Positions 1-64,000 of a stretch of 64,000 nucleotides of DNA are shown here, piece after piece (the first letter of the stretch is position 1; the number at the start of each line of letters is the position of its first letter). The notes beneath the pieces were generated by a model that was not told the origin of the DNA, did no database searches, and saw only the letters and a program-made list of their open reading frames with translations. Source of the stretch: an uncultured Bacteroidales bacterium. Lineage in GTDB: Bacteria > Bacteroidota > Bacteroidia > Bacteroidales > Paludibacteraceae. Both the position numbers and the translations under genes were made by a program. The stretch is from positions 45,883 to 109,882 of the forward strand of contig CACWNR010000004.1 of assembly GCA_902762355.1 (NCBI GenBank), written 5' to 3'.

Positions 1-639
1 TATATCTACTCCCGCAATTTTATGGAGTATTTTGAGTCCGCAGGCTTTGAGCAAATAGATTATTTCATCCAGACCCTGATCCGGTTTATCGAAGAAGAGT
101 TGGCGCATTCGCCCATACAAGTCATTCCGGTAGAAATAGTGAATAGCAAATTCCTATCCGTCAAAAAGACCATCGCCTCCAATGCGCATATTCGCAAAGA
201 TAATACGCTATCATCCATCATGGAGAAGGCAGAGCGATTACTTACCGGTATTACCGAATGGCGTTTGCCTGTCGGTATCTGTCATGGTGATCTGACTTTC
301 TCGAATATACTCTTTACTGCCAACACGTATTACCTCATCGATTTTCTGGATTCGTTCATTGAGTCGCCGCTGATGGATATCGTTAAACTGCGGCAGGACT
401 CGGCGCATATCTGGTCGGCAAAACTATACACCAAACCCTATGACCCGATTCGTTTGGGGATTATCTCCCGTAAGATTGATACAGAACTGGAAACTTACTT
501 CCAACAATACAATTGGTACAATGCATACTATCTGCCGCTGCAAGTGCTGAATTTGTTGCGCGTGCTGCAGTACGCCACAGAAGACGCTATTGTTGATGAT
601 TTAGAAACCGAACTAACCACATTGCTCTATGCCGTTTAA
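1..639 (+). CDS. Phosphotransferase-fold kinase, 5' truncated by window edge
   Basis: The frame is open to base 1, so the Met codon at 22 is probably internal and the real start lies upstream. Counting from that Met, HGDLTFSNILF (residues 88-98) looks like the catalytic loop of the aminoglycoside phosphotransferase/choline kinase fold, with the Asp base and metal-binding Asn. YLIDFLDSF (about 104-112) would supply the second metal-binding Asp. The family phosphorylates small alcohols or sugars; here the substrate is unknown. It overlaps the next gene by 11 bases, and that gene resembles a nucleotidyltransferase, so the two may form and activate a phosphorylated glycan building block (inference). 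The fold call is fairly safe; the function is open. Confidence 0.7.
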   Translation, partial: YIYSRNFMEYFESAGFEQIDYFIQTLIRFIEEELAHSPIQVIPVEIVNSKFLSVKKTIASNAHIRKDNTLSSIMEKAERLLTGITEWRLPVGICHGDLTFSNILFTANTYYLIDFLDSFIESPLMDIVKLRQDSAHIWSAKLYTKPYDPIRLGIISRKIDTELETYFQQYNWYNAYYLPLQVLNLLRVLQYATEDAIVDDLETELTTLLYAV

Positions 640-1309
640 CCTCATCGTCCCTATAGCATCCTATAAGAGTGAGTTTTTAAATGCTCTTCCACCTGTTTTC
701 GTCAAGGACGAAGAAGGACTGATGCCGTGTATCAAAGCTGTCCAAGCATTGGATCTTTCGCTCTTTGATCATATCTATTTCACGATTCTGCGTTCATTGG
801 ACAACCGGCATGACTTACAAGCGCGCCTTCAGGAACAGTTCTATCGTATCGGACTATCGAAAGCCGAGATCGTGGTACTGGAGAACCCGACGATTTCTCA
901 ACCGGAGACGATCTACCAAACGATTCAACAAGCACATATTGAAGGCGCTATCTTTATTAAAGATGCCGACTGCAGTTTCACCGGAGAAGTATTACCACAA
1001 AATGGCGTGGTCATCTATCCGCTGGAATCTCTGCCCTGGGTAAATCCGCAAAACAAGAGTTATGTGGCGGTCGATGATAATTTTTATGTGACCAACATCA
1101 TCGAAAAGAAAATCATCAGCCATTATTTCCTTGCCGGAGGGTATTGTTTCGAAGATGCACAATTGTACTGCCGATACTATGAGCCCTTTGCCGGACAAAA
1201 AGGATTGTATCTGTCGCATATCATCTATTCCATGCTTTTGGACAAACACCTCTTCCGACCGATTTTAGCCACCGAATATACTGATTTTGAAATGCCGAAA
1301 ACTGTATGA
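629..1309 (+). CDS. Nucleotidyltransferase-like protein of a polysaccharide locus
   Basis: This 226-residue protein starts with a hydrophobic strand (LIVPIASY). It has the layout of the sugar-nucleotidyltransferase-like proteins seen in capsule loci: an acidic site GAIFIKDADCSF near residues 106-117, then VNPQNKSYVAVDD and NIIEKKIISHYF. The usual GxGxRx nucleotide loop is not evident at the N-terminus, so it may be a divergent or non-catalytic relative. It overlaps the upstream kinase-like gene by 11 bases and the downstream gene by 4 (ATGA), which suggests translational coupling in one operon. Substrate unknown. The assignment rests on general resemblance and not on a complete active-site motif. 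Confidence 0.5.
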   Translation: MPFNLIVPIASYKSEFLNALPPVFVKDEEGLMPCIKAVQALDLSLFDHIYFTILRSLDNRHDLQARLQEQFYRIGLSKAEIVVLENPTISQPETIYQTIQQAHIEGAIFIKDADCSFTGEVLPQNGVVIYPLESLPWVNPQNKSYVAVDDNFYVTNIIEKKIISHYFLAGGYCFEDAQLYCRYYEPFAGQKGLYLSHIIYSMLLDKHLFRPILATEYTDFEMPKTV

Positions 1310-2505
1310 GCAAGAATATACCTACTGTTGTTATCACCAAGATGTCGCCTCGCTGGCGTCCGTTCCAAATATTTATTTTGGGACTATACGAAATGGAACG
1401 CTTGGGAGAAATCAAACTAAAATTCCGTTGTGATTGGTTCTACCGGATATCTACTATTCTTCCTGATCTTCCCCATTTAGGCGGCATTATGCATCAATTG
1501 GCAGCCTACTTCCTCAACGATTCATATACGATGGAAGGATACGTAGAGAAAGAGGGTAAGCGTCGCACCTTTTGTATTGATAGTGATGATAGTCCTCATT
1601 GTTATGATGGGCAACTATTAGATAATGTAGACATATATTTCAAGACACAATGCCCTAAAGAAATCGATATTGAAAAGGGATTCCGATTAACAGATGATGT
1701 TTATCTGCCGTATTGCGATCACAGACATGTCAATCCAAAACTATCTTTAACCGCACGCGGAGAACGAATACCCTTGCCGAACCTAAAGCAGAATATACAT
1801 AAGATTCGTCCTTCGGTAGTCGGTTTCCGCCGTTTAGCTGACGGCAATAGTTATAGCGCATTGCGCAATGGGTTTGATTCGTATCGCAAGGGTATTTTGC
1901 AAAAAGCGAACAAAAAACTCATGTGCTATTTCGGAAATGCACAAGGACCTATTCCTATGCATGATTTGCATGGTCCTGATTATGAGAGTGACGGATTCAT
2001 TATGGGTGCTTTTCCCCAATTACACCACCCGAACGAAAAAAGAGCCACTATTGCGGATATTATAGGCCAATTAGGAGAACAATATGACGCACGTGTTATT
2101 TCCCAACAAGCCACCAATGACAAACAAGCCGTCAAACGCACTGATTTGATTATCCCCATTGAGGATTTTTGTGCACATATATCCAATTTCCAATACAACT
2201 GCAATGTGTCGGGACTTCGAATGAGCATGCCCAATCGCTTCATGGAAAGTTTTATAGTCGGAACAGCCATCGTGACCGACAAATTGGCGGTCAAATGGTA
2301 CTTACCGTTTGAAGAGGAAGTAGTGGAACTGGAAGAAATGGGGTATTTACCCAAAGATAGCGTCAACTGGAACAGAGTAACCCAACAAATAAAGGCTCTT
2401 CCCGAAATTAGCAAAGAGACCGTCAATAAACATTTTGAAGAGAAATGGGCACCGGTTCCTGTGGCTCGCTATTTAGTCAAGACCGTCTTAGACGCAGCCA
2501 AGTAA
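1306..2505 (+). CDS. Uncharacterised protein of glycan locus (possible glycosyltransferase)
   Basis: This 399-residue protein has no signal peptide or membrane segment that I can see, so it is probably cytoplasmic. I do not recognise a family with confidence. The stretch IRPSVVGFRRLADGNSYSAL, the later NAQGPIPMHDLHGPDYESDG, and SMPNRFMESFIVGTAIVTDK near residue 308 recall the nucleotide-sugar-binding half of GT-B or exostosin-like glycosyltransferases, but I see no catalytic motif. It is coupled to the preceding gene by an ATGA overlap. Its 3' end overlaps the convergent glycosyltransferase gene by 18 bases. A role in surface glycan assembly is inferred from its neighbours only. Confidence 0.5.
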   Translation: MSKNIPTVVITKMSPRWRPFQIFILGLYEMERLGEIKLKFRCDWFYRISTILPDLPHLGGIMHQLAAYFLNDSYTMEGYVEKEGKRRTFCIDSDDSPHCYDGQLLDNVDIYFKTQCPKEIDIEKGFRLTDDVYLPYCDHRHVNPKLSLTARGERIPLPNLKQNIHKIRPSVVGFRRLADGNSYSALRNGFDSYRKGILQKANKKLMCYFGNAQGPIPMHDLHGPDYESDGFIMGAFPQLHHPNEKRATIADIIGQLGEQYDARVISQQATNDKQAVKRTDLIIPIEDFCAHISNFQYNCNVSGLRMSMPNRFMESFIVGTAIVTDKLAVKWYLPFEEEVVELEEMGYLPKDSVNWNRVTQQIKALPEISKETVNKHFEEKWAPVPVARYLVKTVLDAAK

Positions 2506-3396
2506 CCCTTTCGTCACATTTCTTCTGAACAATACCAGTTTCCATCCTTTCATCGGGTGGAAACTTATTGTATATAGGCATAGTAAAACGAGTGTGCCGC
2601 CCCACTTAATCGCTTCTTTGAAAAGGCGGTTGATGTATTTGCCTTTGCCGATTGCTAAGGTTCGTTGCCGCTCACTCATACCAATTTGCTTAGTCAAGCG
2701 GTCGAAATAATCACGCTCTAGTTTCTTCTGAGGAATGATATGATGCAGAATCATCTTCGGCAGATACATAAACCGCATTCCTTGCGCTTTCATCTTATCG
2801 AAGATATCCTTCTCTTCCGAGCCCATGAGTCCGTTGCCTTTGCGTCCTAAGGCCGTATTGAATAAGCCTACTTTCTTAAATACTTCTGCTCGATAGGCAG
2901 CATTCCCGCCTCCCGGATAACGTTCGCCCGGGAAAGGACGTATCTCGTCTCCAAAATACAAATACCCGCATAGCAGCTCCTTCGTATAACGCGTCATCCA
3001 TTTCGGTTCCTGCGTATCTTCGTAAAGCGGAATGATCGGCCCTCCAACAGCATCTATCTCTTCGTGCGCGCACAGGTATTCCGTTATCGTGCGCAGATAC
3101 CATGTATCTATCAGTGCATCGTCGTCGATATAAACGATCAGATCCCCTTTTGCCTCCTTGATACCCTTATTGCGCGCAGCAGACAATCCCTGCTCGGGCT
3201 CCACACAATAACGGAAATTAACGTCTTTATGAGCCGCAGCAAAGGCCTCACATATCTCGCGGGTGTTATCCGTGCAGTTATTATCCACGAGCACGATCTC
3301 GTACTCGCTTTTGGGCAAATCATTCGCAGCAATACTCTCCAACAGATTGCCAATATATTTCGCCCGGTTATAGGTACAGATGATGGCTGTTAGCAT
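2488..3396 (-). CDS. Family 2 glycosyltransferase
   Basis: A GT-A fold family 2 glycosyltransferase of 302 residues. The N-terminal strand MLTAIICTYNRAKYIGNLLE is the family hallmark. EIVLVDNNCTDNT (about 34-46) forms the nucleotide-binding part, VYIDDDALID (about 88-97) holds the metal-binding DxD, and GSEEKDIF (about 191-198) resembles the acidic catalytic-base region. A hydrophobic segment near 264-278 (WGGTLVLLCLYTISF) may attach it to the membrane. It is the last gene of a minus-strand block, overlaps the upstream gene by 7 bases, and its tail overlaps the plus-strand gene by 18. Donor and acceptor cannot be told from sequence. Confidence 0.88.
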   Translation of the reverse strand: MLTAIICTYNRAKYIGNLLESIAANDLPKSEYEIVLVDNNCTDNTREICEAFAAAHKDVNFRYCVEPEQGLSAARNKGIKEAKGDLIVYIDDDALIDTWYLRTITEYLCAHEEIDAVGGPIIPLYEDTQEPKWMTRYTKELLCGYLYFGDEIRPFPGERYPGGGNAAYRAEVFKKVGLFNTALGRKGNGLMGSEEKDIFDKMKAQGMRFMYLPKMILHHIIPQKKLERDYFDRLTKQIGMSERQRTLAIGKGKYINRLFKEAIKWGGTLVLLCLYTISFHPMKGWKLVLFRRNVTKGLLGCV

Positions 3397-4286
3397 GGCT
3401 TATTCCCGTTTATTAAGACATCATAAAATGTGCCCTTCTTAGTAATATCAATGCCGTACTCATCAAACTTATAGGTCAGCTTATGAATCGAAGATAGTTG
3501 TGTCGCCAATTGATAAGCCTTATCACTATATGGCTTTGATAATAAGTGTATAAGGTAATCCATTTTATACCAATAAACAAATGGCATTTTCTCCAATGAC
3601 CTCCTGTTTGCTTCTGATGCGTCAAATGCTATAGCAAAGAAGAGATGTATGATACTATAAGAAATCAATTTGTTCTCATGCTCCCAATACTCATAGTGCA
3701 AAGACAACACATCATTTATAACCGGATGATTAGCGCATGCTGATATAAATGGAGATTCTACTTTGATAGCTCCCCTTCTGTCCGTGCTAAAGCAGAATAT
3801 CTCTGCATTTTGAATATAATCTGGTAAGATGTCTGTGAGCAAAATTGTTGCATCTATCCAAGTACCTCCGTATTTTTGGAGTAAAGATAAGCGAATTATA
3901 TCAGCAAACTGCGTATGCTTGATGATCCCCTTATCATGCTTTTCGCATATATAGTCAGGGAGAGATATATACTTTTGTATATTATTCGCATCTATTACAA
4001 CAACTTCGTTTCCTCCGGCATATTGCCTCATTGAAGATATACATTTTTTTACAAGAAGAGGAGCATTGTCTTCTCCTTGCCACCAACATGTCCATATAAT
4101 CTTCGCTTTCGGAGATAATTCACTATTAGGATTCGACTTGCAAGCATACTTATAACGCTGCAAATATTCATAAGCACCATAACGGGCACAAACATCTTGA
4201 ACCTCTGCATTCGGCCTAAGCCATTGTTTCAACTTATGCCACATGGCAACTATGCCTATTTGCTTTGTGCGTTGCAATATTTTCAT
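3390..4286 (-). CDS. Capsule-type glycosyltransferase (GT32-like)
   Basis: This 298-residue protein resembles the capsular polysaccharide synthesis/GT32 family. It has KIIWTCWWQGEDNAPLLVKK near residues 63-82, typical of the family start of the GT-A domain. LLQKYGGTWIDATILL (about 135-150) contains a GGxWxDxT motif that corresponds to the DxD-containing GGxYxDxD motif, although the second Asp is replaced by Thr. Such enzymes transfer one sugar from a nucleotide sugar to a growing surface glycan. It sits between a family 2 transferase and licD on the same strand. The region is visibly richer in A+T than the sprA region, in line with an exchangeable glycan locus. Confidence 0.75.
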   Translation of the reverse strand: MKILQRTKQIGIVAMWHKLKQWLRPNAEVQDVCARYGAYEYLQRYKYACKSNPNSELSPKAKIIWTCWWQGEDNAPLLVKKCISSMRQYAGGNEVVVIDANNIQKYISLPDYICEKHDKGIIKHTQFADIIRLSLLQKYGGTWIDATILLTDILPDYIQNAEIFCFSTDRRGAIKVESPFISACANHPVINDVLSLHYEYWEHENKLISYSIIHLFFAIAFDASEANRRSLEKMPFVYWYKMDYLIHLLSKPYSDKAYQLATQLSSIHKLTYKFDEYGIDITKKGTFYDVLINGNKPC

Positions 4287-4314
4287 TGTATCGACTATTT
4301 ATTATTAAACAGCA

Positions 4315-5103
4315 TTATGCCTCATCCAAAAATGTTATTTTTGCCAAGTGCGTTTCACGCTTATCTTCTGGTGGTATTTGCATGTAATCACCATACAGTG
4401 TTGTCAGATAAGCATCTGGATTATGGGGTGCATAAAAAAGATGCCCTTCAAACTCAATTTCGCTTAATGGAAATATGTCATTTTCCGCTATGTGATTATA
4501 CGAAAGCCAACCATAAGTATGTCCCCATTGATGAGAGTGAAATAATTTTGTCCATAGACGGCATACTCCCACGCAAAATATTGCCGGCAAATAGCATAGA
4601 TATCCTAATAATTTCTCTATAAATCTGTCACTATAATGGCGCATTCCTCTAAGACAACGTATGTACACGAAATCGATAATGTCTTTTAATCGTTGTGAAA
4701 CAACTTCTTCAACTGGAATCAAATCTACAAATATACCTCTTTCCGTCATTCGTTTACATCCGGGATCTTCAAAAATAGAATTTTTATCACGTACTTTGCT
4801 AATAATTAGATGGTGATTCATATCTAGTGTTATGTCTTGATAACACATATTGGGGGGCAATTCTGCTTGAAGTATTTTGCGAATTTTAGGGATATCCTTC
4901 CATAATACATTGATATCTAAATCGTCATCCCAAGGAATAAATCCTCCATGTCTAACTGCACCAAGAAGCGTTCCTCCCTCTAACCAGTATTCAATGCCAT
5001 TTTTTCGAAAAATCTTATCAATCTCAAGCATAATATCCAACATCCGCATTTGTGCCTTGCGGAGTGTTGATCCTTCTGGATTATATTTTCGTAGATCCTC
5101 CAT
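4315..5103 (-). CDS. LicD-family phosphotransferase
   Basis: A 262-residue LicD-family protein. The diagnostic segment IEYWLEGGTLLGAVRHGG lies near residues 37-54, followed by FIPWDDDLDINV (55-66), whose Asp residues form the metal site. LicD proteins transfer a phospho-alcohol, classically phosphocholine, from a CDP-activated donor to a sugar of a surface glycan. Its start codon overlaps the stop of the upstream gene by one base (TAATG). That upstream gene carries a cytidylyltransferase domain, which could make the CDP-linked donor. The transferred group is unknown: choline, glycerol, ribitol or an amide derivative are all possible. Confidence 0.85.
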   Translation of the reverse strand: MEDLRKYNPEGSTLRKAQMRMLDIMLEIDKIFRKNGIEYWLEGGTLLGAVRHGGFIPWDDDLDINVLWKDIPKIRKILQAELPPNMCYQDITLDMNHHLIISKVRDKNSIFEDPGCKRMTERGIFVDLIPVEEVVSQRLKDIIDFVYIRCLRGMRHYSDRFIEKLLGYLCYLPAIFCVGVCRLWTKLFHSHQWGHTYGWLSYNHIAENDIFPLSEIEFEGHLFYAPHNPDAYLTTLYGDYMQIPPEDKRETHLAKITFLDEA

Positions 5104-6563
5104 TATTTATTCTCTTCACGCAAACGAATTAATGTCTCATTAATCAAAGTACTACTCGTTCCTTTTGTATATGGGAAATACACCACTTTCGCACCCACTT
5201 CTGCAAGGTCTTTCTCTATCTTATTCCATTTATCTGTACCTTTCCAGTCGTCACCTACAAACATCACATCAAAATGGTACTTCTTCCAAGCGCCCAATTT
5301 GTCCATATTTTCCTGAGTAACTACCTCATCAACGTACTTAATGGCACCTACTATCTCCTTGCGCTCCTCAAACGGAATAACTGACCGTTTGCCTTTATAC
5401 TCTACCAAATCATCCGTAGAGACACCTACAATCAAATAGTCACACTGCGCTTTGGCCTTACGTAGCAGATTCAAATGCCCGATATGAAACAAGTCATACA
5501 CGCCTGTTGTATATCCAATTTTCAAAGGCTCATACATATTGAGGAACTGCTCCAAACAATACAACTGCCATTTTTGATTTCCGGTAAGCGCAGACATGTC
5601 AATATCTCTGCGGAACTCCGGACGCGTCGGACCCTGCCAATCTTTGAAATAAATATCCACCGGACGGGGCATAGGTAATTTCTCGGGCAGAGGAAGATCG
5701 GGATATTTTTTCTTATAGAGCTCACGTATTACATATTTGGATTCGCCAGCTCTAATTCGATTCAAATCCAACGGTATTGCCAATTTCAATTTATCGTATG
5801 GATCAGTATATGGCATTTGCGCTGCCGAAAATGCATTTTCGTAGGAGCTATAACTTTCTTCTGTTGAGACCACATCGTTCATAGCGAACCAATCCACATT
5901 GGTTGCATCAATCCTATAACGTTCAAATAAATACTCCCAATTGCCCGGCTCTCTTAGCACATTATTAGGATTCAAATATATAAAGCGATTTTTCCATTCC
6001 TCATATTTCCAATCCTTAGATAATAACTTATCCATGCCACCGAACACGTAATCGCTACCATCACCTATTATCAAACGTGTTATACCATCCTTCTGCGCTT
6101 GTTTTGCTGCGATGTACAATTGAGGTTCTATAGAATGCACAGGTGCCCCTTTGCATCGCATTACTATCGGCAATGCCTTCTGTACTTCCTCCCAATTAAT
6201 ATCCACATAGTGCAAAGTCATATGATTATACTCAGCAAAACGCTCCGCTCGCTGCAATTCCTCTTTCTGAAACTCTCCTCCCAAGAAGCGAAAAGTATAT
6301 GCATCACACCCCTTCATATACGAAGCTAAAGTTGCCGAATCCATTCCTCCTGACAACAACAAGCCTAGACGTTCCCCTTTTAACGTATCAAACACTTGCT
6401 GTATTGCAGCATCAGTCTCTGTACTATCTTTCACCAGCACTTTCTCACTGTCGGGTATACGGACAATAGGACGATGTTTCATTCCTTCGAAAAAATCCAT
6501 ATCATCACGTTCTATATATCTGTAAGCCAGATACGAACTCATGCAAAATTTCTTATCTACCAT
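5103..6563 (-). CDS. Asparagine-synthase-like / cytidylyltransferase fusion
   Basis: A 486-residue two-domain protein. Residues about 1-345 form an ATP-pyrophosphatase (PP-loop) domain like the C-terminal half of asparagine synthase: LLLSGGMDSATLASYM (about 87-102) is the SGGxDS loop, and IGDGSDYVFGG follows near 168-178. No glutaminase domain is present. Residues about 352-486 form a TagD/GCT-like cytidylyltransferase: GYTTGVYDLFHIGHLNLLRK has the HxGH motif, and YTKGTSSTLI corresponds to the RTxGISTT motif. The first domain activates a carboxylate through its adenylate and the second makes a CDP-alcohol; neither substrate is known. Placed directly before licD, it probably builds a CDP-linked, possibly amidated substituent (inference). 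Confidence 0.82.
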   Translation of the reverse strand: MVDKKFCMSSYLAYRYIERDDMDFFEGMKHRPIVRIPDSEKVLVKDSTETDAAIQQVFDTLKGERLGLLLSGGMDSATLASYMKGCDAYTFRFLGGEFQKEELQRAERFAEYNHMTLHYVDINWEEVQKALPIVMRCKGAPVHSIEPQLYIAAKQAQKDGITRLIIGDGSDYVFGGMDKLLSKDWKYEEWKNRFIYLNPNNVLREPGNWEYLFERYRIDATNVDWFAMNDVVSTEESYSSYENAFSAAQMPYTDPYDKLKLAIPLDLNRIRAGESKYVIRELYKKKYPDLPLPEKLPMPRPVDIYFKDWQGPTRPEFRRDIDMSALTGNQKWQLYCLEQFLNMYEPLKIGYTTGVYDLFHIGHLNLLRKAKAQCDYLIVGVSTDDLVEYKGKRSVIPFEERKEIVGAIKYVDEVVTQENMDKLGAWKKYHFDVMFVGDDWKGTDKWNKIEKDLAEVGAKVVYFPYTKGTSSTLINETLIRLREENK

Positions 6564-6612
6564 CTATCTTCGCTATTTAGTTTCTTTCTAAAAATTTGCT
6601 CTGAGAAAAGTG

Positions 6613-6719
6613 AGAATTCTCAAAATTCTTACAATTCTTATGTCATTTTTTTGCATGAGATTCTTGAGACTCTTGAGACACTTTCATCTCCAACTGTCTC
6701 AACTATCTCAACTGTCTCA
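6613..6719. repeat. Degenerate 9-base tandem repeats between genes
   Basis: The gap upstream of the PP-loop/cytidylyltransferase gene is largely made of 9-base units. Three units of the AAAATTCTT type lie at 6613-6639. Seven units lie at 6657-6719, grading from GAGATTCTT through GAGACTCTT to ACTGTCTCA, the last type nearly identical three times. A short ATGTCATTTTTTT spacer separates the two groups, and a similar string follows the second group. I saw no open reading frame of interest and no clear promoter in this gap. Confidence 0.8.
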
Positions 6720-6796
6720 TGTCATTTTTTCTTTCTTTTTTGGACCGTTTGGAGCATCTTTTGACTGTAAAAAACGTTCATAGAACGTTCCTAACG

Positions 6797-6851
6797 TTAG
6801 TTATTCCTTAGATATTCGTTAATTATTCCTTAGTTATTGCCCTACCTATTA
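6797..6851. repeat. 11-base tandem repeats next to kdsC stop
   Basis: Four consecutive 11-base units of the type TTAGTTATTCC fill 6797-6840. A weaker unit of related form (CCTACCTATTA) then runs into the kdsC stop codon. Units differ at two or three positions. The same period and a similar sequence appear upstream of moxR and upstream of the BspA-like gene. Confidence 0.8.
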
Positions 6852-6852
6852 C

Positions 6853-7344
6853 CTACTCTCGTTCCTTCAAAATCTCATCCGCTATCTCTCGTATCGCTCC
6901 TTGCCCACCGGGAGTTTTCAGTACATGTATGCCCTTTACAGCCAATACTTCCGGCCGAGCATTCGGCGGACAACAAGCATACCCTACCTTACTCAGCAGC
7001 TCCACATCATTAATATCATCCCCCACAAAGCATACATCCTTCAGCGCAATTCCCAACTGATCACATATCTCCTGTGCGGCCTGTAATTTAGTCAAACAAT
7101 TCGGATTAACCTTACTGCCTACGCCCAGATAAAGATACTGCAATTTCAGTTTCTCTGCCCGCGCCTTGACGATCGGACTGTTCTCCGAGGTCAGGATGCC
7201 ACAAGGGACACCCGCTTGCTGCAGACACACCATACCCATGCCATCGTACACGCAGAAGCGTTTCATCACTTCGCCTTCGGCGGTATAGTACATCCCGCCG
7301 TCCGTCAGACATCCGTCCACATCCGTCAAAAATAACCTTACCAT
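6853..7344 (-). CDS. kdsC: 3-deoxy-D-manno-octulosonate 8-phosphate phosphatase
   Basis: KdsC, a HAD-superfamily phosphatase, removes the phosphate from KDO-8-phosphate to give KDO for lipopolysaccharide. FLTDVDGCLTDG (HAD motif I, nucleophile Asp) is at the N-terminus, GILTSENSP is motif II, and CFVGDDINDVELL is motif IV. At 163 residues it has the normal cap-less length. I chose the ATG at 7344 (MVRLFLTDVDG) because only a TTG extends the frame by four codons, to 7356. It follows kdsD after a short gap filled by heptanucleotide repeats and is the last gene of ispD-kdsD-kdsC. Confidence 0.9.
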   Translation of the reverse strand: MVRLFLTDVDGCLTDGGMYYTAEGEVMKRFCVYDGMGMVCLQQAGVPCGILTSENSPIVKARAEKLKLQYLYLGVGSKVNPNCLTKLQAAQEICDQLGIALKDVCFVGDDINDVELLSKVGYACCPPNARPEVLAVKGIHVLKTPGGQGAIREIADEILKERE

Positions 7345-7349
7345 AACAC

Positions 7350-7377
7350 TAACCAATTACCAATCACCAATTATCAA
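7350..7377. repeat. Heptanucleotide repeats, kdsD-kdsC junction
   Basis: Four 7-base units on the plus strand (TAACCAA, TTACCAA, TCACCAA, TTATCAA) fill the space between kdsD and kdsC. They include the kdsD stop codon at 7374-7376. The unit is the same family as in ispD, the GT4 gene and batD. Confidence 0.85.
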
Positions 7378-8348
7378 TGATAGAATCGTGTTCCCGGCAG
7401 GCAGGAGAACGAGTCAATAACACCGCAAACCTTATTACTATTGTCTAGGACAACTAGGGAGTGAATCGAATAATGGTTCATCGTTTCTCCGGCCTCTACG
7501 ATCTTCGCGTTCTGACTGATGGTCTTCGGGTGACGCGCCATGATGTCAGATACCGGTGTGGTAAAGAATTTCTGCCCCAGCTTCTGCATCGCACGACGGA
7601 TATCGCCATCGGTCACGATACCTACCAATCGGTCGTTGTCCACCACGATGCCTACCCCCAACTTGCCGTTCGTCACGATCTCTATAGCCTCACTCATCGG
7701 TGCGTTGGGAGCTAAGAACGGCAGGTTCTCTTTGACCATCACCTCCTCCACTTGTGCCAAGAGCTTACGTCCGAGGTCTCCTCCCGGATGCAGCATTGCG
7801 AAGTCTGAAGGTTGGAAATGTGCTGCTTCTATCAACGCACACGCCAAAGCATCGCCTAAGGCCAAGGTCACCGTCGTAGAGGAGGTCGGCACCAGATTCA
7901 GCGGATCGGCCTCACGCTCCACCGAGATGTCCAGATGCACCTCTGCGTACTTCGCCAAGAGCGAAGAGGGGTTACCGGACATGCCGATGATCGGTATATG
8001 CTTCGCTTGAATCAGCGGCAGGAAACGCAACAGCTCTTCGGTGGCACCCGAATAGGAGATTGCCAACACCAGATCGTTCGTGCCTAACATACCCAAGTCT
8101 CCATGGTACGCGTCCAGCGGATTGAGGAAGAAAGCCGGCGTGCCTGTCGAAGCCAGCGTAGCTGCTATCTTCGATCCGATATGACCGGACTTACCGACAC
8201 CGGTCACCACAATCTTACCCTTGCAGTCATGAATCAGTTGTACCGCTCGAACGAAGGACTCGTCCAGACGCGGGATGAGCGATTGAATGGCCTCCGCTTC
8301 GCACTGGAGGCATTCGGTTGCCCGTTGAATAATTGCTTGTGATTGCAT
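7374..8348 (-). CDS. kdsD: D-arabinose 5-phosphate isomerase
   Basis: KdsD (KpsF/GutQ family) converts ribulose 5-phosphate to arabinose 5-phosphate, the first step toward KDO. The SIS domain (about residues 40-175) shows VVTGVGKSGHIGSKIAATLAS and ISYSGATEELLRFLP. Two CBS domains follow, near 205-262 and 270-320. The length of 324 is normal. The last residues (CLPGTRFYH) look unlike the usual end of the family and are partly encoded by sequence next to the heptanucleotide repeat, so the C-terminus may have been rewritten by repeat growth (inference). Four bases separate it from ispD upstream. Confidence 0.93.
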   Translation of the reverse strand: MQSQAIIQRATECLQCEAEAIQSLIPRLDESFVRAVQLIHDCKGKIVVTGVGKSGHIGSKIAATLASTGTPAFFLNPLDAYHGDLGMLGTNDLVLAISYSGATEELLRFLPLIQAKHIPIIGMSGNPSSLLAKYAEVHLDISVEREADPLNLVPTSSTTVTLALGDALACALIEAAHFQPSDFAMLHPGGDLGRKLLAQVEEVMVKENLPFLAPNAPMSEAIEIVTNGKLGVGIVVDNDRLVGIVTDGDIRRAMQKLGQKFFTTPVSDIMARHPKTISQNAKIVEAGETMNHYSIHSLVVLDNSNKVCGVIDSFSCLPGTRFYH

Positions 8349-8352
8349 TATA

Positions 8353-9039
8353 TTAAGTATTTAAATCTTCCTTGTAAGTTATTTTCTTGTTGGCCTCTTC
8401 GCCCGTCACGATGAAGATGGGTTCTTCCGGCATGTATTTATGCACTATGCCCGCATCGTCCGTGGCAAGGATGTCGCCACTTGCGAGCGCGCGATCGAAG
8501 GCCGTTTGGATCGTCTCTAAGTGGAACGCCTGCGGCGTCTGCGCACGCATGTACTCCGCCCGCGACGGAATACTCTCGACCTGTAACCCCTTCACTTTAT
8601 AGATCGTATCCGTCACCGGTACTGCCACCGTCACCGCCTTATGTTCTTGCAGTGCCTCCGCCACATCCGCTAAGATACGTTGACTCACGAACGGCCGTGC
8701 CGCATCGTGGAACCACAAAGTGATTGGTGATTGGTCATTGGTCATTGGTGATTGGAAAGCTTCTATCGCTTTCCATGACGACTCCCAGCGTTCGTGGCCA
8801 CCCTCGATGATCTTCGCCACTTTTTGCCATCCGTTCTGCAGACACATCCGCTGCGCCTCAGCGATCCAGTCCGCATGCATCACGATGCAGATCTTTTCGA
8901 TACACGGCGCGGCTTCAAAAGTCTCCACCGAGTGCTCCAAGATCGAACGACCGTCACCCAGAGGCATGAGTTGTTTGGGCGTTTGTCCGCCAACCCTGCT
9001 TCCCGTTCCGCCGGCTAATATAACAGCAATGTGCTTCAT
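8353..9039 (-). CDS. ispD: IspD/TarI-family cytidylyltransferase with repeat-encoded insert
   Basis: A GT-A-like cytidylyltransferase of 229 residues. AVILAGGTGSRVGGQTPKQL is the CTP-binding N-terminus, FHDAARPFVS follows near 111-120, and AQTPQAFHLETI plus NKKITYKEDL mark the C-terminal part. IspD makes CDP-methylerythritol for isoprenoids; the close relative TarI makes CDP-ribitol. ILAGGTGSR and NKKIT fit either, and the position before kdsD-kdsC in a glycan region makes a TarI-like role worth considering. I chose the ATG at 9039, because the longer frame to 9171 would run through the promoter. Residues 96-107 are encoded by five heptanucleotide repeats. Confidence 0.78.
   Translation of the reverse strand: MKHIAVILAGGTGSRVGGQTPKQLMPLGDGRSILEHSVETFEAAPCIEKICIVMHADWIAEAQRMCLQNGWQKVAKIIEGGHERWESSWKAIEAFQSPMTNDQSPITLWFHDAARPFVSQRILADVAEALQEHKAVTVAVPVTDTIYKVKGLQVESIPSRAEYMRAQTPQAFHLETIQTAFDRALASGDILATDDAGIVHKYMPEEPIFIVTGEEANKKITYKEDLNT
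8720..8754. repeat. Heptanucleotide repeats inside ispD-like gene
   Basis: Five perfect-phase 7-base units (GTGATTG, three times; GTCATTG, twice) lie in the coding sequence. Read on the minus strand they encode about twelve residues around QSPMTNDQSPITL, just before the conserved HDAARPF strand. Thirty-five bases is not a multiple of three, so the flanks must have adjusted to keep the frame. Confidence 0.9.
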
Positions 9040-9066
9040 AAGTCCACTTTTACCCAAATTAGCATG

Positions 9067-9098
9067 CAAAAGTACGCAAAAGTTTTTATTTGTGCAAA
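9067..9098 (-). promoter_or_regulatory. Promoter of ispD-kdsD-kdsC
   Basis: Read on the minus strand: -33 box TTTG (9095-9098), spacer of 20 bases, -7 box TACTTTTG (9067-9074). This matches the Bacteroidota TTTG / TAnnTTTG promoter form and lies 28 bases before the ispD start. Confidence 0.75.
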
Positions 9099-9132
9099 TA
9101 AAAAGGGATATTTTCGTAATTTTTCTTAAAAA

Positions 9133-9164
9133 TTTGTTTATATGGGATTTTTTTTGTAATTTTG
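9133..9164 (+). promoter_or_regulatory. Promoter of GT4-heptose operon
   Basis: -33 box TTTG (9133-9136), 20-base spacer, -7 box TAATTTTG (9157-9164), 26 bases before the GTG start at 9191. It is back to back with the ispD promoter. Confidence 0.78.
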
Positions 9165-9190
9165 CGCCCAAATTGTAAAATTGCGTTATT

Positions 9191-10342
9191 GTGCGAATAG
9201 GAATATTAGGTACGACATGGCCTTATAGAGGCGGATTAACAGCGTTCAATGAGCGCCTGGCAAGGCAGTTTGCAGCAGAAGGCAACGAGGTGGAGATCTT
9301 CACGTTCACTATGCAATACCCGGACTTCTTGTTCCCCGGAAAGACCCAGTATTCGGACACTCCCAAGCCCGCGGATCTATCCATCACCCGCACAATGAAC
9401 AGCATCAATCCCTTCACTTGGATCCGTACGGCGCGCGCTATTCGCAAGGCCGGCATCGAACTGCTGGTGATTAAGTTCTGGATTCCGCTGATGGCGCCCT
9501 GTTTGGGAACGATCGCATGCCTGTGCCGCCGCAAAGGCATTCGCGTGGTCTCCATCCTCGATAATGTCATCCCCCACGAACCGCATTTCTGGGACAAATG
9601 GCTCATCCGTTATTTCATCGGGAGTGTAGACCGCTTCATCGCGATGTCGGAGAGTGTACAAAAAGACTGCCGCATGTTCTTGCCTGCCCAACGGCATGAT
9701 TCCGTGGCGTTCAATCCCCACCCGCTGTACGATAATTTCGGTCAAGCGGTGTCCAAAGCGGAGGCACGTCAGCACTTGAACCTGCCGCAAGACAAAACCA
9801 TTCTCCTTTTCTTCGGCTTCATACGCGACTACAAAGGCCTTGACCTGCTGATGAAGGCGTATGCGAAGACAATCACCAATCACCAATCACCAATCACCAA
9901 TCTACTACTTGTAGTAGCCGGTGAGTTCTACAACAACGGTGCGCAATATGGAGAACTGGAGAAAGAGTTGGGGCTGAAAGGTACCATCGAATGGCGCACG
10001 GATTTCATTCCCGATGACCAGGTACGCTATTATTTCTCTGCCGCCGACTTGATTGTACAACCCTATAAAACCGCCACACAAAGCGGTGTCACCCAGATCG
10101 CCTACCATTTCGAGCGACCGATGTTAGTCACCCGTGTCGGTGGTCTGGCAGAGATCGTTCCGAACGGCAAAGTGGGCTACGTATGCGAAGTCAATGAAGA
10201 CGACATCGCGCAAGCGATCAGTTCATTCGCGCAGATGGACACCAAACAACGAGACGAGTTATTCCTCAAGAATATACAAAAAGAAAAACAAAAATACGCT
10301 TGGTCACGCATGACCGAAAAGATTTATGATAATACGAAGTAA
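9191..10342 (+). CDS. Family 4 glycosyltransferase
   Basis: A GT-B family 4 glycosyltransferase of 383 residues. The N-terminus IGILGTTWPYRGGLTAFNER is the acceptor-side start with the Gly-Gly loop. RPMLVTRVGGLAEIVPNGK near 313-331 carries the donor-binding E-x7-E type region. The start is GTG at 9191, because the first ATG is well inside the conserved strand. Since the next three genes make GDP-heptose, this enzyme is a good candidate for a heptosyltransferase (inference). Residues about 227-236 (TNHQSPITN) are encoded by heptanucleotide repeats in a surface loop before the LLLVVAGEFY strand. It overlaps hddA by 17 bases. Confidence 0.88.
   Translation: MRIGILGTTWPYRGGLTAFNERLARQFAAEGNEVEIFTFTMQYPDFLFPGKTQYSDTPKPADLSITRTMNSINPFTWIRTARAIRKAGIELLVIKFWIPLMAPCLGTIACLCRRKGIRVVSILDNVIPHEPHFWDKWLIRYFIGSVDRFIAMSESVQKDCRMFLPAQRHDSVAFNPHPLYDNFGQAVSKAEARQHLNLPQDKTILLFFGFIRDYKGLDLLMKAYAKTITNHQSPITNLLLVVAGEFYNNGAQYGELEKELGLKGTIEWRTDFIPDDQVRYYFSAADLIVQPYKTATQSGVTQIAYHFERPMLVTRVGGLAEIVPNGKVGYVCEVNEDDIAQAISSFAQMDTKQRDELFLKNIQKEKQKYAWSRMTEKIYDNTK
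9870..9897. repeat. Heptanucleotide repeats inside GT4 gene
   Basis: Four exact copies of CAATCAC plus a partial fifth. They encode the peptide TNHQSPIT in frame. Three heptads equal 21 bases, so copy number can change by three units without a frameshift. Confidence 0.92.
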
Positions 10343-11351
10343 AGCACCCTTACGGCTTGGGTTAGCAGGAGGCGGCACAGATGTATCCCCCTACTCTGAC
10401 CTCTACGGCGGAGCGATCCTCAATGCGACGATCTCGCTCTATGCGTACACTACCATCGAACCGCTCAACAACGGAAAAATCGTTTTCTCTTCCCCCGATG
10501 CAGGGCTCGAAGAGGTGTACGACGCAGCCGAAGTGCTGGACGCCAAAGGATATTTCGTGTTGGCCAAAGGTGTCTATAACCGCGTCGTCAAAGACTACTG
10601 CCATCAGCCGCTATCCTTCCGCATCACCAGTCACGTGGACTCCCCTGCCGGAAGCGGTTTAGGTACGTCCAGTACGTTGGTAGTCAGCATCTTAGGTGCT
10701 TTTGCTGAATGGCTCAAACTGCCGCTCGGCGAGTACGATCTGGCGCGCTTGGCGTACGAGATAGAGCGTATCGACCTCGCCATGGCGGGGGGTAAACAAG
10801 ACCAGTACGCCGCTACGTTCGGTGGGTTCAACTACATGCAGTTCCTGCAGGATGACAAAGTTATCGTCAATCCCCTTCGTATTCGCCAACGCTACCAAGA
10901 CGAGTTGGCGCATAACTTACTGCTCTACTACACCGAGACCAGTCATGTCAGCGCCGAGATCATCCAAGGACAGATCGATAACGTCAAGGCCAAAAATAAC
11001 AAGTCCATCGAAGCCATGCACCAACTCAAAGAACAGGCCGTTTGGATGAAAGAGAGCCTTCTCAAAGGCGATATTGATGCCATCGGAGAGATCCTTAATT
11101 TCGGATGGGAACATAAGAAAAAGACTGCCTCGGGCATCACCAATCCGCTGCTCGATGACATCTACCAAACAGCCATCCAAGCCGGTGCTACGGGCGGTAA
11201 GGTCAGCGGCGCAGGCGGTGGAGGATTTATGTTCTTCTACTGTCCCGGCACCAGCCGATACGCCGTAGAACAAGCCCTGACCTCCAAGTTCTCCGGGCAA
11301 GTCAAACGATATGAATTTACACAAGAAGGATTAAAGACATGGACACTATAA
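10326..11351 (+). CDS. hddA: D-glycero-D-manno-heptose 7-phosphate kinase
   Basis: A GHMP-family sugar kinase of 341 residues. It starts with RSKAPLRLGLAGGGTDVSPY. DSPAGSGLGTSSTLVVSIL (about 101-119) is the phosphate-binding loop, and GATGGKVSGAGGGGFMFFY (about 286-304) is the third GHMP motif. HddA phosphorylates C1 of heptose 7-phosphate in the GDP-heptose route. The flanking gmhA and hddC-gmhB genes fix the pathway. The gene overlaps its neighbours on both sides (17 and 13 bases), which indicates a tightly coupled operon. Length and motifs are complete. Confidence 0.9.
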   Translation: MIIRSKAPLRLGLAGGGTDVSPYSDLYGGAILNATISLYAYTTIEPLNNGKIVFSSPDAGLEEVYDAAEVLDAKGYFVLAKGVYNRVVKDYCHQPLSFRITSHVDSPAGSGLGTSSTLVVSILGAFAEWLKLPLGEYDLARLAYEIERIDLAMAGGKQDQYAATFGGFNYMQFLQDDKVIVNPLRIRQRYQDELAHNLLLYYTETSHVSAEIIQGQIDNVKAKNNKSIEAMHQLKEQAVWMKESLLKGDIDAIGEILNFGWEHKKKTASGITNPLLDDIYQTAIQAGATGGKVSGAGGGGFMFFYCPGTSRYAVEQALTSKFSGQVKRYEFTQEGLKTWTL

Positions 11352-11920
11352 TTCGTTCTATCACAGACAGCATCGCCACCAAGCAAACCATCTTGGGTAA
11401 CGGCGAACTGATCGGTACTATTCAAGCCGTGGCGAACGTCATGATCAAAGCGTTGAAGGACGGCAAACGCATCCTTTGGTGCGGCAACGGCGGTAGTGCA
11501 GCCGATGCCCAACACCTCGCAGCCGAGTTATCCGGACGTTTCTATTACGACCGTCCGCCGCTCAACTCCGAGGCCATGCATTGCAACACGTCCTACATGA
11601 CGGCAGTGGCCAACGACTACGGCTACGACCTCATCTATGCGCGTATGATCGACGGCGCCTGCAAGCCGGGCGATGTGCTGGTAGGTATCTCTACTTCGGG
11701 TAACTCGAAGAATATATGCAACGCTTTTCGCAAAGCGAAAGAGTTAGGCGTCATCACCGTGGCCATGACCGGAGAGACCGGTGGCGAGATGAAAGCGATG
11801 GCGGACTACCTGCTCAATGTTCCCTCCTCCGACACCCCGCGTATCCAAGAGGCACATATCATGATCGGACATATCATCTGCGAAATCGTAGAAGCCCAAC
11901 TCTTCCCCCGTAACCTGTAA
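11339..11920 (+). CDS. gmhA: Sedoheptulose 7-phosphate isomerase
   Basis: GmhA converts sedoheptulose 7-phosphate to D-glycero-D-manno-heptose 7-phosphate, the entry step of heptose synthesis. This SIS-domain protein has 193 residues, the normal length. ILWCGNGGSAADAQHLAAEL (about 42-61) and GISTSGNSKNI (about 118-128) are the sugar-phosphate loops. RIQEAHIMIGHIICEIVE near the C-terminus holds the conserved Gln and His of the active site. It overlaps hddA by 13 bases and lies four bases before hddC-gmhB. Confidence 0.94.
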   Translation: MDTIIRSITDSIATKQTILGNGELIGTIQAVANVMIKALKDGKRILWCGNGGSAADAQHLAAELSGRFYYDRPPLNSEAMHCNTSYMTAVANDYGYDLIYARMIDGACKPGDVLVGISTSGNSKNICNAFRKAKELGVITVAMTGETGGEMKAMADYLLNVPSSDTPRIQEAHIMIGHIICEIVEAQLFPRNL

Positions 11921-11924
11921 CCCC

Positions 11925-13088
11925 TTGTTCCGCGAAGCGATCATATTAGCCGGAGGATTCGGCACACGACTCAGTCATGTTGTGAGCGATGTCCCCAAAC
12001 CCATGGCGTCGGTGTACGGACGGCCTTTCTTATGCTATCTGCTGGATCGCTTGGTGGACGCCGGCGTGAGCCGTGTCGTCTTGGCTACCGGCTATAAACA
12101 CGAGTGTATCGAGACTTATTTCGGTACACAGTACCGAGGCATCGAGATCGTCTATTCGAATGAAGACCAACCCCTCTTCACGGGTGGTGCGATTCGTCAA
12201 GCCGCGCAGTATATTTCGTCCGATGAATTGGTGGTGCTGAACGGGGACACACTCTTCGATATTGACCTGCGCAACCTATACGTTTTTCATGTAGAACGGC
12301 AAGCGAACCTGAGTATTGCATTACGTCATGTGACCGACACAAGCCGTTATGGTGCAGTCTCTTGCGCCAACGACCGCATCGTGGCTTTTCATGAAAAAAC
12401 AGAGAGTCAGGGAGCCGGAGATATCAACGGCGGCATCTATGCTATCCACCGTGCATGGCTGATGAGCCAAGATCTGCCGACCAAGTTCTCTTTCGAGAAA
12501 GAACTCATGCAACCCATGGCCGGGCAAGCAGGTTTTTACGGACTCCGTTTTACGGACTATTTCATCGATATCGGCGTACCGGAAGACTATTATCGGGCAC
12601 AAGAAGAGTTTAAGTCGCTCTTCCCGCAAGACCGGTTCCTTTTCTTAGACCGCGACGGGATCCTGAATAAACATCTGCCGGGCGACTACGTCCGCAATTG
12701 GAATATGTGGGAATGGTTACCGGGTGTACTGGACGCCATGCCCAAACTGGCGCAACGCTACCAACGCATCTTCATCGTCTCCAACCAACAGGGCGTGGGC
12801 AAAGGTCTCATGACCGAAGCCGATTTGGAGGATGTACACCGACATATGTTAGCGGATATAGCAGCTGCCGGCGGACGCATAGACAAAGTCTATGTATGTA
12901 CCGAACTGGAGTCCGCACACAGTCCAAACCGTAAACCGGAGATAGGAATGGCCTTACAAGCAAAAATCGACTTTCCTGAAGTCGATTTTCACCGTTCGGT
13001 TATGGTGGGGGATAGTGCGTCCGACGAACTCTTTGCGCAGCGATCAGGCATGCGCTTCTTCAAAAGCATTCCAGCCTTGAGCCTTTAA
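11925..13088 (+). CDS. Heptose 1-P guanylyltransferase / heptose bisphosphate phosphatase fusion
   Basis: A bifunctional protein of 387 residues. Residues 1 to about 230 form a nucleotidyltransferase: IILAGGFGTRLSHVVSDVPK is the nucleotide loop, and VVLNGDTLFDID carries the metal Asp. This corresponds to HddC, which makes GDP-heptose. Residues about 235-387 form a HAD phosphatase like GmhB: FLFLDRDGILN is motif I, FIVSNQQGVGKG motif II, and VMVGDSASDE motif IV. The cysteine cluster that binds zinc in many GmhB proteins is reduced to VCTELESAHS, so zinc is probably not bound. The start is TTG at 11925, four bases after gmhA. The end overlaps thiL antisense by 45 bases. Confidence 0.87.
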   Translation: MFREAIILAGGFGTRLSHVVSDVPKPMASVYGRPFLCYLLDRLVDAGVSRVVLATGYKHECIETYFGTQYRGIEIVYSNEDQPLFTGGAIRQAAQYISSDELVVLNGDTLFDIDLRNLYVFHVERQANLSIALRHVTDTSRYGAVSCANDRIVAFHEKTESQGAGDINGGIYAIHRAWLMSQDLPTKFSFEKELMQPMAGQAGFYGLRFTDYFIDIGVPEDYYRAQEEFKSLFPQDRFLFLDRDGILNKHLPGDYVRNWNMWEWLPGVLDAMPKLAQRYQRIFIVSNQQGVGKGLMTEADLEDVHRHMLADIAAAGGRIDKVYVCTELESAHSPNRKPEIGMALQAKIDFPEVDFHRSVMVGDSASDELFAQRSGMRFFKSIPALSL

Positions 13089-14069
13089 AGGCAACTCTTC
13101 GCCGTTGCGGCCGATGAGGTTACATCCGTATTCGGGTTTCGTGATATGCCCGATGATGTACAGGTCTTCCACCGGAATCAGTTTCTCGTAGTCGTCCAGC
13201 GAGCAGGTGAACAGCAGTTCGTAGTCTTCGCCACCGTTCAAAGCACAGGTCACAATATTGAGGTTCATCTCCTCTGCCAGCGAAGCTGCCTCGAAATCAA
13301 TCGGCAGTTTATCCTCGTAGATACAGCATCCGACACCCGACTGACTGCATATATGCAGCAGTTCGGACGACAGTCCGTCACTCACGTCCATCATCGCGGT
13401 GGGCTTGATGCCGGCTTTCTTTAAGGCCTCGATGATATCGCGTCTTGCCTCGGGTTTAAGTTGTCGCTCCAACAGATACTCCTTGCCGGAAAAGTCCGGT
13501 TGTTCAGCATTCGCGAGCCGTTCCCGTTCGAGCAGTTGGAGTCCCATATAGGCCGTTCCTAAGTTACCGCTCACGCAGATGAGGTCGTTCAGTTTGGCTC
13601 CGTTACGATAGACGATATCCTTCGCGTTGGCGGTTCCAAGACAGGTGATCGAGATAGTCAGTCCCGTCATCGAAGCGCAGGTGTCACCACCCACGAGATC
13701 CACGCCGTAACGCTCGCATGCCAGACGGATGCCGCTATACAGCGCCTCGATGTCCTCCACCGAGAAACGCTTGCTGATACCCAGACTCACCGTGATCTGT
13801 GTCGGCGTGCCGTTCATCGCGTAGATGTCCGAGAAATTGACCACCGCAGCTTTATAACCGAGGTGTTTCAGCGGTACATACTCCAAATTAAAATGGATGC
13901 CTTCGAGCAGCATGTCGGTGGTCATCAGCACTTTCTTTGCACCGAAATCCATGACGGCACAATCGTCGCCGACACCCTTCTTCGTGCTCGGTTGAACGGG
14001 TTTCAGATCCTTGGTCAGATGCTTGATCAAACCAAACTCACCCATCGTCGATATTTCAGTTCTTGCCAT
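13044..14069 (-). CDS. thiL: Thiamine-monophosphate kinase
   Basis: ThiL phosphorylates thiamine monophosphate to the active cofactor thiamine diphosphate. The 341-residue protein has the AIR-synthase-like fold. GVGDDCAVMDF near the N-terminus, LVGGDTCASMTG in the middle and MMDVSDGLSSEL near 225-236 are the conserved Mg-ATP and substrate motifs. Length is normal. It is transcribed alone, divergently from ruvA. Its 3' end lies inside the coding sequence of the heptose fusion gene, an antisense overlap of 45 bases. Confidence 0.94.
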   Translation of the reverse strand: MARTEISTMGEFGLIKHLTKDLKPVQPSTKKGVGDDCAVMDFGAKKVLMTTDMLLEGIHFNLEYVPLKHLGYKAAVVNFSDIYAMNGTPTQITVSLGISKRFSVEDIEALYSGIRLACERYGVDLVGGDTCASMTGLTISITCLGTANAKDIVYRNGAKLNDLICVSGNLGTAYMGLQLLERERLANAEQPDFSGKEYLLERQLKPEARRDIIEALKKAGIKPTAMMDVSDGLSSELLHICSQSGVGCCIYEDKLPIDFEAASLAEEMNLNIVTCALNGGEDYELLFTCSLDDYEKLIPVEDLYIIGHITKPEYGCNLIGRNGEELPLKAQGWNAFEEAHA

Positions 14070-14089
14070 AATACGCCTAATTTAGCGTG

Positions 14090-14118
14090 CAAAGATAGTA
14101 ATAAATCCTGAAAGCAAA
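14090..14118 (-). promoter_or_regulatory. Promoter of thiL
   Basis: -7 box TATCTTTG on the minus strand at 14090-14097, 20 bases before the ATG. The best -33 box, TTTG at 14115-14118, gives a spacer of only 17, unlike the 20 seen elsewhere, so that part is less sure. Confidence 0.55.
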
Positions 14119-14177
14119 AAACGAAAAGCAGAAAATTTATCAAAATGAGCACATTTTTTGCTAAAAATGCGCGCGCA

Positions 14178-14209
14178 CTTGCGTATATCAAATAAAATTT
14201 GTATCTTTG
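14178..14209 (+). promoter_or_regulatory. Promoter of ruvA-sprA
   Basis: -33 box CTTG (14178-14181) extended by CGTATATC, 20-base spacer, -7 box TATCTTTG (14202-14209). The ruvA ATG is 19 bases downstream. Confidence 0.75.
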
Positions 14210-14228
14210 CAGGCTTTTTGTATGCATT

Positions 14229-14834
14229 ATGATAGAATATATTAAAGGAATATTAACGGATTTGAACCCGACGGAGGCGGTGATAGAGGCTGCGGGCGTG
14301 GGGTACGGAATCGCGATCACGTTGCCCTCCTACTCGGCTTTAGTCGGCAGCGAAGACAAAGAAGTGAAGCTCTTCATCACGGAGATCATCCGCGAGGATA
14401 CGCATGAGGTGTATGGGTTCGTGACGAAGACAGAGCGGCAGATCTTCGAGTTGCTGATGACGGTGAGCGGTATCGGTGCCGCCACGGCGCGTATGATCCT
14501 CTCTGCGTTCACGGCCGAAGAGTTGCGTATGCTCATCGCGACGGGTAACGCCAAGGCGATGGCGAAGGTGAAGGGTCTGGGAACGAAGACTGCCGAGCGT
14601 ATCATCGTCGATCTCAAAGATAAAGCCATCAAGCTCGATCTGGGTGGTGATCCGACGGAGATTCCGATGCTCGATGTAGAAGCGGAGAGCGGTGTCAAGG
14701 CCGAAGCGATCAGTGCACTGACAATGCTTGGTTTTGCGGCGAACGCCAGCGGTAAGGCCGTGGATAAGATTCTCAAAGCAGACCCGAGTCTCAAGGTAGA
14801 AGCCGTTATTCGTGAAGCATTAAAAATGCTCTAA
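14229..14834 (+). CDS. ruvA: Holliday junction branch migration protein RuvA
   Basis: RuvA binds four-way DNA junctions and loads the RuvB motor. The 201-residue product has domain I (OB fold) at MIEYIKGILTDLNPTEAVIE, two helix-hairpin-helix motifs near 70-125 (LMTVSGIGAATARMILSAF and KVKGLGTKTAERIIVDLKD) and the C-terminal RuvB-binding helices (EAISALTMLGF). I chose the ATG at 14229, because the upstream TTG at 14199 lies inside the promoter. The stop codon directly abuts the sprA start. Confidence 0.96.
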   Translation: MIEYIKGILTDLNPTEAVIEAAGVGYGIAITLPSYSALVGSEDKEVKLFITEIIREDTHEVYGFVTKTERQIFELLMTVSGIGAATARMILSAFTAEELRMLIATGNAKAMAKVKGLGTKTAERIIVDLKDKAIKLDLGGDPTEIPMLDVEAESGVKAEAISALTMLGFAANASGKAVDKILKADPSLKVEAVIREALKML

Positions 14835-17800
14835 TTGAAAAAACTCCTATACATAGTATTGTTGCTGTGGCTGCCGTTAGGAACGGTAGTTCAGCATACA
14901 TATGCCCAGAAGACGCTGAAGGAGCTCGTGGCGGAGGAGAAAGCGCGTAAGGAGGCGGAGAAGAAAGCCAAAGAGGAGGAGAAAGCGCGAGAGGAAGCGG
15001 AACGAGCTAAGAGAGAAGAGCAAAGAGCTAAGAGGGAAGAGCAACGGGCTAAGTTAGAAGCCGGTGAGCTGACGCCCGAGGAGGCGGCGGACTTCGTGAC
15101 GGAGACAGACAGCTCGTATTGGGCGCCGACGCGCGTGAAGCAACTCGGGGCGCAGAACTACGGCGAGTTGACACGCCCGAACAGTTCGCTCGATCTGAAT
15201 GATCCGGAAAACATCACCACCACCGTGGAGTACCAACCCGAGACGGGCACGTACGTCATCCGCACCAAACTCGGCGACACGGACATCACGACGCCGTACA
15301 TGCTCACGCAGGACGAGTACAACCACTACGCCGAGCGCCAGATCATGCATTCGTACTGGCAACAGAAGATTGGCGAAGTGGAGCACAACAACGAGAAGAA
15401 GTTCGACATTACGGACATGAAGTTCAACATCGGTCCGGCTGATAAAGTGTTCGGTCCGGGTGGTGTCCAACTGAAGATGCAGGGATCGGCCGAGTTGCTG
15501 TTCGGTTTCAAGCACCAATACATCAACAACCCCTCGCTCACTGTACGCGCGCGCAATAATAACATCTTCGATTTCGACGAGAAGATCCAGGCGAGCATCC
15601 AGGGTAAGGTGGGCTCGAAGCTCAATTTCAACATGAGTTATAACACGGAGGCATCGTTCGCCTTCGACCAGCAGAACCTCAAACTCAACTACAAGGGCGA
15701 AGAGGACGATATCATCCAGTCCCTCGAGGCGGGAAACGTGACGATGGACTTGCCCTCCAACCTCATCCGAGGCAGTCAGGCGCTGTTCGGTATCAAGGCA
15801 AACCTCAAATTCGGTAAGTTGAAGATCCAAGCTTTGGTGAGCCAGCAGAACAGTGAGGCGCAGACGGTGAGCAGTAAGGGCGGTGCGCAGATGACGAAGT
15901 TCGATGTGTCCGGCGATAACTACGACGAGAACCGACATTTCTTCCTCAGTCATTTCTTCCGCGATTTCTATGAGCGCGCGATGGAGACCGTGCCGTACGT
16001 GTCGAGTGGTTTCACGATCAATAAGATCGAGGTCTGGATCACAAACAAACGCGGTAACTACGACCAGGCACGTAATATCGTGGCATTCGTCGATCTGGGA
16101 GAGAACACGAGCCACACGCAGTACGCCTGGGGCGGCAGTCCGAGTGCTGCGCCGGATAACAAGACCAATGTACTCTACTCGACCGTGAGTGCGACCGATT
16201 TCCGTGATTTCCAGCAGACGACCTCGGCGCTCGAAGGGCTGGGCATGGAGAGCGGAACGGACTTCGAGAAAGTCGAGTCCGCGCGCCTGCTGACGAGCGG
16301 TGAGTACACGCTCAACAGTGCGTTGGGTTATATATCGCTCAAGTCGGCGCTCAACCAAGACGAGGTGCTCGCCGTGGCATTCGAATATACGTATAACGGT
16401 CAGGTGTATCAGGTGGGTGAGTTCTCGACGGATAACGTGGCGGACACGGCTACCAGTCTCTCGCCGAAGACCCCGTCTGCGTTGGCATTGAAGATGTTGA
16501 AGTCCAGCGCCAACGCGCCGCGATTTAAGAACCGAGGCACGTGGGACTTGATGATGAAGAACATATACTCTTTGGGGGCGACATCGATCCAGCAGGATAA
16601 GTTCGAGCTCTACGTGACCTACCGTAATGACTCGGTCGGCACGGATCTGCAGTACCTCGACGAAGGACCGATCAAGGGCAAACAACTGCTGCGCGTGATG
16701 AACCTCGACCGCCTCGACCAGAAGCATAACATCACCTCCGACGGACGATTCGACTTCATCGAAGGTCTGACGGTGTACTCGAGCGGCGGTAAGATCATCT
16801 TCCCGGTGCTGGAGCCTTTCGGTAGTCACTTGGCAGCGACCTTGGGCAACGACCCTGCGTTGACAGCCAAATACTGCTTCCAAGAACTGTACGACTCGAC
16901 GCTCGTGGTGGCGCAGGAGTTGAGCGAGAAGAATAAGTTCCACCTGACCGGTAAGTACAAAGGTACGAACGGCAGCGAGATCCGTCTGGGCGCGATGAAC
17001 GTGCCGCGCGGATCGGTGACCGTCACCGCCGGTGGTGCCACCCTCATCGAGAACGTGGACTACACCGTGGACTACACGATGGGAACGGTGACGATCCTCA
17101 ACACGTCGATCCTCGAGTCCGGTACGAACGTTGATGTCAAGTTGGAGAACCAATCAACCTTCTCCATGCAGCGTAAGAGTCTCTTCGGTGCGCACCTCGA
17201 GTATGAGTTCAACAAAGACCTCGTCATCGGCGGTACGATCATGCACCTGCGCGAGCGTCCGTTGACCACGAAAGTGAACACGGGTTCAGAGCCACTGGCG
17301 AACACGATCTGGGGTGTGAACGGAAGCTGGAAGACCGAACTGCAGTGGCTCACCAATGCCATCGATAAGATCCCTTGGATCACGGCGACCGCTCCTTCTA
17401 CGTTCCAGATCAGCGCCGAGTTCGCGCATCTCATCCCGGGTCACACCCGCGATGTGGGCTCCGTCGGAACGGCGTACATAGACGATTTTGAAAACACGAC
17501 CACCAATATCGACGTGCATTATCCGAGTTATTGGTTCTTAGCCTCCACGCCGACGGTCTTCCCGGAATCGAAGATCAACCTCACGCGTGACACAGCGGCG
17601 TATAACATCAACCGCGCGCACATCGGTTGGTTCGCCGTCGACCCTATCTTCGGTTACCCGCAGTCGAACACACCGGCGCACCTGCGCGATGACCTGCGAG
17701 CACTCAGTGACCACCGTACACGTATCGTCTATCAGGATGAGATCTACCCAAACCGCCAGGAAGCAAGCAACGTGGATACGAAGTTAGCCGTCCTCAACCT

Positions 17801-20800
17801 GGCGTACTACCCCGAGGAGCGCGGTCCGTATAACCTCAATGCGAGCGAACTCAATGCGGACGGTAAACTCAAGAACCCGAAGCAGCGTTGGGGTGGTATC
17901 ATGCGGCGACTGGATAACACGGATTTTGAGAAAGCCAATATCGAGTATATTCAGTTCTGGCTGATGGATCCGGCACTCACCAACCCAGAGCATGCGACCG
18001 ATTACGAAGGTGTGCTGTACTTCAACCTCGGTGACGTGAGTGAGGATATCTTACGGGACGGCAAGAAATCGTTTGAGCACGGTATGCCGCTCGCCGAGAC
18101 CGATCAGGGACGTATCGAGCCGACGTTCTGGGGTAACGTACCGCGTACGACGAGTACGGTGGTGGCGTTCAGTAACGAAGCCGGTTCACGTCCGCGTCAG
18201 GACGTGGGTCTGGATGGTCTTCCTAATGATCAGGAGTTCACATGGCCGGCCTATAAGAAATTCTTGGACGACGTGGATGCTGTCCTCAGTCCGGCAACCA
18301 AGGCAAAGTGGGCGAGCGATGCTTTCTCCCCGCTCAATGACCCGGCCGGCGATAACTACCATTACTACCGAGGCACGGACTACGACGAGCAGGAGGTAGC
18401 GATCCTCGACCGTTACAAGCATTATAACGGCACCGAAGGTAACTCGCCCGCTTCCGAACAGCAGACGGAGAGTTACGGTACGGCCGCAACCCTGACACCG
18501 GATATCGAAGATATCAATCAAGATAACACGCTCAATGAGTACGAGCGGTACTATGAGTATAAGGTCATCCTCCGCCCCGATATGATGGAGGTGGGTAAGC
18601 AGAACATCACCGAGAAGAAGATCCGCAAGGTCAGTCTGCGTGACGGAACGACCGCCGAGGTGGCGTGGTATCAGTTCAAGATCCCTCTCCGCGGCGACAG
18701 CGCGACGGTGCGTAAGGAAGGATCGATACGTAACTGGAAATCTATCCGCTTCATGCGTATGTACATGACGGGCTTTGCGCACGAGACCCACCTGCGTTTC
18801 GCTACGCTCGATCTGGTGCGCGGCGACTGGCGTCAGTACACGCGCGATCTGGCTCCGGTAGGTGTGCCGGTTAACAAGGGCGCTTCGATCAGCGTACAGA
18901 CCGTCAATATCGAGGAGAACAGCACCCGTACGCCGATCAATTACGTGCTGCCGCCGGGTGTGACGCGTCAGACCGACCCGGGTCAAGCACAACTCATCGC
19001 CCAGAACGAACAAGCGATGGTGCTCCGCGTGATGAACCTCAGTCCGAACGATGCAAGGGCGATGTATAAGAACACCGGTTACGACCTGCGGCAGTACAAG
19101 AACCTGCAGATGTTCGTGCATGCCGAGCAGATGACGTCGATCGATCCCGATCTGCGGGACGGTGACCTCACCTGCTTCATCCGTATGGGTTCAGACTTGC
19201 GCAATAACTACTACGAATACGAGATCCCGTTGCATCTGACTGCACCGGGTCAATACAATAACAACTCTGCCGCCGATCGTGAACTCGTTTGGCCGACGCA
19301 GAACATGTTCGATTTCCCGCTCCAAGCCCTCACGGCAGCCAAGATGGCGCGTAATAAAGCCAAACGAGCCGGTAACGAAGGCGTGGGTAACACGATCCCG
19401 TACGTCATCTATGATGACGCGAACGATAAACCGCAGAACAAGATCACCGTGCTCGGTAACCCGACGCTGGAGGAGATCAGTTCAATCATGATCGGTGTGC
19501 GCAACCACGGCCAGCACGATGCGAGCGGTGAGATATGGGTGAACGAGTTACGTCTGTGTCAATTCAACGAACAAGGCGGTGTAGCGGCGATGGCGAACGC
19601 CTCGCTGGCCATCAGTGACATCGCGCAGGTGAACGTAGCCGGTCGTCTGGAGACTGCAGGGTACGGTTCGATCGAGTCCAACGTCTTGGATCGAAACATG
19701 GATAATTTCTACCAACTGTCCGTGAGTGCTGCCCTTGAGGCCGGTCGTCTCTTCCCGGAGAAAGCGAAGATACAGATGCCGTTGTACGTGTCGTACAGCA
19801 ACGAGACCACCTCACCGGACTACGACCCGCTCGATACCGACGTCAAGCTCAAAGCGACACTCGACACCTACGACACCAAAGAGGAGAAAGACTCGATCAG
19901 GCAGTTGACTAACACCGTCCATGAGGCGACGTCCTTCTCCGTGTCCAATCTGAAGGTCAATATACACTCGAAGAAGAAGGACATGTTCTACGACCCAGCT
20001 AACTTCTCTATCTCCGCGTCGTACAACAAGCAGAACGAGCACTCGCCCGATATGGAGACCAACGTCACAACCGATCATAGAGGTTCGTTCACCTATGCCT
20101 ATAACTTCAACCCAAAGCCCTGGGAACCGTTCAGTAAGGTAGAGAAAGTGAGCAAAGTGAAGGTGCTCAAAGAGATGAACTTCTACTACTTGCCGCAGTC
20201 GTGGTCGTTCAATACGAACATGCACCGTACCTTCAGTCATATGAAGATGCGTGACCTGACAGGCAACGGCTTTGACGCCGCCGATCTGACGTACAGCAAG
20301 GACTTCACCTGGGATCGTAATGTGGATTTCAAGTACGACCTGACGAAGAATATGAAGTTCAGCTTCCAGTCAGCGATGAATGCCATCATCGATGAAGGTA
20401 AGTACACGCCGGAGATTCTCAAAGGCCAGTATTTCGACGCCGACTTCAACCACGATAAGTACGAGGCATGGAAAGATACGATCCAGCACTCGCTGGCTAA
20501 GTGGGGTAAGCCGTACACGTACCAACAGGTGTTCACCGCGTCGTGGAACGTGCCGTTCAACCGCGTGCCGGGACTCGATGCACTCACTGCTAACGCGTCC
20601 TATAACGCGAACTATAACTGGACACGAACGGCTTCGTCGCTCAACGGTATCGATCGCGGTAACACGGTGAGCAGCGTACAGACCTGGCAGGTGGACGGAA
20701 GTATCAATTTCGAGAGTTGGTACGGCAAGTCCAAGTACTGGAAATCGATGACGCAGCGCTATACAGGTCGTGGTTCGCGGCGTTCCTTCAAGCCCAAGAA

Positions 20801-22463
20801 CTACACGCAGACCATCGCACTGGAGAAGGGCAAAGCCGTGGAGATCACCCACCGTCTGAACAGCGAGACGATCAGCGTCACCGTGGCGGACTCGACCGGC
20901 AAAGCGATTCCTGTTTCGTTCAAGCCTGCCGGTAACACGAAGATCTCTATCACGCCGAAAGCGGACTGCGCGAAGGCCACCATCACCGTCACGACCAGAG
21001 ACCCGAACGAACGGACACCGGCGCAGATAACAGGCGACATGTTCACCTATGTCGGTACCCTCATCCGCCGTCTACAAGTCACCTATCGGGAGACGAACTC
21101 TATGACCCTACCGGGCTTCATGCCGGAGGCCGGATTCATGGGTCAGCGTAAGACCGAAGGCGGGTATGCACCGGGCTTTGATTTTGCGTTCGGTTTCATC
21201 CCGAGCAACATGATGGAGCGTGCGCTGAAGAACAACTGGCTCTCGGGCGACACCTCGATCGTACAACCCGCCATCCGGGCACATACCTCGGATCTGGATA
21301 TCAAGTTGACTCTTGAACCGCTGCCGGGACTCAAGATCCAGATGAGCGGTAAGCGCTACATGGCCTCCTCGACCTCGATCACCTATAGTTACGGTGATCC
21401 GCAAGAGATAACGACCGGTTCGTTCAACATCACGCAGGTAGCGATCGGAACAATCTTCAGTCGTGTCGGTAAGCAGGAGGAGAACTTCGCCAACAGTGCG
21501 TACGATCGGTTCCTCGCCAACCGCGAGATCATCGCCGGACGTGTGCAGGATCAGTATAAAGACGTCACTCTACCCGATGCCGGTTTCATGCGCGGTACGG
21601 TCTTCCCAGGACAGAAATACGACCCCGCTAAGCATGGCCGTGTCAGCCGTTCGTCGGCCGATGTGCTCGTGCCGGCATTCCTCTCCGCATACACCGGACG
21701 GAACCCCGAGAAAGTGAGCCTCAACCCGTTCCTCGGCATCCTGAGTATCCTACCGAACTGGTCGGTGACCTTCGACGGGCTGGGTAAGTTACCGTGGATC
21801 AAAGACCACTTCAAGTCCGTCACCCTCACGCATGCGTACACCTGTAAGTACGCCATCGGTTCGTTCGGTTCGTACTCCACCTGGGTGGGCGCCGACGGCG
21901 ATAATAAGCAAGTCGGTTTCGTTCGTGACGTGACGACCGACACCCCGCGTCCGAGTGCGGCATACGACATCTCTAACGTCACCCTCACCGAGGCGTTCTC
22001 GCCGTTGATCGGACTGAACCTGACGATGAAGAACTCGCTCAATCTCAAGGCCGAGTACCGTAAGCAGCGTAACTTAGCGCTCAACGTGACGTCCGTGCAG
22101 TTGACAGAAGGCCATACGTCGGAATTTGTCATCGGCGGCGGTTACACGATCAAGAACCTCAACTTCATCACCAAGAAGAAAGACGGCGGAGAGAAGAAAG
22201 TGAGCAACGACCTCAAGATCCAAGTCGATCTGTCGTACAAGGATGTGAAGATGCTGCTCCGTAAAGTGGACGAGGGGCTCACGCAGGCTTCGAGCGGTAA
22301 TAAAGTGTTTGCGATTAAGATCTCGGCGGACTACGTACTCAGCCAGAAGATCAACCTGCAGCTCTTCTACGACCATCAGGGTACCACGCCGCTTATCTCG
22401 TCGAGCTATCCTGTCAAGGCAGATAACGTGGGACTTAATATCAAACTGATGCTGACACGATGA
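14835..22463 (+). CDS. sprA: SprA/Sov-type outer membrane translocon of the type IX secretion system
   Basis: A very large protein of 2542 residues, near the usual length of SprA (Sov in Porphyromonas). SprA forms the large outer membrane channel of the type IX secretion system. A signal peptide (residues 1-25, ending TYAQ) is followed by a charged Lys/Glu/Arg/Ala coiled region (about 28-76). Long stretches with alternating polar/hydrophobic strands then follow, and the chain ends in a beta-strand (VGLNIKLMLTR). Gene order ruvA-sprA is a frequent arrangement in Bacteroidota (from memory). The start is TTG at 14835, with no base between it and the ruvA stop. Residues 57-72 come from heptanucleotide repeats (RAKREEQ twice). 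Confidence 0.92.
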   Translation: MKKLLYIVLLLWLPLGTVVQHTYAQKTLKELVAEEKARKEAEKKAKEEEKAREEAERAKREEQRAKREEQRAKLEAGELTPEEAADFVTETDSSYWAPTRVKQLGAQNYGELTRPNSSLDLNDPENITTTVEYQPETGTYVIRTKLGDTDITTPYMLTQDEYNHYAERQIMHSYWQQKIGEVEHNNEKKFDITDMKFNIGPADKVFGPGGVQLKMQGSAELLFGFKHQYINNPSLTVRARNNNIFDFDEKIQASIQGKVGSKLNFNMSYNTEASFAFDQQNLKLNYKGEEDDIIQSLEAGNVTMDLPSNLIRGSQALFGIKANLKFGKLKIQALVSQQNSEAQTVSSKGGAQMTKFDVSGDNYDENRHFFLSHFFRDFYERAMETVPYVSSGFTINKIEVWITNKRGNYDQARNIVAFVDLGENTSHTQYAWGGSPSAAPDNKTNVLYSTVSATDFRDFQQTTSALEGLGMESGTDFEKVESARLLTSGEYTLNSALGYISLKSALNQDEVLAVAFEYTYNGQVYQVGEFSTDNVADTATSLSPKTPSALALKMLKSSANAPRFKNRGTWDLMMKNIYSLGATSIQQDKFELYVTYRNDSVGTDLQYLDEGPIKGKQLLRVMNLDRLDQKHNITSDGRFDFIEGLTVYSSGGKIIFPVLEPFGSHLAATLGNDPALTAKYCFQELYDSTLVVAQELSEKNKFHLTGKYKGTNGSEIRLGAMNVPRGSVTVTAGGATLIENVDYTVDYTMGTVTILNTSILESGTNVDVKLENQSTFSMQRKSLFGAHLEYEFNKDLVIGGTIMHLRERPLTTKVNTGSEPLANTIWGVNGSWKTELQWLTNAIDKIPWITATAPSTFQISAEFAHLIPGHTRDVGSVGTAYIDDFENTTTNIDVHYPSYWFLASTPTVFPESKINLTRDTAAYNINRAHIGWFAVDPIFGYPQSNTPAHLRDDLRALSDHRTRIVYQDEIYPNRQEASNVDTKLAVLNLAYYPEERGPYNLNASELNADGKLKNPKQRWGGIMRRLDNTDFEKANIEYIQFWLMDPALTNPEHATDYEGVLYFNLGDVSEDILRDGKKSFEHGMPLAETDQGRIEPTFWGNVPRTTSTVVAFSNEAGSRPRQDVGLDGLPNDQEFTWPAYKKFLDDVDAVLSPATKAKWASDAFSPLNDPAGDNYHYYRGTDYDEQEVAILDRYKHYNGTEGNSPASEQQTESYGTAATLTPDIEDINQDNTLNEYERYYEYKVILRPDMMEVGKQNITEKKIRKVSLRDGTTAEVAWYQFKIPLRGDSATVRKEGSIRNWKSIRFMRMYMTGFAHETHLRFATLDLVRGDWRQYTRDLAPVGVPVNKGASISVQTVNIEENSTRTPINYVLPPGVTRQTDPGQAQLIAQNEQAMVLRVMNLSPNDARAMYKNTGYDLRQYKNLQMFVHAEQMTSIDPDLRDGDLTCFIRMGSDLRNNYYEYEIPLHLTAPGQYNNNSAADRELVWPTQNMFDFPLQALTAAKMARNKAKRAGNEGVGNTIPYVIYDDANDKPQNKITVLGNPTLEEISSIMIGVRNHGQHDASGEIWVNELRLCQFNEQGGVAAMANASLAISDIAQVNVAGRLETAGYGSIESNVLDRNMDNFYQLSVSAALEAGRLFPEKAKIQMPLYVSYSNETTSPDYDPLDTDVKLKATLDTYDTKEEKDSIRQLTNTVHEATSFSVSNLKVNIHSKKKDMFYDPANFSISASYNKQNEHSPDMETNVTTDHRGSFTYAYNFNPKPWEPFSKVEKVSKVKVLKEMNFYYLPQSWSFNTNMHRTFSHMKMRDLTGNGFDAADLTYSKDFTWDRNVDFKYDLTKNMKFSFQSAMNAIIDEGKYTPEILKGQYFDADFNHDKYEAWKDTIQHSLAKWGKPYTYQQVFTASWNVPFNRVPGLDALTANASYNANYNWTRTASSLNGIDRGNTVSSVQTWQVDGSINFESWYGKSKYWKSMTQRYTGRGSRRSFKPKNYTQTIALEKGKAVEITHRLNSETISVTVADSTGKAIPVSFKPAGNTKISITPKADCAKATITVTTRDPNERTPAQITGDMFTYVGTLIRRLQVTYRETNSMTLPGFMPEAGFMGQRKTEGGYAPGFDFAFGFIPSNMMERALKNNWLSGDTSIVQPAIRAHTSDLDIKLTLEPLPGLKIQMSGKRYMASSTSITYSYGDPQEITTGSFNITQVAIGTIFSRVGKQEENFANSAYDRFLANREIIAGRVQDQYKDVTLPDAGFMRGTVFPGQKYDPAKHGRVSRSSADVLVPAFLSAYTGRNPEKVSLNPFLGILSILPNWSVTFDGLGKLPWIKDHFKSVTLTHAYTCKYAIGSFGSYSTWVGADGDNKQVGFVRDVTTDTPRPSAAYDISNVTLTEAFSPLIGLNLTMKNSLNLKAEYRKQRNLALNVTSVQLTEGHTSEFVIGGGYTIKNLNFITKKKDGGEKKVSNDLKIQVDLSYKDVKMLLRKVDEGLTQASSGNKVFAIKISADYVLSQKINLQLFYDHQGTTPLISSSYPVKADNVGLNIKLMLTR
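15004..15052. repeat. Heptanucleotide repeats in sprA coiled region
   Basis: Seven 7-base units of the form GAGCTAA/GAGAGAA/GAGCAAA. Every three units repeat as a 21-base block, giving the heptapeptide RAKREEQ. A DNA period of seven and a coiled-coil period of seven residues coincide here. Confidence 0.85.
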
Positions 22464-22921
22464 TGCGAATCGGAATCATAGGAGCTGAATCAACGGGTAA
22501 AACAACGTTAGCCAAAGAGTTAGCGGAGAAATACCACGGAACCTATGTGCCGGAATACGCGCGGGAGTATGTGGAGCAAAAAGGGACGACGGAGGTCACG
22601 TATGAGGAGCTATGCGAGATAGCCCGCTATCAAATTGAGGAGTTAGAGAAACAGCCGGATGGACTGTATATCTTTGACACCGAACTGATCATCACAAAGG
22701 TATGGTTCGATTACGCGTTCGGGCATTGGCCGGAGTGGTTGGATAAGGCGATCAAGGACTACCCGATGGATCTGTACGTGATCCTCTATCCGGACATCCC
22801 GTGGGTGCCGGACAATGCGCGCAGCAACGGCTCGGATGCGATACGATTAGAGCTCTTTGAGCGGTATAAGAAAGAGGTGGAGGCGCTGGGCATTGAGCAT
22901 TATTTGGTGAAACACAATTAA
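22460..22921 (+). CDS. NadR-like P-loop nucleoside kinase
   Basis: A small P-loop ATPase of 153 residues related to the ribosylnicotinamide kinase domain of NadR. GIIGAESTGKTTLAKELAEK is the Walker A region, and YVPEYAREYVEQKG and IFDTELIITKVW are typical of the family. It may phosphorylate nicotinamide riboside in NAD salvage. It begins inside the sprA stop (ATGA overlap). It ends at YLVKHN, shorter than most relatives (about 175-190 residues from memory), and lacks their last helix, so a C-terminal truncation is possible. Confidence 0.8.
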   Translation: MMRIGIIGAESTGKTTLAKELAEKYHGTYVPEYAREYVEQKGTTEVTYEELCEIARYQIEELEKQPDGLYIFDTELIITKVWFDYAFGHWPEWLDKAIKDYPMDLYVILYPDIPWVPDNARSNGSDAIRLELFERYKKEVEALGIEHYLVKHN

Positions 22922-22956
22922 TTAACCCGATATATTAACTTAAATTCAAAACAACC

Positions 22957-24318
22957 ATGAGTAGTTTTAGTGCACAAGACCTTGAGCAATTACAAGCTCG
23001 CGGTATTTCTGTGGAAAAAGCGGAGGCTCAACTGGAGTGTTTCCGTAATGGTTTTCCCGAGTTAGACATCGTTGCTCCGGCATCGACGAAGAAGGGCATT
23101 TTGGCTCCGAAACGTGCCGAGCAGGAGGAGTACATCGCTGCATGGCAAAAGTATCTGGAAGAGGGTCATAAGATCCTTAAGTTCGTTCCGGCTTCGGGTG
23201 CGGCCAGCCGTATGTTCAAGAACCTGTTTCAGTACCTGGAGGATGGTATCGAGACGCCGTTCATTCAGGATTTCCTAGCACACAAAGACCAGTTCGCTTT
23301 CGGTCCTCAGTTGGCAGGCAAGGAGGGTCAAGAGGCCGTTCGTTATCTGCTGAACGACATGCATTATGGTGAACTGCCGAAGGGTTTGCTCTTATTCCAT
23401 AAATATCGCGATGGCGCGCGTACGCCCGCGTTGGAGCATCTGGTAGAGGGTGCGCAGTACTGCGTGGCACCGGCAAAGAAAGGTGAGAAACCGACCGTTT
23501 ATCTGCATTTTACGGTAAGCCATGACCATCTGCCGCTCTTCCGTCAGCACATCGCCGACAACCTCGCTAAGTTCGAGGACAAATACGGCGTGAAGTATGA
23601 CGTGACGTTCAGTGAGCAGCTGCCGAGTACGGATACGCTGGCTGCTAATCCCGACGGTACGCCGTTCCGTACCAAAGACGGTAAGTTACTCTTCCGTCCG
23701 GGCGGTCACGGTGCACTCATCGAGAACCTCAACCAGCAGGATGCCGATATCGTCTTCATCAAGAATATCGACAACGTAGTACCCGATCGTCTGAAAAAAG
23801 ACACGATCCGTTACAAACAGATCCTCGCCGGAGTACTCGTTACGGAGCAGAAACGTGTGTTCGAGGCACTGAAAGATCCTAACTTGAGTGATGAAGAGCG
23901 CGCTAAACTGAATCGTCCTATCCGCGTATGCGGTGTGGTAAAGAACACAGGCGAACCCGGTGGTGGACCGTTCTTGGTTCGTGAAGAAGATGGTTCGATC
24001 TCTTGCCAGATTCTCGAGAGCACCCAGATCAGCGATCCGGAATTGATGAAGCAGAGTACCCACTTCAACCCCGTTGATCTCGTTTGCGCCATCCGTGACT
24101 ACGAAGGCAAGCCGTTTGACCTGCCGAAATATGTGGATCCGAAGACCGGCTTTATCTCCAACAAGAGTAAGGACGGTAAAGAACTGCTGGCACTCGAGTT
24201 GCCGGGTCTCTGGAACGGTGCCATGAGCCGCTGGAACACCATCTTCGTAGAGGTTCCGGTTTCGACCTTCAACCCTGTGAAGACGGTCAATGACCTGCTC
24301 CGCGAGCAACACCAATAA
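22957..24318 (+). CDS. DUF4301 family protein
   Basis: A 453-residue cytoplasmic protein of the Bacteroidota family DUF4301, whose function is unknown to me. Recognisable parts are FVPASGAASRMFKNLFQYLE near residues 74-93, the long middle PTVYLHFTVSHDHLPLF, LLFRPGGHGALIENLNQQDA, and VCGVVKNTGEPGGGPF. The fold hinted at is nucleotidyltransferase-like (the Gly-rich GHGALIENL and IVFIKNIDNV stretch), but this is inference. It follows the nadR-like gene after 35 bases and is closed by a strong terminator. Confidence 0.85.
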   Translation: MSSFSAQDLEQLQARGISVEKAEAQLECFRNGFPELDIVAPASTKKGILAPKRAEQEEYIAAWQKYLEEGHKILKFVPASGAASRMFKNLFQYLEDGIETPFIQDFLAHKDQFAFGPQLAGKEGQEAVRYLLNDMHYGELPKGLLLFHKYRDGARTPALEHLVEGAQYCVAPAKKGEKPTVYLHFTVSHDHLPLFRQHIADNLAKFEDKYGVKYDVTFSEQLPSTDTLAANPDGTPFRTKDGKLLFRPGGHGALIENLNQQDADIVFIKNIDNVVPDRLKKDTIRYKQILAGVLVTEQKRVFEALKDPNLSDEERAKLNRPIRVCGVVKNTGEPGGGPFLVREEDGSISCQILESTQISDPELMKQSTHFNPVDLVCAIRDYEGKPFDLPKYVDPKTGFISNKSKDGKELLALELPGLWNGAMSRWNTIFVEVPVSTFNPVKTVNDLLREQHQ

Positions 24319-24323
24319 AAAGA

Positions 24324-24353
24324 AAGGCTGCCGGTTGGCAGCCTTCTTTTTTT
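24324..24353. terminator. Bidirectional intrinsic terminator
   Basis: Stem GGCTGCC (24326-24332) and GGCAGCC (24337-24343) with a GGTT loop, extended by two A-T pairs. A T-run follows on the plus strand. An A-run on the other side would serve the minus-strand DUF5020 gene, which ends at 24352. Confidence 0.9.
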
Positions 24354-25119
24354 AATCAAACGTCCATTTGATACCGAGGCAGGGGTTGCACATAAAGCCC
24401 TTGCCGGTGAAGTTATAACTGAACTCGATCTCGGTGCCGATATTGAGATTTGGGCACTTGAACCACCGGCCTACATTGTACCACAGCTGCGGTTCACTGA
24501 TGAGCACCACGTCCTGTTGGCCGCTGAGTTTCTCGCCCCATATATCGAGGAAGCCCGAGAAGCGGAGCCCCGGAGCCGTACAGAAATCATCGCAGCCCCA
24601 GACGAAAGTGAACTGGATCGGGACGTTATTATGGATGCCGTTACCCTCGCTGAGGATGTACTTATAGAGCAGCTCGAGATTGAAGATGTTCTTGAAGTCA
24701 CTCGTATGGAGACAGTAGTTGAGTCCGACCAGCGCGGCGTGGTTGATGCCGTAACCGCCTAAGGCACCGCCGGCACCCTTATAGATACCCAGACCGCCGT
24801 TGTACTCCACCTGCACACTCAGGTCGCGGGCTTTCGTGTTCTGCCAGAAATTAAGACACCGCGCGATCTCTCCGTACGCCAAGAAAGGCGTGTTCTTCGG
24901 GTCGTTGGGGTGAATGTTATAGTCAAAATCGATGAAGGCAAAAGTCGAGCCCCACGGGTCGGCATAGAAGAGCTCCAAAGTCGTGGTCATGCGGTTCGAG
25001 CGCTGGTTAGGACACGCCGTACCCAGACTACCGAAATCGTAGTAGATCTGCAGGTTCGTGCCCGCGAAGAGCATGGAACAAGGAACCAGGAGCAAAGATA
25101 ATAAGAGATATTTTTTCAT
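24352..25119 (-). CDS. DUF5020 family outer membrane protein
   Basis: A 255-residue exported protein with signal peptide MKKYLLLSLLLVPCSMLFAG. It resembles family DUF5020, which is related to Tsx-like nucleoside channels. NLQIYYDFGSLG at the mature N-terminus, SSTFAFIDFDYN-like strands, and the aromatic ends of successive strands suggest a small outer membrane beta-barrel. The last residues (LGIKWTFD) fit a barrel-closing strand. It overlaps the upstream nuclease gene by four bases (ATGA). A nuclease plus a nucleoside channel would make a nucleic-acid scavenging pair (inference). Confidence 0.8.
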   Translation of the reverse strand: MKKYLLLSLLLVPCSMLFAGTNLQIYYDFGSLGTACPNQRSNRMTTTLELFYADPWGSTFAFIDFDYNIHPNDPKNTPFLAYGEIARCLNFWQNTKARDLSVQVEYNGGLGIYKGAGGALGGYGINHAALVGLNYCLHTSDFKNIFNLELLYKYILSEGNGIHNNVPIQFTFVWGCDDFCTAPGLRFSGFLDIWGEKLSGQQDVVLISEPQLWYNVGRWFKCPNLNIGTEIEFSYNFTGKGFMCNPCLGIKWTFD

Positions 25120-25886
25120 CGGTATAGTTCGTTTAAGAGTTTAGCGAGGCGAATGCCGGCGATGTAGAGCTGATGCTCCATCGGTTCATGCCAGCGGTAG
25201 ATATAATGGTAGGTGTTGCCGTCCCACGTCTTTTGGTACGCATAGATAGCCTCGGTGATATGATAACTCTGCACGAGCAGTTCGGCATCCGTAGCCCGCT
25301 CTATCTGCGCACGCTCATGACCATAGGTGTCCTCGAGCATCTGCGCGTACTCCGTATAACTATACCCACGCGAGTCAATCAGTTTCTCGTCCCATACATT
25401 GTGCAGATTGGTCTCCTGACGGAACCATTTCATCTTCACTTTGTTGCCGCCCTTATCGTCCATATGCGCCATGTGCATCGGGCAGTAACGGTCACCCGAT
25501 AGGTGCACGATGAATCGCAAGTTATGCTCGGTCTTTTCTGCTTTTACGAGCGAATCGAGTGCACGGAAGAGATTACCTCCTTCTTTCGGATAATGCACGA
25601 GGGCATCGGCTATCTGCTCATCGGAGAGTCCGCCGTCAAAGTCCTGAAAATGCCAGTCGTAACTATGGGGATAGATGGTGTCGGATTTGATCTCGTCCGG
25701 CCAGTTCGCCCAGTAGATCATTCCACGTTCACCCATCACGGCATCCACCTGCTTCTTCGCTTTCTTACTCAGGTGATCATACGCGATCTGCGCGATAATA
25801 CGGTGCCCTTTCTGTCCCCACGACAACGCCGGCATGGCGTACGCACACAGCACCAAAGTGCAAATAAAGAAAATCGTCTTTCTCAT
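25116..25886 (-). CDS. S1/P1-type nuclease
   Basis: A secreted zinc-dependent S1/P1 nuclease of 256 residues, which degrades single-stranded nucleic acids to 5' nucleotides. The signal peptide (MRKTIFFICTLVLCAYAMPA) precedes LSWGQKGHRIIAQIA, whose Trp and His would be the N-terminal zinc ligands after cleavage. WANWPDEIKSD, LRFIVHLSGDRYCPMHMAH and DNKGGNK-like DDKGGNKVKMKW supply further Asp and His ligands. I chose the ATG at 25886, because the ORF's longer form overlaps the promoter. The gene is translationally coupled to the DUF5020 gene. Confidence 0.92.
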   Translation of the reverse strand: MRKTIFFICTLVLCAYAMPALSWGQKGHRIIAQIAYDHLSKKAKKQVDAVMGERGMIYWANWPDEIKSDTIYPHSYDWHFQDFDGGLSDEQIADALVHYPKEGGNLFRALDSLVKAEKTEHNLRFIVHLSGDRYCPMHMAHMDDKGGNKVKMKWFRQETNLHNVWDEKLIDSRGYSYTEYAQMLEDTYGHERAQIERATDAELLVQSYHITEAIYAYQKTWDGNTYHYIYRWHEPMEHQLYIAGIRLAKLLNELYR

Positions 25887-25894
25887 AGTATTAT

Positions 25895-26003
25895 CAATTT
25901 TGCGCTGCAAAATTACAACAAAAAAATGACATATGCAACTATCAGAAAGAAAAAAAAATTTGCATATATCAAAAAAAAGCAGTAATTTTGCAGCGCAAAA
26001 TTG
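25895..26003. promoter_or_regulatory. Mirror-image divergent promoter region
   Basis: A 22-base sequence at 25982-26003 is present as an exact reverse complement at 25895-25916. Each copy contains the -7 box TAATTTTG and an 8-base palindrome, AATTTTGC-AGC-GCAAAATT. On the minus strand the boxes are -7 at 25908-25915 and -33 (GTTG) at 25936-25939, for the nuclease gene. On the plus strand they are -33 (TTTG) at 25959-25962 and -7 at 25983-25990, for the lipoprotein gene. Both spacers are 20 bases. Confidence 0.8.
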
Positions 26004-26023
26004 TTTGGAAACAAAAAGAGCTT

Positions 26024-26470
26024 ATGAAAAAATACGTATTTATTAGTATGATGGCGCTGGTGACGTTGGTGTTCACCGGTTGCGAGAAGAACGAGCCGTG
26101 CCAGTTCCACAAAGTGAATGTGGACTTCCGCGTGCCTCATAACACATGGACGTATGATCCCGAGATGGGTTGGTACTCGGCGGTGTATGAGACCAATGCT
26201 CTCAGCACGTACGTGTACGACTACGGCACCTGGACGATGAGCCATGAGTACAATCCCGGTACGGCAGATGCTTATCTGATTCAGTTGCCGGAGATCCTGT
26301 CTCTGCCGGATGAGGATGAGAGCGGCAATCTGCTGGGGTATTACTACCAGCGCATCGATTATGAGGTAGGTGTGGGTTACGTGCGCGTGTATGTGACCAA
26401 TTTAGACTACGCTTATCTGCCGGAATGGAAGCCGGAAGAGATGTATTTCCATATGCAGATTGTCTATTAA
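26024..26470 (+). CDS. Small lipoprotein of unknown function
   Basis: A 148-residue lipoprotein. MKKYVFISMMALVTLVFTGC ends in a lipobox (VFTGC), so Cys 20 is probably lipidated. The mature part is rich in Tyr, Trp and acidic residues, with no motif I recognise. I chose the ATG at 26024, because the earlier in-frame start at 25988 lies within the promoter palindrome. It overlaps the next gene by 11 bases. Why a lipoprotein leads an aromatic-amino-acid gene is unclear. Confidence 0.75.
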   Translation: MKKYVFISMMALVTLVFTGCEKNEPCQFHKVNVDFRVPHNTWTYDPEMGWYSAVYETNALSTYVYDYGTWTMSHEYNPGTADAYLIQLPEILSLPDEDESGNLLGYYYQRIDYEVGVGYVRVYVTNLDYAYLPEWKPEEMYFHMQIVY

Positions 26471-27467
26471 GCAGCCTATTTACATATTCGGGCCATGTTC
26501 GGCGGAAACGCGTGAGCAGGTGATGGAGACCGCAGGTGCCATTAAGGACATCTGCGGGACATCGTTTATTTTTCGCGCGGGCGTATGGAAGCCGCGCACG
26601 AGCCCGCACACGTTCCAGGGAGTAGGTGCGCCGGCGTTGGAATGGCTCAGAGAGGTGAAAGACACCTTTGGCATAGAAATTGCGACAGAGGTAGCAACAC
26701 CGGAGCATGTAGAGGCGGCGCTGAAAGCCGGCGTGGACTATCTGTGGATTGGTGCCAGAACGTCCGCTAACCCGCTTGCGGTGCAGGAAATCGCTAATGC
26801 GATTGACCGCTTCGCTATAAGACCGGCTGCGCCTGTAGGAGTTTTGATAAAAAATCCGGTGAATCAGGATGCGGACTTGTGGCTGGGGAATATAGAGCGA
26901 TTGGAGCGCACAGGCGTATCGGTGACGGCGGTGCATCGAGGATGCGGACATCAGCCGTGTTGGGGCATGGCGCATAAGGTGCGGTTAGCAAGGCCGGACA
27001 TCCCGATGCTGCTCGACCCGAGTCATATGAGCGGGGATGCGAAGAAAGTACCGGAACTGATGGGTAAGATCGCAGAGTTAGGGCTCGACGGGGCGATGAT
27101 CGAAGTGCATAATAAGCCGGAGCAGGCGCTGTCTGACAAAAAGCAGCAAATACGGCCGGAGGAACTAGGAAACCTAGGAATCCTAGGAGCCCTAGGGAGC
27201 CTAGATAACATCGAGCTCAACTGGTTGCGGGCGGAGATAGATGAGTTGGATGAGCGGTTATGGGACTCGATCGCGGCACGCATGGACGTGAGCAAGCGGA
27301 TAGGCGAGTGGAAGAAAGAGCATGGGGTTGCTCCACTCCAACCCGAGCGCTACCAGATAATAAGTGAAAAGTTAAAAGTGAAGAGTGAAGAGTTAGGGTT
27401 AGACGAAGCATTCATGCTTCGTTTGTGGGAGCAGATACATGAAGAAAGTTTAAGACAGCAAAAGTGA
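26460..27467 (+). CDS. DAHP synthase / chorismate mutase fusion
   Basis: Bifunctional shikimate enzyme of 335 residues. Residues 1 to about 232 are a type I-beta DAHP synthase: IYIFGPCSAETREQV holds the metal Cys, FRAGVWKPRTSPHTF the substrate loop, TAVHRGCG the His region, and MLLDPSHMSGDA the metal Asp. Residues about 250-335 are an AroQ-type chorismate mutase (IDELDERLWDSIAARM). The fusion couples the first step to the branch toward Phe and Tyr, and is the usual Bacteroidota form. The start is TTG at 26460. The linker (236-250) is made of 9-base repeats, and residues 301-312 of 7-base repeats. Confidence 0.92.
   Translation: MSIKQPIYIFGPCSAETREQVMETAGAIKDICGTSFIFRAGVWKPRTSPHTFQGVGAPALEWLREVKDTFGIEIATEVATPEHVEAALKAGVDYLWIGARTSANPLAVQEIANAIDRFAIRPAAPVGVLIKNPVNQDADLWLGNIERLERTGVSVTAVHRGCGHQPCWGMAHKVRLARPDIPMLLDPSHMSGDAKKVPELMGKIAELGLDGAMIEVHNKPEQALSDKKQQIRPEELGNLGILGALGSLDNIELNWLRAEIDELDERLWDSIAARMDVSKRIGEWKKEHGVAPLQPERYQIISEKLKVKSEELGLDEAFMLRLWEQIHEESLRQQK
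27165..27209. repeat. 9-base repeats in domain linker
   Basis: Five 9-base units beginning CTAGG (for example CTAGGAAAC, CTAGGAATC), with the last unit decayed. They encode LGN-LGI-LGA-LGS, exactly at the junction of the DAHP synthase and chorismate mutase domains. The unit contains the palindrome CCTAGG at each boundary. Confidence 0.9.
27362..27396. repeat. Heptanucleotide repeats in chorismate mutase domain
   Basis: Five 7-base units AAGTGAA, AAGTTAA, AAGTGAA, GAGTGAA, GAGTTAG. They encode SEKLKVKSEEL inside the helical mutase domain. Confidence 0.88.
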
Positions 27468-30319
27468 GACATTTAAGGTACATATTTTTATTCTTGTGCT
27501 TCGCCGGGATGGTGATGGCACAGGAAGTGACGTCTATATCGGGAACGGTGGTGGACGGCGACACGGGTGAGACCTTGCCGTTTGTGCAGATCTACTTCCT
27601 CAAACCGACTACCAACAAAGGTATGATCGCTTCGGAGGTGGGTACGACATCGGATATAGACGGTAATTTCACGATCAGCAACAGTTCGGGTTATAACACG
27701 CTGAACTTCCAGATGATCGGTTACAAGACAGAGATGCTGACGCTTCGTAAGGGTCAGAACCGTAAAAACGTGAAGGTGAAGTTAACGCCGGATGTGTATG
27801 GATTGCAAGATATCGTGGTGACGCCGAAGAACCGTAAGCGCGAGTACAAGCGCAAGGGCAATCCGGCGGTAGAGCTGATCAAGAACGTGATTGCTCGTAA
27901 GGACTCTTTCTGCGTAACAGCGGAACCGCAGTACACGGCGCAGACGTACAGCCGCATGTCGTTCGCGCTGGATAACCTGAAGATGAACTTCAACAAGGGT
28001 TTCTGGAAGAATTTTGCGTTTGTGCAGAAATACATGGACACGACGGGTGTGTATCCGAACGTGACGGTGAGTATCCGCGAGCACATAGGCGAGGAGTACT
28101 ACCAGCGTAAGCCGCACCGCGAGAAGAAAGAGTTGAAGAAGAAACGTGTGTTCGGTGTGGAGGATATCATCGCCTCGCAGTCGTTCCAAGAGAACGTGAA
28201 CGCGATCTTCAAGGACGTGGATATCACGGAGAATAGCATGAATCTGCTGTTCAACCGCTTCGTCTCGCCGCTGAGTTCGACGATTGCCACGACGTTCTAC
28301 CAGTACTATATCATGGACACGATTATGGTGGACGGCTATCCGTGTATCGACTTGGCTTTCGTGCCGGTTAACTCAGAGAGTTACGGTTTCACGGGTCACC
28401 TCTATATTGTAAACGACAGCACGTTCCGTTTGAAGAAATACGCGATTAACATCCCCCCGGATATCAACCTTAATTTCGTAAGCAACTACTCAGTTGAGGC
28501 GAGTTACCGTCAGTTGGAGAACGGCATCTGGGCGCCGGACAGAACGAGCACATATGCCAAGTTCTACGTATTCAACAACAAGCGTGGATTGTTAGCCCGT
28601 CAGACGAAGATCTACACGGGTTGGGATTTGGAGACGCCGATACCGAAGGAAGTCTTCTCGGGTTTTGCGGACAACGAGAGCGAGCAAACGAATGACTCGA
28701 CGGCGGTGCGTCTGGTAGGTTCCGAGTGGGACGCCTTACGTCCCGAGCCGCTGACCAAATACGAGAGTTCGGTAGTGGATCTGGTGAATGAGTTCACGAG
28801 TACGCCGAAGTTCAACAGTCTGGCCTTGTTCGTCAATGCCGTGACGACAGAGTACATCCCGACCAAGCCTGCGAAAGTGATGGACGAGAGTAAGTTCGAT
28901 ATCGGACCGATCTATAACTTCGTGAGTTGGAACATGCTCGAGGGCGTACGTGTGCGTTTCGGCGGTACGAGTACGGCGAATCTGCACCCGCAGTTCTTCT
29001 TCCGCGCCTATGCGGCGTTCGGCACAAAAGACCTGCGGCCTAAATACAGCGCAACGTTCGTTTATACATTCGATAAGCATAAATACCATCCGTACGACGG
29101 TTTGCGGCATCATATACAAGTGACGGCGCAGTACGACGTAGAGGAACCGGGCATGCGCACGGATGTCATCAGCCGAGATCATATCTTGATGTCCATCCCG
29201 ACAAGTACGCCGACGTATGGCTTCAACCAGTATGTGTTCCATGCGAAATTAGAGTACATGAAGGAATGGAAGAACAAGTTCTCCATCAAGACGGGCTTTG
29301 ACTTCACGAATAACGAGGCCGCGGGTGCGTTGCAGTACAACAAGATGAACTGGACGCCGAACTACACGGCGACGGACACGACCTGGAGTCCGAGTCAGAG
29401 CACTATCCCGTCCTACCGCAACTACGAGGGCTTTATTGAGTTCCGCTACTCGCCGGGTAGCCGTATTCAGATCGACCGTATAGGTCAACCGAGTGCTTTC
29501 GCGATCGAGAAAGATGCGCCGACGGTGCAGGTGACGCATTACGTGGGGTATCTGGACGACCGTCACTACGGCGGCGACGGCTTTATCTATAACCGCACAG
29601 AGGTGATGTTTGACAAGCGTTTCTGGTTCTCTGCTTTCGGTCACTTGGATCTGCGTGTACAAACGGGTATGTTATGGCAGAAAGCGCCGTTCACAAAGCT
29701 CTATATCCCGCAGTCGAGTACGAGTATTCTGCTTGCGCAGCGTGCGTTCAACCTGATGAAACCTATGGAATTTTTGATGGACGAGTATGTATCGCTGTAC
29801 ACGACGTATTTCTTCAAGGGCTGGATCCTGAACCGCATCCCGGGCATCAATAAGTTGAAACTGCGCGGTGTGGTTTCATTCGCAGGTATATACGGCGGTT
29901 TGACGAAGAAGAACAACCCGTATTTGGAGACAGGCTCGGGTCTGTATGAGTTCCCGCACACCCCGTGGGAGAAGAATGCGGACGGCACGAATAATATCCA
30001 AGCGGCATTCGATAATGACGGATATATAAAGGATAATTTCCGTACGTCATCGCCGATCGGTAAGTTGCCGTACATGGAGATCACGGCGGGTCTGGAGAAC
30101 ATCTTCAAGTTCATCCGCATCGACTATATCCGTCGTATCACATATAACGACTATGAGTTGCCGTATATGATCCAGAAGATGGTTCCCGATCCGCTGCACC
30201 CGACGCAATACATCCCGGCGGTGGACGATAACGGTGATCCGGTGATGGTTCCCGGCCGTCGTAAGATCGGCGCTTGGGGACGAAATGGTGTGAAGTTAAC
30301 AGTTAGATTTTCCTTGTAG
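27464..30319 (+). CDS. DUF5686 / carboxypeptidase-like regulatory domain outer membrane protein
   Basis: A 951-residue exported protein. A signal peptide (about 1-20) is followed by a CarboxypepD_reg-like beta-sandwich: VTSISGTVVDGDTGETLPF starts it and DIDGNFTISNSSGY ends it, about residues 22-105. The rest matches the DUF5686 layout, a large outer membrane region with many aromatic-ended strands and a final strand VKLTVRFSL. Its function is unknown. The start is GTG at 27464, within the preceding stop (GTGA), so the two are coupled. The next gene starts two bases after its stop. Confidence 0.87.
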   Translation: MRHLRYIFLFLCFAGMVMAQEVTSISGTVVDGDTGETLPFVQIYFLKPTTNKGMIASEVGTTSDIDGNFTISNSSGYNTLNFQMIGYKTEMLTLRKGQNRKNVKVKLTPDVYGLQDIVVTPKNRKREYKRKGNPAVELIKNVIARKDSFCVTAEPQYTAQTYSRMSFALDNLKMNFNKGFWKNFAFVQKYMDTTGVYPNVTVSIREHIGEEYYQRKPHREKKELKKKRVFGVEDIIASQSFQENVNAIFKDVDITENSMNLLFNRFVSPLSSTIATTFYQYYIMDTIMVDGYPCIDLAFVPVNSESYGFTGHLYIVNDSTFRLKKYAINIPPDINLNFVSNYSVEASYRQLENGIWAPDRTSTYAKFYVFNNKRGLLARQTKIYTGWDLETPIPKEVFSGFADNESEQTNDSTAVRLVGSEWDALRPEPLTKYESSVVDLVNEFTSTPKFNSLALFVNAVTTEYIPTKPAKVMDESKFDIGPIYNFVSWNMLEGVRVRFGGTSTANLHPQFFFRAYAAFGTKDLRPKYSATFVYTFDKHKYHPYDGLRHHIQVTAQYDVEEPGMRTDVISRDHILMSIPTSTPTYGFNQYVFHAKLEYMKEWKNKFSIKTGFDFTNNEAAGALQYNKMNWTPNYTATDTTWSPSQSTIPSYRNYEGFIEFRYSPGSRIQIDRIGQPSAFAIEKDAPTVQVTHYVGYLDDRHYGGDGFIYNRTEVMFDKRFWFSAFGHLDLRVQTGMLWQKAPFTKLYIPQSSTSILLAQRAFNLMKPMEFLMDEYVSLYTTYFFKGWILNRIPGINKLKLRGVVSFAGIYGGLTKKNNPYLETGSGLYEFPHTPWEKNADGTNNIQAAFDNDGYIKDNFRTSSPIGKLPYMEITAGLENIFKFIRIDYIRRITYNDYELPYMIQKMVPDPLHPTQYIPAVDDNGDPVMVPGRRKIGAWGRNGVKLTVRFSL

Positions 30320-30321
30320 CC

Positions 30322-31110
30322 ATGAAACGATTAATAGTAATAGGCGGATTGGCCGCCCTGACGATGGGCGCCGCTGCACAGACGACAGACACAAAGCTCC
30401 AGCAAGCGCTGGATAACGCGAAGGAGAAGCTGGTGGATTTCGATACAGAGCACACGCTCGACTCGATCGATCAGGAGAAACTGCCTCGGTTGGTATCGGG
30501 TGGTCTCTTGGCGGGCGCGAACATGAGTAACTTCATCATCACGCGCAATCACACGCCGATGAGTTCGCATATGCGTGTAGGCGGCGAATTTGGTGGATTC
30601 TTGGACTTCACGCTGACCAAGCATTTTGTGATCGAGCCGCAGGTGGTCTTCACTGCACAGCAGAACTACTTCCGTGAAGCAGACGGTACACGTAATGACC
30701 TGTGGTCGTTCGGCGTCGATATTCCGATCTATTTCTTAGGCCGTTTCGGTAGTTTGGAGAAAGGATATGTGAGTTTCGGCGGCGGTATCTTCACGCACTT
30801 CACGTTTGCGTCGAATATTAAGAATAAGTTCCATAACGTGGACGAAGAAGTCCCTACCCCAACGACTCCTACTACCACTCCGGAAGTAACATACGACTAC
30901 AGCCGTTTGTACAGTCTGCACGATAACCATTTCGGCGTATGCGTGATGGTGGGCTACGAGTTTAAGTTCGGAATGCAGATCAACGCGTCGTATAAAGTGA
31001 GTCTCTCCGATATCGCAGGATTCTACAGCGAGATGAAAGGACAGGAGGTAGCCAACGCACTCATCTATCCACAGTGCGTGAGTCTGACGCTAGGTTACAG
31101 ATGGAGATAA
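30322..31110 (+). CDS. PorT-like outer membrane beta-barrel protein
   Basis: A 262-residue protein with signal peptide MKRLIVIGGLAALTMGAAAQ. A short helical segment follows, then a beta-barrel of the type OMP_b-brl_2 (PorT-like): GGLLAGANMSNFIITRN, GGEFGGFLDFTLTKHFVIEP and a final strand CVSLTLGYRWR. A Pro/Thr-rich insert (PTPTTPTTTPEV) sits in a loop near 177-189. It forms a unit with the DUF5686 gene. A split terminator interrupted by the IS element follows. Confidence 0.8.
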   Translation: MKRLIVIGGLAALTMGAAAQTTDTKLQQALDNAKEKLVDFDTEHTLDSIDQEKLPRLVSGGLLAGANMSNFIITRNHTPMSSHMRVGGEFGGFLDFTLTKHFVIEPQVVFTAQQNYFREADGTRNDLWSFGVDIPIYFLGRFGSLEKGYVSFGGGIFTHFTFASNIKNKFHNVDEEVPTPTTPTTTPEVTYDYSRLYSLHDNHFGVCVMVGYEFKFGMQINASYKVSLSDIAGFYSEMKGQEVANALIYPQCVSLTLGYRWR

Positions 31111-31132
31111 AAAAAAGCCCGCGAGTTTGAGG

Positions 31133-32530
31133 TGACCCCAAAAAGTTGGACGGATTATTAATCTATTTGACTTGATTTTGAAAGTGAGTTCGGTATTGCA
31201 CCGGGCTCATTTTCAGTTTTAGTTTGATACGTTCGTTGTTGTAGTACCTGATATACTCTTTCAACGCTGCCTTAAAGTCATTAATGTTCTCCCACCGGTT
31301 ATTATAGAGCAGCTCGTTCTTCATCAGACCGAAAAAGTTCTCCATAACTGAGTTATCCAGGCAATTACCCTTACGGGACATGCTCTGCGTGATACCGTGT
31401 TCCCGTAACAGATACTGATAGCGTGTGTGTTGGTAGTGCCATCCTTGATCCGAGTGCATTATCAAACCTCTTGTCTGCGGATGTTTGCGGAACGCCTTCT
31501 GCAACATATCCACTACCATCTTTAGATCTGGTCTATCGGAGATAACATAACTAATAATCTCTCCGTTCCACATGTCCAGTATTGGCGATATATAGCATTT
31601 CTTACCTCCTATATCCACCTGCGACACATCTGTCGTCCATTTGCGATTAGGCGCGTCCGCTTCAAATTTGCGTTTCAGTATATTTGGCGCTATCTTACCT
31701 ACTTCTCCTTTGTAAGAGTGGTAACGCAACTTTGGTTTCCGAGCGTACAAGCCCATTTCTACCATTAGTTTGGCTACTGTCTTGTGGTTGATATCTTTGC
31801 CTTCAGTGCGCAGTTGTTGGTATACCCGCCGATATCCGTAACGCCCTTTGTTCTTATTAAATATACGTATTATATCCTTGCGTATTTGCGCATACTTATC
31901 CTCTCTCGGACGGATATTATAATAATACGTAGTACGAGCCATCCCCTTGATCTCAAGGAGTAAATCAAGGCTATGTTCGGGCTTTAATGTTTGGATGGCT
32001 TGCGCCCAATCTCGTGTAGACGCTTCTCCTTTTCTTCCATTAAAGCCCTCACTTTTTTTACGCAAATACTCATTCTCGTTACGCAGACGCTCTAACTCTG
32101 TCTGCGGTTCTTTCTTCTTTGGACGTCCCATATTTTTAGGTCTGCCTTGCGATTTCATAGTGCGCAATGCCTCATATCCGCCTTTACGATATACACATGT
32201 CCAACGATATACTGCACTCTGAGAAACATGATACTGCGCACAAACACGATGCAAAGGTACACCTTTTTCCGCATATTCGCAAACAATTTTGCATTTTTCT
32301 TCAAAATTTGCATCTTTATAACATTGCTTTTGTAATCCTGCATATCCATTTTGCTCATAGCGGAGAAGCCACTCAGATACTTTATGATTATCCAAGCCTA
32401 ATTCTCGAGCTACACACCTAGGTGCGTAGCCTTCTAAACATTTTTTTACGGCTAACAGCCTCTCTTCAATTGAATGTTTCTTATACATATAACAAACCCC
32501 AAAAGTTTTTTGTTCAACTTTTGGGGTTCA
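31133..32530 (-). mobile_element. IS3-family insertion sequence
   Basis: An element of 1398 bases bounded by imperfect inverted repeats: TGACCCCAAAAAGTTGGAC at the left, and TGAACCCCAAAAGTTGAAC at the right when read inward. It carries one transposase gene on the minus strand. I found no target-site duplication in the immediate flanks (GAGG versus TTAC). The transposase and A-tract place it with the IS150-like branch. Confidence 0.88.
31163..32488 (-). CDS. IS3-family transposase, OrfA and OrfB fused in frame
   Basis: A 441-residue transposase. Residues about 1-145 are OrfA-like, with helix-turn-helix domains (YKKHSIEERLLAVKKCLEG and PLHRVCAQYHVSQSAVYRW) and a leucine-zipper-like ERLRNENEYLRKK. 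Residues about 165-441 are OrfB with the DDE catalytic core: WTTDVSQ, MHSDQGWHYQ and SVMENFFGLM, with 35 residues between the second Asp and the Glu. In the IS150 branch the two parts are joined by a -1 frameshift on a run of As. Here the run is seven As (32053-32059 as T on plus) and the frame is continuous. Confidence 0.93.
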   Translation of the reverse strand: MYKKHSIEERLLAVKKCLEGYAPRCVARELGLDNHKVSEWLLRYEQNGYAGLQKQCYKDANFEEKCKIVCEYAEKGVPLHRVCAQYHVSQSAVYRWTCVYRKGGYEALRTMKSQGRPKNMGRPKKKEPQTELERLRNENEYLRKKSEGFNGRKGEASTRDWAQAIQTLKPEHSLDLLLEIKGMARTTYYYNIRPREDKYAQIRKDIIRIFNKNKGRYGYRRVYQQLRTEGKDINHKTVAKLMVEMGLYARKPKLRYHSYKGEVGKIAPNILKRKFEADAPNRKWTTDVSQVDIGGKKCYISPILDMWNGEIISYVISDRPDLKMVVDMLQKAFRKHPQTRGLIMHSDQGWHYQHTRYQYLLREHGITQSMSRKGNCLDNSVMENFFGLMKNELLYNNRWENINDFKAALKEYIRYYNNERIKLKLKMSPVQYRTHFQNQVK

Positions 32531-32567
32531 TTACAGTTGCGGGCTTCTTTTTTGGGCATCACTGTCC

Positions 32568-35500
32568 TTACGGGCGAGTGATGAGTTTTCCGGATTTGAG
32601 TTTCTTTGCCTTGTTGCCGGCGAGGCGTTGCATGATCGTCTTGTCGCCGTAGATGAAGGTGTAGAAGTAGACCTTACCCGGTGTGATATTGATCACGAGT
32701 CCTGAACGCGAGTTGATGACGTCGGTGAGTATCTCATTATTGTCGAGGTCGGTCACTACGACAGCATCGTTCGGGTCAGCGGTCGGTACCGTTGCATAGT
32801 AGAGACGGTGTCCTTGCTCATCGAAGAGAGCGAAGTAAACGTCCTTACGGATGGTACCCACGAAGAGCTCCGTATTACTCAGACACTTCGCAATAACATC
32901 ATTACCGGTCGGTTCCTGTGCCACATTGATATCGGAGTTCTTGAAGTAAACGTAATAACGTCTCTCTCTCAGATCCTGCGCAGTACAGATGATGAGACAG
33001 GTATCACCGGCTGCTGCAGGCTTCACAGATACCTCGGCATTGATCGAGCGTGCCAGTGCCTCTACGGTCGGCGTAGCGGTTGCACCTGCAGGCAACAGGT
33101 AGGTGTAGAACGTGATCTCCGGATCGAAGCCGCGGAGGGTATCTACCGTCACGGTACCATCTTCTGCGGCTACATTGAGCAGGATGGCTTCCAAGTAGTT
33201 ATCGCCGTCCAGTGCAATCGACTGGATGATGGTGTAGGTCGTCTGCGAAACGCCATCCTGTGCCGTTACAACGATGGAGATAGCGCCATTCTCATCGATA
33301 GATACCTGATAGGTAGCCGCGATATCGTTGAGCAGAACCTCTACATCTTCGGCTTTGAAGAAGGATGCCGAGTCCGTACCGTACGGGTGCTTATACTCGT
33401 AGTCGATCTTGAGCGGGTTGAAGTCTACTAACTCTTCGCCGTGAATCTTGATATCTTTCAGTTTCGTGTCGTTGTTACGCGTGAACTGGAAGGTGAGGTT
33501 GTATTCTGCGCTGTACTCATCGTTCTCTGCTACGACGTGAAGCGTTACCCTCGTCTGATTAGCATTCAGCGGAATTATATCCGGCCAAACGTTCTGTGCC
33601 GGATCACCCTCGATGTACTCAATGAGCGGCAAGATATCGCGGTTGAGCGAATCGTACGGAAGGATGATGGTGTAGTCAAACTGATCGGGCTTGAAGTCGA
33701 AGACGTCGTGCGAGATCGGCTTGTTATTGAGCGTGTCGGTGAGTGTGATACGATCCAACTTGATCATGGTCGAGAGCATACGCTCGAAGGCGATCGTGTA
33801 GGTCTTGGTGTAGTTTCTATCCTCCGCCCATACGAAGTAACGGATGGTATCCACACCGGCCAGGGAGTCTTGCTCGTATCGCTGACCTTCCACGTTCTTG
33901 ACCGGAATCAAGTTCGGGATCTCAGCATTCTTCTCGATCTCGATCTTATAGTTCTCACGCTCGCCGTCGAAGTTAGGTATCGCACCACCGTTGTTGTACT
34001 TGATAGTACGGAGGGTAGCATCGGTGGAGAGCTCTACCGGGTAGTGAACGGTGTAGTTACGCGTTCTGCCGGTAGCGGCGGTGACGGTGATGATATGCTT
34101 GTAATCCAAGGACTTGGTGCTCATCGAATCGACAGCGATGATGGTATCGATGGTCTGATAGATATCACCAGGTGTCCAATCGAGTACCGGCATACGACCA
34201 CCAAGCGCAGTTGCATCGTCCGGTTTGAGCGTGTAGTTATACTCGGTCACCTCCGGATTGAAGCCTTCCACAGCGTAGAAGTCCTGACCGTTCAAGCTTA
34301 CCTTGAGCATGTTGAGTGTCGTTACGTTCGAACGCAGTTTACGATATGATACCGTATAGGTGCGGCTACTACCGTCTTGTGCGGTAACGATGGTCTGATG
34401 CTGCCAGGTAAGGTTGATGGTGTCAAGCGCCACCGTCATCGAGTCGATGCGCGGCCACTTACCGTCACCCGGATAGCGGTCATCACCGTAACTAATCTCC
34501 GGATACTCCTCACCGATCGGCAGGTCAGTATGGAAGTACGATCCCTTCGGATCCCACCCGTTCACCGCATTGGTGATTCCTTCGCGGGTCTCGTTAATGG
34601 TCTCGAGGGTGTTGACCGTATCCTTGCGGAAGATGAAGGAGATGTTGTACTCTGCCGTCGGGTACGCCGTGTCTTGTGCGTGTACCGTGATGGTGATCAG
34701 TTTATCGGCCTCGGAGCGCGTTATCTGAACGAATTTCGAATCGTTCTGTATGGCCTCATCTTCGGTCGTGTAACCGATCTCCTCTACCTCCGGCAGTGCA
34801 GCTCCGTCTGCGAGTTTGTCATAGATATACGAGTGCTTGTCCGGATCGAACGGATTGATGGTATCGCCGTCAATGGAGATGCTCGTCAAGCGGTTCAACT
34901 GCGGCAATGTACGCTCAATATATACCTTGTACTCGTTAGACGTAACACCGTCCACAGCGAGTACGTTGAGGTGAACGCAGTAAACCTGATCTGTGCTCTC
35001 AACGGTGGTGGTTACTTTCTGGCCATCCATCTTGAGTTGACCGCTCACGCTCGGGATCTTATCGATCGGCGCCTTGACGATGTAGTCATTCTTTCCCGGG
35101 TCGAAGGCCTTGAGCTGCGGGTTAGCCAGTTCTGCGGTCGCCTTATAAGTGACGAAGTCCATGTTATCGAGCAGGATGTTCGCCAACTGAGCGTCGCTCG
35201 ATTGGTTCTGCACATAGATCTCCACGAGATAGTCGGCTTGGGTACCATCCTCTGCGGTTACACGCAGCGTGTAGTGGAACTCAGTACCCTCTTTTATCTC
35301 CTTGATGATCGTATCGACTTTCTGGAAGAAGCGATCTTCGCTGGTGTAGTCGATGGTGATGAGGTCTTTGTCCACGGTGGTCGAGTAGAAGTGACGTCCC
35401 GGCTCGAAGTTCGGATCGACGGACTTGCCGTTGATGGTGATGCCGGTCAGTTCGGTACAACTACTCAACTCCTCATTAATCATTACGTTATATACCATAC

Positions 35501-38500
35501 TACCGCCACCATCTTCGGCCGTCACTGTGATGGTTGTCGGACTTCCGTTCAACTCGCCTGCGTTAACGTCAATCGTCTGTCCGCTGTTAGCAGCCACGTA
35601 GGTGATGTTCGGCATCTTGACGTGTGCTTTCTTCGGTCCCTTCGCAATCGGGAGGGTAATGTTGTAGTCGTTGATGTTCGGGTCAAAGCCGGTGATCATC
35701 ACGCTGTCGAGGAGGATACCTGCGAGCGTTGAATCGGGGCTTAACGGACGAGTCATACGAACGGTATATGTACGAGTTTTTTTATTCTGAGCCTTTACCG
35801 TGATCTCGTACTCTACACCACCGGTGATCTCCTTCATCGTGGTCTCGATCGTTTGTTCATCCTCTGCTGCCACAGCTTCGAGAACGTGTGTCGTATCGGT
35901 CTCATCGTAGTAAACCTTCTCTGAGTTATTCGGATCGAAATCACTCATCGGAACACCTGCCACGAGGATATTCTTCAGCAGATTGTTAGCCGAAGAATCG
36001 GTCGGATACTTACGAACGTAGCTCTCGCTATTACCGGCTACGCGCCATTCCATGCTATCCGGCGTCTTGATGAAGGTCACGGCATCTGTTGCGAAGTAAC
36101 GCTCGAAGAGCACTGCGGTGTCCGGTTTAGCGGCTTTTTCGAAATAGACGTCACCGCCAATTGCCCACGGGGTCTCCGGCGTATCCGCAGATGCGAACTT
36201 CGCAATCTGATGATTCGTAACCACTTCCGGTCTAACGAGATAGATGATATAGGTCTTGGTGGTCTTACCATCCTCCGCCGTTACTGTCACGGTCGCGCTG
36301 TCAGCGGTATGTGTCACATCGATGGTCTGGTTGAGCGGCTTATCATCGCTGGTTCCGTATTTGGACGCTGCGATAGTCGGCATGCAGGTACCGTTGATGT
36401 GATAGATGAGGGTAGCCGGAGCAAAAGCGCCCTCGTTGAACGAAAGGGTGATACCTTTATTATTCGTAGCCGTAATGTTCTCCGGTTCTGCAAGAGTGCT
36501 CGGCTCCTCACGGAAGACATAGGTCATCGTGTCGGACTTATTGAGTTCGTTGGTCACGATCACCGTTACATTATTGCCCTCTTTGTTAACCGCGAAACGC
36601 TGGTGAATGCTCGCAGGAGTAATGGTGAATTCCGGGAACTTCGTGGTAGCAAATGGCAGTTTAACAAAGGTGGTATCGCCCAGGATGGTCGTATCCAAAA
36701 CACTGAGCGTAACCGTGTAGTCCAAAGACGTTTCCGGATCACGGTGGAGCACTACATAATAGTGGGTACTATCGGCCGAGTTCTCACCGTAGTTGATGAC
36801 ACGTGCGGTCAGGTTACCGTTGATCCACTCGCCATTATTCAGCCATTCGATGACTTGCATCTGGTCTTGCACCTCTTTGGTGAACTTGAGTGCAGGAAGA
36901 CCCATGATGACCTCGTTCGCGCCCAAAGTATAATTGAAGGTACGACCATCAGCTGCAAGCGTGATCGCATCACTACCATTCACGAATGCTTCGGTCAATT
37001 GAGAGTTATAAACCATGCGCATGTTACGGATCTGAAGGTCCGCGCTCTTCGCCGCGGAACCTGCATAGATATTATAATTGCTTCCGCTTACTTCACTTGC
37101 GCAAAGCATGATATTGAGTTTGCCTACCGTTCCGTTATAGGACAGGTTCGTAGTCTTCGTCTGCCATTTACCTAAGTTGGCATACGTGCCCGATATATCT
37201 GCGCTCACCAATGACGCTCCGGAGGCCGTACCGAGAGACACCCAGGCATTCCAATTATTGATACCATTGACAGTCATAATCGGCTGATATTCGAATTGGA
37301 ACTGTTCCGGTGTATTACGGTATTGCACGGCGTTCGTCAAATTCTTTTCAAACGAGACTTTCGTATTTCCATTTAACTTAATGCCGTCCGGGAAACTCAA
37401 ACCGCTCAAAGTCAGTGTACCCGGCATTGAGCTGTTGAGTGCACCACCACGGAGGGTCGAAAGCGTCAATTCCTTATCTCCTACTACTGTCACTTCATGG
37501 CCTGTATAATAGGTGAAATGCGAAACAGTAGCATCATAATCGATATAAGCCAACAAGTCCGCCGGCACTTTCCATCCCTTAGGCTTGTAACCGGTGGGGT
37601 CAACAATACTCTTTTTGGTTGCCTGTGAACCAAAGATGCCGCCTAATGTACTAACTTCGTACCAATAAGCCTTTTCTGTTTGTACACGTGTGTAGGTGAA
37701 CGGCCACTCATCAGCGTTGTAGAACCAGCATACAGAGTATGTCTCACCGCCCGCTACGGTAAAGGTAGCCTGTTTGGTTTTATGGTAGTCAGTAGCAAAA
37801 GCGGCAATTACGTTATTTCCGTTATAATCGACAGCGCTGAAGTCAGCAGCAGTCGGTTCTGCGGTGACGTTAATCATGTAGTTATATACGTCCGGACGGA
37901 AGTTCGGTACCTCGACGCCGTTGTACTGAAGGCTCTGCAGTTTGCCTGCGGTCTCGAACTCCGGCATACGCGGGGTGACGGTGTAAGTCACATCGTTCAC
38001 ACCCGTACGGTTAGCGACTACCGTGATCTTCGCACCACGACGGATGCCGCCCTTGAAGAAGACGAGCGATTGTTCATCGTAGTTCTTCGTCACGCCAATG
38101 ATCTCGAAGGAAGTAGCACCGAACGGAAGTTTAACTTCGTTGTCACCCTTCTTAGGATCGTCTATCGTACCCTCAACCGGATCGCCATCCGCTTTCGTAT
38201 AACGATAAGCGATACTGAGCAGTTTGTTCTCCTTCGGTTCGGGTTCTGTAATCGTATAGCGGATCGAATAGGTACGCGTGTCTTTGTTCTCAGCCGTGAC
38301 GATGATCTTGGTAACACCGGTCACCGGAGCATCGGTGAACTGGATCATCTGCGTGGAGTCCGCTCTGGTGAACTCTACACTATACGGCGTGTTCTCGCCG
38401 AAATTCAGCGTGAAGTTATATTCCTGCACGTTGACATCCTTCTCATCGCCATTAATCGTGAGGGATCCGAGTTTGGTGTTACTATTGAGTTCGATCGGGA

Positions 38501-41500
38501 AGTCGATGGTGTAGGTCTGTGAGTGACTGCCATCCTGTGCATCGACAACAATCGTCGTGGTCTCACCCGGCTTACCAAAGGTAGTCGTGATGACTTGGAT
38601 ATCATCCAACTGTCCAACCGGATAGACGTTCTTCACCACGGTATCAGCCGAAGTCAACGGAATCGTATAGTGGAGCGTATCCGGATGGAAGGTTGCCAAA
38701 GGCTTACCATCGATATAGAGTGCTGCGAGTTTGCAGTTCGTACTCAGTACGCGCGTGTACCTTATTATATATGTTATAGAGTCCTTAGCGTTTTCTGCTA
38801 TCACGAGTACTCGTTGTTCGTGATTATTGGGCGCATAGATGAGCACTTTCTGGTTCTTGTCCGCTTTCGGCGTAGCCGTTACTTGCGGCATTGCTTCGCC
38901 ATTACCTAACTTGAACGGTCCGTAAGTAAGCTTGCCGGGAGCGAAGTCGGTGATAGAATCACCGGCTACCTGGAGACCAGCGAGTTCTGCGTCATCGAAT
39001 TTCTCGTGGTAATACTGAACGGTATAGTCCGTCGTCGTACCCTTAGCCGATTTCACCGTGATACCCCATTTGCCTTCTGCGAGTTGACCGAAGAAGACTA
39101 CCTGCGCTTTCTCTGCTACCTTGTAGCTGAGGGCAGGATAAGCCTGACCGGCGCTCAACGTGTCCTCATATTTTGTCTTAGACGGTGCGAAACCATCGAT
39201 AAGTTTACCGTTGGCGTAGATACCGATGAGCGAGTCATTTTCCGAAACGATACGATTGAAGACGATGTCATAGACGCCCTCGTTCTCGCCGTCCGTCACG
39301 CGGATGAACGCGATGAGGGAATCCGCCGTGTTCTTCCAGAACACTCTTGCGTTCGCATCTACCGGCTCGTAGCCGATAACCGGCAATTCCTCTCCGTTGC
39401 AGTCCATTTCGTAGTGTGTCTTCTTGCTATCAAAGCCCTCGATGGTAGTACCGTTGCACGTGATACGCGTCAGCTGTACGGCCTCCACGATAGCTTTGGT
39501 GAACTCGATCGTATAGGTTGTTTCTTCCGAGCCATCCTCGGAGATCACTTTGATAGTTGCCGTACCGTCTGCATAAGGAGCAGCGACTGCTACTTTCTGT
39601 CCGGCTGCAGCAACAGGGAAAATTTGCGGGCAGGTCGCACCATCCAGCTCTATCGAATAATCGAGCGAATCACCTTTAAATTTGTGGGAATACTTCATCG
39701 AGATCGTGTCCTTACGATCCGCATATTTGAGTTTGATATCTTGCAACTGCGTGTTGTCCGAAGCCGGGAACTTAAAGCGAATGGAGTACACACGCTTGGT
39801 CTTCTTATCGCCCGCAGTAACGGTGAGGTATTTCGTATTCTTCTTGGTTACCGTATCAACGGTCTGTACCGCGTCACCTGCTGTCCAAGTGATAGCCGGA
39901 ACGGATTCGCCTTTTTCTACGGTGTGTACGTAGTCACGTACGTCGGGGTTGAAGCCTTCCAGCGGCTCGCCATCCAGGAAGATCATCGCCAGCGCGGCAT
40001 TCTTGGAAACGGCTACCGAGAAGTGAATGGTATAGGTACGTCCGGCACCGCTAATCGGTTTCACGAACACTTTATATACACCGTTCAAGTCGGTCGGCAT
40101 GGTCTCGGTTGTATCCTGATATTGGGCATTACGCAGGGTTGCCGTGATTGTCGGGATCTCGGCGGTTCCCATCGGCAGATTTACCCAATACTCCTTCACC
40201 TCTGCATCGAAGGACACAGGATTACCGTCTCGGTTGAGCAGCGAGAAGCCCTCTACCTCGAGGTTCTCCAGACGGTTGTCGGTATAGGTCTGCGAGTAAT
40301 AGGTGAAGTTATAGGACTTCGAGTCGCCGTTGCCCGCCATTACTGTGATCGTGGTCGTTTGGGCACTACCGTTCTTACGAGTAGACACCGTGATAGTCTG
40401 GTACTCATCGCCTTTTATCGGCTTAATGGTCGGATAGCTCTCGCCTATCTTCAGTGTGTCCGTATAATTGGTCACTGCCGGATCAAAGTCCGCCATTTCG
40501 ACGCCATTGATAAGCACGCCACCTAAGTTCGTATTCTCCGATTTCGGTGCGTAGAAGACGAGTTTGTAGATCGTCTGATCCATCTGGTTACCCGCCATGA
40601 CGTTGATGCTCACCGTACCATTACCGTTCGAGAAACGCGTGGAGTCGATGGTGATGGTCTGGAACTCATCGCCCGGTTCATAGAGAATACGCGGCAGGTA
40701 CTTTGTTCCCATCTGCAGGTTAATATAGTAAGTCGTCAGGTCGGGCTCGAACGCCAAACTGGTCACATCACCCTCTACAGAAGGATTCACACTCTCAATC
40801 CGGTCACTCTCCAGAGTCAACGAGGAGAGGTACGAATAGGTCGATTCCTCGATCTTGAAGTTCAGTTTATAGGTCTTACTGGTCGTAGCACCCGGTGCGC
40901 TGACAGTGATCTGCGCTTGTGCCTGTGCACCACCGGCCTGAATCTGCGCGAGCGTAGGTACGCTCACCGTGATTGTCTGCTCTCCTGCCGGATATGCCGA
41001 GATGGGCTGTACCGTCGGAGCAGCCGTGGTGTTGGTCGGCAACGACACTTTATATACTGCCTGCGAAGGAGCAAAGCCCGGGATGGACTTACCGTTCACC
41101 TTAATATCCTGGAGCGTCACGTCCTTGAGCAGACCCACCGAGAAATTAAGGGTGTAGGTCTTTTTTACCGACACATCCGCCGCCGTTACCTGAATGGTAG
41201 CAGTACCGTTAACGGAGGTAGGCTGCGTGACAGTTACCGTCTGCTCATCTTCCTGCTTCACATAGCTTACTACCGGCACTTGCGTCGTACCGTACGGCAA
41301 CTCGACGTTGTAGCTGTACTTACCCGGCACGAAGCCCGGTACGGCCGTAACCTCCGAGCCCAATGCATAAGAGATACTTGCCAAGTTGGCATTCTTACTC
41401 TTTGCCCGCTGGAACTGGATCTTGTAGGTCGTCGTGCTCGAACCGTCCTCTGCGTGAACGGTGATGAGGGTCGGTTGGTTTTCCAAGTCACCAGGCGTAA

Positions 41501-42509
41501 CGGTAATCTCACTGCCGGACAGCACACGACCGTTGAACGGCACCGTTTTACCTCTGGCGTTAGTCAACGAACCTGCACCACGTCTAGCCTCAATCGTCGG
41601 AATCTGCGTAGCCGTCTCACCCAACGCGTAGTACTGGATGCCTTCGTTATTCGGATCAAAACCTTTCCACTCCTTATCGTTGATGAAGAGCTGCTGGATC
41701 TTAGACGAATAAACCAGTTCTATATCATCGACATAGAGGGAGTTACCGGCGTACAGACCGCTGTTAGCACGGAAGTTAGGATAGTTGGAAGCCGAGAAGA
41801 TAATGTTCATCTTCTGCGGTACATTGTTGTTGAAATAATAGATCGGCACCGTGATCTTCGTCCAATTAGCATAGGTCTTCTTCTCACGCCACATACCCTC
41901 ACAAATCTGTCCGGGATTAGCCGGCGTGGAAGTACCACACTCATTACCATCCAACTCCTGACGGATATCCGACTCCTCATCGGTGAAGGTATCGGTGGTG
42001 GCACAACTACCGTTCTTAGCTTTATACTTGTTGCTCTGCGCCGTACCCGCCCACGCGTAGTAGAGAAGATAGAAGTCCTCCTTGGAGGTGTTACTACCCG
42101 TACGCTTGATCCACACGGTCATCGAGTCCGGACGATACGTCCAGTTGATACCTCCGTAGTCACCGGCAGAGGCACTGCTGACCTGTGTCAGACTCGGCAC
42201 GTACACCCACGGATGACCCAGCGAGAAATAACCCGGGCTGGTCTCCGTGATACCGGCCGCTCCGACATCCTGATCTTGCACCATCATACAGTAACCGCCG
42301 TTATGACCGGTCTCTTTGTGGGCAAAGTTAAACTTAAAACCAAATTGCGTCACGTTCGATGCATTCCACCCCGCCGGCTGAGGGTTGCCGTCAAACTGAG
42401 CAGCCGACCAATCTTCGAAGTTTGCGTTGGTCAACTGCTGTGCAAAAATAGCTGTCGGGAGCAAAATCATCGCTCCGCAGACTAATACACGTTGAAAAAA
42501 TTTACTCAT
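32568..42509 (-). CDS. Giant secreted protein with cadherin-like beta-sandwich repeats
   Basis: A protein of 3313 residues. The signal peptide ends AIFAQ (about 1-24). Residues about 25-270 resemble the PCMD carbohydrate-metabolism domain (ANFEDWSAAQFDGNPQPAGW). A related domain recurs around 1600-1850. The rest is about 27-29 cadherin-like beta-sandwich repeats of about 90 residues. Each starts with a motif such as GKSIPGFAPSQAVYKVSLP and ends with one such as TKKTYTLNF. There is no membrane anchor. The C-terminus (PGKVYFYTFIYGDKTIMQRL, then SGKLITRP) may be a sorting tail for type IX secretion. It is probably an extended surface adhesin or glycan-binding fibre (inference). Confidence 0.85.
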   Translation of the reverse strand: MSKFFQRVLVCGAMILLPTAIFAQQLTNANFEDWSAAQFDGNPQPAGWNASNVTQFGFKFNFAHKETGHNGGYCMMVQDQDVGAAGITETSPGYFSLGHPWVYVPSLTQVSSASAGDYGGINWTYRPDSMTVWIKRTGSNTSKEDFYLLYYAWAGTAQSNKYKAKNGSCATTDTFTDEESDIRQELDGNECGTSTPANPGQICEGMWREKKTYANWTKITVPIYYFNNNVPQKMNIIFSASNYPNFRANSGLYAGNSLYVDDIELVYSSKIQQLFINDKEWKGFDPNNEGIQYYALGETATQIPTIEARRGAGSLTNARGKTVPFNGRVLSGSEITVTPGDLENQPTLITVHAEDGSSTTTYKIQFQRAKSKNANLASISYALGSEVTAVPGFVPGKYSYNVELPYGTTQVPVVSYVKQEDEQTVTVTQPTSVNGTATIQVTAADVSVKKTYTLNFSVGLLKDVTLQDIKVNGKSIPGFAPSQAVYKVSLPTNTTAAPTVQPISAYPAGEQTITVSVPTLAQIQAGGAQAQAQITVSAPGATTSKTYKLNFKIEESTYSYLSSLTLESDRIESVNPSVEGDVTSLAFEPDLTTYYINLQMGTKYLPRILYEPGDEFQTITIDSTRFSNGNGTVSINVMAGNQMDQTIYKLVFYAPKSENTNLGGVLINGVEMADFDPAVTNYTDTLKIGESYPTIKPIKGDEYQTITVSTRKNGSAQTTTITVMAGNGDSKSYNFTYYSQTYTDNRLENLEVEGFSLLNRDGNPVSFDAEVKEYWVNLPMGTAEIPTITATLRNAQYQDTTETMPTDLNGVYKVFVKPISGAGRTYTIHFSVAVSKNAALAMIFLDGEPLEGFNPDVRDYVHTVEKGESVPAITWTAGDAVQTVDTVTKKNTKYLTVTAGDKKTKRVYSIRFKFPASDNTQLQDIKLKYADRKDTISMKYSHKFKGDSLDYSIELDGATCPQIFPVAAAGQKVAVAAPYADGTATIKVISEDGSEETTYTIEFTKAIVEAVQLTRITCNGTTIEGFDSKKTHYEMDCNGEELPVIGYEPVDANARVFWKNTADSLIAFIRVTDGENEGVYDIVFNRIVSENDSLIGIYANGKLIDGFAPSKTKYEDTLSAGQAYPALSYKVAEKAQVVFFGQLAEGKWGITVKSAKGTTTDYTVQYYHEKFDDAELAGLQVAGDSITDFAPGKLTYGPFKLGNGEAMPQVTATPKADKNQKVLIYAPNNHEQRVLVIAENAKDSITYIIRYTRVLSTNCKLAALYIDGKPLATFHPDTLHYTIPLTSADTVVKNVYPVGQLDDIQVITTTFGKPGETTTIVVDAQDGSHSQTYTIDFPIELNSNTKLGSLTINGDEKDVNVQEYNFTLNFGENTPYSVEFTRADSTQMIQFTDAPVTGVTKIIVTAENKDTRTYSIRYTITEPEPKENKLLSIAYRYTKADGDPVEGTIDDPKKGDNEVKLPFGATSFEIIGVTKNYDEQSLVFFKGGIRRGAKITVVANRTGVNDVTYTVTPRMPEFETAGKLQSLQYNGVEVPNFRPDVYNYMINVTAEPTAADFSAVDYNGNNVIAAFATDYHKTKQATFTVAGGETYSVCWFYNADEWPFTYTRVQTEKAYWYEVSTLGGIFGSQATKKSIVDPTGYKPKGWKVPADLLAYIDYDATVSHFTYYTGHEVTVVGDKELTLSTLRGGALNSSMPGTLTLSGLSFPDGIKLNGNTKVSFEKNLTNAVQYRNTPEQFQFEYQPIMTVNGINNWNAWVSLGTASGASLVSADISGTYANLGKWQTKTTNLSYNGTVGKLNIMLCASEVSGSNYNIYAGSAAKSADLQIRNMRMVYNSQLTEAFVNGSDAITLAADGRTFNYTLGANEVIMGLPALKFTKEVQDQMQVIEWLNNGEWINGNLTARVINYGENSADSTHYYVVLHRDPETSLDYTVTLSVLDTTILGDTTFVKLPFATTKFPEFTITPASIHQRFAVNKEGNNVTVIVTNELNKSDTMTYVFREEPSTLAEPENITATNNKGITLSFNEGAFAPATLIYHINGTCMPTIAASKYGTSDDKPLNQTIDVTHTADSATVTVTAEDGKTTKTYIIYLVRPEVVTNHQIAKFASADTPETPWAIGGDVYFEKAAKPDTAVLFERYFATDAVTFIKTPDSMEWRVAGNSESYVRKYPTDSSANNLLKNILVAGVPMSDFDPNNSEKVYYDETDTTHVLEAVAAEDEQTIETTMKEITGGVEYEITVKAQNKKTRTYTVRMTRPLSPDSTLAGILLDSVMITGFDPNINDYNITLPIAKGPKKAHVKMPNITYVAANSGQTIDVNAGELNGSPTTITVTAEDGGGSMVYNVMINEELSSCTELTGITINGKSVDPNFEPGRHFYSTTVDKDLITIDYTSEDRFFQKVDTIIKEIKEGTEFHYTLRVTAEDGTQADYLVEIYVQNQSSDAQLANILLDNMDFVTYKATAELANPQLKAFDPGKNDYIVKAPIDKIPSVSGQLKMDGQKVTTTVESTDQVYCVHLNVLAVDGVTSNEYKVYIERTLPQLNRLTSISIDGDTINPFDPDKHSYIYDKLADGAALPEVEEIGYTTEDEAIQNDSKFVQITRSEADKLITITVHAQDTAYPTAEYNISFIFRKDTVNTLETINETREGITNAVNGWDPKGSYFHTDLPIGEEYPEISYGDDRYPGDGKWPRIDSMTVALDTINLTWQHQTIVTAQDGSSRTYTVSYRKLRSNVTTLNMLKVSLNGQDFYAVEGFNPEVTEYNYTLKPDDATALGGRMPVLDWTPGDIYQTIDTIIAVDSMSTKSLDYKHIITVTAATGRTRNYTVHYPVELSTDATLRTIKYNNGGAIPNFDGERENYKIEIEKNAEIPNLIPVKNVEGQRYEQDSLAGVDTIRYFVWAEDRNYTKTYTIAFERMLSTMIKLDRITLTDTLNNKPISHDVFDFKPDQFDYTIILPYDSLNRDILPLIEYIEGDPAQNVWPDIIPLNANQTRVTLHVVAENDEYSAEYNLTFQFTRNNDTKLKDIKIHGEELVDFNPLKIDYEYKHPYGTDSASFFKAEDVEVLLNDIAATYQVSIDENGAISIVVTAQDGVSQTTYTIIQSIALDGDNYLEAILLNVAAEDGTVTVDTLRGFDPEITFYTYLLPAGATATPTVEALARSINAEVSVKPAAAGDTCLIICTAQDLRERRYYVYFKNSDINVAQEPTGNDVIAKCLSNTELFVGTIRKDVYFALFDEQGHRLYYATVPTADPNDAVVVTDLDNNEILTDVINSRSGLVINITPGKVYFYTFIYGDKTIMQRLAGNKAKKLKSGKLITRP

Positions 42510-42573
42510 ATTAATATTTTTATTAAATATATTACGATTTTAGGGTTCAAAACGGCCCATTTTTTATCGAGTG

Positions 42574-42605
42574 CAAAATTACTGCTATTTTGTCAAGTAC
42601 ACAAT
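42574..42605 (-). promoter_or_regulatory. Promoter of giant repeat protein
   Basis: Minus strand: -33 box ATTG (42602-42605), 20-base spacer, -7 box TAATTTTG (42574-42581), 64 bases before the ATG at 42509. Confidence 0.65.
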
Positions 42606-42735
42606 AGCGTTTATTATGAAAAAGTATACGATTATTAAGCCGCACTCTAAAGAGTGTTGCTAAATAGACTTTACAAAATGCACAATTTTTAAGAATTGAA
42701 AGAAGAAAAATTGGTCTACAAATATAGATGTATGT

Positions 42736-42779
42736 TTAGTAGGTTATTAGTAGGTTATTAGTAGGTGATTAGTAAGTGA
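42736..42779. repeat. 11-base tandem repeats upstream of moxR
   Basis: Four units: TTAGTAGGTTA twice exactly, then TTAGTAGGTGA and TTAGTAAGTGA. They lie 83 bases before moxR, in phase with about one helical turn each. Confidence 0.9.
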
Positions 42780-42861
42780 TTGTGGTATTCTTAATATTTT
42801 TTTGAAGATTTGGCACAATTTTTGCATGTACAAATTCGGAAAATTATAATTACATTATACT

Positions 42862-43857
42862 ATGCAAAATCCTGTTGATATCAGAGAACTGCAAGAGCGC
42901 GTAGAGCGCGAGAGTTCGTTTGTAGATGCCTTGACATTAGGCATGAATCAAGTCATTGTAGGCCAGAAACATCTGGTAGAGAGTTTGCTTATTGGTCTGT
43001 TGAGCGATGGGCACATATTGTTGGAAGGCGTGCCGGGTTTGGCAAAAACCCTCGCTATCAAGACCTTAAGTGACTTGATCAAAGCTAATTTCAGTCGTAT
43101 TCAGTTTACTCCGGATCTGTTGCCGGCCGATGTGATCGGTACGCAGATTTATTCCCAAAAGAGCGAAGAATTTAAGATCAAACGCGGTCCTATCTTCGCT
43201 AATTTTGTGTTGGCGGATGAGATCAACCGTGCGCCGGCAAAAGTGCAGAGTGCATTGCTGGAGGCGATGCAAGAACGTCAAGTGACGATCGGTGAGGCAA
43301 CGTTTAAGTTGGACGATCCGTTCTTGGTACTGGCTACCCAGAACCCGATTGAGCAGGAAGGTACCTACCCGCTGCCCGAGGCACAGACCGACCGTTTCAT
43401 GCTGAAAGTAGTGATCGGTTATCCGAAAAAAGAGGAGGAGCAGGCCATCATTCGCCAGAACATCGCTTCCGAGAAGAAGACTGTGCTGCCGATCTTGAGT
43501 ACCGCCGATATCATCAAGGCGCGTAAGATCGTGGAGGAGGTGTACTTGGACGAGAAGATTGAGAAGTACATCGTGGATATCGTGTTTGCAACGCGTAACC
43601 CGGAGGAGTACGGGCTGAAAGACCTCAAGCAGATGATTGCGTTTGGCGGTAGTCCGCGTGCTTCGATTAATCTCGCCAAGGCGGCTCGTGCGTACGCGTT
43701 TATTCATAGGAGAGGCTACGTAACGCCGGAAGATGTACGTGCGGTATGTTATGATGTACTGCGTCATCGTATCGGTTTGACGTACGAGGCCGAGGCAAAT
43801 AATATTACGACCGAGGATATTATCACCGAGGTATTGAATGCAGTACAGGTGCCTTAA
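42862..43857 (+). CDS. MoxR-family AAA+ ATPase
   Basis: A 331-residue MoxR-type ATPase, a chaperone-like AAA+ protein that works with von Willebrand factor A (VWA) proteins. ILLEGVPGLAKTLAIKTLSD carries Walker A, VLADEINRAPAKVQSALLEA Walker B, and LATQNPIEQEGTYPLPEAQ sensor 1. FGGSPRASINLAKAARAYAF is the C-terminal lid region. It is the first gene of the Bat (Bacteroides aerotolerance) cluster. A 120-base structured gap follows before the DUF58 gene. Confidence 0.93.
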   Translation: MQNPVDIRELQERVERESSFVDALTLGMNQVIVGQKHLVESLLIGLLSDGHILLEGVPGLAKTLAIKTLSDLIKANFSRIQFTPDLLPADVIGTQIYSQKSEEFKIKRGPIFANFVLADEINRAPAKVQSALLEAMQERQVTIGEATFKLDDPFLVLATQNPIEQEGTYPLPEAQTDRFMLKVVIGYPKKEEEQAIIRQNIASEKKTVLPILSTADIIKARKIVEEVYLDEKIEKYIVDIVFATRNPEEYGLKDLKQMIAFGGSPRASINLAKAARAYAFIHRRGYVTPEDVRAVCYDVLRHRIGLTYEAEANNITTEDIITEVLNAVQVP

Positions 43858-43862
43858 CGTTC

Positions 43863-43953
43863 GCATATACTACTCATCGAGACAACTCGCCCCCTGCTCG
43901 ACGACTCTCACGTCCCCAACACGTTCGAGACGGTCTCGATTGAGTACATATGC
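43863..43953. other. Inverted repeats in moxR-DUF58 gap
   Basis: The 21-base arms at 43863-43883 and 43933-43953 are nearly complementary (GCATAT...ATCGAGAC). A second, perfect pair, TCGAGAC (43925-43931) and GTCTCGA (43933-43939), competes for the same right arm. The two pairings exclude each other. No T-run follows, so this is not a plain terminator. Confidence 0.7.
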
Positions 43954-43977
43954 TCACTAAAAATATAAAAAGAAATA

Positions 43978-44865
43978 ATGACTTCAGAAGAGTTATTACA
44001 ACGGGTAAGGAAGATCGAGATAAAGACCCACGGGTTGAGTCGAAACATCTTCGCAGGCGAGTACCACAGCCAGTTTAAGGGTCGTGGTATGGCCTTTAGC
44101 GAGGTGCGGGAGTACCAACCGGGCGATGATGTACGATCGATAGACTGGAATGTGACGGCGAGGATGAACAGACCGTACATTAAGGTCTATGAAGAGGAGC
44201 GTGAGTTGACGGTGATGTTGCTCATCGATGTCAGCGGAAGTAGGAATTTTGGAACGGTAAGTCAGATGAAACGTGACACGATGGCCGAAGTAGCCGCTAC
44301 TCTCGCTTTCTCCACGATCGAGAACAACGATAAAGTGGGTGTGATCTTCTTTAGTGACCAAGTGGAGAAATTTATCCCGCCGAAGAAAGGTAAATCGCAT
44401 GTGCTGCATATTATCCGCGAGTTGTTGAGTTTCGAGCCCGAACACACAGGCACGAACATCAACGCGGCACTACAGTACCTGACGAACGCGCAAAAACGTC
44501 GTTGTGCGGCCTTCCTGATATCGGACATGATGGATCCCGCTTTTAGCGCGACACCCGAGAAGAAAGGTGAGGTTGCACCAGTCGTTATCGCGGCAAGAAA
44601 GCATGACCTGAACGCCATTCAGATCTACGACCGTCGTGACGCAGAGATGCCGAACGTGGGACTAATCAAATTGCGCGACCCGGAGACGGGTAAGCGCGTG
44701 TGGGCAGATACGAGTCTGGTGGGTGTCCGCGAGGCGTATAACAAGGCTTGGCGCGACCAACAGAACGCGCTGGAGACCGTTTATACGAAGACGGGAATGC
44801 ACAATATTTCCCTGCGTACGGACGAAGATTACGTGAAAGCTTTAATGAGACTGTTTAAGCAATGA
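43978..44865 (+). CDS. DUF58 domain protein of Bat cluster
   Basis: A 295-residue DUF58 protein, a VWA-like fold that always sits beside MoxR. The signature GRGMAFSEVREYQPGDDVRS and SIDWNVTARMNRPYIK occurs near residues 36-66. LLIDVSGSRNFG (about 80-91) resembles the metal-binding DxSxS of VWA domains. It is probably cytoplasmic and membrane-associated through its partners. The next gene starts within its stop (ATGATGAG overlap of four bases). It belongs to the moxR-bat operon, which is linked to oxygen tolerance in Bacteroides. Confidence 0.92.
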   Translation: MTSEELLQRVRKIEIKTHGLSRNIFAGEYHSQFKGRGMAFSEVREYQPGDDVRSIDWNVTARMNRPYIKVYEEERELTVMLLIDVSGSRNFGTVSQMKRDTMAEVAATLAFSTIENNDKVGVIFFSDQVEKFIPPKKGKSHVLHIIRELLSFEPEHTGTNINAALQYLTNAQKRRCAAFLISDMMDPAFSATPEKKGEVAPVVIAARKHDLNAIQIYDRRDAEMPNVGLIKLRDPETGKRVWADTSLVGVREAYNKAWRDQQNALETVYTKTGMHNISLRTDEDYVKALMRLFKQ

Positions 44866-45773
44866 TGAGTTTATTATTAGCGATAGTAGTGAGCGCAAGC
44901 ATCGACTCGACGATGTTGATGTTAGGCGACCAGACGGCGATGCACCTGGAGGTGACGCACGACGCGTCGGAACAGGTAGTGTGGCCGGCGTTGGGTGAGC
45001 AGCTACAAGACGGCATCGAGATCGTCGATCGTTCGGCGGTAGACACCACTACCCTGCCCGACGGGCGTGTGCAGTTGAAGCAGGATTTGATGCTGACGTC
45101 GTTTAAGGACAGCTTGTTCGCGATTGAACCGCTGTACGTAACGAGCGGCGAGGACACGTTCTGGACAGAACCGCTGGCATTGAATGTGATTCAACCGTTT
45201 GAGGTGGACAGCACGAATGCGATCACCGATATCAAAGATATCGAGAAAGCCCCCATCTGGTGGTGGGGCATCATCCGTTGGATATTGTTGGCGCTGGCTT
45301 TGATCGGTGCGGGTGTTGGAGCTTATTACCTCTGGCGCTGGTACGAGAAGAACCGTAAGCCGGAAGAGGAAGAGATCAATCCGGAGTTGTTGCGCCCGGC
45401 CGATGAGGTGGCGCTCGAGAAGCTCGACGAGATCAAAGCGCAGAAGATCTGGAAAGACGGTAAGGTGAAGGAATACCAGACCGAATTGACAGATGTCGTG
45501 CGCGAGTATATCGGTCGCCGCTTTGAGGTGCACAGCACGGAGAAGACGAGCGACGAGACCCTACGCGAGATGAAACCGCTCATCGATAAGGATCTATACG
45601 GACGGCTGAGTAAGATGCTGCAACTCGCTGATTTGGTGAAGTTTGCCAAATGGCACACCACGCCCGACGAGAACGAACAAGGCCTATTGACGGCGTACGA
45701 TTTCGTGAACGAAACCAAAATCGTCGAGAGTCAAGAGTCGATAGACGAAAGTAAAGAGGAGGAAGAAGTATGA
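44862..45773 (+). CDS. Single-pass membrane protein of Bat cluster
   Basis: A 303-residue protein between the DUF58 gene and batA. An N-terminal hydrophobic stretch (MMSLLLAIVVSAS) may be a signal sequence. The region to about 130 would be periplasmic and resembles a small BatD-like beta domain. A transmembrane segment (IIRWILLALALIGAGVGAYY) lies near 136-155. A charged cytoplasmic tail follows (YQTELTDVVREYIGRRFEV) and ends in acidic residues. I know such proteins only by position in this operon. It overlaps batA by four bases. Confidence 0.75.
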   Translation: MMSLLLAIVVSASIDSTMLMLGDQTAMHLEVTHDASEQVVWPALGEQLQDGIEIVDRSAVDTTTLPDGRVQLKQDLMLTSFKDSLFAIEPLYVTSGEDTFWTEPLALNVIQPFEVDSTNAITDIKDIEKAPIWWWGIIRWILLALALIGAGVGAYYLWRWYEKNRKPEEEEINPELLRPADEVALEKLDEIKAQKIWKDGKVKEYQTELTDVVREYIGRRFEVHSTEKTSDETLREMKPLIDKDLYGRLSKMLQLADLVKFAKWHTTPDENEQGLLTAYDFVNETKIVESQESIDESKEEEEV

Positions 45774-46756
45774 CGTTTGCTAATCCGGGATATTTATTTT
45801 TGTTACTGCTGTTGCTGCCTATTATCGGCTGGTACGCGTACGAGTTGTGGAAGAGCGATGCGAGTGTGCAGATCTCGGACACCACGACCTTGGCGGCGCA
45901 ACCGAAGAGTTGGCGTATCTGGTTGCTGCACGTACCATTTGCGCTGCGCGTAGCGGTAGTGACCTTGTTGAGTCTGGCGTTGGCACGCCCGCAGTTGACC
46001 AACAGGTGGTCTTCGGAGAGCACCGAAGGCATCGACATCATGATGGCGCTCGACATATCGGGTACGATGCTGGCGGAGGATCTCAAACCGAATCGTCTGG
46101 AGGCCGCTAAACAGGTGGCGTCAGACTTCGTGATTGCCCGACCGAACGACCAGATAGGACTTGTCGTTTTTGCAGGTGAGAGTTTCACACAATGCCCGCT
46201 GACCACCGACCACGCGGTGCTTATAAACCTCTTCAAGTCCGTCGAGTACGGCATGATTGAGGACGGTACGGCGATTGGTTTGGGTTTGGCAAATGCAGTG
46301 AACCGAATGAAAGACAGCCAGACGAAGAGTAAGGTAGTGATCCTGCTGACCGATGGTTCGAACAACCGCGGCGATATTGACCCGCAGACGGCTGCCGAGA
46401 TCGCCAAGACCTTTGGGATCCGCGTTTACACGGTAGGTGTCGGTTCGTACGGTCAGACCCGCGTGCCGGTGAACACCCCGATGGGACGCCAGTACGTGAC
46501 GATGGACTCGGAGTTTGACGAAGGCACGTTACGCGGCATCGCCGAAGTGACCGGAGGTCAGTATTTCCGTGCAACCGATAACGGCAGTTTGAAACGGATC
46601 TACGAGCAGATTGACCAGTTGGAGAAGACGAAGCTGCGTGTGCGTGAGTATTCCAAACACACGGAGAACTTCGCACCGTTCCTGGTGGCTGCCCTACTCT
46701 GCTTGTTATTGGAAGTAATTATACGATATTTTGTCATTAGAACGATAGCGAATTGA
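45770..46756 (+). CDS. batA: BatA, VWA membrane protein
   Basis: A 328-residue membrane VWA protein. Two N-terminal hydrophobic segments (LFLLLLLLPIIGWYAYE and LRVAVVTLLSLALA) precede the VWA domain, with MALDISGTMLAEDLKPNRLE (about 87-106) giving the metal-ion-dependent adhesion site. IILLTDGSNNRGDIDP continues the domain, and a C-terminal segment (FLVAALLCLLLEVIIRYFV) closes it. The Bat proteins are thought to form a membrane complex that helps against oxidative stress. It starts four bases inside the previous gene and ends one base before the batB-batC gene. Confidence 0.93.
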   Translation: MTFANPGYLFLLLLLLPIIGWYAYELWKSDASVQISDTTTLAAQPKSWRIWLLHVPFALRVAVVTLLSLALARPQLTNRWSSESTEGIDIMMALDISGTMLAEDLKPNRLEAAKQVASDFVIARPNDQIGLVVFAGESFTQCPLTTDHAVLINLFKSVEYGMIEDGTAIGLGLANAVNRMKDSQTKSKVVILLTDGSNNRGDIDPQTAAEIAKTFGIRVYTVGVGSYGQTRVPVNTPMGRQYVTMDSEFDEGTLRGIAEVTGGQYFRATDNGSLKRIYEQIDQLEKTKLRVREYSKHTENFAPFLVAALLCLLLEVIIRYFVIRTIAN

Positions 46757-46757
46757 T

Positions 46758-48464
46758 ATGTTTCGTTTTGCAAATATAGAGATGTTGTGGCTGCTGGCGA
46801 CGATACCGGTTTTTGCAGCAGCCTATTGGGCATATACCCGCCACAAACGCCGTCAGTTGGAGGCGTTCGGTGACGCGGAGTTGATGGAACAGCTGATGCC
46901 GAATGCGAGTCGTGTTCGTCCGACCGTTAAGTTCAGCATCGTGATGGTGGCTTTGGCGCTGCTGATTTTCGCTGCTGCAAGACCACAGTTCGGTACTTCG
47001 GAGCGCACAGAGAAACGGCAAGGAATCGAGGCCATCGTGGCGCTGGATATATCGAACTCGATGTTGGCAGAGGACGTCGCACCGAATCGTTTGGACCGCG
47101 CGAAACAGATGCTGAGCAAGTTGATGGACAACATGATCAACGACAAAGTGGGTCTGGTGGTTTTTGCCGGCGACGCGTTTGTACAGTTGCCTATCACCTG
47201 CGACTACGTTTCGGCGAAGATGTTCCTCAATTCGATCAAGCCGGAGTTGATTAAGACGCAAGGTACTGCGATCGGTCAGGCCTTGAGTACGAGTATCCGT
47301 TGCTTTGGCGAACAGAGTGAGGCAAGTCGGGCAATTATCCTCATCACCGATGGTGAGAACCACGAGGATGATGCCGTGGCCGTTGCCAAACGTGCCAAAG
47401 AGATGGGTATTCAAGTGCTGGTAGTGGGTATCGGTAAACCCGAAGGTTCGCCGATCCCGATGCCGGGAACGAATAACTTCCGCAAGGACCGTGAGGGCAA
47501 TGTGGTAGTGAGTCGTCTGAATGAGGATATGTGCCGCGAGATCGCACAAGCCGGCGGAGGTATCTACGTGCGTTGCGACAACACGAACACGGCCACCAAG
47601 GCCATCCAGAAAGAGTTGGATAAGTTAGCCACGCAAGAGATTGAAACGCAGGTGTTTACGGATTATAATGAGCAATTCCAGAGCTTTGCGCTGATTGCGT
47701 TATTGCTGCTCGTCATTGATTTCTTTATCTTCAACCGTAAGAATAAATCGATCACAAAAATGGATATTTTCGGAGAGCACCGCGTGCTGACGATCGCCCT
47801 GCTGTTGGTGAGCGTGAATATGTTCGCCCAGAAAGAGGCCGGTGACGTTCGGCGCGGTAACAAAGATTACCGTCAGCAGAACTACACCGAGGCCGAAGTG
47901 GACTACCGCCGGGCGCTGGAGAAGAACAAAAACGGCTATGAGGCACACTATAACTTAGGCGACGCGCTGTTCAAGCAAGACAAGTACGCCGACGCGCAGG
48001 CTGAGTTCGAGACGGCGGCGAAGATGCTGGACAAGAAAGAAGACAAAGAGCGTTATGCCAAGGTCATGCATAATATCGGCAACTGCAATTACGCCCAACA
48101 GCAGTACGACAAAGCCGTTCAGGCGTATATGGAGGCTTTGCGCGCGAATCCGAAAGATAATGACACGCGTTATAACCTGGTGAAGGCAATGGAGATGCTG
48201 CAGCAACAACAGCAACAGCAGCAACAGCAGCAAAACCAAGACCAGAAGCAGGATCAGCAACAGCAAGAACAACAACAGCAACAACAGGAACAACAAGATC
48301 AGCAGCAGGAACAACAGCAGCAAGAGCAACAACAGAACGAAGACCAGATGGACAAAGAGACGGCAGAGCAGATCTTGCAGGCTTTGGAGCAGGATGAGCA
48401 GGACACGCAGGAGAAACTGCAACGACAACAAGGTAAGAAACGTCGTGTAGAAAAAGAATGGTAG
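46758..48464 (+). CDS. BatB-BatC fusion (VWA plus TPR, Gln-rich tail)
   Basis: A single frame of 568 residues that joins two proteins usually encoded apart. Residues 1-334 are BatB: an N-terminal membrane segment, the VWA domain (VALDISNSMLAEDVAPNRLD near 94-113) and a membrane segment (FALIALLLLVIDFFIF). Residue 335 is an internal Met (ATG at 47760) followed by a hydrophobic, signal-like stretch ending VNMFAQ. Then comes BatC, with TPR units (YEAHYNLGDALFKQDKYADA and its neighbour) and a Gln-rich tract of about 50 residues from about 481. The internal ATG may also start free BatC. The end is basic (GKKRRVEKEW). Confidence 0.85.
   Translation: MFRFANIEMLWLLATIPVFAAAYWAYTRHKRRQLEAFGDAELMEQLMPNASRVRPTVKFSIVMVALALLIFAAARPQFGTSERTEKRQGIEAIVALDISNSMLAEDVAPNRLDRAKQMLSKLMDNMINDKVGLVVFAGDAFVQLPITCDYVSAKMFLNSIKPELIKTQGTAIGQALSTSIRCFGEQSEASRAIILITDGENHEDDAVAVAKRAKEMGIQVLVVGIGKPEGSPIPMPGTNNFRKDREGNVVVSRLNEDMCREIAQAGGGIYVRCDNTNTATKAIQKELDKLATQEIETQVFTDYNEQFQSFALIALLLLVIDFFIFNRKNKSITKMDIFGEHRVLTIALLLVSVNMFAQKEAGDVRRGNKDYRQQNYTEAEVDYRRALEKNKNGYEAHYNLGDALFKQDKYADAQAEFETAAKMLDKKEDKERYAKVMHNIGNCNYAQQQYDKAVQAYMEALRANPKDNDTRYNLVKAMEMLQQQQQQQQQQQNQDQKQDQQQQEQQQQQQEQQDQQQEQQQQEQQQNEDQMDKETAEQILQALEQDEQDTQEKLQRQQGKKRRVEKEW
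48200..48345. repeat. CAG/CAA-rich tract in batC part
   Basis: A run of CAG, CAA and GAA/GAC codons gives a Gln tract broken by Glu, Asp and Asn. Mixed synonymous codons suggest that the protein property is kept, not a simple triplet slippage repeat. Confidence 0.8.
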
Positions 48465-48465
48465 T

Positions 48466-50313
48466 ATGAAAAGACAATTATCGATATTTATTCTCCTTGT
48501 CGGCATCGCGTTAAGCGCGTTTGCCGATGAGGTTGTTTTTAGGGCGCAAGCGCCGAAACAGGTGGTGGTCGGACGTCCGTTCCAGATCACGTACACGGTT
48601 AACCAACGCAGTCGCGATCTGCGTGCACCGGAGTTCACGGACTTCGATGTACTGAGCGGGCCATACACGAGCACGAGTAGCAGTACTTCGTTCGTGAACG
48701 GTAAGCGTACGTCATCGTTCGAGCAGACCTACACCTACATGCTCATGGCGCAGCGCGCAGGCACGTTCACGATCAGTCCGGCGACAGTGAAGGTGGACGG
48801 CGAGAACGTGCAGTCCAACGGTGTACGGATTGAGGTGTTGCCGGAAGATCAGCCGAGTTCATCTACGAGTCAGACGGGTCAATCCGGTCAGACAAGACAA
48901 TCGAGTCAATCGAGTTCATCCGGCCAGGCTTCCTCGGAAAATATCTTCGTGCGAACGATTGCATCCAAGACGAAGGTACACGAGCAGGAAGCGCTGATGA
49001 TCACGTACAAGTTGTATTTCGCGAACGTGGACGTAGCGCAGTTGACCAACAACACCAAGTTACCGGAGTTTACGGGCTTCTTGAAACAAGACTTGGAGCA
49101 AGGCGAGATTCAGACAGAGTTGGAGCATTATAACGGTCGCAATTATCAGACGGCGGTGCTCTACAGCACAATCCTGTACCCGCAGCATTCGGGGGATATA
49201 GCGATTGATCCGGCGAAGTTTGAGGCGGTATTACGTGTGCAAACCCAACAACGGGCACGTTCGATCTTCGATGATTTCTTCGGCACCTATACGAACGTAA
49301 CGAAGATGCTGACCGCCCCGGGAGTGACGATTCATGTAAGTGCCCTTCCGAGCGGCAAACCGGCCGGTTTCAGCGGTGGTGTCGGTAAGTTCACCTTAAC
49401 ACCAAGTATCAGCCAGACAGAGTTGCAGGCCAACGAGGCGGTGACGATCAAATTGGATATCTCGGGTGCCGGCAACATGAAACTCATCAAGACACCGGCG
49501 ATCGATTGGCCGGAAGGTTTTGAGCCCTACGATCCGAAGGTAACGAATAACTTCAAGACCACCACGTCGGGTGTCAGCGGCACGAAGTCGATTGAGTATC
49601 TGGCTATCCCGCGCAGCGCCGGTGAGTACACCATTCCGGCCGTGAAATTCAGTTATTTTGACATCGACGAGAAGGCCTATAAGACGCTCAGCACACCTGA
49701 ATATACGATTCGTGTAAAACGCGGCGCAAGCAGCAACTCCGACAAGGGCGAAGAGGCAGTTGTGGTGAACTACACGCAGAAAGAAGACATCAAGCAACTC
49801 GGTACGGATATCCGCTATATTGACACGAAAGCGCCGAAAATCACCAATCACCAATCACAAATCACTAATTACAACCATGCATGGTTGTGGTACGTTATTC
49901 CATTGTTGATTGCGATCATTCTTCTTATTGTTCTGCGCAAGCAGATTAAGGAAGCGGCGGATATTACAAAGATGAAATACAAACGTGCGAATAAGGTAGC
50001 ACAGAAACGTCTGAAGGCTGCTGCCGCAGCATTGAAAGCGAACGACAAAGATGCTTTCTACGCGGCTATCGAGAGTGCTGCATGGACGTATCTGAGTGAC
50101 CGTCTGTCGATTCCGACGGCAGAGTTGAATAAAGATAATATCGCCTCTATCTTGGTGCAAAAAGGCGTGAGTGAGGAACTTATCAAGGACGTCAATGATG
50201 TCCTCTCTACGGCTGAGTTTGCGCGCTACGCGCCGATCACCGACCACGGAATGGACGACCTCTATACAGCCACCACGAATTTGATTAATAACCTCGAAGA
50301 TCAGAAGATATGA
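48466..50313 (+). CDS. batD: BatD (oxygen tolerance protein)
   Basis: A 615-residue protein of the BatD family. A signal peptide (ILLVGIALSAFA) precedes EVVFRAQAPKQVVVGRPFQI, the family start of the periplasmic beta-rich region. A Ser/Gln-rich linker lies near 128-157, and the beta domain continues to about 455. A transmembrane segment (LWYVIPLLIAIILLIVLRKQ) follows near 474-493, then a cytoplasmic helical tail (YAAIESAAWTYLSDRLSIPT). Residues 458-470 (TNHQSQITN) just before the membrane come from heptanucleotide repeats. It starts one base after batB-batC and overlaps batE by four bases. Confidence 0.92.
   Translation: MKRQLSIFILLVGIALSAFADEVVFRAQAPKQVVVGRPFQITYTVNQRSRDLRAPEFTDFDVLSGPYTSTSSSTSFVNGKRTSSFEQTYTYMLMAQRAGTFTISPATVKVDGENVQSNGVRIEVLPEDQPSSSTSQTGQSGQTRQSSQSSSSGQASSENIFVRTIASKTKVHEQEALMITYKLYFANVDVAQLTNNTKLPEFTGFLKQDLEQGEIQTELEHYNGRNYQTAVLYSTILYPQHSGDIAIDPAKFEAVLRVQTQQRARSIFDDFFGTYTNVTKMLTAPGVTIHVSALPSGKPAGFSGGVGKFTLTPSISQTELQANEAVTIKLDISGAGNMKLIKTPAIDWPEGFEPYDPKVTNNFKTTTSGVSGTKSIEYLAIPRSAGEYTIPAVKFSYFDIDEKAYKTLSTPEYTIRVKRGASSNSDKGEEAVVVNYTQKEDIKQLGTDIRYIDTKAPKITNHQSQITNYNHAWLWYVIPLLIAIILLIVLRKQIKEAADITKMKYKRANKVAQKRLKAAAAALKANDKDAFYAAIESAAWTYLSDRLSIPTAELNKDNIASILVQKGVSEELIKDVNDVLSTAEFARYAPITDHGMDDLYTATTNLINNLEDQKI
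49839..49873. repeat. Heptanucleotide repeats in batD
   Basis: Five 7-base units AATCACC, AATCACC, AATCACA, AATCACT, AATTACA. They encode ITNHQSQITNYN at the edge of the membrane segment, almost the same peptide as in the GT4 enzyme. Confidence 0.9.
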
Positions 50314-51047
50314 AACGGTTTATAATTTGTAATTTATTATTGGTCATTTGTCATTTGACCTTTGCGCAGAGCGATTTCGACATCGCGAATGCAGCTTATG
50401 CGGACGGACGTTATGAGGAAGCCGCTGCGGGCTATGAGGCATTGTTGGCAGAAGGACCGAACGCAACCTTGTACTATAACTTGGGTAACGCGCGCTTTAA
50501 GCAGGGCGAGTTGGCGCAGGCCATCTTGAACTACGAGCGGACACTGCGTCTGGAGCCGAATCACAAGGACGCGCAGTATAACCTGGCGTTTGCGCAGAGC
50601 AAGATCACGGATAATATCGTAGAGCAGGATTTCTTCCTGTCTGCTTGGGCGCGTACGGTGCGCAACAGTCTGCGCGAACAAACGTGGTTGGTGCTCTCTA
50701 TCAGCCTGTTTATCTTGGGCTTGATCGGTATCCTGCTGTTCCTTTTGGGACGTGAGCCTTGGCTACGTAAGACGGCTTTTCACGTCGCATGGTTAGCCCT
50801 ACTCTTCTCGCTTATCGCGGGTCTTAATGCGACCTCACTGCATCAAAGAGACACCCTGCGCAATGAGGCTATCATCACACAGGGTGTCGTGAATGCGAAG
50901 TCTTCACCTGACCGTTCAGGAACGGACCTCTTCACCGTTCACGAAGGCACGAAAGTGACCATCCGTGAGACTATTGGCGAGTGGTCGAACGTTCACGTTG
51001 GCCAGAACGAGGGCTGGATTCGGTCTTCGTGCCTTGAGAGGATCTAG
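50310..51047 (+). CDS. batE: BatE (TPR and SH3-like protein)
   Basis: The last gene of the Bat operon, 245 residues. The signal peptide MKRFIICNLLLVICHLTFAQ is itself encoded by heptanucleotide repeats. TPR units follow (ATLYYNLGNARFKQGELAQA and HKDAQYNLAFAQ), then two membrane segments (about 127-146, VLSISLFILGLIGILLFLLG, and FHVAWLALLFSLIAGL). A C-terminal bacterial SH3 domain (residues about 185-245, KSSPDRSGTDLFTVHEGTKV) ends the chain. It starts inside the batD stop. Its 3' end overlaps a convergent lipoprotein gene by 77 bases. Confidence 0.9.
   Translation: MKRFIICNLLLVICHLTFAQSDFDIANAAYADGRYEEAAAGYEALLAEGPNATLYYNLGNARFKQGELAQAILNYERTLRLEPNHKDAQYNLAFAQSKITDNIVEQDFFLSAWARTVRNSLREQTWLVLSISLFILGLIGILLFLLGREPWLRKTAFHVAWLALLFSLIAGLNATSLHQRDTLRNEAIITQGVVNAKSSPDRSGTDLFTVHEGTKVTIRETIGEWSNVHVGQNEGWIRSSCLERI
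50322..50356. repeat. Heptanucleotide repeats forming batE signal peptide
   Basis: Five 7-base units ATAATTT, GTAATTT, ATTATTG, GTCATTT, GTCATTT encode the hydrophobic core (residues about 5-16, IICNLLLVICHL) of the signal peptide. Confidence 0.8.
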
Positions 51048-52245
51048 TCGAAGAACTAGAACTCGTCGAGCGCGTTGAGCTGCTCGTAGAGCGAGTCGAT
51101 CCGGACGAACTCTCACGCTTAACAGTTGTTGTACGGCCTGTTTCATCGGTAGTTTTGACCGTTGTACGGGTCGTACCTTTTTTATCTACGCGCGTGTTAA
51201 CCGAAGTGCTCGGCTGACGCGTAGAACTCGTTGCAGACGTCGTAGTGGTGGATCTAGTCGTACTAGTTGTCCTAGATTCAGTATTGGTTCTGGTTGAACT
51301 GGAAGCACTCGTTGTAGTCGTTGATCTCGTCGAGCTGGTAGTCGGCTTAGCCGTACTTGTGGTTCTGGACGAACTCTTCTCTACCTCCGTACGGAGTTGA
51401 CCGGCATTACGTACGCTGACGCCTGAGCGCGAAGCGGTACTCGTCACACGGCGCTCGAACGAGTTATCCGGATGAGCCACCGCGTAGTCATTACGGCGAT
51501 GCGACTGCGTCATCTCCGAGTAACCGTTATAGAACGGTTGTTGCGGGTAGTCGCAGTGATGGCAGTAATGATGGTTCGTCATGTAGGTATTGACGTACGC
51601 CTGATAGTGATTGAGATAGATCGGCTGCGGTTGGGTGTAATACGAGGGGAACGAACCGTAATAGTACGGCGACGACCAGCACGCATAATTTGAGCGGCCG
51701 TAAACGTCCCACATCGGCGGACGTTTGATGAACACCGGACGCACGATATAGTTCGCACCGTACAGATAGCGGTCACCGATAACCTCCACGTACAACACAT
51801 CCGGACGACGCTCAGCCATCAGTGTAGCTACATCCTGGAACACACCCGGCGCCAGACAAGCCTGGATCAACAGCGCGTGGTAATAGCCTTTGTAGGTCTC
51901 GATCACGCGCAGGTAATCGATCCAACCGTCGTGGTTGAGATCGAGGTTATTGATCATGTACCGGCTCGAGTTGATGATCTGCTCGAACTCCTTAACCGAA
52001 CGGCTCTCGGCGAAAGCCGCAGCCACGGCATTGAGGTCGAGATAGAAACACGGATCGGTGGTGTAGTTCGTCACCGTGAACGTCGTCACGGTCGTTACCT
52101 TCGGCGACGGCGTCGTTACTTGGGTCGTATAGACGGTCTGTACCGGTGCAACCGGCTTAGCGGTCGGCACTTCGGTGTAGATACGTGCTACCCAACAACT
52201 GGTCATGCTTAAGCCCACAAGGGCTAATAATGCTATTTTCTTCAT
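50971..52245 (-). CDS. Lipoprotein with Ser/Thr/Arg-rich tail
   Basis: A 424-residue putative lipoprotein. MKKIALLALVGLSMTSC ends in a weak lipobox. A folded middle part (about 60-185) contains NNLDLNHDGWIDYLRVIE, an EF-hand-like DxNxDGxID loop that could bind calcium. A Tyr-rich segment (YYYGSFPSYYTQPQPIYLNH) follows near 198-217. From about 262 the chain is almost only Ser, Thr and Arg with some Lys, Gln and Glu. I do not recognise the family. It starts five bases after infB, so it may be transcribed with rimP-nusA-infB. Its last 77 bases lie antisense in batE. Confidence 0.7.
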   Translation of the reverse strand: MKKIALLALVGLSMTSCWVARIYTEVPTAKPVAPVQTVYTTQVTTPSPKVTTVTTFTVTNYTTDPCFYLDLNAVAAAFAESRSVKEFEQIINSSRYMINNLDLNHDGWIDYLRVIETYKGYYHALLIQACLAPGVFQDVATLMAERRPDVLYVEVIGDRYLYGANYIVRPVFIKRPPMWDVYGRSNYACWSSPYYYGSFPSYYTQPQPIYLNHYQAYVNTYMTNHHYCHHCDYPQQPFYNGYSEMTQSHRRNDYAVAHPDNSFERRVTSTASRSGVSVRNAGQLRTEVEKSSSRTTSTAKPTTSSTRSTTTTSASSSTRTNTESRTTSTTRSTTTTSATSSTRQPSTSVNTRVDKKGTTRTTVKTTDETGRTTTVKRESSSGSTRSTSSSTRSTSSSSSTRSSQGTKTESSPRSGQRERSTTRQ

Positions 52246-52250
52246 AACAA

Positions 52251-54884
52251 TTACAGTGTTTTAGCAACTTCGATTTCTTCGAATGCCTCGAGGATATCAC
52301 CTTCTTTGAGGTCGTCATATGCCTTGAGACTCAAACCGCACTCGGTGTTAACACCGGCCTCTTTGATATCGTCTTTGACGTGCTTGAGGGATGCGAGTTC
52401 AGCAGTCTTGATCACAATACCGTCACGGATGACGCGTACCTTGTTACCGCGTTTGATCTTACCCTCACGCACAATACAACCGGCGATTGTACCCACTTTC
52501 GAGATGTGGAAGGTCTGCAGTACCTCGAGCGTAGCCGTTACTTCTTCCTTCACCTCCGGAGCCAACATACCTTCCATGGCTGCCTTGACCTCGTTGATAG
52601 CATCATAGATGATGGAATAAATACGGATATCTACTTCCTCGATCTCTGCCATCTTACGCGCCGTACCGGTAGGACGTACGTTGAAGCCTACGATGATCGC
52701 ATCGGAAGCCGCAGCGAGCATCACATCGCTGTCGGAGATAGCACCGACGGCACCATGGATAACGTTCACTTGGATATTCTCCGTCGAGAGCTTGATGAGC
52801 GAGTCCTTGATAGCCTCGACAGAACCGTCCACATCGGCCTTAACGATGATATTGAGTTCCTTGAAGTCACCGATAGCCAGACGACGACCGATCTCTTCGA
52901 GACCCACGTGTTTCTTCGTACGGATGGACTGCTCACGCTGCAGTTGCTCACGTTTATTCGCAATATCACGTGCCTCTTGTTCGGTCGGCAGCACATTGAA
53001 CTCGTCACCGGCCTGCGGTGCACCGTTCAGACCAAGGATCGAACAAGGTTCTCCCGGATGAACCTCCGTGATCTTCTGACCACGCTCGTTGAACATCGCT
53101 TTGATACGTCCGTGGAACGTACCAGCGAGGACTATATCGCCCATGTGAAGCGTTCCGTCTTGTACGAGCAGTGTAGCTACGTAGCCACGTCCTTTGTCGA
53201 GCGAAGACTCGATGACCGAACCTTTTGCACGACGTTTGGGGTTGGCCTTGAGGTCGAGTAACTCAGCCTCCAAAAGCACTTTCTCCAGCAGCTCATAGAC
53301 ACCCGTTCCTTTCTTCGCAGAGATCTCCTGGCACTGGTATTTACCACCCCAATCCTCTACGAGGATGTTCATGTTCGAGAGTTGCTCACGGATCTTATCT
53401 GGGTTAGCGCCGGGCTTATCCACTTTGTTGATTGCAAAGACCATCGGTACACCGGCCGCTTGGGCGTGGTTGATCGCCTCGATCGTCTGCGGCATGACCG
53501 CATCGTCGGCAGCAATGATGATGATCGCTATATCCGTTACTTTCGCACCACGTGCACGCATAGCGGTGAAGGCCGCGTGACCCGGAGTATCCAAGAAGGT
53601 GATATGTTGTCCGTTCTTAAGCTTGACGTTGTACGCACCGATATGCTGGGTGATACCACCGGCCTCACCGGCAATCACGTTCGCGTTACGGATGTGATCC
53701 AAGAGCGAAGTCTTACCGTGATCGACGTGACCCATGACGGTGATGATCGGGCAGCGCGGCTCGAGATCTTCATCGTTGATCACCTCGTCGGCGTTAATCT
53801 CATCTGCCACGTGAGCCGATACATACTCGGTCGTGAAACCGAACTCTTCGGCAACGAGGTTGATGGTCTCGGCATCGAGACGCTGGTTGATGGACACGAA
53901 CAAACCGAGGCTCATACAGGTACCAATGATCTTGTTCACCGGCACGTTCATCATCACAGCCAGGTCATTCGCGGTCACGAACTCGGTCAGTTTGAGCACT
54001 TTGGATTGCTCCTGTGCCTCCATGATCTCGAGTTCATGCTTCTCGCGCTCTTGCTCACGACGCTCACGTTTGTATTTGGAGGTGTTCGATTTGTTCTGCT
54101 TCTGTTGGAGGCGGCTGAGCGTCTCTTTCAGTGCGCGATCGACTTCTTCCTGCGTAGCCTCGCGGGGTTTAGAACTCTTGTTCTTCTTGCTGACCTGATT
54201 GCGCTTGTCGTTCGGATCGACCTTGGCTGCATTCGCTTTGATACGCTCGCGTTTGCGCTTCTCAGCAGCAGCCTGTTGCTGTGCCTGCTGAGCCGCCTGA
54301 CGCTCCTCGCGCTCTTTGCGTTTCTGCTCTTTGGTCTTCTTCGCCGGACGAGTGGACGTATCGATCGAATCGAGATCGATCTTACCCAACACTTTCGGAG
54401 CATTCTTCAGTTCGGCTTTACCGAGCGTGAAGATCTCTTGCTTTGGTTGGGCAGGTGCAGGTTCTTCGGTCGGAGCAGGAGCCTCCTCCTTCTTTGCCGC
54501 TTCTTCTGCAGCTTTCTTGGCCTCTGCAGCAGCTTTTGCCTCCTCCGCAGCCTTCTTTTCAGCCTCGCGTTTAGCAGCCTCTGCAGCGGCTTTCTTCGCT
54601 GCCGCTTCTTCTGCCGCACGACGCGCCGCCTCTTCAGCAGCGGCCTTCGCCGCTTTCTCCGCTTCGTCACGAGCCGCACGCTCCGCCGCCTGACGGTCGG
54701 CTTCTATCTTAGTGGCCAAGTCCTTACTGAACTCTTTGGCTAAACGCAGATACAGATCATCGTCGATACGTACGTTAGGATCCGACTCGATCGTAATACC
54801 GTTCTTCTCGCACCAAGCGGTGAGAGTAGCCATTCCGATATTCAGTTCTTTACATGCTTTAATTAACTTTATTGCCATACGCAT
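52251..54884 (-). CDS. infB: Translation initiation factor IF-2
   Basis: IF-2, the GTPase that brings initiator tRNA to the ribosome; 877 residues. An IF2_N domain opens the protein ([20 protein letters not shown]). A long Ala/Lys/Glu-rich helical stretch fills about 60-135 and a basic linker runs to about 285. The G domain starts near 380: [16 protein letters not shown] (G1), [11 protein letters not shown] (G3), [12 protein letters not shown] (G4). Beta-barrel domains II and IV complete it. Two Met codons, at 54884 and 54878, are possible starts; the second (MAIKLIKAC) is the more family-like. It is downstream of nusA, across a gap with two hairpins. Confidence 0.96.
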
Positions 54885-54914
54885 TCGGCGTTGTTTAGAA
54901 AACGCTTTCTCGGT

Positions 54915-54946
54915 GTCGAGCGTTCTCGACCTCGCGCCGCGCGAGG
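54915..54946. other. Two hairpins in nusA-infB gap
   Basis: GTCGAG-CGTT-CTCGAC (54915-54930) and CCTCGCG-CCG-CGCGAGG (54930-54946) are perfect adjacent stems. They lie in the 75 bases between nusA and infB. There is no T-run, so they may be leader structure or mRNA processing signals, not terminators. Confidence 0.75.
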
Positions 54947-54959
54947 GGTTTATGGTTAA

Positions 54960-56219
54960 TTACTCGTTTTCAAACTCTGCCGCGAGGATACGGAGTACCT
55001 CATCGATGGTCTCCTCCTCGAGGTCGGTGCGACGAAGCAGGTCTTCTTTGCTCGTACCCAATACCTCTTTGGCGGTGTCCAGACCGATTGCCTTGAAGGC
55101 GTCGATCACCCACTGATCGATCTCGTCGTTGAACTCATCCAAGTAGATATCGTCCAGATCGTCCTCGTCAATCTCGCGGTAAACATCGATCTCGTAGCCG
55201 GTAAGCATGGAAGCCAGCTTGACATTGTATCCGCCCTTACCGATAGCGAGGCTCACCTCGTCCGGTTGCAGAAATACTTTTGCTTTCTTGTTCTCTTCAT
55301 CGATCTCCATCGAGCTGATCTTAGCAGGAGCCAAGGCACGCTGGATATAGAGGTTGATGTTCGAGGTGTAGTTGATCACATCGATATTCTCGTTACGCAA
55401 CTCGCGTACGATGCCGTGAATACGAGCACCCTTAACGCCCACGCAAGCACCTACCGGATCAATACGATCGTCGAAGGTCTCAACGGCTACTTTAGCACGC
55501 TCACCCGGGATGCGGGCGATGTTCTTGATGGCGATCAGGCCTTCCTTCACTTCCGGTACCTCCTGCTCGAACAAGCGCTGCAAGAACAGCGGAGCGGTGC
55601 GAGAGAGGATGATCTTCGGGTTCTGGTTCTTGTTGTCCACCTGAACCACCACGGCACGAACCATCTCACCTTTGCGGTAGAAGTCCGTCGGGATCTGGTT
55701 CTGCTTCGGCAGATAGAGCTCGTTGCCCTCTTCGTCGAGCAGCAGCATCTCTTTCTTCCATACCTGATAGAGCTCGCCGGTCACTACCTGACCGATCATC
55801 TCTTTGTATTTCTGATAAAGCACCTCTTTCTGGAGCTCAAGGATCTTCGATGCCAAGGTCTGACGAAGGTTGAGGATCATTCGGCGGCCGAAAGAAGCCA
55901 ACTCTACTTTATCCGTTACCTCTTCGCCAACCTCTGCCTCATCGTCCAGTTTCAACGCGTCGCTGAGGGCGATCTGGGTATCGGGATTAGCCACATCGTC
56001 GTCCTCCATCACAAGGCGGTTACGATAGATCTCGAGGTCTCCCTTGTCCGGGTTAACGATAACGGTGTAGTCGGCCGAAGGACCGTACATCTTAGCGATC
56101 ACGCTCTTGAACGACTCCTCCAGCACGGTGATCAGCGTCTGTTTGTCGATACGTTTGAAGTCTTTAAACTCCGAAAAAATGTCAATCAGATTGATTGCGT
56201 CTTGGTTTTTTGTTGCCAT
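54960..56219 (-). CDS. nusA: Transcription termination/antitermination factor NusA
   Basis: NusA binds RNA polymerase and modulates pausing, termination and antitermination. The 419-residue protein has the N-terminal polymerase-binding domain (about 1-130), an S1 domain (VVTGELYQVWKKEMLLLDEE), and two KH domains with GACVGVKGARIHGIVREL and LAIGKGGYNVKLASMLTGY. A short acidic C-terminus follows (DEDDLDDIYLDEFNDEID). The extra acidic repeats of gamma-proteobacterial NusA are absent, as is normal here. It follows rimP by seven bases. Confidence 0.96.
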   Translation of the reverse strand: MATKNQDAINLIDIFSEFKDFKRIDKQTLITVLEESFKSVIAKMYGPSADYTVIVNPDKGDLEIYRNRLVMEDDDVANPDTQIALSDALKLDDEAEVGEEVTDKVELASFGRRMILNLRQTLASKILELQKEVLYQKYKEMIGQVVTGELYQVWKKEMLLLDEEGNELYLPKQNQIPTDFYRKGEMVRAVVVQVDNKNQNPKIILSRTAPLFLQRLFEQEVPEVKEGLIAIKNIARIPGERAKVAVETFDDRIDPVGACVGVKGARIHGIVRELRNENIDVINYTSNINLYIQRALAPAKISSMEIDEENKKAKVFLQPDEVSLAIGKGGYNVKLASMLTGYEIDVYREIDEDDLDDIYLDEFNDEIDQWVIDAFKAIGLDTAKEVLGTSKEDLLRRTDLEEETIDEVLRILAAEFENE

Positions 56220-56226
56220 TTGTATA

Positions 56227-56688
56227 TTAGAATTTTAAATCATATTTCACATATTTCGGTTCATCATAGCGCCAGGTGTGCGTGACGATTTGGGTCTGCT
56301 TGCGCTTCTTGCCTTCGACCTCTACTTTCTCCTCAATATCGACGGAGAAGGTCTCTTCGTCCACCGACACAAGTTGTCCGCGCAGTTTCTTGCCTTCGAT
56401 AAGAATCTCAACATCATGACCGAGGTTCTTCTCGTACTGCATCTTCGTCTTGAACGGATCCGTCAGGCTGACAGATCCCACTTCGAGCGAGTAGTCCGGC
56501 TCCACGGCATCGAGTTTCTCCACCAGATAATGATTCAACTCTGCGCAGAAATCCACATCAACTCCGGCGAGGCGATCCACCTCCACGAGGATGTCATTTC
56601 CCGCTGAGACAGTCAGCGTGATCAGTTCATACTCGGTACCGTTCAGGTACTCTTCAATCCAGTTTTTTAATTCGTCCTTTAAAATCAT
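56227..56688 (-). CDS. rimP: Ribosome maturation factor RimP
   Basis: RimP assists assembly of the 30S subunit. The 153-residue protein has the N-terminal alpha/beta domain (ILVEVDRLAGVDVDFCAEL, VEPDYSLEVGSVSLTDPFK) and a C-terminal SH3-like barrel (GKKLRGQLVSVDEETFSVDI). SLTDPFK replaces the more common SPG(L/I)xRPL segment, as seen in other Bacteroidota (from memory). It heads the operon rimP-nusA-infB. Its 5' leader holds a perfect 11-base-pair hairpin and heptanucleotide repeats that run up to the start codon. Confidence 0.92.
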   Translation of the reverse strand: MILKDELKNWIEEYLNGTEYELITLTVSAGNDILVEVDRLAGVDVDFCAELNHYLVEKLDAVEPDYSLEVGSVSLTDPFKTKMQYEKNLGHDVEILIEGKKLRGQLVSVDEETFSVDIEEKVEVEGKKRKQTQIVTHTWRYDEPKYVKYDLKF

Positions 56689-56709
56689 AAATCTTAAATC
56701 TCAAATCTC
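56689..56709. repeat. Heptanucleotide repeats before rimP
   Basis: Three 7-base units AAATCTT, AAATCTC, AAATCTC directly abut the rimP start codon, in its ribosome-binding region. Confidence 0.8.
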
Positions 56710-56713
56710 AAAT

Positions 56714-56746
56714 AAAGGTCTCCTGTTATATGAAGAGGAGACCTTT
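56714..56746 (-). promoter_or_regulatory. Leader hairpin of rimP-nusA-infB
   Basis: Perfect inverted repeat AAAGGTCTCCT / AGGAGACCTTT with an 11-base loop, in the leader between the promoter (56775-56806) and rimP. A palindrome, GGGGTCCCC, lies just upstream at 56749-56757. The stem ends in UUUAUUU on the minus strand, a weak terminator tail, so an attenuator is possible (inference). Confidence 0.75.
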
Positions 56747-56774
56747 CTGGGGTCCCCTCATTCAATTCACGCTG

Positions 56775-56806
56775 CAAAATTACTACAAAATTTGCATATA
56801 TGCAAG
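56775..56806 (-). promoter_or_regulatory. Promoter of rimP-nusA-infB
   Basis: Minus strand: -33 box CTTG (56803-56806), 20-base spacer, -7 box TAATTTTG (56775-56782). The -33 box is part of the 14-base palindrome TTGCATATATGCAA. Confidence 0.78.
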
Positions 56807-56830
56807 TTTTCTGGCTATTTTTTTGCGTTT

Positions 56831-58831
56831 TTAGCGTATTTTTGTTCCTTTTGCGTCAAAAATCTGTGCTCCGCGACGAATCAACAGTTGTCCGTCACGA
56901 ATGAACTTCCCATCCTCCGACGGCATCTCTATCTCATCGAGACCGGTATAAAGTGCTTGGTTTACCACCCATAATTGAAGCACGTCATGATTCAACATCA
57001 CGATCGCGTCCATCGTGGTCGGAACGCCTTGAATGATACCACCGCTGATCGTAAACGCGTCCACCACCGGCAACGTATTCTCGCCTGTTAATGCGCCGTT
57101 GATGACTGTCACGTCTTGCAGTCTTACGAAGCGGCACACGTCGGCTGAATCGAGCGGTAAGACGTCCTCTTCCGGTGCGGTTGTTCCGCCTGTTCGTACG
57201 TCCCACTGCGCCGTAGGCGCCAGTTCCGGAACGCCATAGTAATTGCTATACCGACCGCGCACATTTTTCAGCACATCGCCGTTCTTCAGTCCTGCTCCGT
57301 AACGCTTGCCGGTAGCGCCGTCACCGCCGTCCCATATGAGCATCGAACCCGACGCGTCGCGAATGAAGATATACATGTCGTATTTCTTGGTCACCTCCAC
57401 ATCGTTCAGATAAACGAGCGAGTAGTCTTCTTGCATCACAGCCTCGGCGATACTCATCTGCTGTACCACAGTCACCATCACCGGTACTTCGGCGCGCACC
57501 GTGTCGCTCGTCAGCAGCAAGGTGTCGATATAATGGCCTGCAAAATTAGCGTGATAGGTAACGGTTAACGGCCCTCCGTCGCGATCAATAACCGTGTCGC
57601 TGATAGCAAAAATATCGCCATGCAACAGGCTGACCTGAATGTCTTTGGTAAGCTTGTTGGCATTCACCGTGATCGTCTTGCCGCCACCAACGGACTTATT
57701 GCCGGCCAACACACCTATCCCGAGGTTCACCAAAGGTGCCACGATAGCCGCCACATCGCCGATGGCCTCCGTACGGCGGTAGAGACAAACGGGGGTCTGC
57801 GAACCCTGCGAAGCGTAGCAACCGAAGAGCGTCGGGTTGTTGGACGCGTTGTACTGCAGGTACTTGCCCAGACTGTTGCCGAGGTTCATGATCACGGCTT
57901 CGCCGTCTTGTGCAATCTGAATATCCCAATAGCCATAGTTGCCATAAGTTTTCGGATCGGTCAGTTGCGTCCAAAGCGCCAGACGATTCTTGGTCTGACC
58001 ACCGCTTGCTACCAGATAGGCCTCCTCATAACGCAACTCGTCCTGGATATAAAAACACGGCGCGTTGTTGAGGGTCGTCCGGCGCAGGGTGTAGATGGCG
58101 TTGTCATTAGCTGCCACGGTCGTGCGGTCTGCACTGTAGTTACCGCGGATGGCATGGATATTATTGACCGAAACACTCTCATCAAAATAGCCCATGATAT
58201 AGTTCACGGACGGGTTGTGTACGCCGATGATGATCTGGTCGGAATCTTGCAGTTGATTCACGTCCGTCACGAGTTGGTAAGTCACCGTATTGAAGGGCGT
58301 TGAACCGCCTTCTTCGGCACGAATGGAAAGGCTGTTGATATTGATCGCGTTCTCCGTACAATGCACCCAAAAACGGATCTGACCGCTAAGCGGTGTTTGC
58401 AAACGTAAGATGCTGTCCCGCAGATAGACACCGCTGCCCGACACCGCAGGTTTGGTGATGACCAGCGAGTCGTACGGGGCATCGCCGATCTGGTAGTAGA
58501 ACACACCGGCTCCTTTGCTGGAGTTTAGACAGAAATTAAGTGTCATCTGCCGTACGTTCGTGAACGCTATAACGGATGTCGCGCCGGCATCATTGGAATC
58601 GCCGGTCTTGACACTCACGCCCTGCGAATAACGTCGTCCTTGCGCGTCTGTACGACCATCCATGTACTCATACCCCGCTTTGTCACATGTCCAACCATCC
58701 GTCTGACCATCACAGGCCTCCGAACCCACTTTGCTCGCCCAACTCTTGGACGTAAACGTATACGTCGTCACTCCCGCATAAGCCCACGCAGTCACAAAAA
58801 GAATGAAAAATAATCCGATTTTTCGTTTCAT
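56831..58831 (-). CDS. Secreted protein with OB-fold-like domain and sorting-type tail
   Basis: A 666-residue exported protein with signal peptide MKRKIGLFFILFVTAWAYAG. The N-terminal part (about 25-180) is beta-rich (TTYTFTSKSWASKVGSEACD), then a second region follows (VTYQLVTDVNQLQDSDQIII). SIAEAVMQEDYSLVYLNDVE to VRGRYSNYYGVPELAP (about 467-545) resembles the OB-fold-like domain common in Bacteroidota secreted proteins. The last 25 residues (GKFIRDGQLLIRRGAQIFDA, then KGTKIR) match short C-terminal tails of T9SS-type exported proteins. No catalytic motif is seen. Its own promoter lies at 58860-58891. Confidence 0.72.
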   Translation of the reverse strand: MKRKIGLFFILFVTAWAYAGVTTYTFTSKSWASKVGSEACDGQTDGWTCDKAGYEYMDGRTDAQGRRYSQGVSVKTGDSNDAGATSVIAFTNVRQMTLNFCLNSSKGAGVFYYQIGDAPYDSLVITKPAVSGSGVYLRDSILRLQTPLSGQIRFWVHCTENAININSLSIRAEEGGSTPFNTVTYQLVTDVNQLQDSDQIIIGVHNPSVNYIMGYFDESVSVNNIHAIRGNYSADRTTVAANDNAIYTLRRTTLNNAPCFYIQDELRYEEAYLVASGGQTKNRLALWTQLTDPKTYGNYGYWDIQIAQDGEAVIMNLGNSLGKYLQYNASNNPTLFGCYASQGSQTPVCLYRRTEAIGDVAAIVAPLVNLGIGVLAGNKSVGGGKTITVNANKLTKDIQVSLLHGDIFAISDTVIDRDGGPLTVTYHANFAGHYIDTLLLTSDTVRAEVPVMVTVVQQMSIAEAVMQEDYSLVYLNDVEVTKKYDMYIFIRDASGSMLIWDGGDGATGKRYGAGLKNGDVLKNVRGRYSNYYGVPELAPTAQWDVRTGGTTAPEEDVLPLDSADVCRFVRLQDVTVINGALTGENTLPVVDAFTISGGIIQGVPTTMDAIVMLNHDVLQLWVVNQALYTGLDEIEMPSEDGKFIRDGQLLIRRGAQIFDAKGTKIR

Positions 58832-58859
58832 GGTATTGTATTATTTAATTTTCCGGCGA

Positions 58860-58891
58860 CAAAATTACTACAAAAAATCGACATATGCAAA
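58860..58891 (-). promoter_or_regulatory. Promoter overlapping a hairpin, before 666-residue gene
   Basis: Minus strand: -33 box TTTG (58888-58891), 20-base spacer, -7 box TAATTTTG (58860-58867). The -33 box sits in the loop of CGGCATAT-ATTTGC-ATATGTCG. The T-run after that stem fills the spacer, so the same bases could terminate the upstream BspA-like transcript. Confidence 0.75.
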
Positions 58892-58928
58892 TATATGCCG
58901 ACTTTTTGTACGAGTTTTTTATATTTTC

Positions 58929-61900
58929 CTATCTCACCTCTTGTCCGGTCATTGTATACACCTTCTCCCCGCGGAGGATATAAATTTGTCCCTCATGCAG
59001 CACTTTCACCGGCTTATCTCCATCCGCCTGCAGATCCTCAATACCTTGCTGTTCCTCATCTGGAATAGTTGCGAACGAAAGGAACTTCTTCCAGCCGTCT
59101 GCCGCTTTGTACGCATTCAAAGAGGATTGCTGTACATAAAGTGTGCAGTTGTAGACACAATTATCATGAAATGCCCATTTGTCTGCGTTCATCGTAGGCG
59201 GATTTTTGGCATGGCAATATACGGAAGTTAGGTTGTAAAATCCTCCGAAAGCATACTTACCGAGGGTGGTTACGCTGGACGGGATATCAAGGGTAGTGAT
59301 ATTTCCAGTACGTGTGAACGCTGAATCTCCGACACTGATTAGTCCTTCCGAGAGCGTTAGTTCCGTCAAACCCGTCATCTCCTGACATAGATAAGACGGT
59401 ATGTGTTCAACAGTTTTATCGAATGTAAACGAAGTGATATACTGGGTACGCTCATATGGGTAAATATTATTAATTTTCCAATAGAAAGGCGTATCATCTT
59501 TCTTAAAATCACCGACATTCTTTGCTTTCCACACAATAGTTGTGAACGGGCAACCACTAAAGGCCTTGTCTCCGATGCTATCCACGCTTTCGCCGATAGT
59601 TATCTTGTTGAGATTGCAATTTTCAAATGCACGATCCCGAATTATTGTTACATTGTCCGGAATAACTATCTCGGTTATGCCGCTACATCCATAGAAAGCA
59701 TAGTATCCTATCGTAGTTAATGCTTCCGGGAGTGTTATTTGCGTCAAGCCGTCACATTCCATAAAAGCTTGGCTCCCGATAGTAGTTACACCGTCCGGAA
59801 TAGTAATGGAACTGAGGTTATTACAACCATAGAACCAGCCGTCACCTATCGCTGTGATATTATCTCCCAGAATATAGTTTGTTACCTGATTCCCAAAAAT
59901 GGAGTTGAAGGTTCCTTGGAGAGAAGTTGCATTCATATACACCGTCTTTAAGGAATCACAATCAGCGAACGTGGAATTCATACTGGTGACACCACTTCCC
60001 ACCGTCACCGTGTGGAGTTTTGTTCCTCTAAATGAGTCTCCGAGGGTAGTAATATTATCCGGAATAATCAGTGATGTGATTAGAGGATAACCTTTAAACA
60101 CTTTATGCGCTACGGTTGTGATGTCGGTCGGGAGTATTAATTCGCCCTCTACCAGCTCTCCATTCAAATAGAGTTCACTCGCGATATCTAATGGGTTGTG
60201 CCCTAATTCCAATTGACACCATGCGGACAAATCAGAAATATACACTTTCGTAAAAGTACAATCTTTGAAGGCATTGTCTCTGATTCCTTTAATGTGCGCA
60301 GGCAGGGTAAATGAGGTCAATTGGGTCATACCTGCAAATAGGGTTTCAGTAATATATTCTACATTTTCACCCAAATAAATAGTGTCTATTTGTGTAGCAA
60401 TGCCCTGAAACATGTAATTTGATGTATATTGTTCGCGGCAGTTGATAGCATTCCAATAGACGGTTTTGAGATTCGTGCAACCGCAAAATACGTTACCGCC
60501 TATTTTCTCAATTTGCTCAGGAATAGTGATAGACGTACAGCCTGTCCAATTATAGAAGGCATAATTCTGAATGGTCTTGACGTTTTTGCCGATAACGACA
60601 TTAGTCAAATTTGCGCAACCGGCAAAGGTATATGGGCTTATGGTTGTCAGCGAGTCGCCGAGCACATAGGTTGTTACTTGCTCGCCGAAGATGTCTTTGA
60701 GTGAACGACTTTTCGTAAACGTCTGGTTGAAGATAGCCGGCGAATTGATGATTACGGTCTTTAAGTTCGTACATCCTGCAAAAGCACCCGCATCTATTTG
60801 CTCAACGCCTTCAGAAATAGTGATAGACTCCAGACTCGAGCAATTAGCAAAAGCACCTTTACCGATAGTCTTTGCATTCGGCCCAAGGATCACTTCTCTC
60901 AAATTATCACAGCCAACGAACGTACTATCCGCAATTGAAGTAGGCATCATGAAAGTCTCCAGACTTGTGCAGTTGGCAAAAGCACCTTTGCCGATTGTCT
61001 GTACCTTCGGACCAAAAGTCACTTTCTCCAGATTGGAGCATCCAAAGAACGTGCTGTCGGCAATAGATGATATACTGTCGCCCAAGATATAGTGCGTTAC
61101 TTGCTCTCCGAATTTATTGTAAATAGCGTTGTATATTTTCCATTGGGGAGCGTTAACCAATACATTCGAATTGATGGTGACTTCTTTCAAATTAGCACAA
61201 TCATGGAAAGCATCCTGCTGGATAGACGTAATATTCTCCGGAATAATAATGGAGGTCAATGATTCGCAATTGGTATATGCGAGTTCCTGAATCTCCGTTA
61301 TATGCGCTGGCAGCTCTAATGTATCAAGACTTGTGCAGTTTCGGAAAGCTCCCATCGGAATAGAGGAGATTCCCGTTCCCCAAGTGACGTGACGAAGCGC
61401 GCTGTCTCCGGAAAAGACATTGACATCTATTGTCGTTATATTATCCGGTATAACGATAGACTCCAAAGCGGTAAGATTGGCAAGAGCCTCTTTGGATAGT
61501 GTGGTAACACCGGAGCCGAGCGTAATTGATTTGAGCGAAGAACAACCTGTAAAAACACGCTCTCCTACTTCCTTGATATTGTCCGGAATAACAATAGTGT
61601 CCAAGGCTGTACATTGCGCAAAGGCCTCGTTTGGAAGGAACGTCAGACCGGTGCCAAGATGAATCGTTTTTAACGACGTGCATGACTGGAAAATATTTTC
61701 CCGAATTATCGACGTATGATCGGGAATAACCACGCTGTCTAATGAGGTACAATACCCAAAAGCCCTTGATCCAATTGAGTCTAAGGATTGGGACAATGTT
61801 ACGGACTTAAGAGAAGGACAAGCATTGAACGCGTACGCATAAATACCTCTTACAGAATTAGGAAGAGTTACAATTTCCAAATTCCAACTGTTTTCAAATG

Positions 61901-62162
61901 CGCCGGCGGTTAGAAGGCGTACTGTATAATTGGTATAGTCATAATACACTTTCTCGGGAACATCTATTCGCGTTTGACCATAGTTATGTCCATAGACAGG
62001 GTTGCTCCACCAGTGTACAGAGGCCTCCAAGTATTTGGGGTAGTCGATAGTGTAACGTAGCCCATCTACTTCCGCATATACATAATCCTTAGATTCTGCA
62101 TTTGCAATTCCCACACTCGCTACCACAGCAAGAATGACTGTAAATAACTTTTTCATAACCAT
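58929..62162 (-). CDS. BspA-family leucine-rich repeat surface protein
   Basis: A 1077-residue secreted protein. The signal peptide (MKKLFTVILAVVASVGIANA) begins at the second Met, 62156, which is the likelier start. From about 80 to 1010 it consists of LRR_5 (BspA-like) repeats of about 23 residues, with patterns such as LKSITLGSGVTTLSKEALAN and LESIVIPDNITTIDVNVFSG. BspA-type proteins bind host proteins or other bacteria. The final residues (KVLHEGQIYILRGEKVYTMT, then GQEVR) are a short sorting-type tail. Its G+C looks lower than that of the bat and sprA regions. It probably sits on the cell surface. Confidence 0.9.
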   Translation of the reverse strand: MVMKKLFTVILAVVASVGIANAESKDYVYAEVDGLRYTIDYPKYLEASVHWWSNPVYGHNYGQTRIDVPEKVYYDYTNYTVRLLTAGAFENSWNLEIVTLPNSVRGIYAYAFNACPSLKSVTLSQSLDSIGSRAFGYCTSLDSVVIPDHTSIIRENIFQSCTSLKTIHLGTGLTFLPNEAFAQCTALDTIVIPDNIKEVGERVFTGCSSLKSITLGSGVTTLSKEALANLTALESIVIPDNITTIDVNVFSGDSALRHVTWGTGISSIPMGAFRNCTSLDTLELPAHITEIQELAYTNCESLTSIIIPENITSIQQDAFHDCANLKEVTINSNVLVNAPQWKIYNAIYNKFGEQVTHYILGDSISSIADSTFFGCSNLEKVTFGPKVQTIGKGAFANCTSLETFMMPTSIADSTFVGCDNLREVILGPNAKTIGKGAFANCSSLESITISEGVEQIDAGAFAGCTNLKTVIINSPAIFNQTFTKSRSLKDIFGEQVTTYVLGDSLTTISPYTFAGCANLTNVVIGKNVKTIQNYAFYNWTGCTSITIPEQIEKIGGNVFCGCTNLKTVYWNAINCREQYTSNYMFQGIATQIDTIYLGENVEYITETLFAGMTQLTSFTLPAHIKGIRDNAFKDCTFTKVYISDLSAWCQLELGHNPLDIASELYLNGELVEGELILPTDITTVAHKVFKGYPLITSLIIPDNITTLGDSFRGTKLHTVTVGSGVTSMNSTFADCDSLKTVYMNATSLQGTFNSIFGNQVTNYILGDNITAIGDGWFYGCNNLSSITIPDGVTTIGSQAFMECDGLTQITLPEALTTIGYYAFYGCSGITEIVIPDNVTIIRDRAFENCNLNKITIGESVDSIGDKAFSGCPFTTIVWKAKNVGDFKKDDTPFYWKINNIYPYERTQYITSFTFDKTVEHIPSYLCQEMTGLTELTLSEGLISVGDSAFTRTGNITTLDIPSSVTTLGKYAFGGFYNLTSVYCHAKNPPTMNADKWAFHDNCVYNCTLYVQQSSLNAYKAADGWKKFLSFATIPDEEQQGIEDLQADGDKPVKVLHEGQIYILRGEKVYTMTGQEVR

Positions 62163-62192
62163 TGTATTTTGTGCGTATTATATTTCCGGCGA

Positions 62193-62224
62193 CAAAGGTA
62201 CTGTTTTTTTTCGAGATACGCAAG
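62193..62224 (-). promoter_or_regulatory. Promoter of BspA-like gene
   Basis: Minus strand: -33 box CTTG (62221-62224) extended by CGTATCTC, 20-base spacer, -7 box TACCTTTG (62193-62200). The leader begins TCGCCGGAAA, as in the leader of the 666-residue gene. Confidence 0.75.
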
Positions 62225-62235
62225 TTTTTGCTCAT

Positions 62236-62489
62236 TTTTTCTTTGCCCGCAAAAAGCCGGTAACTGCACGTACCGTTTACGTGCTCCCTTCTGTTCCCCT
62301 TTATTCCCTCCTATCTGGTATATATCATTGTTATATTTTTACCATGCCGTTCATATGATAATCTTATGTGATTCATATGTTATTCTTATGTTATTGTTAT
62401 GTTATTCCTATGATATTTTCATAATTTTCACATAAAAATCTCGTATTCATTACGCACCGTTCTAACTACATTCTTAGGAAAATCGAGGA
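62236..62489 (-). ncRNA. Candidate small RNA from orphan promoter
   Basis: The promoter at 62490-62521 has no coding gene before the next promoter at 62224. The predicted transcript of about 250 bases would contain the 11-base repeats. It could end at the stem GCACGTA/TACGTGC (62266-62284), which is followed on the minus strand by a short CCGGCTTTTT sequence. This is a prediction from signals only; read-through into the BspA-like gene is the alternative. Confidence 0.3.
62355..62420. repeat. Six 11-base tandem repeats
   Basis: Units of the type ATGTTATTCTT, ATGTTATTGTT, ATGTTATTCCT, with divergent outer units (ATGATAATCTT, ATGATATTTTC). They are spaced exactly 11 bases apart. Confidence 0.9.
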
Positions 62490-62521
62490 CAAAGGTACAA
62501 CAAAAATCCCACATATACAAA
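62490..62521 (-). promoter_or_regulatory. Orphan promoter overlapping a hairpin
   Basis: Minus strand: -33 box TTTG (62518-62521), 20-base spacer, -7 box TACCTTTG (62490-62497). The -33 box lies in the loop of the stem CCCGCAT/ATGTGGG. The whole segment, including the upstream gene end, is homologous to 58855-58945. Confidence 0.7.
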
Positions 62522-62579
62522 TACATGCGGGACTTTTTTGTAAGTTTTCTTCCCTTTTCCTATCTCACCTCAAATGGTT

Positions 62580-63899
62580 TTATCCTTTGATGCTGAAAGG
62601 CCAGCAGTACGATTCCTCTTGGTGAGCTACATGCGGGAATTGAAGAGCCACCTCAAGGATAAAGTTGAAGTCGTACAGGTGCGTTGCTGCTATATAGGCT
62701 TGGCTCTTAGCCATCGCGTATGCCGCAGTTACTTCGCCGCCGTTACGAATCTGCTCGAGTTGGTTGTCAAGTGCAATCAGACGCTTCATCAGCGCAGTAA
62801 CCTGCACATCGTAAGCCTTTACTTCTGCGAGCCATTTCTCGGCTTGTTTTCTATTATAAGCATCGATGAGTGCGTTCTCTGATTTACGACCTTCGATCCA
62901 CCATGAAGGATAGCAAATGGTTTGTCCTTCTTTGGCATTCTTGCAGCAGTCCCAGTTATTTAAGCGCTCTGCGAGCGGATCTTCGATTTGGATGGCACGT
63001 TTGCACTCGGAGGAGGTACGCCAATCGTTAATGATTTGCACGAAGAGTTCCTCCAGCTTGTTGGTAGGCAGACCAACAGTGTGCGCAGCAAAACTTGCAT
63101 CGTTTAACATAGCATTCGAGTGTGCTTGGAACTGTACGTGCTTCGTCATGTCCATGTTCGTGTTTCTGAACTCGAAAGCTTCGTTAGCCAGCGCTGAGAG
63201 TTGTTCGCCCAATTCGCCGTACTCATTTTCGTGCGGGTCACCGACATTGACATTCTGATTGCCATACTTCGCGTTCGCCGCATAAAGACGGTTATAGAGG
63301 TCAGGATGATTCGATTTGAGATAAGCTTCCGTTCCTTTGGGATTGGACTGCGCCATATTGATGATTTTGATGTACTCCTGCTTGGAGATCCCCCATTTCG
63401 CGGCGAACTTTCCGGCCATAACATCCATCATCTGCGCATCGGACATATTCTCTGTGATCTCACCGGACATATAAAGTTGCATCATCTCTTGCTGCGAAGG
63501 CATGAGTCCGGCGTTCACATTGGCGTTATACTGCGCCATGGCTTTTTGGTTAGACTTCTGCTGTTTCTTTCCGAGTTCAATGGTTTTGCTATTCAGCTCT
63601 GCTTGTGCGTCTAACAGTGCGCTGCGGAAATTCTGCACGCCGAGGTAGTAAGCAGCGGAACTTCTGCGGGCATACGCCGTTTTCGCTTCGGGCGTAAGCA
63701 GGTCATTGGCCGTAGGCATCGCCGGACGCTTGTTGATAAGGTCCGCGAACGAGTTAATCTTCATTGCAGGAACGTTTTCTGCCAATTCATAGCCACCACC
63801 GGTGATGAGAGCTTCAATTTGATGGTAATCCTCTTCTTGTGCCATACCCGGCATGGCCAGCACTACGCCAGCCAATACCGTAAACAATACTTTCTTCAT
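62580..63899 (-). CDS. Exported protein of unknown function
   Basis: A 439-residue protein with signal peptide MKKVLFTVLAGVVLAMPGMA. The mature chain is mostly helical and rich in Gln, Asn, Ala and Met: SALLDAQAELNSKTIELGKK, NMSDAQMMDVMAGKFAAKWG, WLAEVKAYDVQVTALMKRLI. Four Cys and several Trp lie in the last third (WDCCKNAKEGQTICYPSWW). I do not recognise the family. It follows the next upstream gene by 12 bases, so it is probably in one operon with it. Its stop is 17 bases before an out-of-frame KPFEVR-stop that resembles the tail of the BspA-like gene. Confidence 0.65.
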   Translation of the reverse strand: MKKVLFTVLAGVVLAMPGMAQEEDYHQIEALITGGGYELAENVPAMKINSFADLINKRPAMPTANDLLTPEAKTAYARRSSAAYYLGVQNFRSALLDAQAELNSKTIELGKKQQKSNQKAMAQYNANVNAGLMPSQQEMMQLYMSGEITENMSDAQMMDVMAGKFAAKWGISKQEYIKIINMAQSNPKGTEAYLKSNHPDLYNRLYAANAKYGNQNVNVGDPHENEYGELGEQLSALANEAFEFRNTNMDMTKHVQFQAHSNAMLNDASFAAHTVGLPTNKLEELFVQIINDWRTSSECKRAIQIEDPLAERLNNWDCCKNAKEGQTICYPSWWIEGRKSENALIDAYNRKQAEKWLAEVKAYDVQVTALMKRLIALDNQLEQIRNGGEVTAAYAMAKSQAYIAATHLYDFNFILEVALQFPHVAHQEESYCWPFSIKG

Positions 63900-63911
63900 A
63901 ATTTTACGCTT

Positions 63912-64000
63912 TTATTCGTGACAAGAATCCGGATCTGTTGCGGCTGCAAGTTCGTAGGAAGCCGTACCCATACCGGTACTGATGATTGCGTCTACTTGTG
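63912..64000 (-). CDS. 3' end of an unidentified gene, cut by window edge
   Basis: Reading the minus strand from base 64000, one frame stays open and ends in TAA at 63912-63914. It encodes the tail QVDAIISTGMGTASYELAAA followed by TDPDSCHE. The close spacing to the next gene supports an operon. The product cannot be identified from 28 residues. Confidence 0.5.
   Translation of the reverse strand, partial: QVDAIISTGMGTASYELAAATDPDSCHE

Follow-up and report, generated by a model that had tools for sequence, protein, structure and literature searches.

The window, i.e., the whole 64-kb stretch of DNA analyzed here, carries tandem heptanucleotide arrays at eight places, in and between genes. The first, a degenerate ACCAATT/ACCAATC array of 3.9 units (7352 to 7378, plus strand; TRF, lag-7 score 11), lies between a gene for a SIS/CBS-domain protein (7374 to 8348, minus strand) and one for a HAD hydrolase (6853 to 7356, minus strand), both assigned by domain search. 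The second (8720 to 8755, minus strand; TRF and lag-7 scan), which reads CCAATCACCAATGACCAATGACCAATCACCAATCAC on the C-rich strand, is located in ispD, the gene for 2-C-methyl-D-erythritol 4-phosphate cytidylyltransferase (8353 to 9171, minus strand; IspD, PF01128, E = 7.8e-43); it is in frame and codes for QSPMTNDQSPIT in a loop ahead of HDAARP. The perfect array C(AATCACC)4AATC (9870 to 9902, plus strand; TRF and lag-7 scan) is likewise in frame, within a gene identified by domain search as a group 1/family 4 (GT4) glycosyltransferase (9191 to 10342, plus strand), where it codes for TITNHQSPITN in a loop ahead of LLLVVAGEF. An array at positions 27362 to 27393 (minus strand; TRF), ACTCTTCACTCTTCACTTTTAACTTTTCACTT on the C-rich strand, is in frame with its G-rich strand coding and falls into the gene for a DAHP synthase-chorismate mutase fusion (26460 to 27467, plus strand), within the part for the chorismate mutase domain. 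The 31-bp array AATCACCAATCACCAATCACAAATCACTAAT (49839 to 49869, plus strand; TRF) is situated in an apparent linker of BatD (48466 to 50313, plus strand), just ahead of a segment that is hydrophobic and probably transmembrane; congener G476 has an equally long counterpart. A degenerate array (50319 to 50364, minus strand; TRF and lag-7 scan) codes for the signal-peptide-like N terminus of a BatE-like TPR/SH3 protein (50310 to 51047, plus strand), whose G476 ortholog has a TACTTTG array at the corresponding position. The array AAATCATAAATCTTAAATCTCAAATCTCAAAT (56682 to 56713, plus strand; TRF and lag-7 scan) spans the start of rimP (56227 to 56688, minus strand), the ATG start codon being part of its last unit.

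The remaining locus is doubtful and the weakest member in the window. Its degenerate GAGNNAA heptamers (15004 to 15044, plus strand; TRF and lag-7 scan) sit in a 21-bp repeat that codes for a stretch resembling a coiled coil, close to the N terminus of SprA (14835 to 22463, plus strand), and TRF scores the locus at 86 as a 21-bp repeat versus 40 as a heptamer. Within the corresponding SprA stretch of congener G516, a clear heptamer array is present. The original observation holds, with 15004 as its doubtful member. The unit AATCACC is common to the arrays at 8720 (minus strand), 9870, and 49839, the same three loci for which it had been claimed, and the array at 7352 can be added as a variant.

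Abundance of period-7 arrays

When the 64-kb window was scanned for self-matches at lag 7 (scoring +1/-2, cut-off score of at least 11), eight runs were obtained, starting at positions 7352, 8720, 9870, 15009, 27362, 49839, 50319, and 56682; these are exactly the eight places predicted, and TRF reported period 7 at all of them. By chance, 0.02 such runs are expected per window (100 dinucleotide shuffles). The same scan gave no run with a score of at least 10 in the window at lags 5, 8, 10, and 13, and a single one at lag 6. In a 464-kb sample, consisting of the window and 400 kb from the remainder of the 1.94-Mb assembly (76% complete), lag 7 exceeded all other lags between 2 and 13, and 48 period-7 runs with a score of at least 14 were found versus none in one shuffle. 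A chance origin of the heptamer arrays is therefore excluded, and the dispersed family that had been postulated is real. The arrays are shorter than the five to seven units initially called typical: according to TRF, those in the window comprise 3.6 to 5.9 units, with a median of about 4.7. Period-7 runs were also present in all eight congeners sampled, with 4 to 14 runs per 65 to 100 kb (one locus, L188 of G009, consists entirely of N and was left out of this survey). Period-11 arrays form a separate class, 31 of 39 being intergenic, and were set aside.

Position of the arrays in genes, reading frame, and length

Based on gene calls made in this analysis, 37 of the 54 arrays sampled in the own genome lie wholly in genes, 14 extend across a gene end, and 3 are intergenic, which bears out, together with the in-frame arrays in ispD and the glycosyltransferase gene, the claim that arrays occur in frame inside conserved genes. 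Over nine species, 68 of 133 arrays were coding, 37 crossed a gene end, and 28 were intergenic. The frames of coding arrays are open, units bearing stop codons being mostly avoided, and this avoidance accounts for array orientation (45 versus 7). A role of the C-rich strand in transcription or strand orientation was rejected, since stop codons explain the orientation and the ratio was 6 to 5 where both strands are open. Selection for the repeat at the peptide level was ruled out by the use of all three codon frames in the 35 coding AATCACC arrays (16, 10, and 9). A length of 31 to 33 bp was found for 33 of 68 coding arrays versus 4 of 28 intergenic ones, and the peak at 31 bp may be a frame effect.

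Lineage-specific units

The distribution of the unit was determined by searching 178 genomes of the genus, one per species, for (AATCACC)3 with at most one mismatch. Matches were present in 90 genomes and absent from 88, and the counts were strongly overdispersed (variance/mean 32.8). The own genome had 27 matches, and the highest numbers were 90 in G613, 77 in G602, 76 in G623, and 73 in G547; none was found in G516, which is among the closest congeners as judged by the best DNA match. Other near relatives do carry matches (15 in G614, 12 in G578, 14 in G479, and 21 in G617), so that part of the AATCACC arrays was possibly inherited. A different unit, GTCGAAA, gave no match in the own genome and 206 in G415, 113 in G514, 106 in G547, and 102 in G559 (29 genomes); the reversed GTCGAAA used as a control gave 24 in G415 and 0 to 15 elsewhere.

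Of the 54 arrays sampled in the own genome, 13 have AATCACC as their unit. Among pairs of arrays more than 20 kb apart within a genome, 7.1% had identical units versus 0.88% of pairs between genomes, the expectation for random 7-mers being 0.05%. Note that this sharing is weak if the own genome is left out (1.5%, n = 203, versus 0.9% between genomes). Nearby arrays shared units more commonly (12% versus 4.7%), as local slippage would give. Overall, the array units are lineage-specific, though not strictly per species, and are shared by unlinked loci.

Different units at matching protein loops

A period-7 run was also present in 12 of 36 orthologous coding pairs, some of which are reciprocal, versus 1 of 242 control pairs; in 7 of these 12, the units were unrelated, with matches at 2 to 4 of 7 positions. 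The relatives thus differ strongly at the array sites, contrary to a lack of variation. For the glycosyltransferase loop, 62 loci were inspected, of which 30 provided distinct loops fitting the pattern, the rest being nonfitting or duplicates; 9 of the 30 contained an array, with several unit families. For the IspD loop, arrays were found in 5 of 40 cases, with five different units. The loop unit corresponded to the burst unit of its genome for AATCACC in the own genome and G623 and for GTCGAAA in G626 and G640, and differed from the tested burst unit in three species (G514, G532, and G550). Three array-bearing glycosyltransferase loops have 17 residues instead of the usual 10, i.e., +21 bp. 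Relative to array-free orthologs, the net length difference ranged from -24 to +33 bp in 24 cases, with +12 bp in seven and +21 bp in none, and these differences do not fit cleanly to 7-bp steps or to whole 31-bp inserts. No congener with more than approximately 80% DNA identity, as judged on one or two regions, was found, and for this reason there is no clean empty site displaying an insertion.

Variation within the AATCACC unit

Heterocystous cyanobacteria carry short tandemly repeated heptanucleotides (STRR), and AATCACC arrays were present in Anabaena, Dolichospermum, and Sphaerospermopsis. In AATCACC arrays, the third position (T3) was changed in 1 of 243 units and the fourth (C4) in 70; in the cyanobacterial arrays, T3 was changed in 1 and C4 in 83 of 394 units. 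The suspected likeness to the cyanobacterial heptanucleotides is supported, as both the unit itself and a similar position-specific variation occur there. The pattern of a fixed T3 and a free C4 is alike in coding and noncoding arrays. T3 was less strict in a set of Bacteroidota loci, where two arrays accounted for changes in 9 of 128 units, and in the remaining loci, where 13 of 179 units were changed, likewise in two arrays; C4 was not the freest position in Gammaproteobacteria. The tendency of AATCACC arrays to start and finish with AAT exceeds that of a simulated null model (P = 0.002 and 0.005), and this bias is in part a detection artifact of the variable C4. Neighboring units were more alike than distant ones (0.79 versus 1.10 differences), a measure that is favored by the detection rule and carries little weight.

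Proposed origin of the arrays

Bacterial heptanucleotide arrays have long been known without an agreed mechanism. The reading we favor, tentatively and at slightly less than an even chance, is that a copying process acting throughout the genome made the dispersed arrays and that selection then filtered them. An array would be written as AAT-(NACC-AAT)n through repeated re-priming: a 3' end in AAT would anneal to an AAT that lies either seven bases back or in another array, N4 would be error-prone as the first base to be added, and T3, which forms the tip of the primer, would have to match. AAT-NACC-AAT stretches at other loci could serve as the template, and bursts proper to a lineage would arise because one heptamer spreads in trans and displaces older units. 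Bursts common to some near relatives do not conflict with such copying in trans. Most inserts in genes would be lost; the survivors would be open and located in loops, linkers, signal peptides, or gene ends, often with 31 to 33 bp, corresponding to four units plus a triplet. Ku-dependent end joining with filler DNA was rejected as a source, as Ku was found in none of the 24 genomes searched. The RAYT/Y1 transposase of REP elements is a doubtful candidate: Y1_Tnp was above the cut-off in 4 of the 18 genus genomes searched, in 2 of them as fragments, and the own genome has only a 49-position fragment.

Ordinary local slippage, in which a 7-bp step occurs at a chance 3-bp microhomology and nothing spreads, is a less likely explanation. 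That arrays grow when the polymerase slips by 7 nt is a published proposal (Mrazek 2007, as quoted in the available parts of PMC4679880 and PMC4692102). In genes, only +21 bp, i.e., three units, would keep the frame, resulting in 4.4 units or about 31 bp; likeness of units would stem from composition, stop avoidance, inheritance, and chance. The 31- to 33-bp peak in coding arrays and its absence from intergenic ones agree with this, as do the 17-residue glycosyltransferase loops, the unit sharing of neighboring arrays, and, with the above reservation on detection, the closeness of adjacent units. However, slippage does not predict that one heptamer should burst in certain species and be missing from a near relative, that unlinked loci should have an identical unit, or that the T3/C4 pattern should be found in coding and noncoding arrays alike, and the 24 net differences include no +21 bp. 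A frame effect on length is also at odds with the Xanthomonas arrays, which according to the available part of PMC4692102 are 89 to 93% intergenic and nevertheless have a mode of four units. It is unlikely that the arrays are a functional DNA motif, with a protein recognizing AAT-like triplets at 7-bp spacing for chromosome organization, repair, or uptake and selection keeping about one array per 10 kb where tolerated. A degenerate motif in 95 arrays does exceed its phase-permuted control (3.84 versus 2.77 to 2.91), T3 is kept and C4 is free whatever the coding status, and all sampled congeners have arrays; against this, the units of an array are near copies instead of independent motif draws (although the detection favors near copies), the unit varies between species, and essential-type genes are odd sites for a binding platform.

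Distinctly unlikely is a writing machine, dedicated or accidental, that would add A-B-A' heptamers like telomerase from a trans-acting RNA or DNA template and seed them chromosome-wide, including essential genes. Template changes between lineages would give each its own signature, and the machine or rule would be shared between phyla, because in cyanobacterial AATCACC arrays the fixed position and the most often changed one are the same as here. Very unlikely is a DRT10-like reverse transcriptase that uses AAT-NACC-AAT as an A-B-A' template and whose products enter the chromosome. As described in the available part of PMC12632851, DRT10 synthesizes tandem repeats through re-annealing at a short sequence repeat that is 2 nt long in two systems, Eco3DRT10 yields 9-nt repeats as protein-primed cDNA, and pairing is strictest at the primer 3' end. 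In their A-B-A' grammar and in the proposed re-annealing at a short repeat, the arrays resemble DRT10 and telomerase; the T3 and C4 counts of AAT-NACC-AAT are comparable to the DRT10 pattern and also explained by DNA re-priming, and a trans template would explain lineage-specific units. Unlike DRT10, which depends on reverse transcriptase, the arrays occur where RVT_1 was matched in only one of nine genus genomes, the eight without it including the own (76% complete) and three that are 97 to 98% complete, and this templating was rejected as a candidate; integration of DRT10 products into the genome is not described in that part of PMC12632851. Phase-variable contingency repeats, whose copy-number changes toggle host genes on and off, are highly improbable. 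A 7-bp unit does shift the frame and arrays do sit in genes, but ispD, the DAHP synthase-chorismate mutase gene, and rimP are poor candidates for switching, the arrays are short and mostly imperfect, and the surface or host-interaction genes typical of contingency loci are not what hosts them in the window, as ispD and rimP illustrate.

Returning to copying followed by selection, the comparison of genomes suggests that each lineage may spread its own heptamer through its genome, and that repeat insertions, and not gradual change, gave rise to some of the loops, linkers, and signal peptides found in ordinary enzymes of these organisms. The genus, with its 178 species genomes, is a natural experiment in which matching loops were hit by differing units, sometimes the burst unit of the genome, and this makes the question of how arrays are written and spread testable.

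Relation to known heptanucleotide repeats

The arrays described here are of the STRR/LSSR type, with an excess at many dispersed sites and a dominant unit, and differ from that type in not being mostly intergenic. As reported in the available part of Rehm 2015 (PMC4692102), GGGAATC arrays occur in Xanthomonas and GGGGA(T/C)T arrays in Nostoc. They resemble ours in their 7-bp units, four-unit mode, imperfection with fixed and free positions (GGGANTN), and lineage-restricted, genome-wide burst of one unit. The mostly intergenic location in Xanthomonas contrasts with the mainly genic one found here, and unrelated units at matching sites in congeners set our arrays apart from both. TAACTGA arrays in Beggiatoaceae, cyanobacteria, and five Bacteroidota genomes are described by MacGregor 2015 (PMC4679880), in the part available, as mostly intergenic and often just upstream of start codons, with a proposed translational role and no evident mechanism of transfer between lineages. 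They are similarly dispersed heptamers, in some cases in Bacteroidota, and have one unit, whereas here a genome has several units and coding insertions are numerous; the array list of the 464-kb own-genome sample does not include TAACTGA. The original statement that no process is described in Bacteroidota therefore needs correction: heptamer arrays had been reported in Bacteroidota and growth by slippage had been put forward; a process spreading one unit within a genome was not found in the accessible parts of this literature. The matches listed did not include a paper dealing with heptamer arrays within the genes of any Bacteroidales genus. The cyanobacterial arrays, which also have T3 fixed and C4 most often changed, are longer, with a median of 49 bp, and TDNGATT, the P6b motif of the cyanobacterial tRNA-Leu intron (PMC4476775), resembles the G-rich-strand motif of the arrays.

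Heptamer arrays exceed chance in the window and across the genome

Tandem runs of degenerate 7-base units (arrays) were scored by self-match at lag 7, with +1 for a match and −2 for a mismatch. Exactly eight runs in the window reach a score of 11 or more, and they lie at the same places (7350, 8720, 9870, 15004, 27362, 49839, 50322, and 56689) at which the original prediction had located a heptanucleotide repeat family in and between genes. TRF agrees with this assignment, and 100 dinucleotide shuffles gave 0.02 such runs per window. Seven of the eight are convincing members; for the run at 15004, a 21-bp repeat that encodes a coiled-coil-like part of SprA is the better description. In this part of SprA, the genome G516, one of the congeners designated here by G-numbers, nevertheless has a clear array of heptamers.

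The excess of arrays extends genome-wide. In 464 kb of the source genome (the window plus 400 kb in 20 stretches of an assembly of 1,941,112 bases, 76% complete), 48 period-7 runs scored 14 or more, versus none in one shuffle. At this threshold, every other period between 2 and 13 gave 0 to 5 runs, except period 11 with 13, and the 25 runs of period 14 are largely a harmonic of 7. When up to two mismatches were allowed, (AATCACC)3 matched 65 times in the source genome, counted in overlapping windows, and the reversed control not once. All eight congeners sampled (65 to 100 kb each) had runs scoring 14 or more, at 4 to 14 per congener; each congener is represented by one genome, and many of the assemblies are fragmented, so that long arrays could be missing from them or collapsed. 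When 20 kb from each of 19 genomes of other genera was surveyed, with G009 excluded as its sequence is all N, runs appeared in G462 only (five). (AATNACC)3 without mismatch was present in 28 of 395 genomes of a phylum sample, the source genome included.

Dispersed heptamer arrays as a kind are already known. Beggiatoaceae, cyanobacteria, and five Bacteroidota have TAACTGA arrays, for whose transfer between lineages the study describing them sees no evident mechanism (MacGregor 2015, PMC4679880); further examples are GGGAATC in Xanthomonas and GGGGA(T/C)T in Nostoc (Rehm 2015, PMC4692102), as well as the motif TDNGATT of the Nostoc tRNA-Leu intron (PMC4476775). New here are the coding location, the unrelated units at the same sites, and the bursts across one genus.

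Arrays are frequent in genes and avoid stop codons

Gene positions were taken from our own dicodon gene calls. In the window, arrays lie in ispD, in a GT4 glycosyltransferase gene, in the chorismate mutase domain of a DAHP synthase fusion, in an apparent linker of BatD, and at the signal-peptide-like start of a BatE-like TPR protein (50310 to 50364); another spans the start codon of rimP, and one is placed between a SIS/CBS-domain gene and a HAD hydrolase gene. Of 54 arrays of the source genome, 37 fall entirely within genes, 14 run across the end of a gene, and 3 lie between genes. The 133 arrays found in nine species of the genus (1.18 Mb) comprise 68 in genes, 37 at gene ends, and 28 in intergenic DNA; because this sequence is 88% coding, the latter two locations are over-represented for their share, and half of the arrays are still intragenic. 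Signal-peptide-like N termini of orthologous or neighbouring genes are encoded by arrays of differing units, both at 50310 to 50364 and near 3900 and 6484 of a G476 region, and new signal peptides may arise from such arrays.

Coding arrays avoid stop codons. With the unit tiled, 45 of the 68 were open on the coding strand where the opposite strand would stop, and 7 showed the reverse; both strands were open in 11 (6 with the C-rich strand coding, 5 with the G-rich strand), and both contained stops in 5. Coding arrays also show a length peak at 31 to 33 bp (33 of 68), whereas intergenic arrays do not (4 of 28). Frame selection can explain this peak, since 21 bp added to a 10-bp seed gives 31 bp with the frame kept. 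Two results speak against its being the full explanation. Xanthomonas heptamer arrays, 89 to 93% of them intergenic, likewise have a mode of four units (PMC4692102). Furthermore, 24 net length differences from orthologous coding sites without an array, several of which compare one array with several species, ranged from −24 to +33 bp, with +12 occurring seven times and +21 never; because aligned DNA of the congeners shows an identity of only about 65 to 82% (an insertion-sequence end excepted), these differences mix several events.

Orthologous sites carry unrelated units

Alignment of the host genes with relatives showed that array sites vary. Twelve of 36 orthologous coding partners also had a period-7 run (score of at least 9), against 1 of 242 control pairs; both flanks aligned in all 36, and some are the same two arrays counted from each side. 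In the 12 array-array pairs, units were unrelated (2 to 4 of 7 positions) in seven and close (5 to 7) in five. Specifically, a loop of the glycosyltransferase has a period-7 run in 9 of 30 distinct sequences, with the unit AATCACC in the source genome and G623, GGACAAA-like units in G514, G532, and G550, AGACAAA in G475, GTCGAAA in G626 and G640, and a weak run in G562. Array-bearing loops are 14 to 27 residues long, whereas 19 of the 21 array-free loops have 8 to 11 residues; the other two are also long (14 and 16). The closest relatives of the source glycosyltransferase (G614, G578, and G516; 83 to 85% identity) have a short loop and no array. The IspD loop contains a run in 5 of 40 sequences, with five different units.

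Single units burst in individual genomes

A unit may occur in high copy across one genome, here termed a burst. (AATCACC)3 with up to one mismatch is present in 90 of 178 genomes of the genus and absent from 88 (variance/mean of counts, 32.8). The source genome has 27 matches, G613 has 90, G602 77, G623 76, and G547 73, and near relatives are patchy (G516, 0; G614, 15; G578, 12; G479, 14; G617, 21; G476, 3). GTCGAAA, counted in 29 genomes, gave no match in the source genome or G516 and 206 in G415, 113 in G514, 106 in G547, 102 in G559, and 74 in G626, while its reversed control gave 24 in G415 and at most 15 elsewhere; for both units, overlapping matches within one array were counted more than once. 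GGACAAA counts rank the genomes in a different order from GTCGAAA. The glycosyltransferase loop carries a burst unit of its genome in the source genome, G623, G626, and G640, and is one base off in G475; in G514, G532, and G550 its unit is not a tested burst unit.

Among pairs of arrays from one genome that are separated by more than 20 kb (n = 1,513), 7.1% had identical units, a value resting largely on the source genome, without which it falls to 1.5% (n = 203); between genomes the figure is 0.88% (n = 6,964), and for random genomic 7-mers it is 0.05%. Nearby arrays have units in common more often. The whole-genome AATCACC and GTCGAAA counts are stronger evidence for bursts than this pairwise sharing. 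At four G547 loci (L304, L306, L309, and L311), long chimeric arrays of AATNACC followed by TTTNACC adjoin variants of a hairpin-like sequence around AGCGTCCTTCCGCTTATCGGAAGG, possibly a REP-like element. In the phylum sample, several genomes outside the genus matched the reversed control of the AATNACC search many times (e.g., 36 times in G162, 22 in G203, and 20 in G180), so that different heptamers appear to have bursts in other families.

Unit grammar and its proposed origin

Numbering the unit A1 A2 T3 C4 A5 C6 C7, substitutions in 50 AATCACC-class arrays (243 full units) amounted to 10, 8, 1, 70, 14, 19, and 26 from A1 to C7 and affected 6, 7, 1, 26, 8, 11, and 13 arrays, respectively. 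C4 was replaced by T 31 times, by A 21 times, and by G 18 times. The T3/C4 pattern is the same in 35 coding arrays (T3 1, C4 35) and 15 others (T3 0, C4 35), and as the coding arrays use all three codon frames (16, 10, and 9 times), the grammar is a property of the DNA. Other unit families are uneven too, but the free position differs by family. EM alignment of 95 arrays from five genomes yielded a common G-rich-strand motif, roughly KWNAWTK, scoring 3.84 per array versus 2.77 to 2.91 in phase-permuted controls. AATCACC-class arrays start at A1 in 19 of 50 cases and end at T3 in 24 of 50, whereas simulated random true ends with the same substitution rates gave 20% and 30% (p = 0.002 and 0.005); this AAT end bias stems partly from detection, yet goes beyond the simulated null.

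An exact (AATCACC)4 scan of GTDB species genomes found at least 111 stretches in many phyla. Among the matches listed, 80 loci were grouped by organism: 33 cyanobacterial loci, mostly Nostocales and several from one genome (51 arrays, 394 units), had T3 changed once and C4 83 times (73 C to T), with A2 changed 49 times, yet in 8 arrays, as compared with 24 arrays for C4; 14 gammaproteobacterial loci (121 units) had T3 changed once and C4 3 times; 16 Bacteroidota loci, at least two from G547 (128 units), T3 9 times (two arrays) and C4 13 times; and the remaining 17 (179 units), T3 13 times (two arrays) and C4 12 times. The rule of a fixed T3 and a free C4 is thus clear in cyanobacteria and partial elsewhere.

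Arrays that end in AAT, keep T3, and vary freely at C4 fit a model of repeated re-priming. In this model, a 3′ end in AAT would re-anneal seven bases back, the primer tip (T3) would have to pair, and the first base added (C4) would be error-prone. Units that recur genome-wide require either a passage of template sequence between loci or some other genome-wide advantage of the burst unit. DRT10 and telomerase (PMC12632851) have an A-B-A′ logic in common with the arrays, a resemblance and not membership. Purely local slippage would, if combined with frame selection, meet the coding size peak; against it stands the missing +21 among the net length differences to array-free sites. Given units recurring genome-wide together with the signs of re-priming, we therefore tentatively prefer array-to-site copying with re-priming and regard purely local slippage as less likely. 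A reverse transcriptase (RVT_1) was not found in the source genome (76% complete) and was found in one of nine genus genomes searched, and Ku was found in none of 24 genomes. Of 18 genomes of the genus, 4 had a Y1 transposase scoring over the cut-off.

Other features of the window

Period-11 direct-repeat arrays are located at 6797 to 6838, 42736 to 42781, and 62365 to 62417; over nine species, 31 of 39 such arrays are intergenic, and they look like promoter-type direct repeats, a class distinct from the heptamer arrays. An insertion sequence at 31126 to 32488 contains a 441-aa ORF with HTH_21 and rve integrase-core domains, and an end of it matches a G476 contig end at 97% identity across about 98 bp, versus about 74% in the surroundings. 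It is followed by a 3,313-aa ORF (32568 to 42509) in which a cadherin-like domain is the only one recognised. CAA/CAG-rich repeats at 48200 to 48335 lie close to the 3′ end of a gene whose product has BatA, VWA, and TPR domains, and similar period-9 repeats occur in the G476 region. Finally, a BspA-type leucine-rich-repeat protein of 1,077 aa with a 129-bp tandem repeat is encoded at 58929 to 62162.
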